Below are positions 1 through 64,000 of a DNA stretch of 64,000 bases, piece after piece (position 1 is the stretch's first letter; each line of letters starts with the position of its first letter). The DNA is from Antedon bifida (taxonomy: Eukaryota; Echinodermata; Crinoidea; Comatulida; Antedonidae), in NCBI GenBank assembly GCA_963402885.1, contig OY727101.1, positions 8,814,917 to 8,878,916 of the forward strand. The letters run 5' to 3'. The position numbers and the translations under genes are program-made. The notes beneath the pieces are model-generated. The model was not told the DNA's origin. It saw nothing but the letters and a program-made list of their open reading frames with translations, and did no database searches.

Positions 1-1954
1 CGTGGTAGTGACCCAATTGACATCATCACTACACCGGTTATAATGGTTGACTTTGGTGTGGCTCCTGTTGATGTTTTCTATGAAGAAGATCTTGTTAACA
101 ATCTTGCCAGTTTGGTATATATAATAAGTAAATAGCTTTCTTTAACCATATTAAAGTATCACATAATCTATCCAGATTTCTTCTTTTTTCAGTTTCATAT
201 GTTTAGAAATGAGTTGAATTTTATTTAATTACCTATTCTTTTAATATGTAAACAATAATTAATATTTTTTCCTTACAGGCAATTCAACCCTTGAACATGA
301 TGAGTTAGTTAACCTTCAAGCAGAAATTGTTAATGCAGCACAAACCGGTACTTTGTACGAGAGTCTTGAAGTTGAGGTTATTAGCAATGACCGATCCTTC
401 TCCCCCAGCTGAAGACCCAACAAGGGGTGTGAGAGCAACAAATACAACAGGAGGTCCAAGTACAGGCAATGAAACGTAAGTCACATTTTAAGAAGTAATG
501 AGTTGAAGTAGAGTTTTCTGTAGAGTTACTGTAGTATAGAACTGGCTTGTATCGTCTTGTCCAAAGTCTTAAATTGTATTCTCATGTGTGGCGTGCAACA
601 AACATAACCATAATGCCTATATCATTACAAACCAACATAACTAATTGGTTCACAGGTATTCTGAGAAGCAAGCTGAAGAAGAGGCATCTAGTGACCAAGG
701 AGTAGAAATCATCTATCAATTCCAAAGCACAATGAGTATACGTTTAAGGCTGATGCTATGGAGAACCATCCATTTGAGGTTCAGCCTTGCATCTCTATAT
801 TGGATACCAGTGTAGGTTTTAACACAATTCTTTCTAAACTCCAATATACTGTAGGCTATCAAGCTTTGGTAATACACCATAGGTTTGATACAAATATTCT
901 ACGAAAAAAAGGAATTATTCAATGATTTTTTGATTTTTTCAGGCTGAAATTGTGCAAAATCTGGGACATTCTTCACATCCATGGAAAATGCCCAGGAGTA
1001 TCTGATGCAGAGCTCGTCAACAACAACACTGTAGATATAATCCATGGCTGGGCCAATCTGTCGGGAAGTGGTTACTTCTTTGAATTCAGCATTGTTTATT
1101 CCAACTCATCCACGCTAGAAGGTATCAACTCAACAGAGTTTTCTGTCATTGAGGGTGTTTTCCACATATCAATCGCAGATCAACAGTAAAAGTTTTGGAG
1201 AAATTTAATGTTCAGTTTAATCTAATTGAAGATTTTACAACGGATATTGCAGAACATCTGGATTCCAAGGTTGGTGATTTTTTAATTAATTATAAGTCAT
1301 TTTCAAATTGTCAATGCAGTTCTCTCTCTAATTAACCATCCATCTTCTATTTAATACTGCATTATAATTCAAAAATCACCATCAATTGTAGACTAGTGAT
1401 GTATCCAATCTAAGAGCAACTTCTTTTTGAAGACTACAGTCCATTTCAAATATTCAATGCAGGTCTCCCTCTATTTAACCCACTACCTTCTATTAATACT
1501 TCCCCTACCCCAATTTTAAAAGCATCTTCAATTGTAGACTATTGTATCCACTCTAAGAGCAACTTATGTTGAAGACTAGCCAAAAGTACCTACAAGTCGA
1601 CACTCCCATAAAAATCCAATTACAGACTACTTTCAAATTTGATTTCATCGGCTGTATAAATCGCCTCAAATTAAAGACAAGCCAATAGCCAAGGACATAT
1701 CAACCTTGAAGAATTATAATGCAATTGCTGTAGTTGCGGGTGAAAACGATTTAAACACGGCACATCTTTTTAAAAAAAAAATAGGCATTGTTGCTGGTAC
1801 AATGCAAACTTCACTCTCACAAAGCATAAACACCTTAAAAACCAGAATCTCGCCAAAACCTAGATTATCTCAAAATATTTCCTGCCCTTTATATAGTCCG
1901 TACAGCTTATTACCCACACAGTACATATCTTTTACTTACCTGTTCTGCCAGTAG

Positions 1955-2832
1955 GTAATTGAAAAATCAGCAAATTTTGTCAAATTAACAAGTGGCAACA
2001 CTTGTACAGGTAAGAAGAATAAGAAAAACTTATTTTATTGTGTTTTTCTATAGGAGATAACCCAGAAGCCTAGAAGTAGAAATGAATACTTTTACAGGTA
2101 AGCTTTAATATAGTTTATAAACAAAGTATGTAAAATGAGAATACTTCTTTTGCTAATAGAAGAGACAATTCCAGAGTGCCATAAAATCAAGACCATATAT
2201 TTGTTGTTTTAAACATGGAAAAAAATTTTATGGTAGATCTTAAGTTCTTCAATGCAATCCGTGCAATCAAAGTACTTAATGTACAGATAGATATTAGAAA
2301 TATATTAAATTGTTAACTTTTCTTTTATTATTGATCAGCAGATGAAACTTTTAAAGAAGAAGAAAACATCACAGGTAAGCTTATAAAACATTACTAATAA
2401 AAATCTATACCAGCTGGTGCTGAGGTGAGGTGAAATTAAGATTGACTCTTTCTATGAAGTTCTTTTTTAGTGTTAAAATTAATTAATCCATGTCCCATTT
2501 TCCATTCCAATCTGTCCCTGTGTCATAAGAAATGTTTAAGAGTTGTGCAACTGTAGATGCCGGAAATGGCACTTATCAGACACAAATTAGATTTTCGTAA
2601 ACATTACATTCTTAACATTTTATTGTTGTTTATCAGCAGATGATGCTGATAGTTATGGACAACTAGAAATTGCCACAACATCAGGTAAGTCTACTACAAT
2701 ATTAGCAGCAAAACATTTGAAAACACAAATGTACAATGTATCAAGAACGAAAATGTATAAAATATTAATGTTATAAATTGTTTTTGTTTACTACTATAGG
2801 AGATGACCTATACAACCATGACGATCTCACAG
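1955..2832 (+). CDS. Acidic phase-1 micro-exon cluster (unit 1)
   Basis: Five small exons, each with an AG acceptor and a GTAAG-type donor: 1955-2009, 2054-2097, 2339-2374 (36 nt), 2637-2684 (48 nt) and 2800-2832 (33 nt). The last three are symmetric phase-1 cassettes. Each would begin with Ala-Asp or Gly-Asp and end in Thr-Gly or Ser-Gly, for example DDLYNHDDLT. The peptides are strongly acidic, like a cytoplasmic or linker tail. The second exon is 44 nt; one missing base after the GCC codon at 2068-2070 would explain its stop. The prediction rests only on splice sites and phase agreement. Confidence 0.55.
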
Positions 2833-3255
2833 GTAAGTTTATATTTAAAAAGGTTCGTTATTCACATGCCAAAGAGCATTCAATTGGTTAAAGAGCAGTG
2901 CATATATATGATTAGACTGGGTTCCAGCCCGTAAATAGTAAAGATAAATAATTTGGCACATATGGTATGATAACCTACGTCATTCTTATCGGATATTTGC
3001 GGGCATGCAAATCGATTTCTTCACATATTTCCCCAGTGCGTAAATCTGAGTATTATATTATACGTATAAAACGCCATATGTGCCAAAATTTACGGGCTGG
3101 AACACAGTCTCATATAGGATGGATGTCTGAGGTTGTCATATGTACCTGTAGGCCTATACTTCTGTATTTAAGCATTTTAATTGGAATATTGTTGAACATT
3201 AAAGGGAAAGAGATCAATATAGTGTTATTTTTGAACAAGTACAGTACTACAGTAG

Positions 3256-5336
3256 TTATAAAATACGGGCCGGTTGTTGGTCGCAAATATTCAATTTCTC
3301 GATTCCAAGTGGATAGCTGTTATGTGACATCAAAATAGGACAAATTTAGGACAAATACATCTGTAAGAGATGATAGAATAATTGCATTTTTGTTTTTCTC
3401 ATTTTGCAGGCAAGAAAGAGGTAGCGAAATTGTTGACATCAAATCCTGGATTCTCAATTCAAAATTGGATAATTATAAGGATGAAAGTTAAGAATGAAAA
3501 AATGATGCTGATGAGTTTTTGATTTTAAAAGGTTTGAAAATAGATATAACATAACGTATGTTAACGTTCTGATTGATATACTTGTTTTTAATAGTGTTAC
3601 CATATCAATTTGTCAGGCTGTTGCACCTAAGGGCGCGTTTATACAACACGCTATTACACGCATATTCAACACGCCTACGAGAAGTGTGTTCTATAACATC
3701 GAAGAGATTCCGTGTAATGAGATTTGAATTGCAAAAAAGGCTACTTGGCTGAATCCTAACATTTTGTGGATTCCCGGTTGCTGTTATTATTATAAATAAT
3801 AGTGTAATTTGATATTTGGGCTACAATAGTCTATAGATTATAGCATGGATTAATTAGTTTAAACTAATTGATACATGGTTATATACTACAAGTTGATCAA
3901 TTTGGAAATGTTTGCAATATTAAAAGTGTAATTTGATATTTGGGCTACAATAGTCTATAGCATGTATTAATTAGTTTAAACTAATTGATTCCGTAAATCT
4001 TCTAATTGTAACCCTGGGTTATTATTTTTTGATTGTTTTTTAGGGTGGGTTACTATTAGAAGTGGGGGGGGGGAAGGGGGATTCCTATTGGAGTAGTGGG
4101 TTATTATTACTAATCTTAAATTAGGCACCTGTAAATAGTAAGGCACCTGAAAATAGTAACCCACCCCAACTTTTCCGGTCAGCAAATCATAGAAAAATAA
4201 TAAAACAGTACGAATAAATAAATTTCTTTGAACTTTATTTTATAAACTCAAAAACACTCAGTCCTCCCGAGATCAACATGCATTATCTCCTTATTTTCAA
4301 AATATTGCTGCATAATAAACGACCAGTCTTAATGTCATTTTTTCAATAGTTTTTGTGACTCTAATAATAACCTCCCCCATGGGTTACTAGTAGTAGTAGT
4401 GGGTTATTATTATAGATTGACTTATAAGTTGGGTTACTACTAGAAGGGGGGTTACTATTAGAGTGTGGGTTACTATTAGAATTGACGGTACATGGTATAA
4501 TACAAGCTGATCAATTTGGAAATGTTTACAATATTAAAGTGTAATTTATTAAGTTATTCAGTGATTAAATATTTCAAAGTATTTCAGCTAGAATGTCAAT
4601 GTTTCTAATTTATTTTTCTTTACATTATGATCATTTATTTATACAAAAAAATCATCACATATAAGACAAGAACAATTGTCCTGTAATTGATCCTGCTGGA
4701 GATAGATTTCATACATGTAAAAAACGTCAAATGTTTTTTAAAAAATTACCGGTATGAATATGAAAATATGAAGCACAATTAGTGTAGTATGTTCCCTAAT
4801 AAAATTCTTAAATTTAATACTGTAACAGACTGAAATTAGGAACTAACCAGTGTATGTTAGATTCAATTAATAGTATTCCTAACACAGTACATTACTGTAG
4901 CAGCTTTGAGCGAGTAGCCAGATTTCTAATTCTTACATGATTGTACAGTAGAACAAATCATCAATAAAATAATCCAATACTTTTACTGGATTTGAACATC
5001 AGATGAATCTCTGATGAATCTAAAGATGTTAAAAACCACATGGACAATTGTTATTTAAATATTTTCAACGTCATGACAATACAAATTACATATTTAGAAT
5101 ATGACATCAACTAAGAACAATATAGCCATAGAAAATGAGAAAAACTGCAACCAGCTGCCCAAGAACATTTACTCCATCAACACATCAGACACTAGGCCTA
5201 TATGAAAAGGAAAAAGACATTATTAATGTCAACACAACGAGTACCAGACAACATAACTCTTTTGGGATCATTTCAGCCACCAGTTATTGCGGCCGTCAGT
5301 TATGCCAGTACATTTTTTTTTAAAATTTATTTTACA
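3256..5336 (+). repeat. 2.08 kb tandem duplication, left copy (unit 1)
   Basis: Starts at TTATAAAATA and ends at TTTTACA, where the right copy begins. It carries the terminal exon, 3' flank, a G-rich stretch (4040-4480) made of GGGTTACTATTAGAA-like motifs with a homopolymer G run, and a local direct repeat (GATATTTGGGCTACAATAG at 3811 and 3934). No other gene is visible. Confidence 0.93.
3410..3522 (+). CDS. Terminal exon, first copy (unit 1)
   Basis: The acceptor TTTTGCAG is followed by a phase-1 continuation that reads GKKEVAKLLTSNPGF and ends in TGA at 3520-3522, 37 residues in all. The phase matches the upstream 33-48 nt cassettes, so it is the likely 3' coding end of the PKHD1L1-like copy. 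It shows no recognised domain. Confidence 0.5.
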
Positions 5337-7421
5337 TTATAAAATATGGGCCGGTTGTTGGTCGCAAATATTCAATTTCTCGATTCCAAGTGGATAGCTG
5401 TTATGTGACATCAAAATAGGACAAATTTAGGACAAATACATCTGTAAGAGATGATAGAATAATTGCATTTTTGTTTTTCTCATTTTGCAGGCAAGAAAGA
5501 GGTAGCGAAATTGTTGACATCAAATCCTGGATTCTCAATTCAAAATTGGATAATTATAAGGATGAAAGTTAAGAATGAAAAAATGATGCTGATGAGTTTT
5601 TGATTTTAAAAGGTTTGAAAATAGATATAACATAACGTATGTTAACGTTCTGATTGATATACTTGTTTTTAATAGTGTTACCATATCAATTTGTCAGGCT
5701 GTTGCACCTAAGGGCGCGTTTATACAACACGCTATTACACGCATATTCAACACGCCTACGAGAAGTGTGTTCTATAACATCGAAGAGATTCCGTGTAATG
5801 AGATTTTAATTGCAAAAAAGGCTACTTGGCTGAATCCTAACATTTTGTGGATTCCCGGTTGCTGTTATTATTATAAATAATAGTGTAATTCGATATTTGG
5901 GCTACAATAGTCTATAGATTATAGCATGGATTAATTAGTTTAAACTAATTGATACATGGTTATATACTACAAGTTGATCAATTTGGAAATGTTTGCAATA
6001 TTAAAAGTGTAATTTGATATTTGGGCTACAATAGTCTATAGCATGTATTAATTAGTTTAAACTAATTGATTCCGTAAATCTTCTAATTGTAACCCTGGGT
6101 TATTATTTTTTGATTGTTTTTTAGGGTGGGTTACTATTAGAAGTGGGGGGGGGGGGGGAAGGGGGATTACTATTGGAGTAGTGGGTTATTATTACTAATC
6201 TTAAATTAGGCACCTGTAAATAGTAAGGCACCTGAAAATAGTAACCCACCCCAACTTTTCCGGTCAGCAAATCATAGAAAAATAATAAAACAGTACGAAT
6301 AAATAAATTTGTTTGAACTTTATTTCATAAACTCAAAAACACTCAGTCCTCCCGAGATCAACATGCATTATCTCCTTATTTTCAAAATATTGCTGCATAA
6401 TAAACGACCAGTCTTAATGTCATTTTTTCAATAGTTTTTGTGACTCTAATAATAACCTCCCCCATGGGTTACTAGTAGTAGTAGTGGGTTATTACTATAG
6501 ATTGACTTATAAGTTGGGTTACTACTAGAAGGGGGGTTACTATTAGAGTGTGGGTTACTATTAGAATTGACGGTACATGGTATAATACAAGCTGATCAAT
6601 TTGGAAATGTTTACAATATTAAAGTGTAATTTATTAAGTTATTCAGTGATTAAATATTTCAAAGTATTTCAGCTAGAATGTCAATGTTTCTAATTTATTT
6701 TTCTTTACATTATGATCATTTATTTATACATAAAAATCATCACATATAAGACAAGAACAATTGTCCTGTAATTGATCCTGCTGGAGATAGATTTCATACA
6801 TGTTAAAAACGTCAAATGTTTTTTAAAAAATTACCGGTATGAATATGAAAATATGAAGCACAATTAGTGTAGTATGTTCCCTAATAAAATTCTTAAATTT
6901 AATACTGTAACAGACTGAAATTAGGAACTATCCAGTGTATGTTAGATTCAATTAATAGTATTCCTAACACAGTACATTACTGTAGCAGCTTTGAGCGAGT
7001 AGCCAGATTTCTAATTCTTACATGATTGTACAGTAGAACAAATCATCAATAAAATAATCCAATACTTTTACTGGATTTGAACATCAGATGAATCTCTGAT
7101 GAATCTAAAGATGTTAAAAACCACATGGACAATTGTTATTTAAATATTTTCAACGTCATGACAATACAAATTACATATTTAGAATATGACATCAACTAAG
7201 AACAATATAAAAATAGAAAATGAGAAAAACTGCAACCAGCTGCCCAAGAACATTTACTCCATCAACACATCAGACACTAGGCCTATATGAAAAGGAAAAA
7301 GACATTATTAATGTTAACACAACGAGTACCAGACAACATAACTCTTTTGGGATCATTTCAGCCACCAGTTATTGCGGCCGTCAGTTATGCCAGTACATTT
7401 TTTTTTTTAATTTATTTTACA
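5337..7421 (+). repeat. 2.08 kb tandem duplication, right copy (unit 1)
   Basis: Near-identical to 3256-5336; the homopolymer G run is longer here (near 6145). It brings a second terminal exon at 5491-5603. An AATAAA lies just beyond its end near 7451 and could serve as a poly(A) signal. Confidence 0.93.
5491..5603 (+). CDS. Terminal exon, second copy (unit 1)
   Basis: Duplicate of the exon at 3410-3522, with an intact acceptor (TTTTGCAG), the same 37-residue frame and TGA. It could be a mutually exclusive alternative last exon or simply unused. Confidence 0.4.
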
Positions 7422-8029
7422 TGTGCCAATAAGTATGTGTGATTTTTATAAATAAAGTTGTTTTGTTTCCGTTTTGGTTTTATTCTGCAAATTGTGGTTT
7501 TTTAAATGTTGGAAATTAGTTTATTTATTATTAGTTACCATTACCAATATTAATAATTAATATTCATTTTATCGATAACAGGATTATGGTTTCTGTATCA
7601 AGTTATAAACTCCAAGTGCATAAGAAATGAAGAAGTACAATTAAAAAAACAAGAAATATTGTGTTTATGAGATGAGCCTTGTTGTTTGGGGTATCATGTA
7701 TAATAATGATATGCAGAAATAAGAAAAGAAATATACGATTAATTATTATAATTAATCATTAAAACTAGATGTTAGATTAGTAAAATTTGTTTTGTATTAA
7801 GACACATTGATTAGTATTTATCGGCTGTTTAATAATTAATTAATATTTACTATATTCATAAAAACATTGCGCGGCTGATACTTGACTAGATACTAAACTA
7901 GTTTAATGGCCATTTAGTTCTGTGTTTATTTATGGCTATTTGGAGGCCTCCTTTTGTTTGGTGCGCATACAAAAGTGGGCCCGATCATCCGTTTAACACC
8001 CATACGCGAATCCTGGGCGAATATCTACT
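7422..8029. other. AT-rich intergenic stretch
   Basis: No coding, RNA or repeat structure recognised apart from short AT palindromes (ATTAATTATTATAATTAAT near 7740). Confidence 0.5.
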
Positions 8030-8320
8030 AGGCCTATTCTAGGCCTACCTAGCTAGGCTTAGGCTAGGGCCTAGCCTAAGAAAGATAAGCTAAATAGGCC
8101 TAGCTAGGCCCCTAGGCTAGTTATTTAATTTTGGCCCTAATTAATAGCGATATACAGTACTATATGCGGCGACTATAATAGGCTAGGCCTAACCTTTTAG
8201 CTTAGCTGACTAGGCCTATGCAACTAGTTTTTAAAATTGGTACCAACTCACCTCACGCCCAGCCAGGCGGCAAAGGCCGCATCACTTAGACCTAGGCTAG
8301 GCCTTCTAGGCCTTCCTAGA
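8030..8320. repeat. AGGCCTA palindrome cluster (unit 1)
   Basis: Dense overlapping TAGGCCTA, CCTAGGC and CTAGCTAGG words. The small open frame across it (8237-8446) is low-complexity repeat and not a gene. Matching cluster at 38203-38515. Confidence 0.85.
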
Positions 8321-9002
8321 ATAGAAGACACCGACAACAAATTAAAAGACATGCCTCTAGGACCTAGAATTATTTATAAATTTGGTGAAACAGAATTTAA
8401 CCATTTAATTATTTTGTTTTATATAAATTGTAGCCTTAAGGATTGACAGAAAATAAACTTAGATAGGGGTCAATCGGTTGATTTTACTTCCCTCTTTTTA
8501 GTGTAAAATGGCCTTAAGGGTAATAATAAATTCCCCTTAGCACAGCGATTGTGGTATGAAAACGTTAAGGGGAAAGACAAAAAGGGTTATATCTGCCAAT
8601 TTACCTACAAAATAAAAAAAAAGTTTGTATCGTAATTGGAATCATTAACATATAATTATGTTGAAACGCAAAAAAGAATATATTTAGCCGATATTTTGGT
8701 TTTAAACGGTTGGAATACCATCTTTCCCACTACACCTGTACAAAGCCATTTGCATAACAACGCCGACATACCACCACCAACGATGAGATATAAATTCTTT
8801 TCTAAACACGTAACGAAGAGAACTATAATTCCTTTTTTTCTGACATTCAATTGTTAGTCATTCGCGGCGGTCAACGCGCCACACTGTTGAATTTTGATGT
8901 TGTTAATCTTTTACATTATATTATTCTAAATTAACCTGACTCTCTAAATATCTCTCTTTCAAAATAAAAGAAAAGCATTTTATATTTATTTAAAAAAAAA
9001 AA

Positions 9003-9090
9003 GAAATCCGTAGAGATTCGAACCCCAGCCAGTAGAGCTGAGAGAATACAATCCAAACGATAGTTACTAGAGCACTACCCGTTATGCCAC
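9003..9090 (-). repeat. Degenerate tRNA-like sequence (unit 1)
   Basis: On the minus strand it has an A-box-like TGGCATAACGGGTAG and a B-box-like GGTTCGAATCT, followed by a T-run. The acceptor arms do not pair well, so I read it as a tRNA pseudogene or a SINE head. Confidence 0.4.
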
Positions 9091-9237
9091 AATGTACACG
9101 AGTAATAAAAGGTGACAATAGTATAGTCTTATACGCGCTTCATATTACGTCATTCTAATCGTTACGTCATAAATTTGCATATTCATGACGTACTTTTGAG
9201 GAAACGAATCTAGTTTTAACCTTGCTATTAACCAGAG

Positions 9238-9540
9238 GGCCGGATAGCTCAGTTGGTAGAGCGTCGTGGAACACGATTATCGTGGGTTCAAACCCCATGC
9301 CGGTCGGTGGAAAAGAGTTAAAGCTATGCGAGCTTCTGTGTTTGGGGTTCACAGACTTAAACGTCCCCCTTTCCACCACACATTATGAGGCAATAACATC
9401 AAAGCATCTGATGTGTGGTACCCCCAAGGCTGTGAGAGAGCCTTACCGTGCTAGAGGCAAGGGAGCACACCATCATTTTTTTTGGCTTCCCGCCTCTTTC
9501 CGATCTCGTAAATGTTATGTTTGGCGCCCTCAATTTTAAG
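9238..9540 (+). repeat. tRNA-derived SINE (unit 1)
   Basis: The head, 9238-9305, has GGCCGG pairing with CCGGTC, a typical A box (TAGCTCAGTTGGTAGAGC) and a B box (GGGTTCAAACCCC). The region between the D and T arms is too short for a normal anticodon arm plus variable loop, so this is not a functional tRNA gene. A ~235 bp unrelated tail follows (CTTACCGTGCTAGAGGCAAG region). The 105-codon frame across it is repeat-derived. Confidence 0.65.
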
Positions 9541-10090
9541 AACACCTAAGTTATGTCAGAAAATTAGGAACAAATAAATAGAAATGTGTAAAGATGCCGA
9601 TGCCTAGCCTGGCTAGTGTATTCTCTCTATTTATTTAAATACATATGCATTATTGTAATAAATAATTTCACAATTTCTGTGTGAATTATTAACTTTGAAC
9701 AAACGAACATTATTCCAAACCATGTACTACATTTTACTGTGTTTGATCATGAATAAATGAAATGAATTAAGTGAATAATTGATCATGAGAAATCAAAACA
9801 ACTGATACAATGAATTACATGATGAACAACAGCAGCCATCCAACCAACCCATTGATTGCTACTCCTATACAAATATTGATCAGTTGGTATGCCGTGCGTT
9901 ATTATGCAAATGAGTTGGTGCAGGTGTAGTGGGGAAGATGGTATTGTTATTCATTGCGGTCAACACGCCACACTGTTGAATGTTGATATTGTTGATTATT
10001 CAAATCTTGTAAGAAAAACTATTTCTCCGGGCGGGAACCTAGCAGATCCCCTCATTTAGTTTGAAAGAAATCCATCTGGAAAAGATCTAC
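9541..10090. other. Intergenic, nothing recognised
   Basis: AT-rich sequence with stops in all frames. A short phrase around CAACACGCCACACTGTTGAA (9961) is also seen near 8872, which suggests an old dispersed fragment. Confidence 0.4.
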
Positions 10091-10580
10091 ACACATGTTC
10101 TAGCTATTCCAAATCCATTATAAAAATAATACCATTTATAATGCAAATGGCGAATGTAAAAAAAAACAGACGTTAAGGCGAAATCGCAAAATTATATTTG
10201 TTGACAAATGTTATGGACATTTTAATTCACGTTCATTCCCCTGATATAGTATAGTTTAAACTACACACTGTTCTAGCTATTCCAAATCCAGTATAAATTA
10301 TAATACCATTTATAATGCGATGTAGGCCTAGGCCTAAATGGCGAATGTTAAAAAAACAGACGTTAAGGCGAAACAGTAAAATTATATTTGTTGACAAATT
10401 TTATTGAAATTTTAATTCACGACTGCTTTAATCTCACTCTTCCCTGATATAGTGTAGTCAAAACTACTATCACACATGTTCTAGCTATTCTAAATCCACT
10501 AAAAAATAATAATACCATTTATAATTTGCAATGTAAATGGCGAATGTTAAAAAAACAGACGTTAATAAGGCGAAATAGTA
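10091..10580 (+). repeat. Three-copy ~190 bp tandem repeat (unit 1)
   Basis: Copies start near 10091, 10264 and 10471. Each carries TTCTAGCTATTC, ACCATTTATAAT, TGGCGAATGT and CAGACGTTAA in the same order. Copies have drifted, so the array is older than the 30 kb amplification. Confidence 0.85.
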
Positions 10581-11560
10581 AAAAGAGCTGTCCCCAATTA
10601 AACGGTTCTACTATAATATAAATGTAGGCCTACACTATAATAGCTTATGAGAAGAAAAATTTACTACACAAATGTTATAATGTAAAAGAAAAATACTAGT
10701 ATCAAGTTTTTTTTTTTAAATAACTTAGGCGCACTTTTAGTAAAAAAAAATGTTGTAAATGTATAGTAGAACCATAGGCATCATATTTTGAAAAATAAAA
10801 AATGTCCAAATCATCTAAAATTCTAGTAAATTACCCAATTTTTATACTAAAGATAAATAAATACATATAGAATTATTGTACCAAATTTGAACAAAATTGA
10901 AGTTGGTTAAGTATTTTTCCACGATGGTTTTTGAATGATGTTTTTACAGTTTTATTTTATCCAAATAATACTAAATTTCTATCACTAATAAAAATCTAAC
11001 TTTTCGATATACTGTATTACAATTTTGGAATTAAATACTCTTTTATGAGTGGAACACACTTATGCTATTAAATATTACTTAACTTTTTTTCCCCGTTATT
11101 ATTTGAAACCTACGCGAAATAATAAGAGAGGACGCTGTTTTACTGGTAATAGATATGGTTATTATGTGTTGTATTCTTCCGCTCGAGTATTCTTTAACCC
11201 CACAGACTACATCGCCCAGATAAATAGCGAGATCCTAAATATTTTTGTATTCTTATAATAACTATAGGAAAGATGATTCCATTTTGCTAAAGGAACCTTT
11301 AGAAATACAATAGCTTTATTTATTTGCAGTTTATTCAACAAGAAACGGAAACTAAATATCTAAATAAATAAAGTATAGACATAATGAATTAAATTAATAA
11401 GTACTTTTAGTACGAGAAAATGTATTATCAATGGGCAAAATGTGTAGCATTGATGCCATAAAAAAATAAATTGACGAGTATCGGTAAATATGTAGGCTTA
11501 GCTCGTGGTTCAGTGTAGCGGAGGAAATTCACTTTAGCTGCGTATCCTTATTACCACAAC
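10581..11560. other. AT-rich intergenic stretch
   Basis: No supported gene. The 69-codon frame at 11049-11258 has no recognised motif and no splice context. Confidence 0.4.
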
Positions 11561-12240
11561 GCGAGAGAAATTGGCCTAACGGGTAGGCCTAGGACTTGTA
11601 GTGTGGGGGGCCTAGAAAGTCAAGCAGAGTGCCTCGGCCAACCTACGTTCCCTAGTAGGTAGAATGTTAATTTAGACCAGGCCATTTTTAAATAGGGCTG
11701 TATAGCGGAAATAGTTCTGGTGGTTCTACTTATATTTATTTGTATTAAATGATTTACCAAATCCTATACTTATACTACCTTAACATAAGAATTAGTAATA
11801 AACTAATAATTACTTCTACGGGAAAATATTTTATATCGACGGGGCAAAAAATATCTGCATTCTTTAAACAATAAGTTGACGAGTCTCAAAAAGTGTGGGC
11901 CTGCACGAACCTCCTGCGGGGAAGTTTGATTTCGGCCTAGCCTAGGCCTAGGCCTAGCTGGCCTATCCGTTGTATTGTATTGTATAGCAATACACTTTTT
12001 ATACTTAGCTAGGCCTAGGCCCCTAGCTAGTAGTTTTTTTATTGGCATGTGGAAGGATGTCTTCGTATCAAATTAGCTTTGGATACAAATTGTTTTTTTT
12101 AAGGTAAAGTGGTTGCAACAATAGAATAGGCCTAGGCCTAGGCCTATCATAATAATAGGCCTAGGCCTAGTATTAGCTCTAGGCCTACTAGGCCTATAGT
12201 CTATTATAGCTCTAGGCCTAGTTAGGCTAGCTAGGCCTAT
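11561..12240. repeat. AGGCCTA-rich region (unit 1)
   Basis: Clusters of CCTAGGCCTAGGCCTAG words at 11935-12020 and 12125-12235. The count differs from unit 2, where part of the run near 42290 is shorter, which fits replication slippage. Confidence 0.8.
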
Positions 12241-12290
12241 ATGACAGATCTGTTTTCTTCTTCTTTCTTTTATGGGAATGGGTTACAAAA

Positions 12291-13022
12291 ATGTTCTATA
12301 GAATTCTATAAAAAAAAATTCTATAGAAGATCTATAGAATTTTCTATAGATTTTCTATAAAGTTTTTTATAGAAACAATCTATAGAAATTCTATGGAAAC
12401 TCTATGAAAACTCTATGGAAATTCTATAGATATTTCTATGGAAACTCTATGAAAATTCTATGAAAACTCTATGGAAACTCTATAAAAATTCTATGGAAAC
12501 TCTATAAAAATTCTATGGAAACTCTATAAAAATTCTATGGAAACTCTATAAAAATTCTATAGAATTTCTATGGAAACTCTATAAAAATTCTATGGAAACT
12601 CTATAAAAATTCTATGGAAACTCTATAAAAATTCTATAGAATTTCTATGGAAACTCTATAAATATTCTACGAAAACTCTATAAAAATTCTACGGAAACTC
12701 TATAAAAATTCTATGGAAACTCTATAAAAATTCTATGGAAACTATAGAAATTCTATAGAAATTCTTTGGAAACTCTATAGAGATTCTATAGAAACTCTAT
12801 AGAAATTATATAAAGCTCTATAGAAATTCTATGGAGACTCTAAAGAAATTCTATAGAAACTCTGTAAAAACTATAATAGGTCTATAGAAACTTTATAGAA
12901 ATTATATAAAGCTCCATAGAAATTATATAGAGCTGTATACAAATTCTATAACATTTTCTATAGAACTTTTATGAAAAAGTTTCACTTTTCTATAGAAACC
13001 CAACAACTTTCTATAGAAAATG
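12291..13022. repeat. TTCTATAGAA / 22-bp minisatellite (unit 1)
   Basis: More than 700 bp of CTATRGAA words. The core, 12470-12740, has a 22-bp period (TTCTATGGAAACTCTATAAA plus two A). The flanks degrade to palindromic TTCTATAGAA. Confidence 0.92.
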
Positions 13023-13560
13023 AGTAGCCAAACAATGTTTATTTTCTATGGGTGGTTGAGATCTTCAGCTTGAAATAAATACAAGTCCGCTATTAGACCT
13101 TCTTTCATGCGACAGCAAATCGTTTGTTAGGCATAGGCGAAAAGAGTACTGTAATAAAATCTAAAGTCAATTTTTCATCTGTTTCAGTGCGTACTGCAAT
13201 TTATTGAAATATCAATAAAATATTTAGGATAACAATATAAAAACGAAATTACACATATACACATAAAAATATACTATTATACACTATTAAATATTGTTTT
13301 TGCAGTTGAATAACTAGTAGTTGGTTCGGTGTCTTTTATATATATATTCTGGATTGTTTTGGTTGTACCTTGTGGGAAATAGGGATAATATCACTGTAAA
13401 AAGATCAAGGTTTTGGATAAATTAAATAACTAATTTAGAATTAAAAATATAAAACTAATAATTACACATCAGCATACACTTTACCGGTCAGTTATGAGTT
13501 GGAGTAATGAATAAAAGAATTAATAACAAGGTGCAACAAAATATACAAAACATAAAAACT
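13023..13560. other. Intergenic, nothing recognised
   Basis: AT-rich, no recognised gene or repeat family. Confidence 0.4.
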
Positions 13561-13561
13561 A

Positions 13562-13699
13562 TTCAGTATCTTCTTTTTGCTGTGGCTCCTGTGCGCTAAC
13601 CTTCTGTGTTTTTTTCATCTCTTTTACTTTGTTGGCCAATGACTGTCGCAGCAAAAAAACAGCTTTACAGTATAATCTGGTAACGAGATGGCGAGATCT
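13562..13699 (-). CDS. Possible minus-strand terminal exon, unknown gene (unit 1)
   Basis: The minus strand is open for about 45 codons before a TAG at 13562-13564. It contains YCKAVFLLRQSLANKVKEM and a Gln/Glu/Lys-rich end, AQEPQQKEDTE. Upstream on the same strand is a pyrimidine-rich acceptor-like TTCTATTGTTTTATAG. The composition is less AT-biased than the surroundings. I do not recognise the protein. Confidence 0.3.
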
Positions 13700-13824
13700 A
13701 TAAAACAATAGAATAAGGACAGAATTGTTTATTATCATGATATAGGCTTAAAACTTGTTGTTTTTATTTAAGCAATGAAGTAGGTCTTTTCTTTTGAAGG
13801 CACAAAACGAATTAAATTCTTAAT

Positions 13825-13945
13825 TAGCTAGGCCTAGCTTCCCTAACCAATCCCAAGTCACCATATGTAGGCCTAGTAGTAGTAGGCCTTACTTTAGCTG
13901 GCTTGTTGGCCTGATTCTCATAGGCCTACTACTATTTAGGCCAAA
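13825..13945. repeat. AGGCCTA cluster (unit 1)
   Basis: Short run of TAGGCCTA words, including CCTAGTAGTAGTAGGCC. Confidence 0.7.
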
Positions 13946-14079
13946 AAGCATAGATTCTTTATTATGTAACTCATATATGGTATGTGTAAGCTAGGTTAAT
14001 AATACAATACTAATTAACCAACCTTTGGCTAAGACTGTACATGATTCAAAGTATTCATCTTTCTTCAAATAAAATTAGA

Positions 14080-14222
14080 GGCTAGCTTGCTTGGCTGCTA
14101 CACAATTAAAATCCTCCCGCCGATTTTCTTCTTGCAGTTGCACCAAGCTATCCCATGAGGCACTGCATGCACGGACCAATCCATTATGGCTTGGAGTAGT
14201 GTTTGTTAAAACCAGGGAGGTG
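14080..14222 (-). CDS. Possible minus-strand exon, unknown gene (unit 1)
   Basis: An open minus-strand frame includes NGLVRACSASWDSLVQLQEE and then NRREDFNCVAAKQ before a TAA. It lies upstream (in minus-strand sense) of the possible terminal exon at 13562-13699. GC content is locally raised. No family recognised; it could be chance or an old transposon exon. Confidence 0.22.
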
Positions 14223-14224
14223 TT

Positions 14225-15020
14225 AATTAACGACTCCCATTAATTAAACAATGAAAAATGATAATAGTTGATGATATACAGTAAGCAAAAGTTGATATAA
14301 TTCAAATACACAGTATTGATAATTAGTTCATGTTAATATTACAAATGTGTTCTATAGAATTAAATAAAAATATTTTTATAGAATTTATATCAACTATTCT
14401 ATAGAATTTCTATAGAATGATTCTATAAAATCTCTATTAAAATTCTATAGAGATTTCATAGAGTTTATATAGAAAAGCGTTGTATTGTTTGTCTATATTT
14501 TGTCCAAGTTAATTAGATTTTCAACAGTCTATAAAGAAAAATCATATTCCTTTACATGCAAAATTGTAAAAGGTATTATTGTATTGCTATTGGCAAAATC
14601 AAAATGTAACCCCCATTAAGCAATAAAAATTATAATAATTGATGATATACAGTAAGCAAAAGTTGATATAATTCAAGTACACAATGATAATTGGTTCATG
14701 TTAATATCCCTTACAAATTTGTTCAAATTTTGTCAAATCAAATAAATAGAATTTATATCAAATATTCTATAGAATTTGTTTATAGATTTTCTATAGAATG
14801 ATTGAATAAAATCTCTATCAAAATTCTATAGAGATTTCATAGAGTTTCTACAGAAAAGTGTTATATTGTTTTTCTGTATTTTGTCCAGATTTTAATTTGA
14901 TTTTCAACAATCTATAAACTGGTAAAGAAAAATCCTATTCTTTTACATGCAAAATTGCTTATCATATAATTTTTTGTAAGCGATGAAAAAAAAAATTGTT
15001 ATTGGCAAAATAAAAATGTA
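14225..15020 (+). repeat. ~390 bp tandem duplication (unit 1)
   Basis: Segments 14225-14600 and 14605-15020 share GATGATATACAGTAAGCAAA, then TTGATATAATTCAA, TTCTATAGAAT words, TTTACATGCAAAATTG and TTATTGGCAAAAT in order. The copies have diverged by several indels. Confidence 0.85.
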
Positions 15021-15084
15021 ATTATCAATCCACTTCATTCCATGATCTTTCAATAATGGTGAGACAATGTATTAATCACATATA

Positions 15085-15285
15085 TAAATTCATAAATAAA
15101 TTCTATAGAAATTCTATAAAATTATAGGTTCTATAGAAAAAAAGAAACATTCTATAGACACAAAATAAATTCTATAGAATTTGAAATATGTTTCTATAGA
15201 AATTTTGTACTTCTATAGAATACCATAGAGCTCTATAAAATGTTCTATAGAACTCTATAGAATTCTATAGAACTTTTTTGTAAGG
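15085..15285. repeat. TTCTATAGAA palindrome run (unit 1)
   Basis: About a dozen TTCTATAGAA-type palindromes, related to the minisatellite at 12291-13022 but without a fixed period. It ends next to an AGGCCTA cluster (15286-15525). Confidence 0.85.
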
Positions 15286-15525
15286 GAGGCCTAGGCCTAA
15301 GGCCTAGCTAGGCTAGTATTATTACTATAAAGGCTATATCGTTAGTCTAGTATCAAGCTAGCCTAGGCCGAAGACCCTATATTCAATTAGGTTTTCTGTT
15401 GACAGCTTTCATTCTAAAAACTAGGAAATGTAATTTTGGTTTAAGGTTGATTTTTTTTAGGCCCAGCAGGCTAGCCTACATGCTGGGACCTATCATCCTA
15501 GTATTGGCCTAGCCTATTTTATACC
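15286..15525. repeat. AGGCCTA cluster (unit 1)
   Basis: CCTAGGCCTAAGGCCTAGCTAG and related words; matches 45470-45705. Confidence 0.75.
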
Positions 15526-16523
15526 AATACCTAATAAATACAGTACAATCTATTCGCATGTCCTATATTAAACACCAAACCAAAGACTATTCAGGGTTAT
15601 ATGTAACAAATACGATGTAAATAGGCCTATATGCTTTTTATAAATCAACTTCAGTTCCAAAAAGTCAATATTTATATAGTTAAAAACAAGGAATATTTAA
15701 ATAACGCTAACTGTTACGCCGTACACATCTTTTGATCGATTCAATAAGCAATATTTTATAATTCGAGATCTGTGCTGACTTGTCTGTGTTCTTGGGTGAT
15801 TCTTCAGACAAGACATAAAGTTGTTGGTCACTGTCTGTACGACCTAATAATTAATAATTAATTAAAAAATTAGTAGAATTGTTATTGTTTCTTCAGAAGA
15901 AAAAAATCTCAAAATGACCAACAGAAGACGACTGTGTTTTGAAGCATCACATATTAGAAGACAAGACCCAGATGGACATTTACTGTATTCTATTTGAAGG
16001 AAAAGGTAATCTTATAATAGGCTTACTAATATTTTATGCAGTGTAGTGAAATTCAGGCATCACTGCATCAGTGGAAAATTCAGAATGTTAACACCAGACC
16101 ATGATTTACTGGCTAATTGTTAAAAAGTGATATATTGTGATATATGCAGTAGTTATTTGAAAAAAATCATAAATCATTAATTAAAAATACTGTTGCAGCC
16201 AATGGCGCAATTGCAGATAATTCTTCTTTTTATAAAAAAAAGTGCAAAAAAGAATTATAAGGCTTCCATTTCAGCAGGGCTTGATTTTTGTTTTTGTTGT
16301 GACTAGCCCACTGGGCAAGATAACTTAACTTAATTATATTAAGCCTATAGTTTAAGTAAATGCTAAATTAAATTATAAATAAACAACTATAAAATAAAAT
16401 TGTTTTTAATTTACACTAAAATATGTTTTAATGTTAATAATAAATTAAGTACAAAGTACTGTAAAATATTTCATCCCAATTGTTAATTAACTTAATCAAC
16501 AGGTAAGTATAATGTTCCCTTAG
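15526..16523. other. Upstream flank of block B (unit 1)
   Basis: A short frame starts with ATG at 15914 (MTNRRRLCFEASHIRR) and stops after 29 codons, close to a possible GGTAATC donor. Unit 2 has a 6-nt in-frame insertion here. It could be a 5' exon, but nothing links it to the PKHD1L1-like exons. The rest is AT-rich with no gene recognised. Confidence 0.3.
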
Positions 16524-16722
16524 GTTGCTTTCTTGGATATTGGAGAAGTTACTGTAGAAGGTCCAGCGGTTGTATACATTTCATAATGGCTTCAGTCCTG
16601 CTATCGGGATGTTTGGTACTTCAGGACTAACAATTCAGGATAATGTAATTCACCACACAGTTGGAGCAGGTAAGCAATGCCAAAATACTTCTCTTTCCCT
16701 TATATAGTAACTTACATTTTAG

Positions 16723-17118
16723 ATTAATCTGCTGTTCTGTCTTTCCTGGTACATATCAAGACCGCTACAATGCTGAGGATATATCGTGGCCAGCAGGTAT
16801 TGAAATTGAGAGCTCCAGAGATGTCATCCTACAAGACAACACTGTGGTAGGCTCTGAGATGGTGCTGTACCATGTCAGTGGGGAGATTGTGACGTTGAAA
16901 GTCAATGGAGCAACAACGAAGGCCATACTTCTTTGCACGGTGTTCATGACGAGGGATGGTCAGAGAGACTGCACACAGATTGCCAATTTCTTCATCTGGA
17001 AGAATTGGGATTATGGAGTCTTTTTCCAAATGACTGATCTTGTTCTTGCTGACAACAACATCGGGGTGATGCCATTTGTCATTGAGCCATCTTCTCTTAG
17101 TCATGAAGCTGTTGATAA
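16723..17118 (+). pseudogene. PKHD1L1-like: PbH1-region exon of block B (unit 1)
   Basis: The best preserved exon of this region. It reads FPGTYQDRYNAEDISWPAGI, then DVILQDNTVVG, IWKNWDYGVFFQ, LVLADNNIGVMPFVI and SLSHEAVDK. Order and spacing fit the parallel beta-helix (PbH1) stretch of fibrocystin-L, where PGTYQ and WDYG(I/V) motifs recur. It ends GATAA before a GTATGT donor. The intron before it is only 53 bp (48 bp shared core in unit 2). In block C all but the last ~70 bp of this exon is deleted. Confidence 0.85.
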
Positions 17119-18158
17119 GTATGTGTGAGAATGGACGTTTATAATTGGTACAAGCCTGTTCTTTGATTTAACATTAAATAGCATGTTACAAACCGAATAC
17201 TGTATATATGTAAAAATCATAATGAATGAAACAATGTTAATGACGATGAAATAAAAGTGGGAAACCAAAAAAAAAAAAAAAAAAGATATAAACAGTTTCA
17301 ATAAATATGAACATTTTTATTATTCATTTTAAAAGATGTTTTTTTTTTTCTGTATTTCAATTTTTATTATATTTTCATTTTGGGGAACTCTATTTTGCAT
17401 TCTGTCAAATAAAATCAATGTATATTTATTATACAGTATATGCATACTTGACTTTCACTCGAAAGGAAATTTGTCAAAGGACTTTCTTACTCTTCTACCT
17501 CCTTTTTCTTAACGTGTACTGATAATGCCATTCCATTGTGTAATCAGTTACGTAATTTATAAATTCTGATTAAAATATTACATTTTTCCATTAACATTTT
17601 CATGTAAATATTTCAGAATCAACCGGAGAATGCAGGTCAAAGTGCAAAACAGCGTGCACCTCGTCCAGAGAATGGAAATGCTGGATTCGTGTGGGCAAAT
17701 TTCATGTAATGGTGCTCAATTTTTTCAATTTCATGGTATACATAATTACCCAGCTATTGCTGGAAGCACAAGATTGCAAGGTATGTAAAAGCATGACATA
17801 ATCTGGTCCTTACTTGGACAAACCTAGTCCTTACTTCGACAAACCAACAACTGCCATTGTTTGAGTTCTATTGCAGGAAACGCATACTCATACTGTTTAC
17901 ACATGAAGCTGAATGCTTATAGGTACAAAGAAGGTAGCAGTCAGAGACAAGAACAGGGTTTACATACATATACCTAATTTAGGGTAAGTACTAATAGTAT
18001 TTATCCTATATATCTACGGACCGCTTGCATTTATCCAAGTTACGTTATTGTAAATCATTGTGTATCTTTACTTGCTAATTGCATTATTTTCATCAACCTA
18101 GTACACTTTCTGTACCTACAATACTTTTCATTTAATCTTAACACTACAGTAAAGTTAA

Positions 18159-18776
18159 AAAGACCCCCTTCCCTACGTTTTTTAGATCTAATTTAAGGTC
18201 ACAAACTACAATTAATGTAAAAATAAATATTATATGGTAACTTTTTTGTCTTTAAATGGTTAAAAATGTGAAAAATAAGTTGATTCTAGTAATTTTAGCG
18301 GCCCGCTATAAATCCCAAAATGCATTGCGTGCGGATTGATATTTTTGTTTTTCTTCTGTAATTCACCCACTTTTTGATTGATCGTGAGGCCAAAACAAAT
18401 GGAAGACTCATAAATTTTCACCGAAAGTACCAGGTTTTCCCCATTTTGTATCAACGGAGTCTGGCAAATATAGAAAGACAATTAATGCAGCAACTATACA
18501 ACGTCAGGCTAGGTATATAACTAGCATACGATATTCGTACGTTACCGATGTTTACCGGCTAGGCCTACAAAACTCAGCCTAGCTAGGCTAGACCTAAAGA
18601 CTGCCCACGAGAGGTCATTCGCCGTGAGCTACATAGGTAGTGCATTGTTTCTCACTTTTTATCATAATTTACCATAAAACGTACATTTAAGACAAGGAAT
18701 GACCTTGTTTAATGTTTTTAAAGTAATATATATGTATTATTTTTACAAAACGTCACAAATTGAAGGGAAGGGGTCT
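18159..18776. mobile_element. TTAA-flanked inverted-repeat element (MITE-like), unit 1
   Basis: A 618 bp insertion bounded by TTAA on both sides (18155-18158 and 18777-18780), with inverted ends AAAGACCCCCTTCCC and its near-complement GAAGGGAAGGGGTCT. The empty site is visible in block C at 29170-29180 (AAAGTTAATC). It splits the exon that begins the ECVEMDCDAF-type segment. TTAA targets are typical of piggyBac-type transposases; no transposase is encoded. It contains an internal AGGCCTA patch. Confidence 0.85.
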
Positions 18777-19017
18777 TTAATCCTTCTGAGTGCGTGGAGA
18801 TGGATTGTGATGCATTTAAGAATGCAATGATCAGAGACGAAGATGGTGGAATTCTAGTAGGATCACGGCCTGGTTATGTTATTCCTGATTCTGCATACGA
18901 GTGGGACAGAGATCCGAGACGTGGACTTAGAATTATAGGATTATAGAATTTCAAACATGATGGTTACAGACATCAATGGTAGTAAAATCTTTTATCTAAT
19001 CTGCTCTTTTCATTAAG

Positions 19018-19662
19018 GTATCATTGGGACAGAAGAATCTTGGCAGGCTTTTGAATGCTATGACTACGATTACGCTATGTTGATTATTGAAAGTCTTGAT
19101 CCTGACACAAGAATTACGACGTCTTCACCAATCGTCATTGTGTCTAACGGTTATGTTGATTTGATCAATGGACCACAAGATCACGGCTGGTGTCATGGGT
19201 ACACATGTCAAGAGCGCATCAGCACATTTATGTCTATCGTTGCAATTGGAGAGACTTATGAGATGTTTATGAGAGTTCAACGAATCCTCAAACGTTATGA
19301 CTTCATTTCCTGAACACAGCTCCAGATCAGAAAATAGTTGTCGGCATCTGGTATGCCAATCCTCAACGCTTAGATGTGTACCATCAAGGTCACTATGTCA
19401 TGCCAAATAACAGGCAGCTGGATGGAGATATGTTCATATGGGTTCCAGAAGATCCAAATAGACCAGACGATCAGTTCATGACTCCAGCATTTATGGCGAG
19501 AACTATTTTGATCGCGATTGGCAGACTCTTTGGATACTTATACGTGGTAGTGACCCAATTGACATCATCACTACACCGGTTATAATGGTTGACGTTGGTG
19601 TGGCTTCTGTTGATGTTGATGACTTCTATGAAGAAGATCTTGTTAACAATCTTGCCAGTTTG
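19018..19662 (+). pseudogene. PKHD1L1-like: Conserved ESLDPDT...GPQDHGWC exon of block B (unit 1)
   Basis: Reads AMLIIESLDPDTRITTSS, then GYVDLINGPQDHGWC and GYTCQERIS, the most recognisable block of the fibrocystin-L C-terminus. After YEMFM the frame breaks, and in the frame that continues it (resuming at APDQKIVVGIWY) an in-frame TGA follows the NPQTL segment. A 10-nt deletion relative to block A (missing CCAACTCCTG after TTCATG) breaks it again. Unit 1 also lacks 15 nt near 19035 that unit 2 keeps, an in-frame loss. Donor choice at GTATAT (19663) or GTAAGT (19677) is uncertain. Confidence 0.85.
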
Positions 19663-19831
19663 GTATATATAATACAGTAAGTAAATAGCTTTCTTTAACC
19701 ATATTAAAGTATCACATAATCTATCCAGATTTCTTCTTTTTTCAGTTTTATATGTTTAGAAATGAGTTGAATTTTATTTCATTGCCTATTCTTTTAATAT
19801 CTAAACAATAATTAACATTTCTTCCTTACAG

Positions 19832-20782
19832 GCAATTCAACCCTAGAACATGATGAGTTAGTTAACCTTCAAGCAGAAATTGTTAATGCAGCACAAACCG
19901 GTACTTTGTACGAGAGTCTTGAAGTTGAGGTTATTAGCAATGACCGATCCTTCTCCCCCAGCCGAAGACCCAACAAGGGGTGTGAGAGCAACAAATACAA
20001 CAGGAGGTCCAAGTACAGGCAATAAAACGTAAGTCACATTTAAGAAGTAATGAGTTGAAGTAGAGTTTTCTGTAGAGTTACTGTTGTAAAGAACTGGCTT
20101 GTATCGTCTTGTCCAAAGTCTTAAATTGTATTCTCATGTGTGGCTTGTAACGAACATAACCATAATGCCTATATCATTACAAAACAACATAACTAATTGG
20201 TTCACAGGTATTCTGAGAAGCAAGCTGAAGAAGAGGCATCTAGTGACCCAGGAGTAGAAATCATCTATCAATTCTCAAGCACAATGAGTATACGTTTACA
20301 ACGGCTGATGCTATTTGAGATTCAACCTTGCATCTCTATATTGGATACCAGTGTAGATTTAACACAATTCTTTCTAAACTCCAATATAGGCTATCAAGCT
20401 GTGGTAATACACCATAGGTTTGATACAAATATTCTACGAAAAAAAAGGAATTATTCAATGATTTTTACATCCATGGAAAATGCCCAGGAGTATCTGATGC
20501 AGAGCTCGTCAGCAACAACACTGTAGATATAATCCATGGCTGGGCCAACTTCACTGATCTTGCCATTAATCTGTCAGGAAGTGGTTACTTCTTTAAATTC
20601 AGCATTGTTTATTCCAACTCATCCACGCTAGAAGGTATCAACTCAACAGAGTTTTCTGTCATTGAGGGTGTTTTCCACATATCAATCGCAGATCAACACT
20701 AAAAGTTGTTGAGAAATTTGATGTTCAGTTTAATCTAATTGAAGATTTTACAATGGATATTGCAGAACATCTGGATTCCAAG
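19832..20782 (+). pseudogene. PKHD1L1-like: Distal exons of block B (unit 1)
   Basis: Exons 19832-20028, 20208-20352 and about 20466-20782. They carry EHDELVNLQAEIVNAAQTG, TDPSPPAEDP (shifted frame), YSEKQAEEEASSDPGVEIIY and FTDLAINLSGSGYFF. The FTDLAIN heptad is absent from block A, which lacks 21 nt there. The acceptor of the last exon, present in block A near 942, is deleted here, so the 109-codon frame 20197-20526 reads through former intron. Confidence 0.65.
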
Positions 20783-21074
20783 GTTGGTGATTTTTTAATT
20801 AATTATAAGTCATTTTCAAATTGTCAATGCAGTTTTTCTCTCTAATTAACCATCCATCTTCTATTTAATACTGCATTATAATTCTAAAATCACCATCAAT
20901 TGTAGACTAGTGTATCCAATCTAAGAGCAACTTCTTTTTGAAGACTACAGTCCATTTCAAATTTTCAATGCAGGTCTCCCTCTATTTAACCCACTACCTT
21001 CTATTAATACTCCCCCTACCCCAATTTTAAAAGCATCTTCAATTGTAGACTACCGTATCCACTCTAAGAGCAAC

Positions 21075-21790
21075 AAACGTTACTGTTACCATGAATAGGT
21101 ATAATAAGTTCAATTTATCCACGGAGGCCCAGATCAACACAGGGTTGCTCTTCCCAGCTTCTCGAACTTCACTAAATTCTTATTGGATGCTACACACACA
21201 GATCCTCTCAATTTAAGATGCAGGCGAGCATGTTCATACATGCATATACCAATACTGTACATTAATTAAACAAATATCCAGTCAAATGTGTGTACAACAG
21301 GGTCATTGTTTAGAAATTGAGCAACGCATTGCTTTTTCAACCTTTGACATCCATTGACAGTTTTCATTTGAGCACCCACAGAGAAGGTACCTTAAGTTAA
21401 AATGTCAGACTATGCGAATGAATCTAAGGAAGAAGAGTGCTAGCAGTGGATCTAATCAACTATTGTAAGTATTAAGCCTAAGAAATAAATATTTAGAATA
21501 ATTATTCTTTGTGTTGAAGTATACAGTGCCAGTAACTACTGTTTATGTGTACACTAAACTGTTTGCCAGTCCAAACTTCTAGCATTCTCTTTATTTGCCT
21601 TCTTTCCTTCTTTGGAAACTTAAGATTATATAATCGTTGGGGAAACTAACATTATCAGCTCTATCACTCATTATTTCTGGTCATTAATGGTGATGATTTT
21701 TATATTTTTAATTAATAAACAATTTATTGAATCATGGCAATGATTGTTATTAGATTGAGAGAAAATAATTATAAATAGACCACCATGGTT
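21075..21790. other. Unique spacer between blocks B and C (unit 1)
   Basis: Homology between blocks A and B ends near 21075 (CTCTAAGAGCAAC). A short acidic frame with ATG at 21401 (MSDYANESKEEEC) ends at TAG before a GTAAGT at 21465; it resembles the acidic tail exons but is unsupported. Otherwise nothing recognised. Confidence 0.4.
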
Positions 21791-22010
21791 CCTTAGGCAG
21801 GATGCTTTACTCTCATTGCCTTATTCTTCGGATGAGATGTAAAGCCGTTGGTCCTGTGTACTTAACAGTGCACATTAAAGAACGTGGTACACTGTTTGAA
21901 AAAAGTAGGGGATTGTCTCCCGGTGTGCTGATCTGGTAGGCGCTGCACTGCTGGCTGTCGAGGGTCCGTGGAGGGCCTAATCCGAATTTCCTCAGTTTCC
22001 AGTAAAGCTT
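21791..22010 (+). repeat. Dispersed repeat fragment (unit 1)
   Basis: The phrase ATTCTTCGGATGAGATGTAA and following AACAGTGCACATTAAAGAAC resembles a short dispersed repeat end I associate with many marine invertebrate genomes (SINE or LINE 3' end). GC content rises sharply against its surroundings. The family cannot be named from the sequence alone. Confidence 0.45.
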
Positions 22011-22177
22011 GAGGACCAGAATAATACATTATAATAACACAGGTTGTGTTAAAATACTTCTATAAAGGAACATTCTTACATTGGAAAGTGTTAGTTCTGT
22101 AATTGTAACTTTTTTTTCCCTGAGGTTTTTGTCTGGCACTTATTCATTCGATAGTGACACTTATTTATTTGTTTCAG

Positions 22178-22335
22178 ATTATTATGAGCCACATTATTCA
22201 GTTGCTTTCTTGGATATTGGAGAAGTTACTGTAGAAAGTCCATCGTTTGTACGTGAATATACATTTCATAATGGCTTCAGTCCTGCTATCTGGATGCAAT
22301 TCAGGATAATGTAATTCACCACACAGTTGGAGCAG
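22178..22335 (+). pseudogene. PKHD1L1-like: PbH1 exon of block C (unit 1)
   Basis: After the TTTCAG acceptor it reads YYEPHYSVAFLDIGEVTVE and YTFHNGFSPAI, then shifts frame. Block B at the same place has GMFGTSGLTIQDNVIHHTVG, showing that ~19 nt are missing here. Block B has its own 8-nt deletion slightly upstream, so each copy is intact where the other is broken. Confidence 0.8.
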
Positions 22336-23021
22336 GTAAGCAATACCAAAATACTTCTCTTTTCCTTATATAGTAACTTACATTTTAGATTTTAGACAAC
22401 AACATTGGGGTGATGCCATTTGTCATTGGGCCATCTTCTCTTAGTCATGAAGCTGTTGATAAGTATGTGTGAGAATGTAGTCATCGTTTATAATTGGTAC
22501 AAGCCTGTTCTTTGATTGCGATGAGTTACAGGTAGGTTCAGTAAGAATATAAACATTTGTAGCATGTTACAAACTGAATACTGTAATTAAGCAATTATGA
22601 TGAATTAGATTAGATAATGTATAAATGTAAAAATCATGATGAATGGAACAATGTTAATGACGATGAAATAAAAGTGGGAAACCCAAAAAAGACACAAAAA
22701 AAAGATATAAACATTTTCAATAAATATGAACATTTTTATTATTCATTTTAAAAGATTTTATTTCTGTTTTTCAAATGTTATTATTTTGTCAGTTTGGGGA
22801 ACTATATTTTGCATTCTGTCAAATAAAATCAATGTATAGATATTATATATGCATACTTGACTTTCATAAGGAAATTTGTCAAAGGACTTTCTTACTCTTC
22901 TACCTTCTTTTTCTTAACGTGTACTGATAATGCCATTCCATTGTGTAATCAGTCACGTAATTTATAAATTCTGATTAAAATATTACATTTTCCCATTAAC
23001 ATTTTCATGTAAGTATTTCAG

Positions 23022-23683
23022 AATCAACCGGAGAATGCAGGTCAAAGTGCAAAACAGTGTGCACCTTGTGGTCCAGACAATGGAAATGCTGGATACGTGA
23101 GGGCAAATTTCATGTCTGGTGATAATGGTGCTCCATTTTTTCCATTTCATGGTATACATAATTACCCAGCTATTGCTGGAAACACAAGATTGCAAGGTAT
23201 GTAAAAGCATGACATAATCTGGTCCTTACTTGGACAAACCTAGTCCTTACTTGGACAAACCAGTTGAGTTCTATTGCAGGAAACGCATACTCATACTGTT
23301 TACACATGAAGCTGAATGCTTATTTGGATAACATAAAATTGCCATTGTATCCAAGTTATCACCACTGTAATGTTGAGGTTGTCCCTTAGTACTGTTTTAT
23401 CATAAAATATGTCTTTAATATCGGAATACATTTTTGGTGAAACTTACCAAATGAATATATTTCAACATACTTATTTATTTACAAATAAAGGTATTTTGCT
23501 CTTTCTTATCAATAGATGTCACATTCGCTCATTTTGATACTGCGTGTAAGAAAGATCATTACGCTACTATGACCAATCCATCAAATGATGATGGTATCCA
23601 CCCAATGTCCGCTGTAGGTACTGTACAAAGAAGGTAACAGTCAGAGACAAGAACAGGGTTTACATACATATACCTAATTTAGG
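23022..23683 (+). pseudogene. PKHD1L1-like: Exons 3-5 of block C (unit 1)
   Basis: Exon 23022-23196 is open throughout (NQPENAGQSAKQCAPCGPDN, then FPFHGIHNYPAIAGNTRLQ). Exon 23280-~23386 reads GNAYSYCLHMKLNAYLDN. Exon 23516-23683 reads DVTFAHFDTACKKDHYATMT and, in a shifted frame at its end, NRVYIHIPNLG before GTAAGT. The last phrase joins in phase with GKVNLSDCVEMDC across the Ty3-bearing intron, as in fibrocystin-L. Block B lost the middle of this region and joins NAY directly to the last part. Confidence 0.8.
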
Positions 23684-23818
23684 GTAAGTACTAATAGTAT
23701 TTATCCTATATATCTACGGACCACTTGCATTTATCCAAGTTACGTAAATGTAAATCATTGTGTATCCTTACTTGCTAGTTGCATTATTTTCATCAACCTA
23801 GTACACTTACCTACAATA

Positions 23819-23823
23819 CTTTT
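23819..23823 (+). repeat. Target-site duplication, left, of Ty3 copy 1
   Basis: CTTTT directly before the LTR remnant; matches CTTTT at 29147-29151 after the right LTR. Confidence 0.85.
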
Positions 23824-24167
23824 TGTAATGTACCGATTTGACGGCATGACGACGACAAACTCGTCCATCTTCTAGTTTTGTCTTGAATGAGATGCGACCG
23901 GATTTTAATATTATTGTTCCGGGTAACCATTTCAGATTTTGTCCTCTAAAGTTCTTTATATACACCTACTCTCCTTCTGCAAAAGTGCGTTCTTTGCATG
24001 ACGATCATGGGCTAATTTCTGTTTTTCAAGTTGAGTGATAACACGATCTGCTTGATAAGGGTGTAAAAGATCAAAATGCGTTTTCAATTTTCGGCCATTC
24101 AGTAATTCTGCTGGTGTTTTGCCAGTTGTGTTATGAGGTGTATTTCTATATTTAAATAGGAATCTTG

Positions 24168-24359
24168 AATTGTTTTTTTTTTTAACTTTATTTGGTAATC
24201 AAGGTTAAAAAACAATAAAATATAATACATAGAAAATAGAAAAACAATTGCACGGAAAAAACAGGCCTTGATTACAAGGAATGCCAAGAAAAGTTAAAAA
24301 CTTATTTCCACTTGGGTCCTAAAAACAAGAAAAGAAAGAACATACAAATTACAACATAA
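24168..24359 (-). mobile_element. 5'-truncated non-LTR fragment nested in integrase (unit 1)
   Basis: About 190 bp flanked by an 8-bp duplication GAATCTTG (24160-24167 and 24360-24367). On the minus strand it ends GATTACCAAATAAAGTT and a poly(A) run, the look of a LINE 3' end. It separates the integrase catalytic core from the C-terminal part. Confidence 0.75.
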
Positions 24360-24602
24360 GAATCTTGCGACTTTTGTTTCGATATATCCATCTTTCGTAC
24401 GTTTCATTGTTTCTTTAAATGTGCGTACAGCACGTTCCGCAAGACCATTCGATGATGGGTGATATGGGGCTGTTAAAGAATGTCTTATTCCATTTCGCTT
24501 TACGAATGTATGAAATTCATCACTGGTGAAACATGTTCCATTGTCGGATACTATTTTATCTGGCAATCCATGCGATGCAAATATAAGCCTGAGCTTATCC
24601 AC
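24294..24602 (-). pseudogene. Integrase core fragment (unit 1)
   Basis: Shows the second catalytic Asp in PDKIVSDNGTCF and the Glu in SSNGLAERAVRTF of a DDE integrase core. The frame then runs into the nested LINE fragment. Confidence 0.9.
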
Positions 24603-24639
24603 TGTGGTATTTGTCGTTGAGGAATTTACCGGAATTACC

Positions 24640-24945
24640 TCAAGCCATTTTGAGTATGCATCGTATTAAAAACATTTTTCCAATAAATGGTCCAGCACAG
24701 TCGATATTTAATCGTGACCATGGTCTATTTGGCCAATTCCATGGGTGCAATGGTGCTTTAGGTGGTAAAGTTTGATTGGATTGGCATGTATCGCACTGCT
24801 TTGATATGTCTTTGTCCATATTAGGCCACCATAACGAATCCCGAGCAAAACTTTTCATTCTGACAATTCCAGTATGACCGTCATGTAGTGCTTGTAGCAA
24901 CTGTTTTCTACCAGGCTGTGGAACAACAATTCTATTTTCCCACAA
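24640..24945 (-). pseudogene. Integrase N-terminal zinc domain fragment (unit 1)
   Basis: HDGHTG...CDTCQSNQ gives the HHCC zinc-binding pattern; the start of the catalytic core (NIDCAGPF, first Asp) follows before a frame break. Confidence 0.88.
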
Positions 24946-25663
24946 AATACATCCATCTTGTGTAGAGAGTTCTCTTTGTCAGATCCATCCAATATGGTTG
25001 CAAGTTTTCAATTTTTGGATTAGTATTGGGCCAACCCTTTTCAATGTAGTAAAGAACTCGAGAAAGTGTTGGATCTTTAACCGTCCAACCTTTAATATCT
25101 GCTGTGGAAACTGGAGATTGGTTCATTGGCTCCATCAATAGAACAGTTTCGGCAGGTTGTGGAATTGATTCTGGTTTTCCTGGCAATGGTAATCTGCTTA
25201 AGGCATCCGCATTGGCATGGGACTTTGTCAGTTTGAATCTTAATGTATATTTGTATGTACCTAATTTCAGTGCCCAACGTTGGATTCTAGCTGATGCTTG
25301 GCTGGGCACAAGTCTGTCCTCATTAATAAGACCCAGCAATGGCTTATGGTCTGTTACCAATGTGAAATGTCTACCATAAATGTAAGACTGAAATCGCGTT
25401 ACCCCGAAAACGCATGCCAAACCTTCTTTCTCAATTTGCGAATACTTTTTTTCCGCTTCTGCAAGTGTTCTAGATGCAAATGCGATTGGTCTTCCTGTAC
25501 CGTCACTTTGTCGATGTGCTAACACAGCCCCAATTCCATATTGAGATGCATCACACGATAATATTATTTCCTTTTTTGGATCATAATGTGCAAGTACTCT
25601 GCAGGAAAGTAGCAATTCCTTTGATTTATCAAAAGTAGATTGTTCTAAATTTGTCCAGTTCAA
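24932..25663 (-). pseudogene. RNase H region (unit 1)
   Basis: A 243-codon frame. LSCDASQYGIGAVLAH holds the first RNase H Asp; FTLVTDHKPL and NADALSRLP are standard Ty3 RNase H and connection motifs. Separated from RT by a stop and frame break at about 25664-25701. Confidence 0.93.
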
Positions 25664-25701
25664 AGCTTTATCCTTACGAAGTAAGGCATATAACAGAGCA
25701 A

Positions 25702-26369
25702 TTAAGTGTGTTGGATAAGTTTGGTAAAAACTTCATAATAAGATAATAATCCCAAATAAGCTCTCAGTTCTGTCAAGTTTTGAGACGCTGGAGCATCTTT
25801 AATTGCTCTCACTTTGGCGTTTGTGGGATGCAATCCCTCTTTGTCGATCAGGTGTCCCAAATAACCAACAGATTTAACCATAAAAACACACTTACTCTTT
25901 TTTAGACGAAGTCCAGCATCTGCCAGTCGCTTTAGGACGGTTTCAAGAGTTTCGAAATGCTCAAAGTCATTCTTTCCTGTAATTAATATATCGTCCAGGT
26001 ATACTGTAACACCTTTAACTCCTTGTAATAGTCCTTCCATGACATGCTGGAAAATCGCTGGTGCTGAAGAGACTCCAAACGGCAACCGTGTATATTGTAA
26101 AGTCCCTTTTGAGTGTTGATTACAACATATTTTCGAGAATCTTTATCCAAGAGTAATTGTTGGTACGCTTGTGACATATGTCCAATTTAGTAAATTTTTC
26201 TTCGGGGCAAAGGATACTGATCAACTTTGGCTGCTTTATTTACAGTAATTTTGTAGTCACCACAGATCCTAATGGTAGATTTATCTGCCTTAAGTACCGG
26301 AACTATTGGTGCAGCCCAGTCTGAAAACTGTATAGGTTCAATAATGCCTTCTCGTTGTAAGCGATCAAG
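25702..26369 (-). pseudogene. Reverse transcriptase region (unit 1)
   Basis: In three frames: an N-terminal part just after the TAA at 26370-26372 (DWAAPIVPVL region), 26177-25983 (SQAYQQLLLD) and 26085-25702 (MPFGVSSAPAIFQ, catalytic YLDD, VGYLGHLI). Frame breaks near 26200 and 26085 make it inactive. Confidence 0.9.
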
Positions 26370-27119
26370 TTAGTCATCTACTTTCTGTCGCAAAGCATAC
26401 GGAACATTTCTGGCTTTGCAAAATTTTGGCATTGTCTCTTTATCAACATACATTTTTGCTTCAGTACCCTTAAGGGTACCTAGTTCATCTTTAAATATTT
26501 CTTGGTATTTACCAAGCAGTGAACTTAAATCTAATTGGTTTATTACCTTGATTTGTTGCCAGTCCAACTTTATAAACTGAAGCCAGTCTCGACCAATTAG
26601 GGTAGGTCCATCTGTTCGCACAATCGTTAACGGTAATATTGTAGTAGTACTCTGGTATGTAACTTCAGCATTAATTTTACCCAAAACATCCATTATTTGT
26701 CCAGTGTACGTACGTAGCTTAACTGACGAAGGTTCAAGTTTTCTTTCAGGCCATAATTGCCTAAATTTCGTCTGCGACATTATTGATACCGAGGCTCCTG
26801 TGTCAATTTCCATTTCAGTATCCAAACCCTCTAACAGTATCTTAACTTTCATAGGTGGAGGACTAGACGTGGTCTTTATTCCAAATAATTCTTCATACAT
26901 TTCTGTAGCTATGTTGCTTGGTTCATCGCTTGGCTCATCTGCCACAACATTTTTAACTGTTTGGGGCTTCCCCTTCTTTTTGCTAAGACAAACAGATTGA
27001 ATGTGTCCTACCTTGTTACAATAATGGCAAGTTGTTTGCTTAAAATAACATTTGTCTGGCAAATGGTTATTCTTTCCACAGCGAAAACATGGTTTCGACT
27101 TCTTATTTGTATTTGACAT
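26370..27119 (-). pseudogene. Gag zinc knuckles and protease (unit 1)
   Basis: Two CCHC knuckles (CFRCGKNNHLPDKC and CHYCNKVGHIQSVC) followed by an aspartic protease (IDTGASVSIM active site, LIGRDWL). It ends in a TAA that interrupts the junction to RT. Two knuckles with a fused protease fit the Mag/SURL type of Ty3 elements. Confidence 0.92.
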
Positions 27120-27780
27120 AACTAGTTTTTATGGCTTCATAAGATTATGTTAACACAATATATGTGCATAAATTGCAATATTATAGCATAATTATCGAAT
27201 TTTTTTGCCATTTTTCGAAATAATTCCTTTTTTCCCCCGCATTGAAATTTTCGAAAAATGGCAAAATTTCGACCCTTTTATTTGTTTACATAACTAGTTA
27301 CTATGGCTCTATAAGATGATGTTAACACAATATATATACATAAATGACAATATAATAGCATAATTATTGGATATTAAAAAGTGAACATTTGCAAATTTTC
27401 GAAAAATTCTTTCGGTCCCCAGCAGTGAAATTTTCGAAAAATGGCCAAATACTTACCCTTTTATTTTTTGACTTAACTAGTTTTTATGTCTCCATAAGAT
27501 GATGTTAACACAATATATGTGCATAAATTGCAATATTATAGCATACTTATTGAATTTTAAAAAGAAGAAAATTTGGCAATTTTTCTAAAAAATTCCTTTG
27601 GTCCCCCGCAGTGAATTTTTCGAAAAATGTCAAAATTTAGACCTTTTTATTTTTTTACACAACTAGTTACTATGGCTTTATAAGATGATGTTACCATAAT
27701 ATATGTGCATAAATGGCAATATTATAGCATAATTCTTGAAGTTTAAAAAGTGGAAATTTTGGACATTTTTTGAACAATTC
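27120..27780 (-). repeat. Four-copy ~180 bp repeat inside gag (unit 1)
   Basis: Repeats start near 27120, 27291, 27474 and 27659 (last one partial). Each begins AACTAGTT and contains AAGATGATGTTAACAC-like and CAATATTATAGCATA phrases. The first holds a 14-bp inverted repeat, GCCATTTTTCGAAA at 27207-27220 with its complement at 27249-27262. It lies between the capsid part and the zinc knuckles. Confidence 0.88.
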
Positions 27781-28290
27781 CGTAAATTTTGACTTCTTTT
27801 TGTAAGCAATTTTGTTTACATTTTCAACTGCAGCTGCAGAGGTTGGCTGCGCCAGATCTCTTACATTTCTTGTTGCAGTTTCGATGCTAGTTGCAATTTC
27901 AACAGCTTTTTCCAGTGTCAGTGCTTTTTCTGCCAAAAGACCAAATTCCGTGATTACGGACGCCAAAAACTAGATGATCTCGTAACATTGTATTGAGCGA
28001 GGCTCCAAAGTTACAGAATTCTGCCATCGATCGAAGCGATGCCATAAATTCAGGCACTGTTTCATTATCACGTCGAAAGCGTGAGTTGAATTTGTATCGC
28101 TGTACAATTTCACTAGGCACATGGACTGTGATGCCCATTCATAGCTGTTACCAGCTCATCGAATGTTTTATCCTTGGGTTTTTCTGGTGTAACCAAATTT
28201 CGTAAAAGCTTATAAGATGATGGGCCAATAACTGTTAACAGTGTTGCTTGTTTCTTCTCCTCTGTAGTAATTTCTTTTGCCTTGAAATAC
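27691..28290 (-). pseudogene. Gag capsid region (unit 1)
   Basis: Open pieces at 28138-27899 and 27966-27691 plus an upstream piece reading KKQATLLTVIGPSSYKLLRN on the minus strand. SRFRRDNETVPEFMASLR is typical of Mag-like Gag. Frame shifts near 28140 and 27960. Confidence 0.85.
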
Positions 28291-28740
28291 AAGTTACTTA
28301 CTTACTTATTTGTTTTCATAGCTATCCCCAATATTGGGGACATTTCGCCGTCATTGACATTATGTTGACATTATAGCACAACTTTTCTTAATTTTATGAG
28401 AGACGTTAATTTTGATGAGAAGGTCATGGAACACTAATTAATTTTAAAAACAACTAAAAACCTGGGACCTGTAACCCTGACGGGTACTCTCCCTCCGGGT
28501 CAAAGGGATCCCGAAACTCATCGGTGGGCAGGGGCGCTCATCTCCCTGTTCAGGACTATTCCTGATGATTACCCAACCTATTTACATTTAAAATTAAAAT
28601 CAAACATCAAGACATAACTTAATCAACTTAATGACTACTGGACATAGTAGTTATTGTCTTCTATAAAAGATGCTGGAAGCACTTCCTTATATAGTCTTCT
28701 TCTTCTGTCTGTTGTTCTTCTTCTTCCTCAGACTCTAGTC
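28291..28740 (-). mobile_element. Non-LTR fragment nested in gag (unit 1)
   Basis: About 450 bp separate the Gag N-terminus (28741-28819) from the capsid part. On the minus strand it ends in a TCCCCAATATTGGGGA hairpin, a short spacer and AATAAGTAAGTAAGTAA, the tetranucleotide tail seen on CR1-like LINEs and their SINEs. It contains an acidic SEEEEEQQTEEED frame end. Confidence 0.65.
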
Positions 28741-28819
28741 TAAAGTCTAAACGCTCAACAAACTGTGACCAATCTTCCCTTCCTTCAATAAATTCTTCAA
28801 TTTTGCCAATAAGGGCCAT
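28741..28819 (-). pseudogene. Gag N-terminus (unit 1)
   Basis: ATG at 28819-28817, 17 bp inside the LTR edge. MALIGKIEEFIEGREDWSQF is the typical Gag start of Mag-like Ty3 elements. The sequence next to the LTR (TGGCGACGAGAATGG, minus strand) is a candidate primer binding site. Confidence 0.8.
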
Positions 28820-28836
28820 TCTCGTCGCCACTGTAG

Positions 28837-29146
28837 TGTAATGTACCGATTTACAATACAAATAAGTGAGAGAGAGACAAGTTCTGTTATAGTTGAAAGC
28901 TAGCACTGAAGTGTTTATTCTTTATTCTACATTTACTATATATTATAATAACAATATCGGTAATGGGTAATTAATCTGTCAAGGTGGAATGTTTAGTGGT
29001 CTAAGCAGAGGGTCTACTTTAGCCATTAGTGACCATTAAGTAGCCAGGGTTATATAGAAGTGGGTTAACATAATATATATGGTAACAGGTGAAGGAAGTT
29101 TAAATAATTGGTAGCAAGTAATATTAATCAAGTTCAATACATTACA
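28837..29146 (-). repeat. 5' LTR of Ty3 copy 1
   Basis: 310 bp, bounded by the 9-bp inverted repeat TGTAATGTA / TACATTACA and followed by the CTTTT duplication. Confidence 0.95.
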
Positions 29147-29167
29147 CTTTTCATTTAATCTTAACAG

Positions 29168-29358
29168 TAAAGTTAATCTTTCTGATTGCGTGGAGATGGA
29201 TTGTGATGCATTTAAGAAAGCAATGATCAGAGATGAAGATGGTGGAATTCTAGGAGGATCACGGCCTGGTTATGTTATTCCTGATTCTCCATACGAGTGG
29301 GATAGAGATCCGAGACGTGGACTTAAAATTCCTTATGATGAAAAATGTCCACATAAAG
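29168..29358 (+). pseudogene. PKHD1L1-like: DCVEMDCDAF exon (block C, unit 1)
   Basis: Open for all 191 nt: KVNLSDCVEMDCDAFKKAMI, GGSRPGYVIPDSPYEWDRDP, KCPHK, then a GTTGGT donor. A clear fibrocystin-L segment. It is the empty-site counterpart of the transposon-split exon in block B. Confidence 0.85.
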
Positions 29359-29404
29359 GTTGGTTGTCTGCTTTAATGTTGAATTTTAGCTTTTGTAAAC
29401 TGTG

Positions 29405-30070
29405 ATTCTTCCCTAAATCTTTCCTCCTATTAAAGTTGCACTCTTGAAACAAGACCAGTCCATTCACCGAAAATTTTTACGGATATGTACAGGAAGATTA
29501 TTCCATAAGGTTGATGCTCTATAGTTAAACATTCTCTTTCCATAAATATTGTTCCATGCTGGAACATTTAGAGTTTTTGTTGATTGACTTCTTGTATTTT
29601 TTGTGTGAAAAGTGTCCATAAATTTGAATAGATTTGTTAAATAAGATGGTGCTAAACCCTGTAGGCATTTAAATAGCATAATTAATAAATCATTTTCCCA
29701 TCTGTCATGGACACTCTTCCATTTTAGTGAGGACATCAATTCTGTTATAGGGGTGTACATATCAGCATAAAGAATGATTCTAGCTACTCTATTTTGAAGT
29801 ACTTGAAGACGATTAACAAGTTCTAAGTTACAATTTGACCAAACATTACTACAGTAATCAAAACAAGGTAATACTATTGCATTAGCAAGTAGTCTTAAAG
29901 CAAAATTTGGAATATAATATCTTAATCTACGAATAATACCGATACGTTGTGATACTCTAGAAGCTACTTGTTCAACATGCTGTTTCCATGACATAAGTGA
30001 ATCAAATGTAAGTCCAAGATATTTAAAATTGTCAACTCTTTCGACATCATTGCCATTAATAGAAAGAGAA
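29405..30070 (-). mobile_element. 5'-truncated LINE, RT C-terminus (unit 1)
   Basis: The minus strand reads NFKYLGLTFDSLMSWKQHVE through ANAIVLPCFDYCSNVW and LQNRVARIIL to YRASTLWNNLPVHIRKN, the conserved C-terminal end of non-LTR reverse transcriptase ORF2. It is open from 30069 to the stop at 29464. It sits between the KCPHK exon and IWVPEDPND and replaces about 0.4 kb of coding sequence found in block B. No poly(A) or target duplication is evident. Confidence 0.88.
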
Positions 30071-31447
30071 ATATGGGTTCCAGAAGATCCAAACGATCAG
30101 TTCATGCCAACTCCTGACTCCAGCATTTATGGCGAGAACTATTTTGATCGCGATTGGCAGACTCTTTGGATACTTATACGTGGTAGTGACCCAATTGACA
30201 TCATCACTACACCGGTTATAATGGTTGACTTTGGTGTGGCTCCTGTTGATGTTTTCTATGAAGAAGATCTTGTTAACAATCTTGCCAGTTTGGTATATAT
30301 AATAAGTAAATAGCTTTCTTTAACCATATTAAAGTATCACATAATCTATCCAGATTTCTTCTTTTTTCAGTTTCATATGTTTAGAAATGAGTTGAATTTT
30401 ATTTAATTACCTATTCTTTTAATATGTAAACAATAATTAATATTTTTTCCTTACAGGCAATTCAACCCTTGAACATGATGAGTTAGTTAACCTTCAAGCA
30501 GAAATTGTTAATGCAGCACAAACCGGTACTTTGTACGAGAGTCTTGAAGTTGAGGTTATTAGCAATGACCGATCCTTCTCCCCCAGCTGAAGACCCAACA
30601 AGGGGTGTGAGAGCAACAAATACAACAGGAGGTCCAAGTACAGGCAATGAAACGTAAGTCACATTTTAAGAAGTAATGAGTTGAAGTAGAGTTTTCTGTA
30701 GAGTTACTGTAGTATAGAACTGGCTTGTATCGTCTTGTCCAAAGTCTTAAATTGTATTCTCATGTGTGGCGTGCAACAAACATAACCATAATGCCTATAT
30801 CATTACAAACCAACATAACTAATTGGTTCACAGGTATTCTGAGAAGCAAGCTGAAGAAGAGGCATCTAGTGACCAAGGAGTAGAAATCATCTATCAATTC
30901 CAAAGCACAATGAGTATACGTTTAAGGCTGATGCTATGGAGAACCATCCATTTGAGGTTCAGCCTTGCATCTCTATATTGGATACCAGTGTAGGTTTTAA
31001 CACAATTCTTTCTAAACTCCAATATACTGTAGGCTATCAAGCTTTGGTAATACACCATAGGTTTGATACAAATATTCTACGAAAAAAAGGAATTATTCAA
31101 TGATTTTTTGATTTTTTCAGGCTGAAATTGTGCAAAATCTGGGACATTCTTCACATCCATGGAAAATGCCCAGGAGTATCTGATGCAGAGCTCGTCAACA
31201 ACAACACTGTAGATATAATCCATGGCTGGGCCAATCTGTCGGGAAGTGGTTACTTCTTTGAATTCAGCATTGTTTATTCCAACTCATCCACGCTAGAAGG
31301 TATCAACTCAACAGAGTTTTCTGTCATTGAGGGTGTTTTCCACATATCAATCGCAGATCAACAGTAAAAGTTTTGGAGAAATTTAATGTTCAGTTTAATC
31401 TAATTGAAGATTTTACAACGGATATTGCAGAACATCTGGATTCCAAG
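30071..31447 (+). pseudogene. PKHD1L1-like: Block A proximal exons (unit 2)
   Basis: Exons 30071-30292, 30457-30653, 30834-30989 and 31121-31447. The first starts mid-exon at the LINE edge (IWVPEDPNDQFMPTPDSS) and runs through YGENYFDRDWQTLWILIRG. Unlike block B it has no 10-nt deletion. The second needs a frame change between YESLEVEV and TDPSPPAEDP. The fourth starts AEIVQNLGHSSHPWK and shifts to PGVSDAELVNNN. The same lesions occur in units 1 and 3. Confidence 0.75.
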
Positions 31448-32132
31448 GTTGGTGATTTTTTAATTAATTATAAGTCATTTTCAAATTGTCAATGCAGTTC
31501 TCTCTCTAATTAACCATCCATCTTCTATTTAATACTGCATTATAATTCAAAAATCACCATCAATTGTAGACTAGTGATGTATCCAATCTAAGAGCAACTT
31601 CTTTTTGAAGACTACAGTCCATTTCAAATATTCAATGCAGGTCTCCCTCTATTTAACCCACTACCTTCTATTAATACTTCCCCTACCCCAATTTTAAAAG
31701 CATCTTCAATTGTAGACTATTGTATCCACTCTAAGAGCAACTTATGTTGAAGACTAGCCAAAAGTACCTACAAGTCGACACTCCCATAAAAATCCAATTA
31801 CAGACTACTTTCAAATTTGATTTCATCGGCTGTATAAATCGCCTCAAATTAAAGACAAGCCAATAGCCAAGGACATATCAACCTTGAAGAATTATAATGC
31901 AATTGCTGTAGTTGCGGGTGAAAACGATTTAAACACGGCACATCTTTTTTTAAAAAAAATAGGCATTGTTGCTGGTACAATGCAAACTTCACTCTCACAA
32001 AGCATAAACACCTTAAAAACCAGAATCTCGCCAAAACCTAGATTATCTCAAAATATTTCCTGCCCTTTATATAGTCCGTACAGCTTATTACCCACACAGT
32101 ACATATCTTTTACTTACCTGTTCTGCCAGTAG

Positions 32133-33010
32133 GTAATTGAAAAATCAGCAAATTTTGTCAAATTAACAAGTGGCAACACTTGTACAGGTAAGAAGAATAA
32201 GAAAAACTTATTTTATTGTGTTTTTCTATAGGAGATAACCCAGAAGCCTAGAAGTAGAAATGAATACTTTTACAGGTAAGCTTTAATATAGTTTATAAAC
32301 AAAGTATGTAAAATGAGAATACTTCTTTTGCTAATAGAAGAGACAATTCCAGAGTGCCATAAAATCAAGACCATATATTTGTTGTTTTAAACATGGAAAC
32401 AAATTTTATGGTAGATCTTAAGTTCTTCAATGCAATCAGTGCAATCAAAGTACTTAATGTACAGATAGATATTAGGAATATATTAAATTGTTAACTTTTC
32501 TTTTATTATTGATCAGCAGATGAAACTTTTAAAGAAGAAGAAAACATCACAGGTAAGCTTATAAAACATTACTAATAAAAATCTATACCAGCTGGTGCTG
32601 AGGTGAGGTGAAATTAAGATTGACTCTTTCTATGAAGTTCTTTTTTAGTGTTAAAATTAATTAATCCATGTCCCATTTTCCATTCCAATCTGTCCCTGTG
32701 TCATAAGAAATGTTTAAGAGTTGTGCAACTGTAGATGCCGGAAATGGCACTTATCAGACACAAATTAGATTTTCGTAAACATTACATTCTTAACATTTTA
32801 TTGTTGTTTATCAGCAGATGATGCTGATAGTTATGGACAACTAGAAATTGCCACAACATCAGGTAAGTCTACTACAATATTAGCAGCAAAACATTTGAAA
32901 ACACAAATGTACAATGTATCAAGAACGAAAATGTATAAAATATTAATGTTATAAATTGTTTTTGTTTACTACTATAGGAGATGACCTATACAACCATGAC
33001 GATCTCACAG
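32133..33010 (+). CDS. Acidic micro-exon cluster (unit 2)
   Basis: Exons 32133-32187, 32232-32275, 32517-32552, 32815-32862 and 32978-33010, same phases as in unit 1. The 44-nt exon and its stop are shared. Confidence 0.55.
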
Positions 33011-33587
33011 GTAAGTTTATATTTAAAAAGGTTCGTTCTTCACATGCCAAAGAGCATTCAATTGGTTAAAGAGCAGTGCATATATATGATTAGACTGGGT
33101 TCCAGCCCGTAAATAGTAAAGATAAATAATTTGCCACATATGGTATGATAACCTACGTCATTCTTATCGGATGTTTGCGGGCATGCAAATCGATTTCTTC
33201 ACATATTTCCCCAGTGCGTAAATCTGAGTATTATATTATACGTATAAAACGCCATATGTGCCAAAATTTACGGGCTGGAACACAGTCTAATATAGGATGG
33301 ATGTCTGAGGTTGTCATATGTACGTGTAGGCCTATACTTCTGTATTTAAGCATTTTAATTGGAATATTTTTGAACATTAAAGGGAAAGAGATCAATATAG
33401 TGTTATTTTTGAACAAGTACAGTACTACAGTAGTTATAAAATATGGGCCGGTTGTTGGTCGCAAATATTCAATTTCTCGATTCCAAGTGGATAGCTGTTA
33501 TGTGACATCAAAATAGGACAAATTTAGGACAAATACATCTGTAAGAGATGATAGAATAATTGCATTTTTGTTTTTCTCATTTTGTAG

Positions 33588-33700
33588 GCAAGAAAGAGGT
33601 AGCGAAATTGTTGACATCAAATCCTGGATTCTCAATTCAAAATTGGATAATTATAAGGATGAAAGTTAAGAATGAAAAAATGATGCTGATGAGTTTTTGA
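33588..33700 (+). CDS. Terminal exon, first copy (unit 2)
   Basis: Same 37-residue frame as at 3410, but the acceptor is TTTTGTAG rather than TTTTGCAG, a likely weaker site. Confidence 0.45.
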
Positions 33701-35670
33701 TTTTAAAAGGTTTGAAAATAGATATAACATAACGTATGTTAACGTTCTGATTGATATACTTGTTTTTAATAGTGTTACCATATCAATTTGTCAGGCTGTT
33801 GCACCTAAGGGCGCGTTTATACAACACGCTATTACACGCATATTCAACACGCCTACGAGAAGTGTGTTCTATAACATCGAAGAGATTCCGTGTAATGAGA
33901 TTTGAATTGCAAAAAAGGCTACTTGGCTGAATCCTAACATTTTGTGGATTCCCGGTTGCTGTTATTATTATAAATAATAGTGTAATTTGATATTTGGGCT
34001 ACAATAGTCTATAGATTATAGCATGGATTAATTAGTTTAAACTAATTGATACATGGTTATATACTACAAGTTGATCAATTTGGAAATGTTTGCAATATTA
34101 AAAGTGTAATTTGATATTTGGGCTACAATAGTCTATAGCATGTATTAATTAGTTTAAACTAATTGATTCCGTAAATCTTCTAATTGTAACCCTGGGTTAT
34201 TATTTTTTGATTGTTTTTTAGGGTGGGTTACTATTAGAAGTGGGGGGGGGGGAAGGGGGATTCCTATTGGAGTAGTGGGTTATTATTACTAATCTTAAAT
34301 TAGGCACCTGTAAATAGTAAGGCACCTGAAAATAGTAACCCACCCAAACTTTTCCGGTCAGCAAATCATAGAAAAATAATAAAACAGTACGAATAAATAA
34401 ATTTCTTTGAACTTTATTTTATAAACTCAAAAACACTCAGTCCTCCCGAGATCAACATGCATTATCTCCTTATTTTCAAAATATTGCTGCATAATAAACG
34501 ACCAGTCTTAATGTCATTTTTTCAATAGTTTTTGTGACTCTAATAATAACCTCCCCCATGGGTTACTAGTAGTAGTAGTGGGTTATTATTATAGATTGAC
34601 TTATAAGTTGGGTTACTACTAGAAGGGGGGGTTACTATTAGAGTGTGGGTTACTATTAGAATTGACGGTACATGGTATAATACAAGCTGATCAATTTGGA
34701 AATGTTTACAATATTAAAGTGTAATTTATTAAGTTATTCAGTGATTAAATATTTCAAAGTATTTCAGCTAGAATGTCAATGTTTCTAATTTATTTTTCTT
34801 TACATTATGATCATTTATTTATACATAAAAATCATCACATATAAGACAAGAACAATTGTCCTGTAATTGATCCTGCTGGAGATAGATTTCATACATGTAA
34901 AAAACGTCAAATGTTTTTTAAAAAATTACCGGTATGAATATGAAAATATGAAGCACAATTAGTGTAGTATGTTCCCTAATAAAATTCTTAAATTTAATAC
35001 TGTAACAGACTGAAATTAGGAACTATCCAGTGTATGTTAGATTCAATTAATAGTATTCCTAACACAGTACATTACTGTAGCAGCTTTGAGCGAGTAGCCA
35101 GATTTCTAATTCTTACATGATTGTACAGTAGAACAAATCATCAATAAAATAATCCAATACTTTTACTGGGTTTGAACATCAGATGAATCTCTGATGAATC
35201 TAAAGATGTTAAAAACCACATGGACAATTGTTATTTAAATATTTTCAACGTCATGACAATACAAATTACATATTGAGAATATGACATCAACTAAGAACAA
35301 TATAGCCATAGAAAATGAGAAAAACTGCAACCAGCTGCCCAAGAACATTTACTCCATCAACACATCAGACACTAGGCCTATATGAAAAGGAAAAAGACAT
35401 TATTAATGTCAACACAACGAGTACCAGACAACATAACTCTTTTGGGATCATTTCAGCCACCAGTTATTGCGGCCGTCAGTTATGCCAGTACATTTTTTTT
35501 TTAAATTTATTTTACATTATAAAATATGGGCCGGTTGTTGGTCGCAAATATTCAATTTCTCGATTCCAAGTGGATAGCTGTTATGTGACATCAAAATAGG
35601 ACAAATTTAGGACAAATACATCTGTAAGAGATGATAGAATAATTGCATTTTTGTTTTTCTCATTTTGCAG

Positions 35671-35783
35671 GCAAGAAAGAGGTAGCGAAATTGTTGACAT
35701 CAAATCCTGGATTCTCAATTCAAAATTGGATAATTATAAGGATGAAAGTTAAGAATGAAAAAATGATGCTGATGAGTTTTTGA
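35671..35783 (+). CDS. Terminal exon, second copy (unit 2)
   Basis: Duplicate of 33588-33700, retaining the CAG acceptor. Confidence 0.4.
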
Positions 35784-38700
35784 TTTTAAAAGGTTTGAAA
35801 ATAGATATAACATAACGTATGTTAACGTTCTGATTGATATACTTGTTTTTAATAGTGTTACCATATCAATTTGTCAGGCTGTTGCACCTAAGGGCGCGTT
35901 TATACAACACGCTATTACACGCATATTCAACACGCCTACGAGAAGTGTGTTCTATAACATCGAAGAGATTCCGTGTAATGAGATTTGAATTGCAAAAAAG
36001 GCTACTTGGCTGAATCCTAACATTTTGTGGATTCCCGGTTGCTGTTATTATTATAAATAATAGTGTAATTTGATATTTGGGCTACAATAGTCTATAGATT
36101 ATAGCATGGATTAATTAGTTTAAACTAATTGATACATGGTTATATACTACAAGTTGATCAATTTGGAAATGTTTGCAATATTAAAAGTGTAATTTGATAT
36201 TTGGGCTACAATAGTCTATAGCATGTATTAATTAGTTTAAACTAATTGATTCCGTAAATCTTCTAATTGTAACCCTGGGTTATTATTTTTTGATTGTTTT
36301 TTAGGGTGGGTTACTATTAGAAGTGGGGGGGGGGGGGGAGGGGGATTACTATTGGAGTAGTGGGTTATTATTACTAATCTTAAATTAGGCACCTGTAAAT
36401 AGTAAGGCACCTGAAAATAGTAACCCACCCCAACTTTTCCGGTCAGCAAATCATAGAAAAATAATAAAACAGTACGAATAAATAAATTTGTTTGAACTTT
36501 ATTTTATAAACTCAAAAACACTCAGTCCTCCCGAGATCAACATGCATTATCTCCTTATTTTCAAAATATTGCTGCATAATAAACGACCAGTCTTAATGTC
36601 ATTTTTTCAATAGTTTTTGTGACTCTAATAATAACCTCCCCCATGGGTTACTAGTAGTAGTAGTGGGTTATTACTATAGATTGACTTATAAGTTGGGTTA
36701 CTACTAGAAGGGGGGTTACTATTAGAGTGTGGGTTACTATTAGAATTGACGGTACATGGTATAATACAAGCTGATCAATTTGGAAATGTTTACAATATTA
36801 AAGTGTAATTTATTAAGTTATTCAGTGATTAAATATTTCAAAGTATTTCAGCTAGAATGTCAATGTTTCTAATTTATTTTTCTTTACATTATGATCATTT
36901 ATTTATACATAAAAATCATCACATATAAGACAAGAACAATTGTCCTGTAATTGATCCTGCTGGAGATAGATTTCATACATGTTAAAAACGTCAAATGTTT
37001 TTTAAAAAATTACCGGTATGAATATGAAAATATGAAGCACAATTAGTGTAGTATGTTCCCTAATAAAATTCTTAAATTTAATACTGTAACAGACTGAAAT
37101 TAGGAACTATCCAGTGTATGTTAGATTCAATTAATAGTATTCCTAACACAGTACATTACTGTAGCAGCTTTGAGCGAGTAGCCAGATTTCTAATTCTTAC
37201 ATGATTGTACAGTAGAACAAATCATCAATAAATTAATCCAATACTTTTACTGGATTTGAACATCAGATGAATCTCTGATGAATCTAAAGATGTTAAAAAC
37301 CACATGGACAATTGTTATTTAAATATTTTCAACGTCATGACAATACAAATTACATATTTAGAATATGACATCAACTAAGAACAATATAAAAATAGAAAAT
37401 GAGAAAAACTGCAACCAGCTGCCCAAGAACATTTACTCCATCAACACATCAGACACTAGGCCTATATGAAAAGGAAAAAGACATTATTAATGTTAACACA
37501 ACGAGTACCAGACAACATAACTCTTTTGGGATCATTTCAGCCACCAGTTATTGCGGCCGTCAGTTATGCCAGTACATTTTTTTTTTTAATTTATTTTACA
37601 TGTGCCAATAAGTATGTGTGATTTTTATAAATAAAGTTGTTTTGTTTCCGTTTTGGTTTTATTCTGCAAATTGTGGTTTTTTAAATGTTGGAAATTAGTT
37701 TATTTATTATTAGTTACCATTACCAATATTAATAATTAATATTCATTTTATCGATAACAGGATTATGGTTTCTGTATCAAGTTATAAACTCCAAGTGCAT
37801 AAGAAATGAAGAAGTACAATTAAAAAAACAAGAAATATTGTGTTTATGAGATGAGCCTTGTTGTTTGGGGTATCATGTATAATAATGATATGCAGAAATA
37901 AGAAAAGAAATATACGATTAATTATTATAATTAATCATTAAAACTAGATGTTAGATTAGTAAAATTTGTTTTGTATTAAGACACATTGATTAGTATTTAT
38001 CGGCTGTTTAATAATTAATTAATATTTACTATATTCATAAAAACATTGCGCGGCTGATACTTGACTAGATACTAAACTAGTTTAATGGCCATTTAGTTCT
38101 GTGTTTATTTATGGCTATTTGGAGGCCTCCTTTTGTTTGGTGCGCATACAAAAGTGGGCCCGATCATCCGTTTAACACCCATACGCGAATCCTGGGCGAA
38201 TATCTACTAGGCCTAGTCTAGGCCTACCTAGCTAGGCTTAGGCTAGGGCCTAGCCTAAGAAAGATAAGCTAAATAGGCCTAGCTAGGCCCCTAGGCTAGT
38301 TATTTAATTTTGGCCCTAATTAATAGCGATATACAGTACTATATGCGGCGACTATAATAGGCTAGGCCTAACCTTTTAGCTTAGCTGACTAGGCCTATGC
38401 AACTAGTTTTTAAAATTGGTACCAACTCACCTCACGCCCAGCCAGGCGGCAAAGGCCGCATCACTTAGACCTAGGCTAGGCCTTCTAGGCCTAGAATAGA
38501 AGACACCGACAACAAATTAAAAGACATGCCTCTAGGACCTAGAATTATTTATAAATTTGGTGAAACAGAATTTAACCATTTAATTATTTTGTTTTATATA
38601 AATTGTAGCCTTAAGGATTGACAGAAAATAAACTTAGATAGGGGTCAATCGGTTGATTTTACTTCCCTCTTTTTAGTGTAAAATGGCCTTAAGGGTAATA

Positions 38701-39408
38701 ATAAATTCCCCTTAGCACAACGATTGTGGTATGAAAACGTTAAGGGGAAAGACAAAAAGGGTTATATCTGCCAATTTACCTACAAAATAAAAAAAAAGTT
38801 TGTATCGTAATTGGAATCATTAACATATAATTATGTTGAAACGCAAAAAAGAATATATTTAGCCGATATTTTGGTTTTAAACGGTTGGAATACCATCTTT
38901 CCCACTACACCTGTACAAATCCATTTGCATAACAACGCCGACATACCACCAACGATGAGATATAAATTCTTTTCTAAACACGTAACGAAGAGAACTATAA
39001 TTCCTTTTTTCTGACATTCAATTGTTAGTCATTCGCGGCGGTCAACGCGCCACACTGTTGAATTTTGATGTTGTTAATCTTTTACATTATATTATTCTAA
39101 ATTAACCTGACTCTCTAAATATCTCTCTTTCAAAATAAAAGAAAAGCATTTTATATTTATTTTAAAAAAAAAAGAAATCCGTAGAGATTCGAACCCCAGC
39201 CAGTAGAGCTGAGAGAATACAATCCAAACGATAGTTACTAGAGCACTACCCGTTATGCCACAATGTACACGAGTAATAAAAGGTGACAATAGTATAGTCT
39301 TATACGCGCTTCATATTACGTCATTCTAATCGTTACGTCATAAATTTGCATATTCATGACGTACTTTTGAGGAAACGAATCTAGTTTTAACCTTGCTATT
39401 AACCAGAG

Positions 39409-39711
39409 GGCCGGATAGCTCAGTTGGTAGAGCGTCGTGGAACACGATTATCGTGGGTTCAAACCCCATGCCGGTCGGTGGAAAAGAGTTAAAGCTATGC
39501 GAGCTTCTGTGTTTGGGGTTCACAGACTTAAACGTCCCCCTTTCCACCACACATTATGAGGCAATAACATCAAAGCATCTGATGTGTGGTACCCCCAAGG
39601 CTGTGAGAGAGCCTTACCGTGCTAGAGGCAAGGGAGCACACCATCATTTTTTTTGGCTTCCCGCCTCTTTCCGATCTCGTAAATTTTATGTTTGGCGCCC
39701 TCAATTTTAAG
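39409..39711 (+). repeat. tRNA-derived SINE (unit 2)
   Basis: Head at 39409-39476 with the same A and B boxes and the same short anticodon region as the unit 1 copy. Confidence 0.65.
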
Positions 39712-40260
39712 AACACCTAAGTTATGTCAGAAAATTAGGAACAAATAAATAGAAATGTGTAAAGATGCCGATGCCTAGCCTGGCTAGTGTATTCTCTCTA
39801 TTTATTTAAATACATATGCATTATTGTAATAAATAATTTCACAATTTCTGTGTGAATTATTAAATTTGAACAAACGAACATTATTCCAAACCATGTACTA
39901 CATTTTACTGTGTTTGATCATGAATAAATGAAATGAATTAAGTGAATAATTGATCATGAGAAATCAAAACAACTGATACAATGAATTACATGATGAACAA
40001 CAGCAGCCATCCAACCAACCCATTGATTGCTACTCCTATACAAATATTGATCAGTTGGTATGCCGTGCGTTATTATGCAAATGAGTTGGTGCAGGTGTAG
40101 TGGGGAAGATGGTATTGTTATTCATTGCGGTCAACACGCCACACTGTTGAATGTTGATATTGTTGATTATTCAAATCTTGTAAGAAAAACTATTTCTCCG
40201 GGCGGGAACCTAGCAGATCCCCTCATTTAGTTTGAAAGAAATCCATCTGGAAAAGATCTA

Positions 40261-40745
40261 CACACATGTTCTAGCTATTCCAAATCCATTATAAAAATAA
40301 TACCATTTATAATGCAAATGGCGAATGTAAAAAAAACAGACGTTAAGGCGAAATCGCAAAATTATATTTGTTGACAAATGTTATGGACATTTTAATTCAC
40401 GTTCATTCCCCTGATATAGTATAGTTTAAACTACACACTGTTCTAGCTATTCCAAATCCAGTATAAATTATAATACCATTTATAATGCGATGTAGGCCTA
40501 GGCCTAAATGGCGAATGTTAAAAAAACAGACGTTAAGGCGAAACAGTAAAATTATATTTGTTGACAAATTTTATTGAAATTTTAATTCACGACTGCTTTA
40601 ATCTCACTCTTCCCTGATATAGTGTAGTCAAAACTACTATCACACATGTTCTAGCTATTCTAAATCCACTAAAAAATAATAATACCATTTATAATTTGCA
40701 ATGTAAATGGCGAATGTTAAAAAAACAGACGTTAAGGCGAAATAG
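40261..40745 (+). repeat. Three-copy ~190 bp tandem repeat (unit 2)
   Basis: Same three drifted copies as 10091-10580, slightly shorter in the third. Confidence 0.85.
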
Positions 40746-42450
40746 TAAAAAGAGCTGTCCCCAATTAAACGGTTCTACTATAATATAAATGTAGGCCTAC
40801 ACTATAATAGCTTATGAGAAGAAAAATTTACTACACAAATGTTATAATGTAAAAGAAAAATACTAGTATCAAGTTTTTTTTTTTAAATAACTTAGGCGCA
40901 CTTTTAGTAAAAAAAATGTTGTAAATGTATAGTAGAACCATAGGCATCATATTTTGAAAAATAAAAAATGTCCAAATCATCTAAAATTCTAGTAAATTAC
41001 CCAATTTTTATACTAAAGATAAATAAATACATATAGAATTATTGTACCAAATTTGAACAAAATTGAAGTTGGTTAAGTATTTTTCCACGATGGTTTTTGA
41101 ATGATGTTTTTACAGTTTTATTTTATCCAAATAATACTAAATTTCTATCACTAATAAAAATCTAACTTTTCGATATACTGTATTACAATTTTAGAATTAA
41201 ATACTCTTTTATGAGTGGAACACACTTATGCTATTAAATATTACTTAACTTTTTTTCCCCGTTATTATTTGAAACCTACGCGAAATAATAAGAGAGGACG
41301 CTGTTTTACTGGTAATAGATATGGTTATTATGTGTTGTATTCTTCCGCTCGAGTATTCTTTAACCCCACAGACTACATCGCCCAGATAAATAGCGAGATC
41401 CTAAATATTTTTGTATTCTTATATACTATAGGAAAGATGATTCCATTTTGCTAAAGGAACCTTTAGAAATACAATAGCTTTATTTATTTGCAGTTTATTC
41501 AACAAGAAACGGAAACTAAATATCTAAATAAATAAAGTATAGACATAATGAATTAAATTAATAAGTACTTTTAGTACGAGAAAATGTATTATCAATGGGC
41601 AAAATGTGTAGCATTGATGCCATAAAAAAATAAATTGACGAGTATCGGTAAATATGTAGGCTTAGCTCGTGGTTCAGTGTAGCGGAGGAAATTCACTTTA
41701 GCTGCGTATCCTTATTACCACAACGCGAGAGAAATTGGCCTAACGGGTAGGCCTAGGACTTGTAGTGTGGGGGGCCTAGAAAGTCAAGCAGAGTGCCTCG
41801 GCCAACCTACGTTCCCTAGTAGGTAGAATGTTAATTTAGACCAGGCCATTTTTAAATAGGGCTGTATAGCGGAAATAGTTCTGGTGGTTCTACTTATATT
41901 TATTTGTATTAAATGATTTACCAAATCCTATACTTATACTACCTTAACATAAGAATTAGTAATAAACTAATAATTACTTCTACGGGAAAATATTTTATAT
42001 CGACGGGGCAAAAAATATCTGCATTCTTTAAACAATAAGTTGACGAGTCTCAAAAAGTGTGGGCCTGCACGAACCTCCTGCGGGGAAGTTTGATTTCGGC
42101 CTAGCCTAGGCCTAGGCCTAGCTGGCCTATCCGTTGTATTGTATTGTATAGCAATACACTTTTTATACTTAGCTAGGCCTAGGCCCCTAGCTAGTAGTTT
42201 TTTTATTGGCATGTGGAAGGATGTCTTCGTATCAAATTAGCTTTGGATACAAATTGTTTTTTTTAAGGTAAAGTGGTTGCAACAATAGAATAGGCCTAGG
42301 CCTATCATAATAATAGGCCTAGGCCTAGTATTAGCTCTAGGCCTACTAGGCCTATAGTCTATTATAGCTCTAGGCCTAGTTAGGCTAGCTAGGCCTATAT
42401 GACAGATCTGTTTTCTTCTTCTTTCTTTTATGGGAATGGGTTACAAAAAT

Positions 42451-43202
42451 GTTCTATAGAATTCTATAAAAAAAAATTCTATAGAAGATCTATAGAATTT
42501 TCTATAGATTTTCTATAAAGTTTTTTATAGAAACAATCTATAGAAATTCTATGGAAACTCTATGAAAACTCTATGGAAATTCTATAGATATTTCTATGGA
42601 AACTCTATGAAAATTCTATGAAAACTCTATGGAAACTCTATAAAAATTCTATGGAAACTCTATAAAAATTCTATGGAAACTCTATAAAAATTCTATGGAA
42701 ACTCTATAAAAATTCTATGGAAACTCTATAAAAATTCTATAGAATTTCTATGGAAACTCTATAAAAATTCTATGGAAACTCTATAAAAATTCTATGGAAA
42801 CTCTATAAAAATTCTATAGAATTTCTATGGAAACTCTATAAATATTCTACGAAAACTCTATAAAAATTCTACAGAAACTCTATAAAAATTCTATGGAAAC
42901 TCTATAAAAATTCTATGGAAACTATAGAAATTCTATAGAAATTCTTTGGAAACTCTATAGAGATTCTATAGAAACTCTATAGAAATTATATAAAGCTCTA
43001 TAGAAATTCTATGGAGACTCTAAAGAAATTCTATAGAAACTCTGTAAAAACTATAATAGGTCTATAGAAACTTTATAGAAATTATATAAAGCTCCATAGA
43101 AATTATATAGAGCTGTATACAAATTCTATAACATTTTCTATAGAACTTTTATGAAAAAGTTTCACTTTTCTATAGAAACCCAACAACTTTCTATAGAAAA
43201 TG
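42451..43202. repeat. TTCTATAGAA / 22-bp minisatellite (unit 2)
   Basis: Nearly base-for-base match to 12291-13022, including repeat number, despite the instability expected of such arrays. Confidence 0.92.
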
Positions 43203-43741
43203 AGTAGCCAAACAATGTTTATTTTCTATGGGTGGTTGAGATCTTCAGCTTGAAATAAATACAAGTCCGCTATTAGACCTTCTTTCATGCGACAGCAAAT
43301 CGTTTGTTAGGCATAGGCGAAAAGAGTACTGTAATAAAATCTAAAGTCAATTTTTCATCTGTTTCAGTGCGTACTGCAATTTATTGAAATATCAATAAAA
43401 TATTTAGGATAACAATATAAAAACGAAATTACACATATACACATACACATAAAAATATACTATTATACACTATTAAATATTGTTTTTGCAGTTGAATAAC
43501 TAGTAGTTGGTTCGGTGTCTTTTATATATATATTCTGGATTGTTTTGGTTGTACCTTGTGGGAAATAGGGATAATATCACTGTAAAAAGATCAAGGTTTT
43601 GGATAAATTAAATAACTAATTTAGAATTAAAAATATAAAACTAATAATTACACATAAGCATACACTTTACCGGTCAGTTATGAGTTGGAGTAATGAATAA
43701 AAGAATTAATAACAAGGTGCAACAAAATATACAAAACATAA

Positions 43742-43879
43742 AAACTATTCAGTATCTTCTTTTTGCTGTGGCTCCTGTGCGCTAACCTTCTGTGTTTTTT
43801 TCATCTCTTTTACTTTGTTGGCCAATGACTGTCGCAGCAAAAAAACAGCTTTACAGTATAATCTGGTAACGAGATGGCG
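43742..43879 (-). CDS. Possible minus-strand terminal exon, unknown gene (unit 2)
   Basis: Identical frame to 13562-13699, stop and acceptor-like sequence included. Confidence 0.3.
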
Positions 43880-46800
43880 AGATCTATAAAACAATAGAAT
43901 AAGGACAGAATTTTTTATTATCATGATATAGGCTTAAAACTTGTTGTTTTTATTTAAGCAATGAAGTAGGTCTTTTCTTTTGAAGGCACAAAACGAATTA
44001 AATTCTTAATTAGCTAGGCCTAGCTTCCCTAACCAATCCCAAGTCACCATATGTAGGCCTAGTAGTAGTAGGCCTTACTTTAGCTGGGTTGTTGGCCTGA
44101 TTCTCATAGGCCTACTACTATTTAGGCCAAAAAGCATAGATTCTTTATTATGTAACTCATATATGGTATGTGTAAGCTAGGTTAATAATACAATACTAAT
44201 TAACCAACCTTTGGCTAAGACTGTACATGATTCAAAGTATTCATCTTTCTTCAAATAAAATTAGAGGCTAGCTTGCTTGGCTGCTACACAATTAAAATCC
44301 TCCCGCCGATTTTCTTCTTGCAGTTGCACCAAGCTATCCCATGAGGCACTGCATGCACGGACCAATCCATTATGGCTTGGAGTAGTGTTTGTTAAAACCA
44401 GGGAGGTGTTAATTAACGACTCCCATTAATTAAACAATGAAAAATGATAATAGTTGATGATATACAGTAAGCAAAAGTTGATATAATTCAAATACACAGT
44501 ATTGATAATTAGTTCATGTTAATATTACAAATGTGTTCTATAGAATTAAATAAAAATATTTTTATAGAATTTATATCAACTATTCTATAGAATTTCTATA
44601 GAATGATTCTATAAAATCTCTATTAAAATTCTATAGAGATTTCATAGAGTTTATATAGAAAAGCGTTGTATTGTTTGTCTATATTTTGTCCAAGTTAATT
44701 AGATTTTCAACAGTCTATAAAGAAAAATCATATTCCTTTACATGCAAAATTGTAAAAGGTATTATTGTATTGCTATTGGCAAAATCAAAATGTAACCCCC
44801 ATTAAGCAATAAAAATTATAATAATTGATGATATACAGTAAGCAAAAGTTGATATAATTCAAGTACACAATGATAATTGGTTCATGTTAATATCCCTTAC
44901 AAATTTGTTCAAATTTTGTCAAATCAAATAAATAGAATTTATATCAAATATTCTATAGAATTTGTTTATAGATTTTCTATAGAATGATTGAATAAAATCT
45001 CTATCAAAATTCTATAGAGATTTCATAGAGTTTCTACAGAAAAGTGTTATATTGTTTTTCTGTATTTTGTCCAGATTTTAATTTGATTTTCAACAATCTA
45101 TAAACTGGTAAAGAAAAATCCTATTCTTTTACATGCAAAATTGCTTATCATATAATTTTTTTAAGCGATGAAAAAAAAAATGTTATTGGCAAAATAAAAA
45201 TGTAATTATCAATCCACTTCATTCCATGATCTTTCAATAATGGTGAGACAATGTATTAATCACATATATAAATTCATAAATAAATTCTATAGAAATTCTA
45301 TAAAATTATAGGTTCTATAGAAAAAAAGAAACATTCTATAGACACAAAATAAATTCTATAGAATTTGAAATATGTTTCTATAGAAATTTTGTACTTCTAT
45401 AGAATACCATAGAGCTCTATAAAATGTTCTATAGAACTCTATAGAATTCTATAGAACTTTTTTGTAAGGGCTAGGCCTAGGCCTAAGGCCTAGCTAGGCT
45501 AGTATTATTACTATAAAGGCTATATCGTTAGTCTAGTATCAAGCTAGCCTAGGCCGAAGACCCTATATTCAATTAGGTTTTCTGTTGACAGCTTTCATTC
45601 TAAAAACTAGGAAATGTAATTTTGGTTTAAGGTTGATTTTTTTTAGGCCCAGCAGGCTAGCCTACATGCTGGGACCTATCATCCTAGTATTGGCCTAGCC
45701 TATTTTATACCAATACCTAATAAATACAGTACAATCTATTCGCATGTCCTATATTAAACACCAAACCAAAGACTATTCAGGGTTATATGTAACAAATACG
45801 ATGTAAATAGGCCTATATGCTTTTTATAAATCAACTTCAGTTCCAAAAAGTCAATATTTATATAGTTAAAAACAAGGAATATTTAAATAACGCTAACTGT
45901 TACGCCGTACACATCTTTTGATCGATTCAATAAGCAATATTTTATAATTCGAGATCTGTGCTGACTTGTCTGTGTTCTTGGGTGATTCTTCAGACAAGAC
46001 ATAAAGTTGTTGGTCACTGTCTGTACGACCTAATAATTAATAATTAATTAAAAAATTAGTAGAATTGTTATTGTTTCTTCAGAAGAAAAAAATCTCAAAA
46101 TGACCAACAGAAGACGACTGGATATGTGTTTTGAAGCATCACATATTAGAAGACAAGACCTAGATGGACATTTACTGTATTCTATTTGAAGGAAAAGGTA
46201 ATCTTATAATAGGCTTACTAATATTTTATGCAGTGTAGTGAAATTCAGGCATCACTGCATCAGTGGAAAATTCAGAATGTTAACACCAGACCATGATTTA
46301 CTGGCTAATTGTTAAAAAGTGATATATTGTGATATATGCAGTAGTTATTTGAAAAAAATCATAAATCATTAATTAAAAATACTGTTGCAGCCAATGGCGC
46401 AATTGCAGATAATTCTTCTTTTTATAAAAAAAAGTGCAAAAAAGAATTATAAGGCTTCCATTTCAGCAGGGCTTGATTTTTGTTTTTGTTGTGACTAGCC
46501 CACTGGGCAAGATAACTTAACTTAATTATATTAAGCCTATAGTTTAAGTAAATGCTAAATTAAATTATAAATAAACAACTATAAAATAAAATTATTTTTA
46601 ATTTACACTAAAATATGTTTTAATGTTAATAATAAATTAAGTACAAAGTACTGTAAAATATTTCATCCCAATTGTTAATTAACTTAATCAACAGGTAAGT
46701 ATAATGTTCCCTTAGGTTGCTTTCTTGGATATTGGAGAAGTTACTGTAGAAGGTCCAGCGGTTGTATACATTTCATAATGGCTTCAGTCCTGCTATCGGG

Positions 46801-46912
46801 ATGTTTGGTACTTCAGGACTAACAATTCAGGATAATGTAATTCACCACACAGTTGGAGCAGGTAAGCAATGCCAAAATACTTCTCTTTCCCTTATAGTAA
46901 CTTACATTTTAG

Positions 46913-47308
46913 ATTAATCTGCTGTTCTGTCTTTCCTGGTACATATCAAGACCGCTACAATGCTGAGGATATATCGTGGCCAGCAGGTATTGAAATTGAG
47001 AGCTCCAGAGATGTCATCCTACAAGACAACACTGTGGTAGGCTCTGAGATGGTGCTGTACCATGTCAGTGGGGAGATTGTGACGTTGAAAGTCAATGGAG
47101 CAACAACGAAGGCCATACTTCTTTGCACGGTGTTCATGACGAGGGATGGTCAGAGAGACTGCACACAGATTGCCAATTTCTTCATCTGGAAGAATTGGGA
47201 TTATGGAGTCTTTTTCCAAATGACTGATCTTGTTCTTGCTGACAACAACATCGGGGTGATGCCATTTGTCATTGAGCCATCTTCTCTTAGTCATGAAGCT
47301 GTTGATAA
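46913..47308 (+). pseudogene. PKHD1L1-like: PbH1-region exon of block B (unit 2)
   Basis: Same open frame as 16723-17118 (FPGTYQ, IWKNWDYGVFFQ, SLSHEAVDK). The short intron before it is 4 bp shorter than in unit 1. Confidence 0.85.
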
Positions 47309-48380
47309 GTATGTGTGAGAATGGACGTTTATAATTGGTACAAGCCTGTTCTTTGATTGCGATGAGTTACAGGTAGGTTCAGTAAGATTTAACATTAAAT
47401 AGCATGTTACAAACCGAATACTGTATATATGTAAAAATCATAATGAATGAAACAATGTTAATGACGATGAAATAAAAGTGGGAAACCAAAAAAAAAAAAA
47501 AAAAAGATATAAACAGTTTCAATAAATATGAACATTTTTATTATTCATTTTAAAAGATGTTTTTTTTTTTTCTGTATTTCAATTTTTATTATATTTTCAT
47601 TTTGGGGAACTCTATTTTGCATTCTGTCAAATAAAATCAATGTATATTTATTATACAGTATATGCATACTTGACTTTCACTCGAAAGGAAATTTGTCAAA
47701 GGACTTTCTTACTCTTCTACCTCCTTTTTCTTAACGTGTACTGATAATGCCATTCCATTGTGTAATCAGTTACGTAATTTATAAATTCTGATTAAAATAT
47801 TACATTTTTCCATTAACATTTTCATGTAAATATTTCAGAATCAACCGGAGAATGCAGGTCAAAGTGCAAAACAGCGTGCACCTCGTCCAGAGAATGGAAA
47901 TGCTGGATTCGTGTGGGCAAATTTCATGTAATGGTGCTCAATTTTTTCAATTTCATGGTATACATAATTACCCAGCTATTGCTGGAAGCACAAGATTGCA
48001 AGGTATGTAAAAGCATGACATAATCTGGTCCTTACTTGGACAAACCTAGTCCTTACTTCGACAAACCAACAACTGCCATTGTTTGAGTTCTATTGCAGGA
48101 AACGCATACTCATACTGTTTACACATGAAGCTGAATGCTTATAGGTACAAAGAAGGTAGCAGTCAGAGACAAGAACAGGGTTTACATACATATACCTAAT
48201 TTAGGGTAAGTACTAATAGTATTTATCCTATATATCTACGGACCGCTTGCATTTATCCAAGTTACGTTATTGTAAATCATTGTGTATCTTTACTTGCTAA
48301 TTGCATTATTTTCATCAACCTAGTACACTTTCTGTACCTACAATACTTTTCATTTAATCTTAACACTACAGTAAAGTTAA

Positions 48381-48998
48381 AAAGACCCCCTTCCCTACGT
48401 TTTTTAGATCTAATTTAAGGTCACAAACTACAATTAATGTAAAAATAAATATTATATGGTAACTTTTTTGTCTTTAAATGGTTAAAAATGTGAAAAATAA
48501 GTTGATTCTAGTAATTTTAGCGGCCCGCTATAAATCCCAAAATGCATTGCGTGCGGATTGATATTTTTGTTTTTCTTCTGTAATTCACCCACTTTTTGAT
48601 TGATCGTGAGGCCAAAACAAATGGAAGACTCATAAATTTTCACCGAAAGTACCAGGTTTTCCCCATTTTGTATCAACGGAGTCTGGCAAATATAGAAAGA
48701 CAATTAATGCAGCAACTATACAACGTCAGGCTAGGTATATAACTAGCATACGATATTCGTACGTTACCGATGTTTACCGGCTAGGCCTACAAAACTCAGC
48801 CTAGCTAGGCTAGACCTAAAGACTGCCCACGAGAGGTCATTCGCCGCGAGCTACATAGGTAGTGCATTGTTTCTCACTTTTTATCATAATTTACCATAAA
48901 ACGTACATTTAAGACAAGGAATGACCTTGTTTAATGTTTTTAAAGTAATATATATGTATTATTTTTACAAAACGTCACAAATTGAAGGGAAGGGGTCT
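48381..48998. mobile_element. TTAA-flanked inverted-repeat element, unit 2
   Basis: 618 bp, same ends and TTAA duplications (48377-48380 and 48999-49002) as in unit 1, so the insertion predates the 30 kb amplification but postdates the B/C split. Confidence 0.85.
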
Positions 48999-49239
48999 TT
49001 AATCCTTCTGAGTGCGTGGAGATGGATTGTGATGCATTTAAGAATGCAATGATCAGAGACGAAGATGGTGGAATTCTAGTAGGATCACGGCCTGGTTATG
49101 TTATTCCTGATTCTGCATACGAGTGGGACAGAGATCCGAGACGTGGACTTAGAATTATAGGATTATAGAATTTCAAACATGATGGTTACAGACATCAATG
49201 GTAGTAAAATCTTTTATCTAATCTGCTCTTTTCATTAAG

Positions 49240-49899
49240 GTATCATTGGTACAGAAGACTGCATATGGCATGAATCTTGGCAGGCTTTTGAATGCTATGA
49301 CTACGATTACGCTATGTTGATTATTGAAAGTCTTGATCCTGACACAAGAATTACGACGTCTTCACCAATCGTCATTGTGTCTAACGGTTATGTTGATTTG
49401 ATCAATGGACCACAAGATCACGGCTGGTGTCATGGGTACACATGTCAAGAGCGCATCAGCACATTTATGTCTATCGTTGCAATTGGAGAGACTTATGAGA
49501 TGTTTATGAGAGTTCAACGAATCCTCAAACGTTATGACTTCATTTCCTGAACACAGCTCCAGATCAGAAAATAGTTGTCGGCATCTGGTATACCAATCCT
49601 CAACGCTTAGATGTGTACCATCAAGGTCACTATGTCATGCCAAATAACAGGCAGCTGGATGGAGATATGTTCATATGGGTTCCAGAAGATCCAAATAGAC
49701 CAGACGATCAGTTCATGACTCCAGCATTTATGGCGAGAACTATTTTGATCGCGATTGGCAGACTCTTTGGATACTTATACGTGGTAGTGACCCAATTGAC
49801 ATCATCACTACACCGGTTATAATGGTTGACGTTGGTGTGGCTTCTGTTGATGTTGATGACTTCTATGAAGAAGATCTTGTTAACAATCTTGCCAGTTTG
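49240..49899 (+). pseudogene. PKHD1L1-like: ESLDPDT...GPQDHGWC exon of block B (unit 2)
   Basis: 660 nt, the fullest version of this exon in the window. Shares the frame break after YEMFM, the TGA after NPQTL and the 10-nt deletion with unit 1. Confidence 0.85.
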
Positions 49900-51311
49900 G
49901 TATATATAATACAGTAAGTAAATAGCTTTCTTTAACCATATTAAAGTATCACATAATCTATCCAGATTTCTTCTTTTTTCAGTTTTATATGTTTAGAAAT
50001 GAGTTGAATTTTATTTCATTGCCTATTCTTTTAATATCTAAACAATAATTAACATTTCTTCCTTACAGGCAATTCAACCCTAGAACATGATGAGTTAGTT
50101 AACCTTCAAGCAGAAATTGTTAATGCAGCACAAACCGGTACTTTGTACGAGAGTCTTGAAGTTGAGGTTATTAGCAATGACCGATCCTTCTCCCCCAGCC
50201 GAAGACCCAACAAGGGGTGTGAGAGCAACAAATACAACAGGAGGTCCAAGTACAGGCAATAAAACGTAAGTCACATTTAAGAAGTAATGAGTTGAAGTAG
50301 AGTTTTCTGTAGAGTTACTGTTGTAAAGAACTGGCTTGTATCGTCTTGTCCAAAGTCTTAAATTGTATTCTCATGTGTGGCTTGTAACGAACATAACCAT
50401 AATGCCTATATCATTACAAAACAACATAACTAATTGGTTCACAGGTATTCTGAGAAGCAAGCTGAAGAAGAGGCATCTAGTGACCCAGGAGTAGAAATCA
50501 TCTATCAATTCTCAAGCACAATGAGTATACGTTTACAACGGCTGATGCTATTTGAGATTCAACCTTGCATCTCTATATTGGATACCAGTGTAGATTTAAC
50601 ACAATTCTTTCTAAACTCCAATATAGGCTATCAAGCTGTGGTAATACACCATAGGTTTGATACAAATATTCTACGAAAAAAAAGGAATTATTCAATGATT
50701 TTTACATCCATGGAAAATGCCCAGGAGTATCTGATGCAGAGCTTGTCAGCAACAACACTGTAGATATAATCCATGGCTGGGCCAACTTCACTGATCTTGC
50801 CATTAATCTGTCAGGAAGTGGTTACTTCTTTAAATTCAGCATTGTTTATTCCAACTCATCCACGCTAGAAGGTATCAACTCAACAGAGTTTTCTGTCATT
50901 GAGGGTGTTTTCCACATATCAATCGCAGATCAACACTAAAAGTTGTTGAGAAATTTGATGTTCAGTTTAATCTAATTGAAGATTTTACAATGGATATTGC
51001 AGAACATCTGGATTCCAAGGTTGGTGATTTTTTAATTAATTATAAGTCATTTTCAAATTGTCAATGCAGTTTTTCTCTCTAATTAACCATCCATCTTCTA
51101 TTTAATACTGCATTATAATTCTAAAATCACCATCAATTGTAGACTAGTGTATCCAATCTAAGAGCAACTTCTTTTTGAAGACTACAGTCCATTTCAAATT
51201 TTCAATGCAGGTCTCCCTCTATTTAACCCACTACCTTCTATTAATACTTCCCCCTACCCCAATTTTAAAAGCATCTTCAATTGTAGACTACCGTATCCAC
51301 TCTAAGAGCAA

Positions 51312-52242
51312 CAAACGTTACTGTTACCATGAATAGGTATAATAAGTTCAATTTATCCACGGAGGCCCAGATCAACACAGGGTTGCTCTTCCCAGCTTCT
51401 CGAACTTCACTAAATTCTTATTGGATGCTACACACACAGATCCTCTCAATTTAAGATGCAGGCGAGCATGTTCATACATGCATATACATACTGTACATTA
51501 ATTAAACAAATATCCAGTCAAATGTGTGTACAACAGGGTCATTGTTTAGAAATTGAGCAACGCATTGCTTTTTCAACCTTTGACATCCATTGACAGTTTT
51601 CATTTGAGCACCCACAGAGAAGGTACCTTAAGTTAAAATGTCAGACTATGCGAATGAATCTAAGGAAGAAGAGTGCTAGCAGTGGATCTAATCAACTATT
51701 GTAAGTATTAAGCCTAAGAAATAAATATTTAGAATAATTATTCTTTGTGTTGAAGTATACAGTGCCAGTAACTACTGTTTATGTGTACACTAAACTGTTT
51801 GCCAGTCCAAACTTCTAGCATTCTCTTTATTTGCCTTCTTTCCTTCTTTGGAAACTTAAGATTATATAATCGTTGGGAAAACATTATCAGCTCTATCACT
51901 CATTATTTCTGGTCATTAATGGTGATGATTTTTATATTTTTAATTAATAAACAATTTATTGAATCATGGCAATGATTGTTATTAGATTGAGAGAAAATAA
52001 TTATAAATAGACCACCATGGTTCCTTAGGCAGGATGCTTTACTCTCATTGCCTTATTCTTCGGATGAGATGTAAAGCCGTTGGTCCTGTGTACTTAACAG
52101 TGCACATTAAAGAACGTGGTACACTGTTTGAAAAAAGTAGGGGATTGTCTCCCGGTGTGCTGATCTGGTAGGCGCTGCACTGCTGGCTGTCGAGGGTCCG
52201 TGGAGGGCCTAATCCGAATTTCCTCAGTTTCCAGTAAAGCTT
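51312..52242. other. Spacer between blocks B and C (unit 2)
   Basis: Counterpart of 21075-22010, ending in the same dispersed repeat fragment (52023-52242). The 64-codon frame at 51781 arises from small indels and is not a gene. Confidence 0.5.
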
Positions 52243-54050
52243 GAGGACCAGAATAATACATTATAATAACACAGGTTGTGTTAAAATACTTCTATAAAGG
52301 AACATTCTTACATTGGAAAGTGTTAGTTCTGTAATTGTAACTTTTTTTTCCCTGAGGTTTTTGTCTGGTACTTATTCATTCGATAGTGACACTTATTTAT
52401 TTGTTTCAGATTATTATGAGCCACATTATTCAGTTGCTTTCTTGGATATTGGAGAAGTTACTGTAGAAAGTCCATCGTTTGTACGTGAATATACATTTCA
52501 TAATGGCTTCAGTCCTGCTATCTGGATGCAATTCAGGATAATGTAATTCACCACACAGTTGGAGCAGGTAAGCAATACCAAAATACTTCTCTTTTCCTTA
52601 TATAGTAACTTACATTTTAGATTTTAGACAACAACATTGGGGTGATGCCATTTGTCATTGGGCCATCTTCTCTTAGTCATGAAGCTGTTGATAAGTATGT
52701 GTGAGAATGTAGTCATCGTTTATAATTGGTACAAGCCTGTTCTTTGATTGCGATGAGTTACAGGTAGGTTCAGTAAGAATATAAACATTTGTAGCATGTT
52801 ACAAACTGAATACTGTAATTAAGCAATTATGATGAATTAGATTAGATAATGTATAAATGTAAAAATCATGATGAATGGAACAATGTTAATGACGATGAAA
52901 TAAAAGTGGGAAACCCAAAAAAGACACAAAAAAAAGATATAAACATTTTCAATAAATATGAACATTTTTATTATTCATTTTAAAAGATTTTATTTCTGTT
53001 TTTCAAATGTTATTATTTTGTCAGTTTGGGGAACTATATTTTGCATTCTGTCAAATAAAATCAATGTATAGATATTATATATGCATACTTGACTTTCATA
53101 AGGAAATTTGTCAAAGGACTTTCTTACTCTTCTACCTTCTTTTTCTTAACGTGTACTGATAATGCCATTCCATTGTGTAATCAGTCACGTAATTTATAAA
53201 TTCTGATTAAAATATTACATTTTCCCATTAACATTTTCATGTAAGTATTTCAGAATCAACCGGAGAATGCAGGTCAAAGTGCAAAACAGTGTGCACCTTG
53301 TGGTCCAGACAATGGAAATGCTGGATACGTGAGGGCAAATTTCATGTCTGGTGATAATGGTGCTCCATTTTTTCCATTTCATGGTATACATAATTACCCA
53401 GCTATTGCTGGAAACACAAGATTGCAAGGTATGTAAAAGCATGACATAATCTGGTCCTTACTTGGACAAACCTAGTCCTTACTTGGACAAACCAGTTGAG
53501 TTCTATTGCAGGAAACGCATACTCATACTGTTTACACATGAAGCTGAATGCTTATTTGGATAACATAAAATTGCCATTGTATCCAAGTTATCACCACTGT
53601 AATGTTGAGGTTGTCCCTTAGTACTGTTTTATCATAAAATATGTCTTTAATATCGGAATACATTTTTGGTGAAACTTACCAAATGAATATATTTCAACAT
53701 ACTTATTTATTTACAAATAAAGGTATTTTGCTCTTTCTTATCAATAGATGTCACATTCGCTCATTTTGATACTGCGTGTAAGAAAGATCATTACGCTACT
53801 ATGACCAATCCATCAAATGATGATGGTATCCACCCAATGTCCGCTGTAGGTACTGTACAAAGAAGGTAACAGTCAGAGACAAGAACAGGGTTTACATACA
53901 TATACCTAATTTAGGGTAAGTACTAATAGTATTTATCCTATATATCTACGGACCACTTGCATTTATCCAAGTTACGTAAATGTAAATCATTGTGTATCCT
54001 TACTTGCTAGTTGCATTATTTTCATCAACCTAGTACACTTACCTACAATA

Positions 54051-54055
54051 CTTTT
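54051..54055 (+). repeat. Target-site duplication, left, of Ty3 copy 2
   Basis: CTTTT; its partner is at 60077-60081. The same 5-bp site as in unit 1 proves one original insertion. Confidence 0.92.
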
Positions 54056-54363
54056 TGTAATGTACCGATTTACAATACAAATAAGTGAGAGAGAGACAAG
54101 TTCTGTTATAGTTGAAAGCTAGCACTGAAGTGTTTATTCTTTATTCTACATCTACTATATATAATAACAATATCGGTAATGGGTAATTAATCTGTCAAGG
54201 TGGAATGTTTAGTGGTCTCAGCAGAGGGGTCTACTTTAGCCATTAGTGACCATTAAGTAGCCAGGGTTATATAGAAGTGGGTTAACATAATATATATGGT
54301 AACAGGTGAAGGAAGTATAAATAATTGGTAGCAAGTAATATTAATCAAGTTCAATACATTACA
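54056..54363 (-). repeat. 3' LTR of Ty3 copy 2
   Basis: 308 bp; differs from the 5' LTR at a handful of visible sites (for example CATCTAC/CATTTAC, a 2-3 bp indel in TATATATAATAA, GTCTCAG/GTCTAAG, an extra G). Confidence 0.95.
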
Positions 54364-54584
54364 TTCCCTCCCTTCTATTATAAACAATTCTAAGCTATTT
54401 ATTTATAATTGAATCAAAGCAGCACTGTACTAAGTTATGGTTTAATAACACTTTAAATGTATATGGTATAATGCACTGTATAAAGTAAAACATAAGATCA
54501 ACATTTTAAATTGTCCAGTAATAATGTCCATAAAAGTTTCTATATTTCAGTTATTAAAAATGTCCATATCTTTCCGGCGGTTTT

Positions 54585-54890
54585 CTATCGCGAGTAAGGT
54601 ATACTCTTCGCTGAGCAGTAATAGACTGTGCTTCGACAGTCGATTGTGATGTTTCCACTGTTCAGATTTGGATTAATGAGCATTGGAGGTAATTGTGGAG
54701 GATCATCTTTGTTTGTAAGCTGTTTATCCTGAGTTTGAACAGGCCTATAACGCTTCCTGATATGGTCGGCATGACGACGACAAACTCGTCCATCTTCTAG
54801 TTTTGTCTTGAATGAGATGCGACCGGATTTTAATATTATTGTTCCGGGTAACCATTTCAGATTTTGTCCTCTAAAGTTCTTTATATACAC
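54585..54890 (-). pseudogene. Integrase C-terminal domain (unit 2 only)
   Basis: Contains FRGQNLKWLPGTI and VCRRHADHIRKRY, a GPY/F-type integrase tail. Its last ~65 codons and the polypurine tract are among what unit 1 has lost. Confidence 0.8.
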
Positions 54891-55092
54891 CTACTCTCCT
54901 TCTGCAAAAGTGCGTTCTTTGCATGACGATCATGGGCTAATTTCTGTTTTTCAAGTTGAGTGATAACACGATCTGCTTGATAAGGGTGTAAAAGATCAAA
55001 ATGCGTTTTCAATTTTCGGCCATTCAGTAATTCTGCTGGTGTTTTGCCAGTTGTGCTATGAGGTGTATTTCTATATTTAAATAGGAATCTTG

Positions 55093-55289
55093 AATTGTTT
55101 TTTTTTTTAACTTTATTTGGTAATCAAGGTTAAAAAACAATAAAATATAATACATAGAAAATAGAAAAACAATTGCACGGAAAAAACAGGCCTTGATTAC
55201 AAGGAATGCCAAGAAAAGTTAAAAACTTATTTCCACTTGGGTCCTAAAAACAAGAAACTGATAACAAGAACATACAAATTACAACATAA
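55093..55289 (-). mobile_element. Non-LTR fragment nested in integrase (unit 2)
   Basis: Same insertion as 24168-24359, flanked by GAATCTTG at 55085-55092 and 55290-55297. Its 5' end differs from unit 1 over ~10 bases (ACTGATAACAAG against AAAGAAAG). Confidence 0.75.
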
Positions 55290-56593
55290 GAATCTTGCGA
55301 CTTTTGTTTCGATATATCCATCTTTCGTACGTTTCATTGTTTCTTTAAATGTGCGTACAGCACGTTCCGCAAGACCATTCGATGATGGGTGATATGGGGC
55401 TGTTAAAGAATGTCTTATTCCATTTCGCTTTACGAATGTATGAAATTCATCACTGGTGAAACATGTTCCATTGTCGGATACTATTTTATCTGGCAATCCA
55501 TGCGATGCAAATATAAGCCTGAGCTTATCCACTGTGGTATTTGTCGTTGAGGAATTTACCGGAATTACCTCAAGCCATTTTGAGTATGCATCGTATTAAA
55601 AACATTTTTCCAATAAATGGTCCAGCACAGTCGATATTTAATCGTGACCATGGTCTATTTGGCCAATTCCATGGGTGCAATGGTGCTTTAGGTGGTAAAG
55701 TTTGATTGGATTGGCATGTATCGCACTGCTTTGATATGTCTTTGTCCATATTAGGCCACCATAACGAATCCCGAGCAAAACTTTTCATTCTGACAATTCC
55801 AGTATGACCGTCATGTAGTGCTTGTAGCAACTGTTTTCTACCAGGCTGTGGAACAACAATTCTATTTTCCCACAAAATACATCCATCTTGTGTAGAGAGT
55901 TCTCTTTGTCAGATCCATCCAATATGGTTGCAAGTTTTCAATTTTTGGATTAGTATTGGGCCAACCCTTTTCAATGTAGTAAAGAACTCGAGAAAGTGTT
56001 GGATCTTTAACCGTCCAACCTTTAATATCTGCTGTGGAAACTGGAGATTGGTTCATTGGCTCCATCAATAGAACAGTTTCGGCAGGTTGTGGAATTGATT
56101 CTGGTTTTCCTGGCAATGGTAATCTGCTTAAGGCATCCGCATTGGCATGGGACTTTGTCAGTTTGAATCTTAATGTATATTTGTATGTACCTAATTTCAG
56201 TGCCCAACGTTGGATTCTAGCTGATGCTTGGCTGGGCACAAGTCTGTCCTCATTAATAAGACCCAGCAATGGCTTATGGTCTGTTACCAATGTGAAATGT
56301 CTACCATAAATGTAAGACTGAAATCGCGTTACCCCGAAAACGCATGCCAAACCTTCTTTCTCAATTTGCGAATACTTTTTTTCCGCTTCTGCAAGTGTTC
56401 TAGATGCAAATGCGATTGGTCTTCCTGTACCGTCACTTTGTCGATGTGCTAACACAGCCCCAATTCCATATTGAGATGCATCACACGATAATATTATTTC
56501 CTTTTTTGGATCATAATGTGCAAGTACTCTGCAGGAAAGTAGCAATTCCTTTGATTTATCAAAAGTAGATTGTTCTAAATTTGTCCAGTTCAA
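55227..56593 (-). pseudogene. RNase H and integrase region (unit 2)
   Basis: Three frames as in unit 1: 56593-55862 (RNase H), 55875-55570 (HHCC) and 55532-55227 (catalytic core). Confidence 0.92.
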
Positions 56594-56631
56594 AGCTTTA
56601 TCCTTACGAAGTAAGGCATATAACAGAGCAA

Positions 56632-58049
56632 TTAAGTGTGTTGGATAAGTTTGGTAAAAACTTCATAATAAGATAATAATCCCAAATAAGCTCTCAGTTC
56701 TGTCAAGTTTTGAGACGCTGGAGCATCTTTAATTGCTCTCACTTTGGCGTTTGTGGGATGCAATCCCTCTTTGTCGATCAGGTGTCCCAAATAACCAACA
56801 GATTTAACCATAAAAACACACTTACTCTTTTTTAGACGAAGTCCAGCATCTGCCAGTCGCTTTAGGACGGTTTCAAGAGTTTCGAAATGCTCAAAGTCAT
56901 TCTTTCCTGTAATTAATATATCGTCCAGGTATACTGTAACACCTTTAACTCCTTGTAATAGTCCTTCCATGACATGCTGGAAAATCGCTGGTGCTGAAGA
57001 GACTCCAAACGGCAACCGTGTATATTGTAAAGTCCCTTTTGAGTGTTGATTACAACATATTTTCGAGAATCTTTATCCAAGAGTAATTGTTGGTACGCTT
57101 GTGACATATGTCCAATTTAGTAAATTTTTCTTCGGGGCAAAGGATACTGATCAACTTTGGCTGCTTTATTTACAGTAATTTTGTAGTCACCACAGATCCT
57201 AATGGTAGATTTATCTGCCTTAAGTACCGGAACTATTGGTGCAGCCCAGTCTGAAAACTGTATAGGTTCAATAATGCCTTCTCGTTGTAAGCGATCAAGT
57301 TAGTCATCTACTTTCTGTCGCAAAGCATACGGAACATTTCTGGCTTTGCAAAATTTTGGCATTGTCTCTTTATCAACATACATTTTTGCTTCAGTACCCT
57401 TAAGGGTACCTAGTTCATCTTTAAATATTTCTTGGTATTTACCAAGCAGTGAACTTAAATCTAATTGGTTTATTACCTTGATTTGTTGCCAGTCCAACTT
57501 TATAAACTGAAGCCAGTCTCGACCAATTAGGGTAGGTCCATCTGTTCGCACAATCGTTAACGGTAATATTGTAGTAGTACTCTGGTATGTAACTTCAGCA
57601 TTAATTTTACCCAAAACATCCATTATTTGTCCAGTGTACGTACGTAGCTTAACTGACGAAGGTTCAAGTTTTCTTTCAGGCCATAATTGCCTAAATTTCG
57701 TCTGCGACATTATTGATACCGAGGCTCCTGTGTCAATTTCCATTTCAGTATCCAAACCCTCTAACAGTATCTTAACTTTCATAGGTGGAGGACTAGACGT
57801 GGTCTTTATTCCAAATAATTCTTCATACATTTCTGTAGCTATGTTGCTTGGTTCATCGCTTGGCTCATCTGCCACAACATTTTTAACTGTTTGGGGCTTC
57901 CCCTTCTTTTTGCTAAGACAAACAGATTGAATGTGTCCTACCTTGTTACAATAATGGCAAGTTGTTTGCTTAAAATAACATTTGTCTGGCAAATGGTTAT
58001 TCTTTCCACAGCGAAAACATGGTTTCGACTTCTTATTTGTATTTGACAT
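56632..58049 (-). pseudogene. Zinc knuckle, protease and RT region (unit 2)
   Basis: Counterpart of 25702-27119 with the same TAA (57300-57302) and the same two RT frame breaks; YLDD motif near 56930. Confidence 0.92.
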
Positions 58050-58710
58050 AACTAGTTTTTATGGCTTCATAAGATTATGTTAACACAATATATGTGCATA
58101 AATTGCAATATTATAGCATAATTATCGAATTTTTTTGCCATTTTTCGAAATAATTCCTTTTTTCCCCCGCATTGAAATTTTCGAAAAATGGCAAAATTTC
58201 GACCCTTTTATTTGTTTACATAACTAGTTACTATGGCTCTATAAGATGATGTTAACACAATATATATACATAAATGACAATATAATAGCATAATTATTGG
58301 ATATTAAAAAGTGAACATTTGCAAATTTTCGAAAAATTCTTTCGGTCCCCAGCAGTGAAATTTTCGAAAAATGGCCAAATACTTACCCTTTTATTTTTTG
58401 ACTTAACTAGTTTTTATGTCTCCATAAGATGATGTTAACACAATATATGTGCATAAATTGCAATATTATAGCATACTTATTGAATTTTAAAAAGAAGAAA
58501 ATTTGGCAATTTTTCTAAAAAATTCCTTTGGTCCCCCGCAGTGAATTTTTCGAAAAATGTCAAAATTTAGACCTTTTTATTTTTTTACACAACTAGTTAC
58601 TATGGCTTTATAAGATGATGTTACCATAATATATGTGCATAAATGGCAATATTATAGCATAATTCTTGAAGTTTAAAAAGTGGAAATTTTGGACATTTTT
58701 TGAACAATTC
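58050..58710 (-). repeat. Four-copy ~180 bp repeat inside gag (unit 2)
   Basis: Counterpart of 27120-27780; hairpin arms at 58137-58150 and 58179-58192. Confidence 0.88.
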
Positions 58711-59749
58711 CGTAAATTTTGACTTCTTTTTGTAAGCAATTTTGTTTACATTTTCAACTGCAGCTGCAGAGGTTGGCTGCGCCAGATCTCTTACATTTCT
58801 TGTTGCAGTTTCGATGCTAGTTGCAATTTCAACAGCTTTTTCCAGTGTCAGTGCTTTTTCTGCCAAAAGACCAAATTCCGTGATTACGGACGCCAAAAAC
58901 TAGATGATCTCGTAACATTGTATTGAGCGAGGCTCCAAAGTTACAGAATTCTGCCATCGATCGAAGCGATGCCATAAATTCAGGCACTGTTTCATTATCA
59001 CGTCGAAAGCGTGAGTTGAATTTGTATCGCTGTACAATTTCACTAGGCACATGGACTGTGATGCCCATTCATAGCTGTTACCAGCTCATCGAATGTTTTA
59101 TCCTTGGGTTTTTCTGGTGTAACCAAATTTCGTAAAAGCTTATAAGATGATGGGCCAATAACTGTTAACAGTGTTGCTTGTTTCTTCTCCTCTGTAGTAA
59201 TTTCTTTTGCCTTGAAATACAAGTTACTTACTTACTTATTTGTTTTCATAGCTATCCCCAATATTGGGGACATTTCGCCGTCATTGACATTATGTTGACA
59301 TTATAGCACAACTTTTCTTAATTTTATGAGAGACGTTAATTTTGATGAGAAGGTCATGGAACACTAATTAATTTTAAAAACAACTAAAAACCTGGGACCT
59401 GTAACCCTGACGGGTACTCTCCCTCCGGGTCAAAGGGATCCCGAAACTCATCGGTGGGCAGGGGCGCTCATCTCCCTGTTCAGGACTATTCCTGATGATT
59501 ACCCAACCTATTTACATTTAAAATTAAAATCAAACATCAAGACATAACTTAATCAACTTAATGACTACTGGACATAGTAGTTATTGTCTTCTATAAAAGA
59601 TGCTGGAAGCACTTCCTTATATAGTCTTCTTCTTCTGTCTGTTGTTCTTCTTCTTCCTCAGACTCTAGTCTAAAGTCTAAACGCTCAACAAACTGTGACC
59701 AATCTTCCCTTCCTTCAATAAATTCTTCAATTTTGCCAATAAGGGCCAT
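58621..59749 (-). pseudogene. Gag region with nested non-LTR fragment (unit 2)
   Basis: Capsid pieces 58621-59220, nested fragment about 59221-59670, N-terminus 59671-59749. Same breaks as unit 1. Confidence 0.85.
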
Positions 59750-59766
59750 TCTCGTCGCCACTGTAG

Positions 59767-60076
59767 TGTAATGTACCGATTTACAATACAAATAAGTGAG
59801 AGAGAGACAAGTTCTGTTATAGTTGAAAGCTAGCACTGAAGTGTTTATTCTTTATTCTACATTTACTATATATTATAATAACAATATCGGTAATGGGTAA
59901 TTAATCTGTCAAGGTGGAATGTTTAGTGGTCTAAGCAGAGGGTCTACTTTAGCCATTAGTGACCATTAAGTAGCCAGGGTTATATAGAAGTGGGTTAACA
60001 TAATATATATGGTAACAGGTGAAGGAAGTTTAAATAATTGGTAGCAAGTAATATTAATCAAGTTCAATACATTACA
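59767..60076 (-). repeat. 5' LTR of Ty3 copy 2
   Basis: 310 bp, same ends as at 28837-29146. Confidence 0.95.
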
Positions 60077-60097
60077 CTTTTCATTTAATCTTAACAG

Positions 60098-60288
60098 TAA
60101 AGTTAATCTTTCTGATTGCGTGGAGATGGATTGTGATGCATTTAAGAAAGCAATGATCAGAGATGAAGATGGTGGAATTCTAGGAGGATCACGGCCTGGT
60201 TATGTTATTCCTGATTCTCCATACGAGTGGGATAGAGATCCGAGACGTGGACTTAAAATTCCTTATGATGAAAAATGTCCACATAAAG
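60098..60288 (+). pseudogene. PKHD1L1-like: DCVEMDCDAF exon (block C, unit 2)
   Basis: 191 nt, open throughout, same sequence as 29168-29358. Confidence 0.85.
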
Positions 60289-60334
60289 GTTGGTTGTCTG
60301 CTTTAATGTTGAATTTTAGCTTTTGTAAACTGTG

Positions 60335-61000
60335 ATTCTTCCCTAAATCTTTCCTCCTATTAAAGTTGCACTCTTGAAACAAGACCAGTCCATTCACCGA
60401 AAATTTTTACGGATATGTACAGGAAGATTATTCCATAAGGTTGATGCTCTATAGTTAAACATTCTCTTTCCATAAATATTGTTCCATGCTGGAACATTTA
60501 GAGTTTTTGTTGATTGACTTCTTGTATTTTTTGTGTGAAAAGTGTCCATAAATTTGAATAGATTTGTTAAATAAGATGGTGCTAAACCCTGTAGGCATTT
60601 AAATAGCATAATTAATAAATCATTTTCCCATCTGTCATGGACACTCTTCCATTTTAGTGAGGACATCAATTCTGTTATAGGGGTGTACATATCAGCATAA
60701 AGAATGATTCTAGCTACTCTATTTTGAAGTACTTGAAGACGATTAACAAGTTCTAAGTTACAATTTGACCAAACATTACTACAGTAATCAAAACAAGGTA
60801 ATACTATTGCATTAGCAAGTAGTCTTAAAGCAAAATTTGGAATATAATATCTTAATCTACGAATAATACCGATACGTTGTGATACTCTAGAAGCTACTTG
60901 TTCAACATGCTGTTTCCATGACATAAGTGAATCAAATGTAAGTCCAAGATATTTAAAATTGTCAACTCTTTCGACATCATTGCCATTAATAGAAAGAGAA
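60335..61000 (-). mobile_element. 5'-truncated LINE, RT C-terminus (unit 2)
   Basis: Same 176-codon open frame (60924-60394) extended upstream to ~60999, at the same site as in unit 1. Confidence 0.88.
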
Positions 61001-62377
61001 ATATGGGTTCCAGAAGATCCAAACGATCAGTTCATGCCAACTCCTGACTCCAGCATTTATGGCGAGAACTATTTTGATCGCGATTGGCAGACTCTTTGGA
61101 TACTTATACGTGGTAGTGACCCAATTGACATCATCACTACACCGGTTATAATGGTTGACTTTGGTGTGGCTCCTGTTGATGTTTTCTATGAAGAAGATCT
61201 TGTTAACAATCTTGCCAGTTTGGTATATATAATAAGTAAATAGCTTTCTTTAACCATATTAAAGTATCACATAATCTATCCAGATTTCTTCTTTTTTCAG
61301 TTTCATATGTTTAGAAATGAGTTGAATTTTATTTAATTACCTATTCTTTTAATATGTAAACAATAATTAATATTTTTTCCTTACAGGCAATTCAACCCTT
61401 GAACATGATGAGTTAGTTAACCTTCAAGCAGAAATTGTTAATGCAGCACAAACCGGTACTTTGTACGAGAGTCTTGAAGTTGAGGTTATTAGCAATGACC
61501 GATCCTTCTCCCCCAGCTGAAGACCCAACAAGGGGTGTGAGAGCAACAAATACAACAGGAGGTCCAAGTACAGGCAATGAAACGTAAGTCACATTTTAAG
61601 AAGTAATGAGTTGAAGTAGAGTTTTCTGTAGAGTTACTGTAGTATAGAACTGGCTTGTATCGTCTTGTCCAAAGTCTTAAATTGTATTCTCATGTGTGGC
61701 GTGCAACAAACATAACCATAATGCCTATATCATTACAAACCAACATAACTAATTGGTTCACAGGTATTCTGAGAAGCAAGCTGAAGAAGAGGCATCTAGT
61801 GACCAAGGAGTAGAAATCATCTATCAATTCCAAAGCACAATGAGTATACGTTTAAGGCTGATGCTATGGAGAACCATCCATTTGAGGTTCAGCCTTGCAT
61901 CTCTATATTGGATACCAGTGTAGGTTTTAACACAATTCTTTCTAAACTCCAATATACTGTAGGCTATCAAGCTTTGGTAATACACCATAGGTTTGATACA
62001 AATATTCTACGAAAAAAAGGAATTATTCAATGATTTTTTGATTTTTTCAGGCTGAAATTGTGCAAAATCTGGGACATTCTTCACATCCATGGAAAATGCC
62101 CAGGAGTATCTGATGCAGAGCTCGTCAACAACAACACTGTAGATATAATCCATGGCTGGGCCAATCTGTCGGGAAGTGGTTACTTCTTTGAATTCAGCAT
62201 TGTTTATTCCAACTCATCCACGCTAGAAGGTATCAACTCAACAGAGTTTTCTGTCATTGAGGGTGTTTTCCACATATCAATCGCAGATCAACAGTAAAAG
62301 TTTTGGAGAAATTTAATGTTCAGTTTAATCTAATTGAAGATTTTACAACGGATATTGCAGAACATCTGGATTCCAAG
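61001..62377 (+). pseudogene. PKHD1L1-like: Block A proximal exons (unit 3)
   Basis: Exons 61001-61222, 61387-61583, 61764-61919 and 62051-62377; same frames and breaks as units 1 and 2. Confidence 0.75.
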
Positions 62378-64000
62378 GTTGGTGATTTTTTAATTAATTA
62401 TAAGTCATTTTCAAATTGTCAATGCAGTTCTCTCTCTAATTAACCATCCATCTTCTATTTAATACTGCATTATAATTCAAAAATCACCATCAATTGTAGA
62501 CTAGTGATGTATCCAATCTAAGAGCAACTTCTTTTTGAAGACTACAGTCCATTTCAAATATTCAATGCAGGTCTCCCTCTATTTAACCCACTACCTTCTA
62601 TTAATACTTCCCCTACCCCAATTTTAAAAGCATCTTCAATTGTAGACTATTGTATCCACTCTAAGAGCAACTTATGTTGAAGACTAGCCAAAAGTACCTA
62701 CAAGTCGACACTCCCATAAAAATCCAATTACAGACTACTTTCAAATTTGATTTCATCGGCTGTATAAATCGCCTCAAATTAAAGACAAGCCAATAGCCAA
62801 GGACATATCAACCTTGAAGAATTATAATGCAATTGCTGTAGTTGCGGGTGAAAACGATTTAAACACGGCACATCTTTTTAAAAAAAAAATAGGCATTGTT
62901 GCTGGTACAATGCAAACTTCACTCTCACAAAGCATAAACACCTTAAAAACCAGAATCTCGCCAAAACCTAGATTATCTCAAAATATTTCCTGCCCTTTAT
63001 ATAGTCCGTACAGCTTATTACCCACACAGTACATATCTTTTACTTACCTGTTCTGCCAGTAGGTAATTGAAAAATCAGCAAATTTTGTCAAATTAACAAG
63101 TGGCAACACTTGTACAGGTAAGAAGAATAAGAAAAACTTATTTTATTGTGTTTTTCTATAGGAGATAACCCAGAAGCCTAGAAGTAGAAATGAATACTTT
63201 TACAGGTAAGCTTTAATATAGTTTATAAACAAAGTATGTAAAATGAGAATACTTCTTTTGCTAATAGAAGAGACAATTCCAGAGTGCCATAAAATCAAGA
63301 CCATATATTTGTTGTTTTAAACATGGAAACAAATTTTATGGTAGATCTTAAGTTCTTCAATGCAATCAGTGCAATCAAAGTACTTAATGTACAGATAGAT
63401 ATTAGGAATATATTAAATTGTTAACTTTTCTTTTATTATTGATCAGCAGATGAAACTTTTAAAGAAGAAGAAAACATCACAGGTAAGCTTATAAAACATT
63501 ACTAATAAAAATCTATACCAGCTGGTGCTGAGGTGAGGTGAAATTAAGATTGACTCTTTCTATGAAGTTCTTTTTTAGTGTTAAAATTAATTAATCCATG
63601 TCCCATTTTCCATTCCAATCTGTCCCTGTGTCATAAGAAATGTTTAAGAGTTGTGCAACTGTAGATTTCCGGAAATGGCACTTATCAGACACAAATTAGA
63701 TTTTCGTAAACATTACATTCTTAACATTTTATTGTTGTTTATCAGCAGATGATGCTGATAGTTATGGACAACTAGAAATTGCCACAACATCAGGTAAGTC
63801 TACTACAATATTAGCAGCAAAACATTTGAAAACACAAATGTACAATGTATCAAGAACGAAAATGTATAAAATATTAATGTTATAAATTGTTTTTGTTTAC
63901 TACTATAGGAGATGACCTATACAACCATGACGATCTCACAGGTAAGTTTATATTTAAAAAGGTTCGTTCTTCACATGCCAAAGAGCATTCAATTGGTTAA
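61109..64000. repeat. Tandem unit 3 (partial, runs off the window)
   Basis: Matches 1-2890 and 30179-33070. At three sites near 2226-2297 units 2 and 3 agree against unit 1. At the A/T run near 1770 units 1 and 3 agree against unit 2. Unit 3 has a private change near 63667. Confidence 0.96.
63063..63941 (+). CDS. Acidic micro-exon cluster (unit 3)
   Basis: Exons 63063-63117, 63162-63205 (44 nt, stop), 63447-63482, 63746-63793 and 63909-63941, identical in phase to the other units. Confidence 0.55.

Follow-up and report, generated by a model that had tools for sequence, protein, structure and literature searches.

A PKHD1L1-like pseudogene megasatellite, probably shared among chromosomes near putative centromeric satellites, in the crinoid Antedon bifida

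What does a head-to-tail array of PKHD1L1-like gene fragments in the genome of Antedon bifida consist of, and how could it have arisen? In the stretch analyzed here (64,000 nucleotides of contig OY727101.1; the window), self-comparison resolved two full repeat periods on the plus strand, U1 at positions 1 to 30178 (30.18 kb; phase fixed by the window edge) and U2 at 30179 to 61108 (30.93 kb), and the start of a third, U3, at 61109 to 64000. Positions 1 to 17168 matched 30179 to 47358 with 99.42% identity, 17165 to 23839 matched 47386 to 54071 with 99.58%, 23842 to 33069 matched 54767 to 64000 with 99.88%, and the opening 2.9 kb of U3, all of that period that lies inside the window, matched 1 to 2891 with 99.79%, each in direct orientation. 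Block by block, the periods were 99.4 to 99.9% identical. These matches confirmed the head-to-tail ~30-kb array that a sequence-only reading of the window had proposed; its count of at least three members is backed inside the window by the 2.9 kb of U3, and the array runs on along this contig (C14). Kilobase-scale, head-to-tail units of high identity place it among the megasatellites or macrosatellites. We consider it very probable that the array is a non-coding, pseudogene-derived megasatellite near putative centromeric satellites, which was amplified and shared between non-homologous chromosomes.

Each period contained two decayed half-copies, A and B, each representing the 3' portion of a PKHD1L1-like gene and lying on the plus strand. 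Half-copy A was located at 16524 to 21617 in U1 and at 46716 to 51853 in U2. Half-copy B was interrupted: in U1, the portion ahead of an LTR element occupied 22175 to 23823, the region of parent exon 5 followed at 29147 to 29463 (60077 to 60400 in U2), and the distal part spanned the U1/U2 boundary at 30071 to 31794, matching 1 to 1616 as well as 61001 to 62724 at the U2/U3 boundary. Between parent exons 5 and 6, B held a further insert (29464 to 30070, minus strand), whose open frame resembles a non-LTR reverse-transcriptase tail; no Pfam family was found in it. The filler of the unit included a 2.09-kb direct tandem duplication (3256 to 7422, again at 33434 to 37601; 99.04% in self-comparison) and an 11-bp AT-rich minisatellite (12316 to 12976, again at 42474 to 43156). 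It also carried a tRNA-like element on the plus strand (9238 to 9306, again at 39409 to 39477), which is probably a SINE or tRNA pseudogene: it scored 43 bits at a cut-off of 29, against 0 tRNA genes reported by ARAGORN. The sequence-only reading had noted neither that each period holds two half-copies and that these are decayed, nor that other contigs carry related blocks.

The element nested in B lay on the minus strand at 23824 to 29146 in U1 (left LTR truncated, right LTR at 28837 to 29146, open frames on the minus strand) and at 54056 to 60076 in U2 (LTRs at 54056 to 54363 and 59767 to 60076, CTTTT target-site duplication). Self-comparison bore out the claim that each copy carries the same nested elements, for both U1 and U2. 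With its TG..CA LTRs, target-site duplication, and protease, reverse transcriptase, RNase H, and integrase pieces, it fits a Ty3/gypsy-like LTR retroelement, being gypsy by domain resemblance only. The related gene on contig C7 has a single CTTTT at the insertion site. Genome-wide, a 27-mer across the junction of LTR, target site, and host had 86 matches, 85 of them exact, on seven contigs (30 on C14, 26 on C15, 20 on C11, 5 on C8, 3 on C13, and 1 each on C10 and C16). Since one and the same junction recurred this often, a single LTR insertion into B probably preceded the spread of the unit. On C9, the A and filler markers were present, and the junction 27-mer was unmatched.

Relatives of the half-copies were found on C7, with G8 pieces at 7.49, 8.37, and 8.42 Mb. 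The gene at 8.37 Mb yielded TIG in three pieces, G8 (E value, 8.1e-23), and CEMIP_beta-hel (E value, 6.7e-52). PKHD1L1 and PKHD1 share a layout of TIG repeats, two G8 domains, and beta-helix regions; the G8, TIG, and CEMIP-type beta-helix pieces identify the C7 relatives as PKHD1L1/PKHD1-like, in line with the identity first proposed, and fit either of the two. All 9 matches of a G8 search (10 candidates, all scored) fell on C7 and none in the array, which agrees with the earlier remark that no 5' part of the gene is in view. The relatives at 8.42 and 7.49 Mb need not be intact, as in-frame stops occurred in one G8 piece of the former and two of the latter. Because the introns of the half-copies are collinear with those on C7, the gene part was copied as DNA, and a retrocopy origin was dropped; the exons of half-copy A are collinear with C7 as well. 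The earlier suggestion that the gene's 3' end was amplified in tandem holds insofar as the array consists of 3' fragments; however, the C7 genes lie outside the array, and it was a decayed copy that was amplified.

An A-specific 25-mer, searched with up to 1 mismatch, had 100 matches, all exact, on seven contigs (5 on C8, 6 on C9, 23 on C11, 3 on C13, 32 on C14, 26 on C15, and 5 on C16). Spacing between these markers was below 45 kb in 81 intervals, 64 of which measured 25 to 35 kb (median, 29.2 kb). A filler 25-mer, located 5.3 kb from the A marker within the unit, had 105 matches; among the 100 listed, 99 lay in or within ~0.1 Mb of unit blocks, on C8, C9, C10, C11, and C13 to C16, and one lay on C1. 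Unit-marker clusters were present on eight contigs, with merely one or two units on C10. On C14, two inverted arms surrounded a 0.34-Mb gap, the right arm (8.467 to 8.892 Mb) holding 16 of the contig's 32 A markers. A 25,146-bp interval was found in both C14 arms, and interval pairs equal within 10 bp numbered 5 within contigs (mean after jitter, 1.13) and 4 between contigs (mean, 3.39). A single inverted duplication was rejected as the origin of the C14 arms, whose spacing series, judged by eye, do not mirror each other.

Highly similar repeats are hard to assemble, and falsely joined haplotypes or misassembled repeats could mimic an array; C14 and C15 copies were also about equally close to U1 (among 40 scored of 1,617 first-look candidates). 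However, haplotype joining predicts two copies and cannot alone yield 100 A markers, and both these and the 86 junction copies were spread over seven contigs each, in arrays that vary in unit length and occur in both orientations. An assembly artefact is therefore improbable, although the exact copy numbers and block positions, being those of this assembly, are provisional. Elsewhere in the assembly, COX1 was located on C27; in it TGA reads as Trp, and reading AGA/AGG as Ser and AAA as Asn agrees with conserved residues, which suggests a genetic code of the echinoderm type.

A ~87-bp satellite, which we read as putatively centromeric, was found near the unit blocks on seven of the eight contigs, a setting that the sequence-only reading had not anticipated. 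It was present in all three 10-kb samples from the gap between the C14 arms and made up 8.3 kb of the sample at 9.48 Mb on C15; on these two contigs, it is known from samples only. Samples of 500 bp contained it on C13, C11, and C16, and four of the seven were not satellite. On C8, which carries blocks, no satellite was seen in one 500-bp sample or among the matches listed in two satellite searches; one of these also missed C14 and C15, where satellite is present, so its result for C8 carries little weight. One search gave 20 matches, 10 on C9, 3 on C10, and 3 on C11 in one region each, with single matches on C7, C12, C13, and C16. Among 100 listed of 245 matches, a second search showed one region each on C7, C9, C10, and C12 and a single C1 match; in both searches, the matches listed on a contig lay at one internal place. 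The 100 listed of 24,572 in a third search all fell on C1, 99 of them in a single region and the other at 8.54 Mb. On C1, C7, and C12, satellite was present but array copies were not. C14 and C13 carry oppositely oriented blocks on the two flanks of the satellite. A uniform orientation relative to it was rejected: on C14, C13, and C10, as well as in the left block of C16, the arrays point away from the satellite, and in the left block of C11 and on C15 and C9 they are directed toward it.

Compared with the C7 8.37-Mb gene over exons 1 to 9, A of U1 had 19 frame-breaking gaps, hitting 8 of the 9 exons, and B of U1 had 9, hitting 6; counts in U2 were identical. Alignment error inflates such counts: 48 gaps and 4 stops were scored for the distant relative at 7.49 Mb. 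The 8.42-Mb paralogue gave 0. Some parent exons are absent from A and B, and neither retains an intact frame with the full domain set of a PKHD1L1-like gene. Coding by A and B, as judged from frame-breaking gaps and absent exons, is unlikely. In matched segments, A of U1 diverged from the parent by 5.1% in coding cores and 8.8% in the remainder; these segments were used because end-to-end alignment, which for the 8.42-Mb gene as control gave 0.66% in coding and 1.24% in other sequence, paired unrelated stretches ("intron" 22%).

In the blocks, the gene pieces lie on one strand and a retroelement on the other, as might be expected if, like a piRNA cluster, they produced antisense or small RNA silencing the PKHD1L1-like genes or the nested element. 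We regard this as quite unlikely, since the coding cores are ~5% diverged from the gene and no result of this sequence analysis points to transcription. Expression of the copies as proteins or domains is less likely still: open frames of 90 to 160 amino acids persist, and coding cores are closer to the parent than the rest, for which constraint on the parent only would suffice, but most of exons 1 to 9 are broken, with equal gap counts in both periods, A has no real match to parent exons 10 and 11, and the G8 part is absent.

Divergence was compared among 20 A copies. Indels not counted, copies on C9 (0 of 807 sites), C15 at 10.25 Mb (0 of 866), and C14 at 8.13 Mb (0 of 868) showed no substitutions from U1, and 51 of 755 sites (6.8%) differed between A and the C7 gene. 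Two C8 copies differed from U1 at 10 of 806 and 10 of 804 sites; outside C8, substitutions amounted to 0 to 0.75%. With gaps included, 1-kb copies from C8, C9, C11, C13, and C16 matched A of U1 at 96.8 to 97.0% in the main segment. Together with this gapped identity, aligned-site counts in two classes (~804 to 811 and 843 to 869) indicated that subfamilies exist. Pair divergence was 0.24% within contigs versus 0.59% between them (0.40% without C8), and none of 2,000 label shuffles gave within-contig closeness as strong. The near-identity of the array units fits recent unequal exchange or homogenization, as had been suggested. An independent origin from the gene on each chromosome, for which the C9 blocks without junction and the differing C8 copies might speak, is very improbable given a single insertion junction on seven contigs (unless conversion spread it later), a common filler and unit length, and far smaller distances from U1 outside C8 than to the C7 gene.

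For the pseudogene-derived megasatellite, we propose the following history. Initially, a PKHD1L1-like gene would have had its 3' portion copied as DNA, introns included, off its locus, and this copy then decayed. Half-copies A and B plus filler would have formed the unit, the LTR retroelement inserting once in a B intron, and the finished ~29- to 30-kb unit may have been amplified through unequal exchange beside the ~87-bp satellite. Finally, it may have moved to, or been homogenized among, non-homologous pericentromeres by ectopic recombination or break-induced copying. Weighing against this reading are the subfamilies, the greater closeness of pairs within contigs, the C9 blocks that lack the junction, the C8 blocks near which no satellite was seen, the satellite-bearing contigs C1, C7, and C12 that have no arrays, and the small number of units on C10. 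More tentatively, and as a possibility we rather doubt, the host-gene fragment could be a standard pericentromeric repeat of most chromosomes, homogenized between non-homologues and across the satellite core, and so part of centromere architecture instead of passive debris.

Macrosatellites of the D4Z4, DXZ4, and RS447 type, with units of about 3 to 5 kb mostly away from centromeres, are likewise gene-related tandem macro-repeats with very similar units; in contrast, the unit here measures ~29 to 30 kb and lies beside a putative centromeric satellite. Human pericentromeric duplications are mostly mosaics of many donors, whereas here one unit builds long head-to-tail arrays. As in the human pericentromeric and acrocentric segmental duplications outlined in PMC12767296, gene pieces were copied as DNA to pericentromeres and apparently exchanged between non-homologues. 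Among the human megasatellite families described in PMC2588610, one with LTR elements occupies 11 chromosomes in >25 arrays, and three of the largest are pericentromeric; the Antedon arrays resemble these families in occurring on many chromosomes. They differ from the families as presented there in their ~29- to 30-kb unit, which contains the 3' part of one gene twice, in the 87-bp satellite near the blocks of most contigs, and in the opposed blocks that flank it on C14 and C13. Among the titles listed in literature searches on, among other subjects, PKHD1L1 with centromeres and fibrocystin-L in echinoderms, none reported an array of this kind.

DNA exchange among the pericentromeres of non-homologous chromosomes is assumed to occur, but few markers exist for tracking it. 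The unit would record an ordered history: a gene part was copied and decayed, a single retroelement inserted, and amplification and spread followed. For this history, the C7 genes provide an outgroup, the LTR pair could act as an internal clock, and the blocks as tracers. A single animal would then allow estimates of exchange within arms, from one side of the satellite to the other, and from chromosome to chromosome; related species would reveal the rate of array turnover.

Self-comparison of the window (C14:8814917-8878916, on a 21.9-Mb contig of the 315.6-Mb, 27-contig assembly that was searched) revealed direct-orientation repeats of 99.4 to 99.9% identity, comprising two complete periods (U1 and U2) and the start of a third. 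Every period contained two half-copies, A and B, of the 3' part of a PKHD1L1-like gene, both starting inside one and the same parent exon. In U1, A spanned window positions 16524-21617, while the interrupted B began in U1 and spanned 22175-31794. The filler, i.e., the remainder of the unit, held a 2.09-kb direct tandem duplication (99% identity; 3256-7422 and 33434-37601), two of whose open frames had no match in Pfam. At 12316-12976 and 14372-15274 lay AT-rich minisatellites that were based on TTCTATAGAA, had repeat lengths of 10-12 bp or multiples of these, and contained many inverted repeats.

The unit matched two minus-strand genes on contig C7, at 8.37 and 8.42 Mb, through both exons and introns; these genes were 96.7% alike across 14.4 kb. 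Pieces of the 8.37-Mb gene matched TIG, G8, and the CEMIP-type beta-helix, domains arranged as in PKHD1L1/PKHD1-like proteins. A further, more distant relative at 7.49 Mb makes three such genes on one contig. All three G8 pieces of the 8.37-Mb gene lacked stops. Since one piece in the 8.42-Mb gene and two in the 7.49-Mb gene had one stop each, neither of these genes is claimed to be intact. A genome-wide G8 search gave nine matches among 10 candidates, every one on C7 and none inside an array.

Using the 11 coding cores of the 8.37-Mb gene as a reference for local alignment, we counted no frame-breaking gaps and no stops in the 8.42-Mb paralogue, 22 gaps and 1 stop in A of U1 (A1), and 16 gaps and 2 stops in B of U1 (B1). 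The counts were the same for A and B of U2, which suggests that decay preceded local amplification. The best matches of exons 10 and 11 in A and B were short and spurious by local alignment; without these exons, 19 gaps were spread over 8 of 9 exons in A1 and 9 gaps over 6 of 9 in B1. Several B exons aligned only partially. Gap counting inflates at low identity (the 7.49-Mb relative, 65 to 77% identical in longer exons, gave 48 gaps and 4 stops), but A and B aligned at 76 to 97% identity, a level at which the majority of gaps are expected to be genuine, though individual ones may not be. In matched segments, substitutions relative to the 8.37-Mb gene amounted to 114/2225 (5.1%) in coding cores and 112/1270 (8.8%) elsewhere for A1, and to 81/1694 (4.8%) and 123/1496 (8.2%) for B1.

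An LTR retroelement was nested in B. The U2 copy, at 54056-60076, had TG..CA termini, its LTRs measured 308 and 310 bp, and it was flanked by a duplicated target site, CTTTT, which occurs only once at the matching position of the C7 gene. Comparing the two U2 LTRs gave 3 differing sites out of 307 and another 4 columns with gaps; the left LTR of the U1 element was truncated. Pieces of the element matched protease, RVT_1, RNase H, and integrase families. A ∼186-bp tandem repeat within it (27204-27781) also occurred at C7 7.475 Mb and C9 13.10 Mb. A junction marker (right-hand LTR end, target site, and host flank) had 86 matches genome-wide, 85 of them exact (C14, 30; C15, 26; C11, 20; C8, 5; C13, 3; C10, 1; C16, 1), and none of these was on C7 or C9. 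The simplest reading is one insertion in one ancestral B, which then spread. Blocks at C9 12.84-13.05 Mb carried A and filler markers without an LTR junction match and may represent an earlier or distinct version of the unit.

A 25-mer common to A, B, and the C7 genes had 172 exact matches genome-wide; the 100 listed included 2 on C7, 10 on C8, 12 on C9, 2 on C10, 33 on C11, 5 on C13, and at least 36 on C14. An A-only 25-mer had 100 matches, all exact, on C8, C9, C11, C13, C14, C15, and C16. Among its 81 intervals below 45 kb, 64 measured 25-35 kb (median, 29.2 kb). A marker in the filler, placed 5.3 kb ahead of the A-only 25-mer, had 105 matches, and 99 of the 100 listed lay in or within ∼0.1 Mb of these blocks; thus, whole units, beyond gene pieces, are dispersed. 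The remaining listed copy, alone at C1 16,477,700 and distant from every array seen, is a possible donor of the filler. C14 copies were on the minus strand at 7.70-8.13 Mb and on the plus strand at 8.47-8.95 Mb, and C10 held one or two units only. At 29 kb each, 100 units would total ∼2.9 Mb, or about 0.9% of the genome.

We compared ∼900-bp slices of 20 A copies (one slice's tail masked) by substitutions only, with B1 and two C7 rows outside the pair counts; retrieval via an exact 25-mer may favor less diverged copies. Relative to A1, no substitutions were found in copies from C9 (0/807), C15 10.25 Mb (0/866), C14 8.13 Mb (0/868), and C14 8.47 Mb (0/501; internal deletion). Copies at C14 7.72 Mb showed 1/869 and 0/869, C16 1/811 and 2/807, C13 2/808 and 6/805, C11 0.2-0.6%, three more C15 copies 0.35-0.5%, and C8 10/806 and 10/804; B1 differed at 38/545 sites and the C7 genes at 51/755 and 51/759. 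With gaps counted, 1-kb copies from C8, C9, C11, C13, and C16 were ∼97% identical to U1 in the main segment, and indel differences between copies exceeded substitution differences. Aligned sites fell into two classes (near 804-811 and 843-869), both present on C15, indicating indel subfamilies that are not strictly chromosome-bound. Copies from one contig differed by 0.24% on average (27 pairs) and copies from different contigs by 0.59% (163 pairs; 0.40% over 127 pairs leaving out C8), and none of 2,000 label shuffles gave an equally large excess. Local homogenization is thus superimposed on wide sharing.

Between the C14 arms, all three 10-kb samples consisted of a tandem satellite that had a unit of ∼87 bp and additional periodicity at greater lengths; the satellite also made up 8.3 kb of a sample beside the C15 array (9.48 Mb). 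Three of seven 500-bp samples were positive (C13 6.60, C11 12.05, and C16 10.90 Mb), and four were negative (C15 10.70, C8 25.15, C9 12.80, and C9 13.10 Mb). A common satellite 30-mer had 24,572 matches genome-wide; the 100 listed were all on C1 (99 at 20.94-20.99 Mb, 1 at 8.54 Mb). Its density of 69 in 41.5 kb sampled, if typical, suggests a total of roughly 13-15 Mb. The 20 matches of a rare variant were on C9 (10; 12.26-12.69 Mb), C10 (3; 19.54-19.89), C11 (3; 12.21-12.34), and singly at C7 20.09, C12 17.02, C13 7.13, and C16 11.74 Mb. A second variant had 245 matches, and the 100 listed were on C12 (88; 16.17-16.74 Mb), C1 (1; 21.18), C7 (4; 19.86-20.77), C9 (3; 12.28-12.43), and C10 (4; 18.96-19.89). 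The satellite was thus found on C1, C7, and C9-C16 (C14 and C15 through samples only). Because it mostly occupies one internal place per contig, it is a putative centromere marker. Unit blocks adjoined it or lay within ∼1.6 Mb on C9, C10, C11, C13, C14, C15, and C16; C1, C7, and C12 carried satellite without array copies, and C8 carried unit blocks with no satellite seen, though it was barely sampled. Other tandem arrays near blocks were a ∼67-bp repeat (about 89 copies; C14 8.96 Mb) and a 24-bp repeat (C8 25.15 Mb).

Among the titles listed in searches of a library covering a minority of subscription papers, none described a PKHD1L1-derived pericentromeric array. The nearest described kind found is the human megasatellites, which have interspersed LTR elements and occur on 11 chromosomes (PMC2588610). 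Substitution levels ran from ∼5-9% (gene to A or B) to those of the LTR pair (3/307, with wide error) and between contigs (0-1.7%). The variable unit lengths and a 25,146-bp interval present in both C14 arms are consistent with unequal exchange inside the arms. For units to pass from one chromosome to another, pericentromeres would presumably have to undergo ectopic exchange or copy from one another in a break-induced manner.
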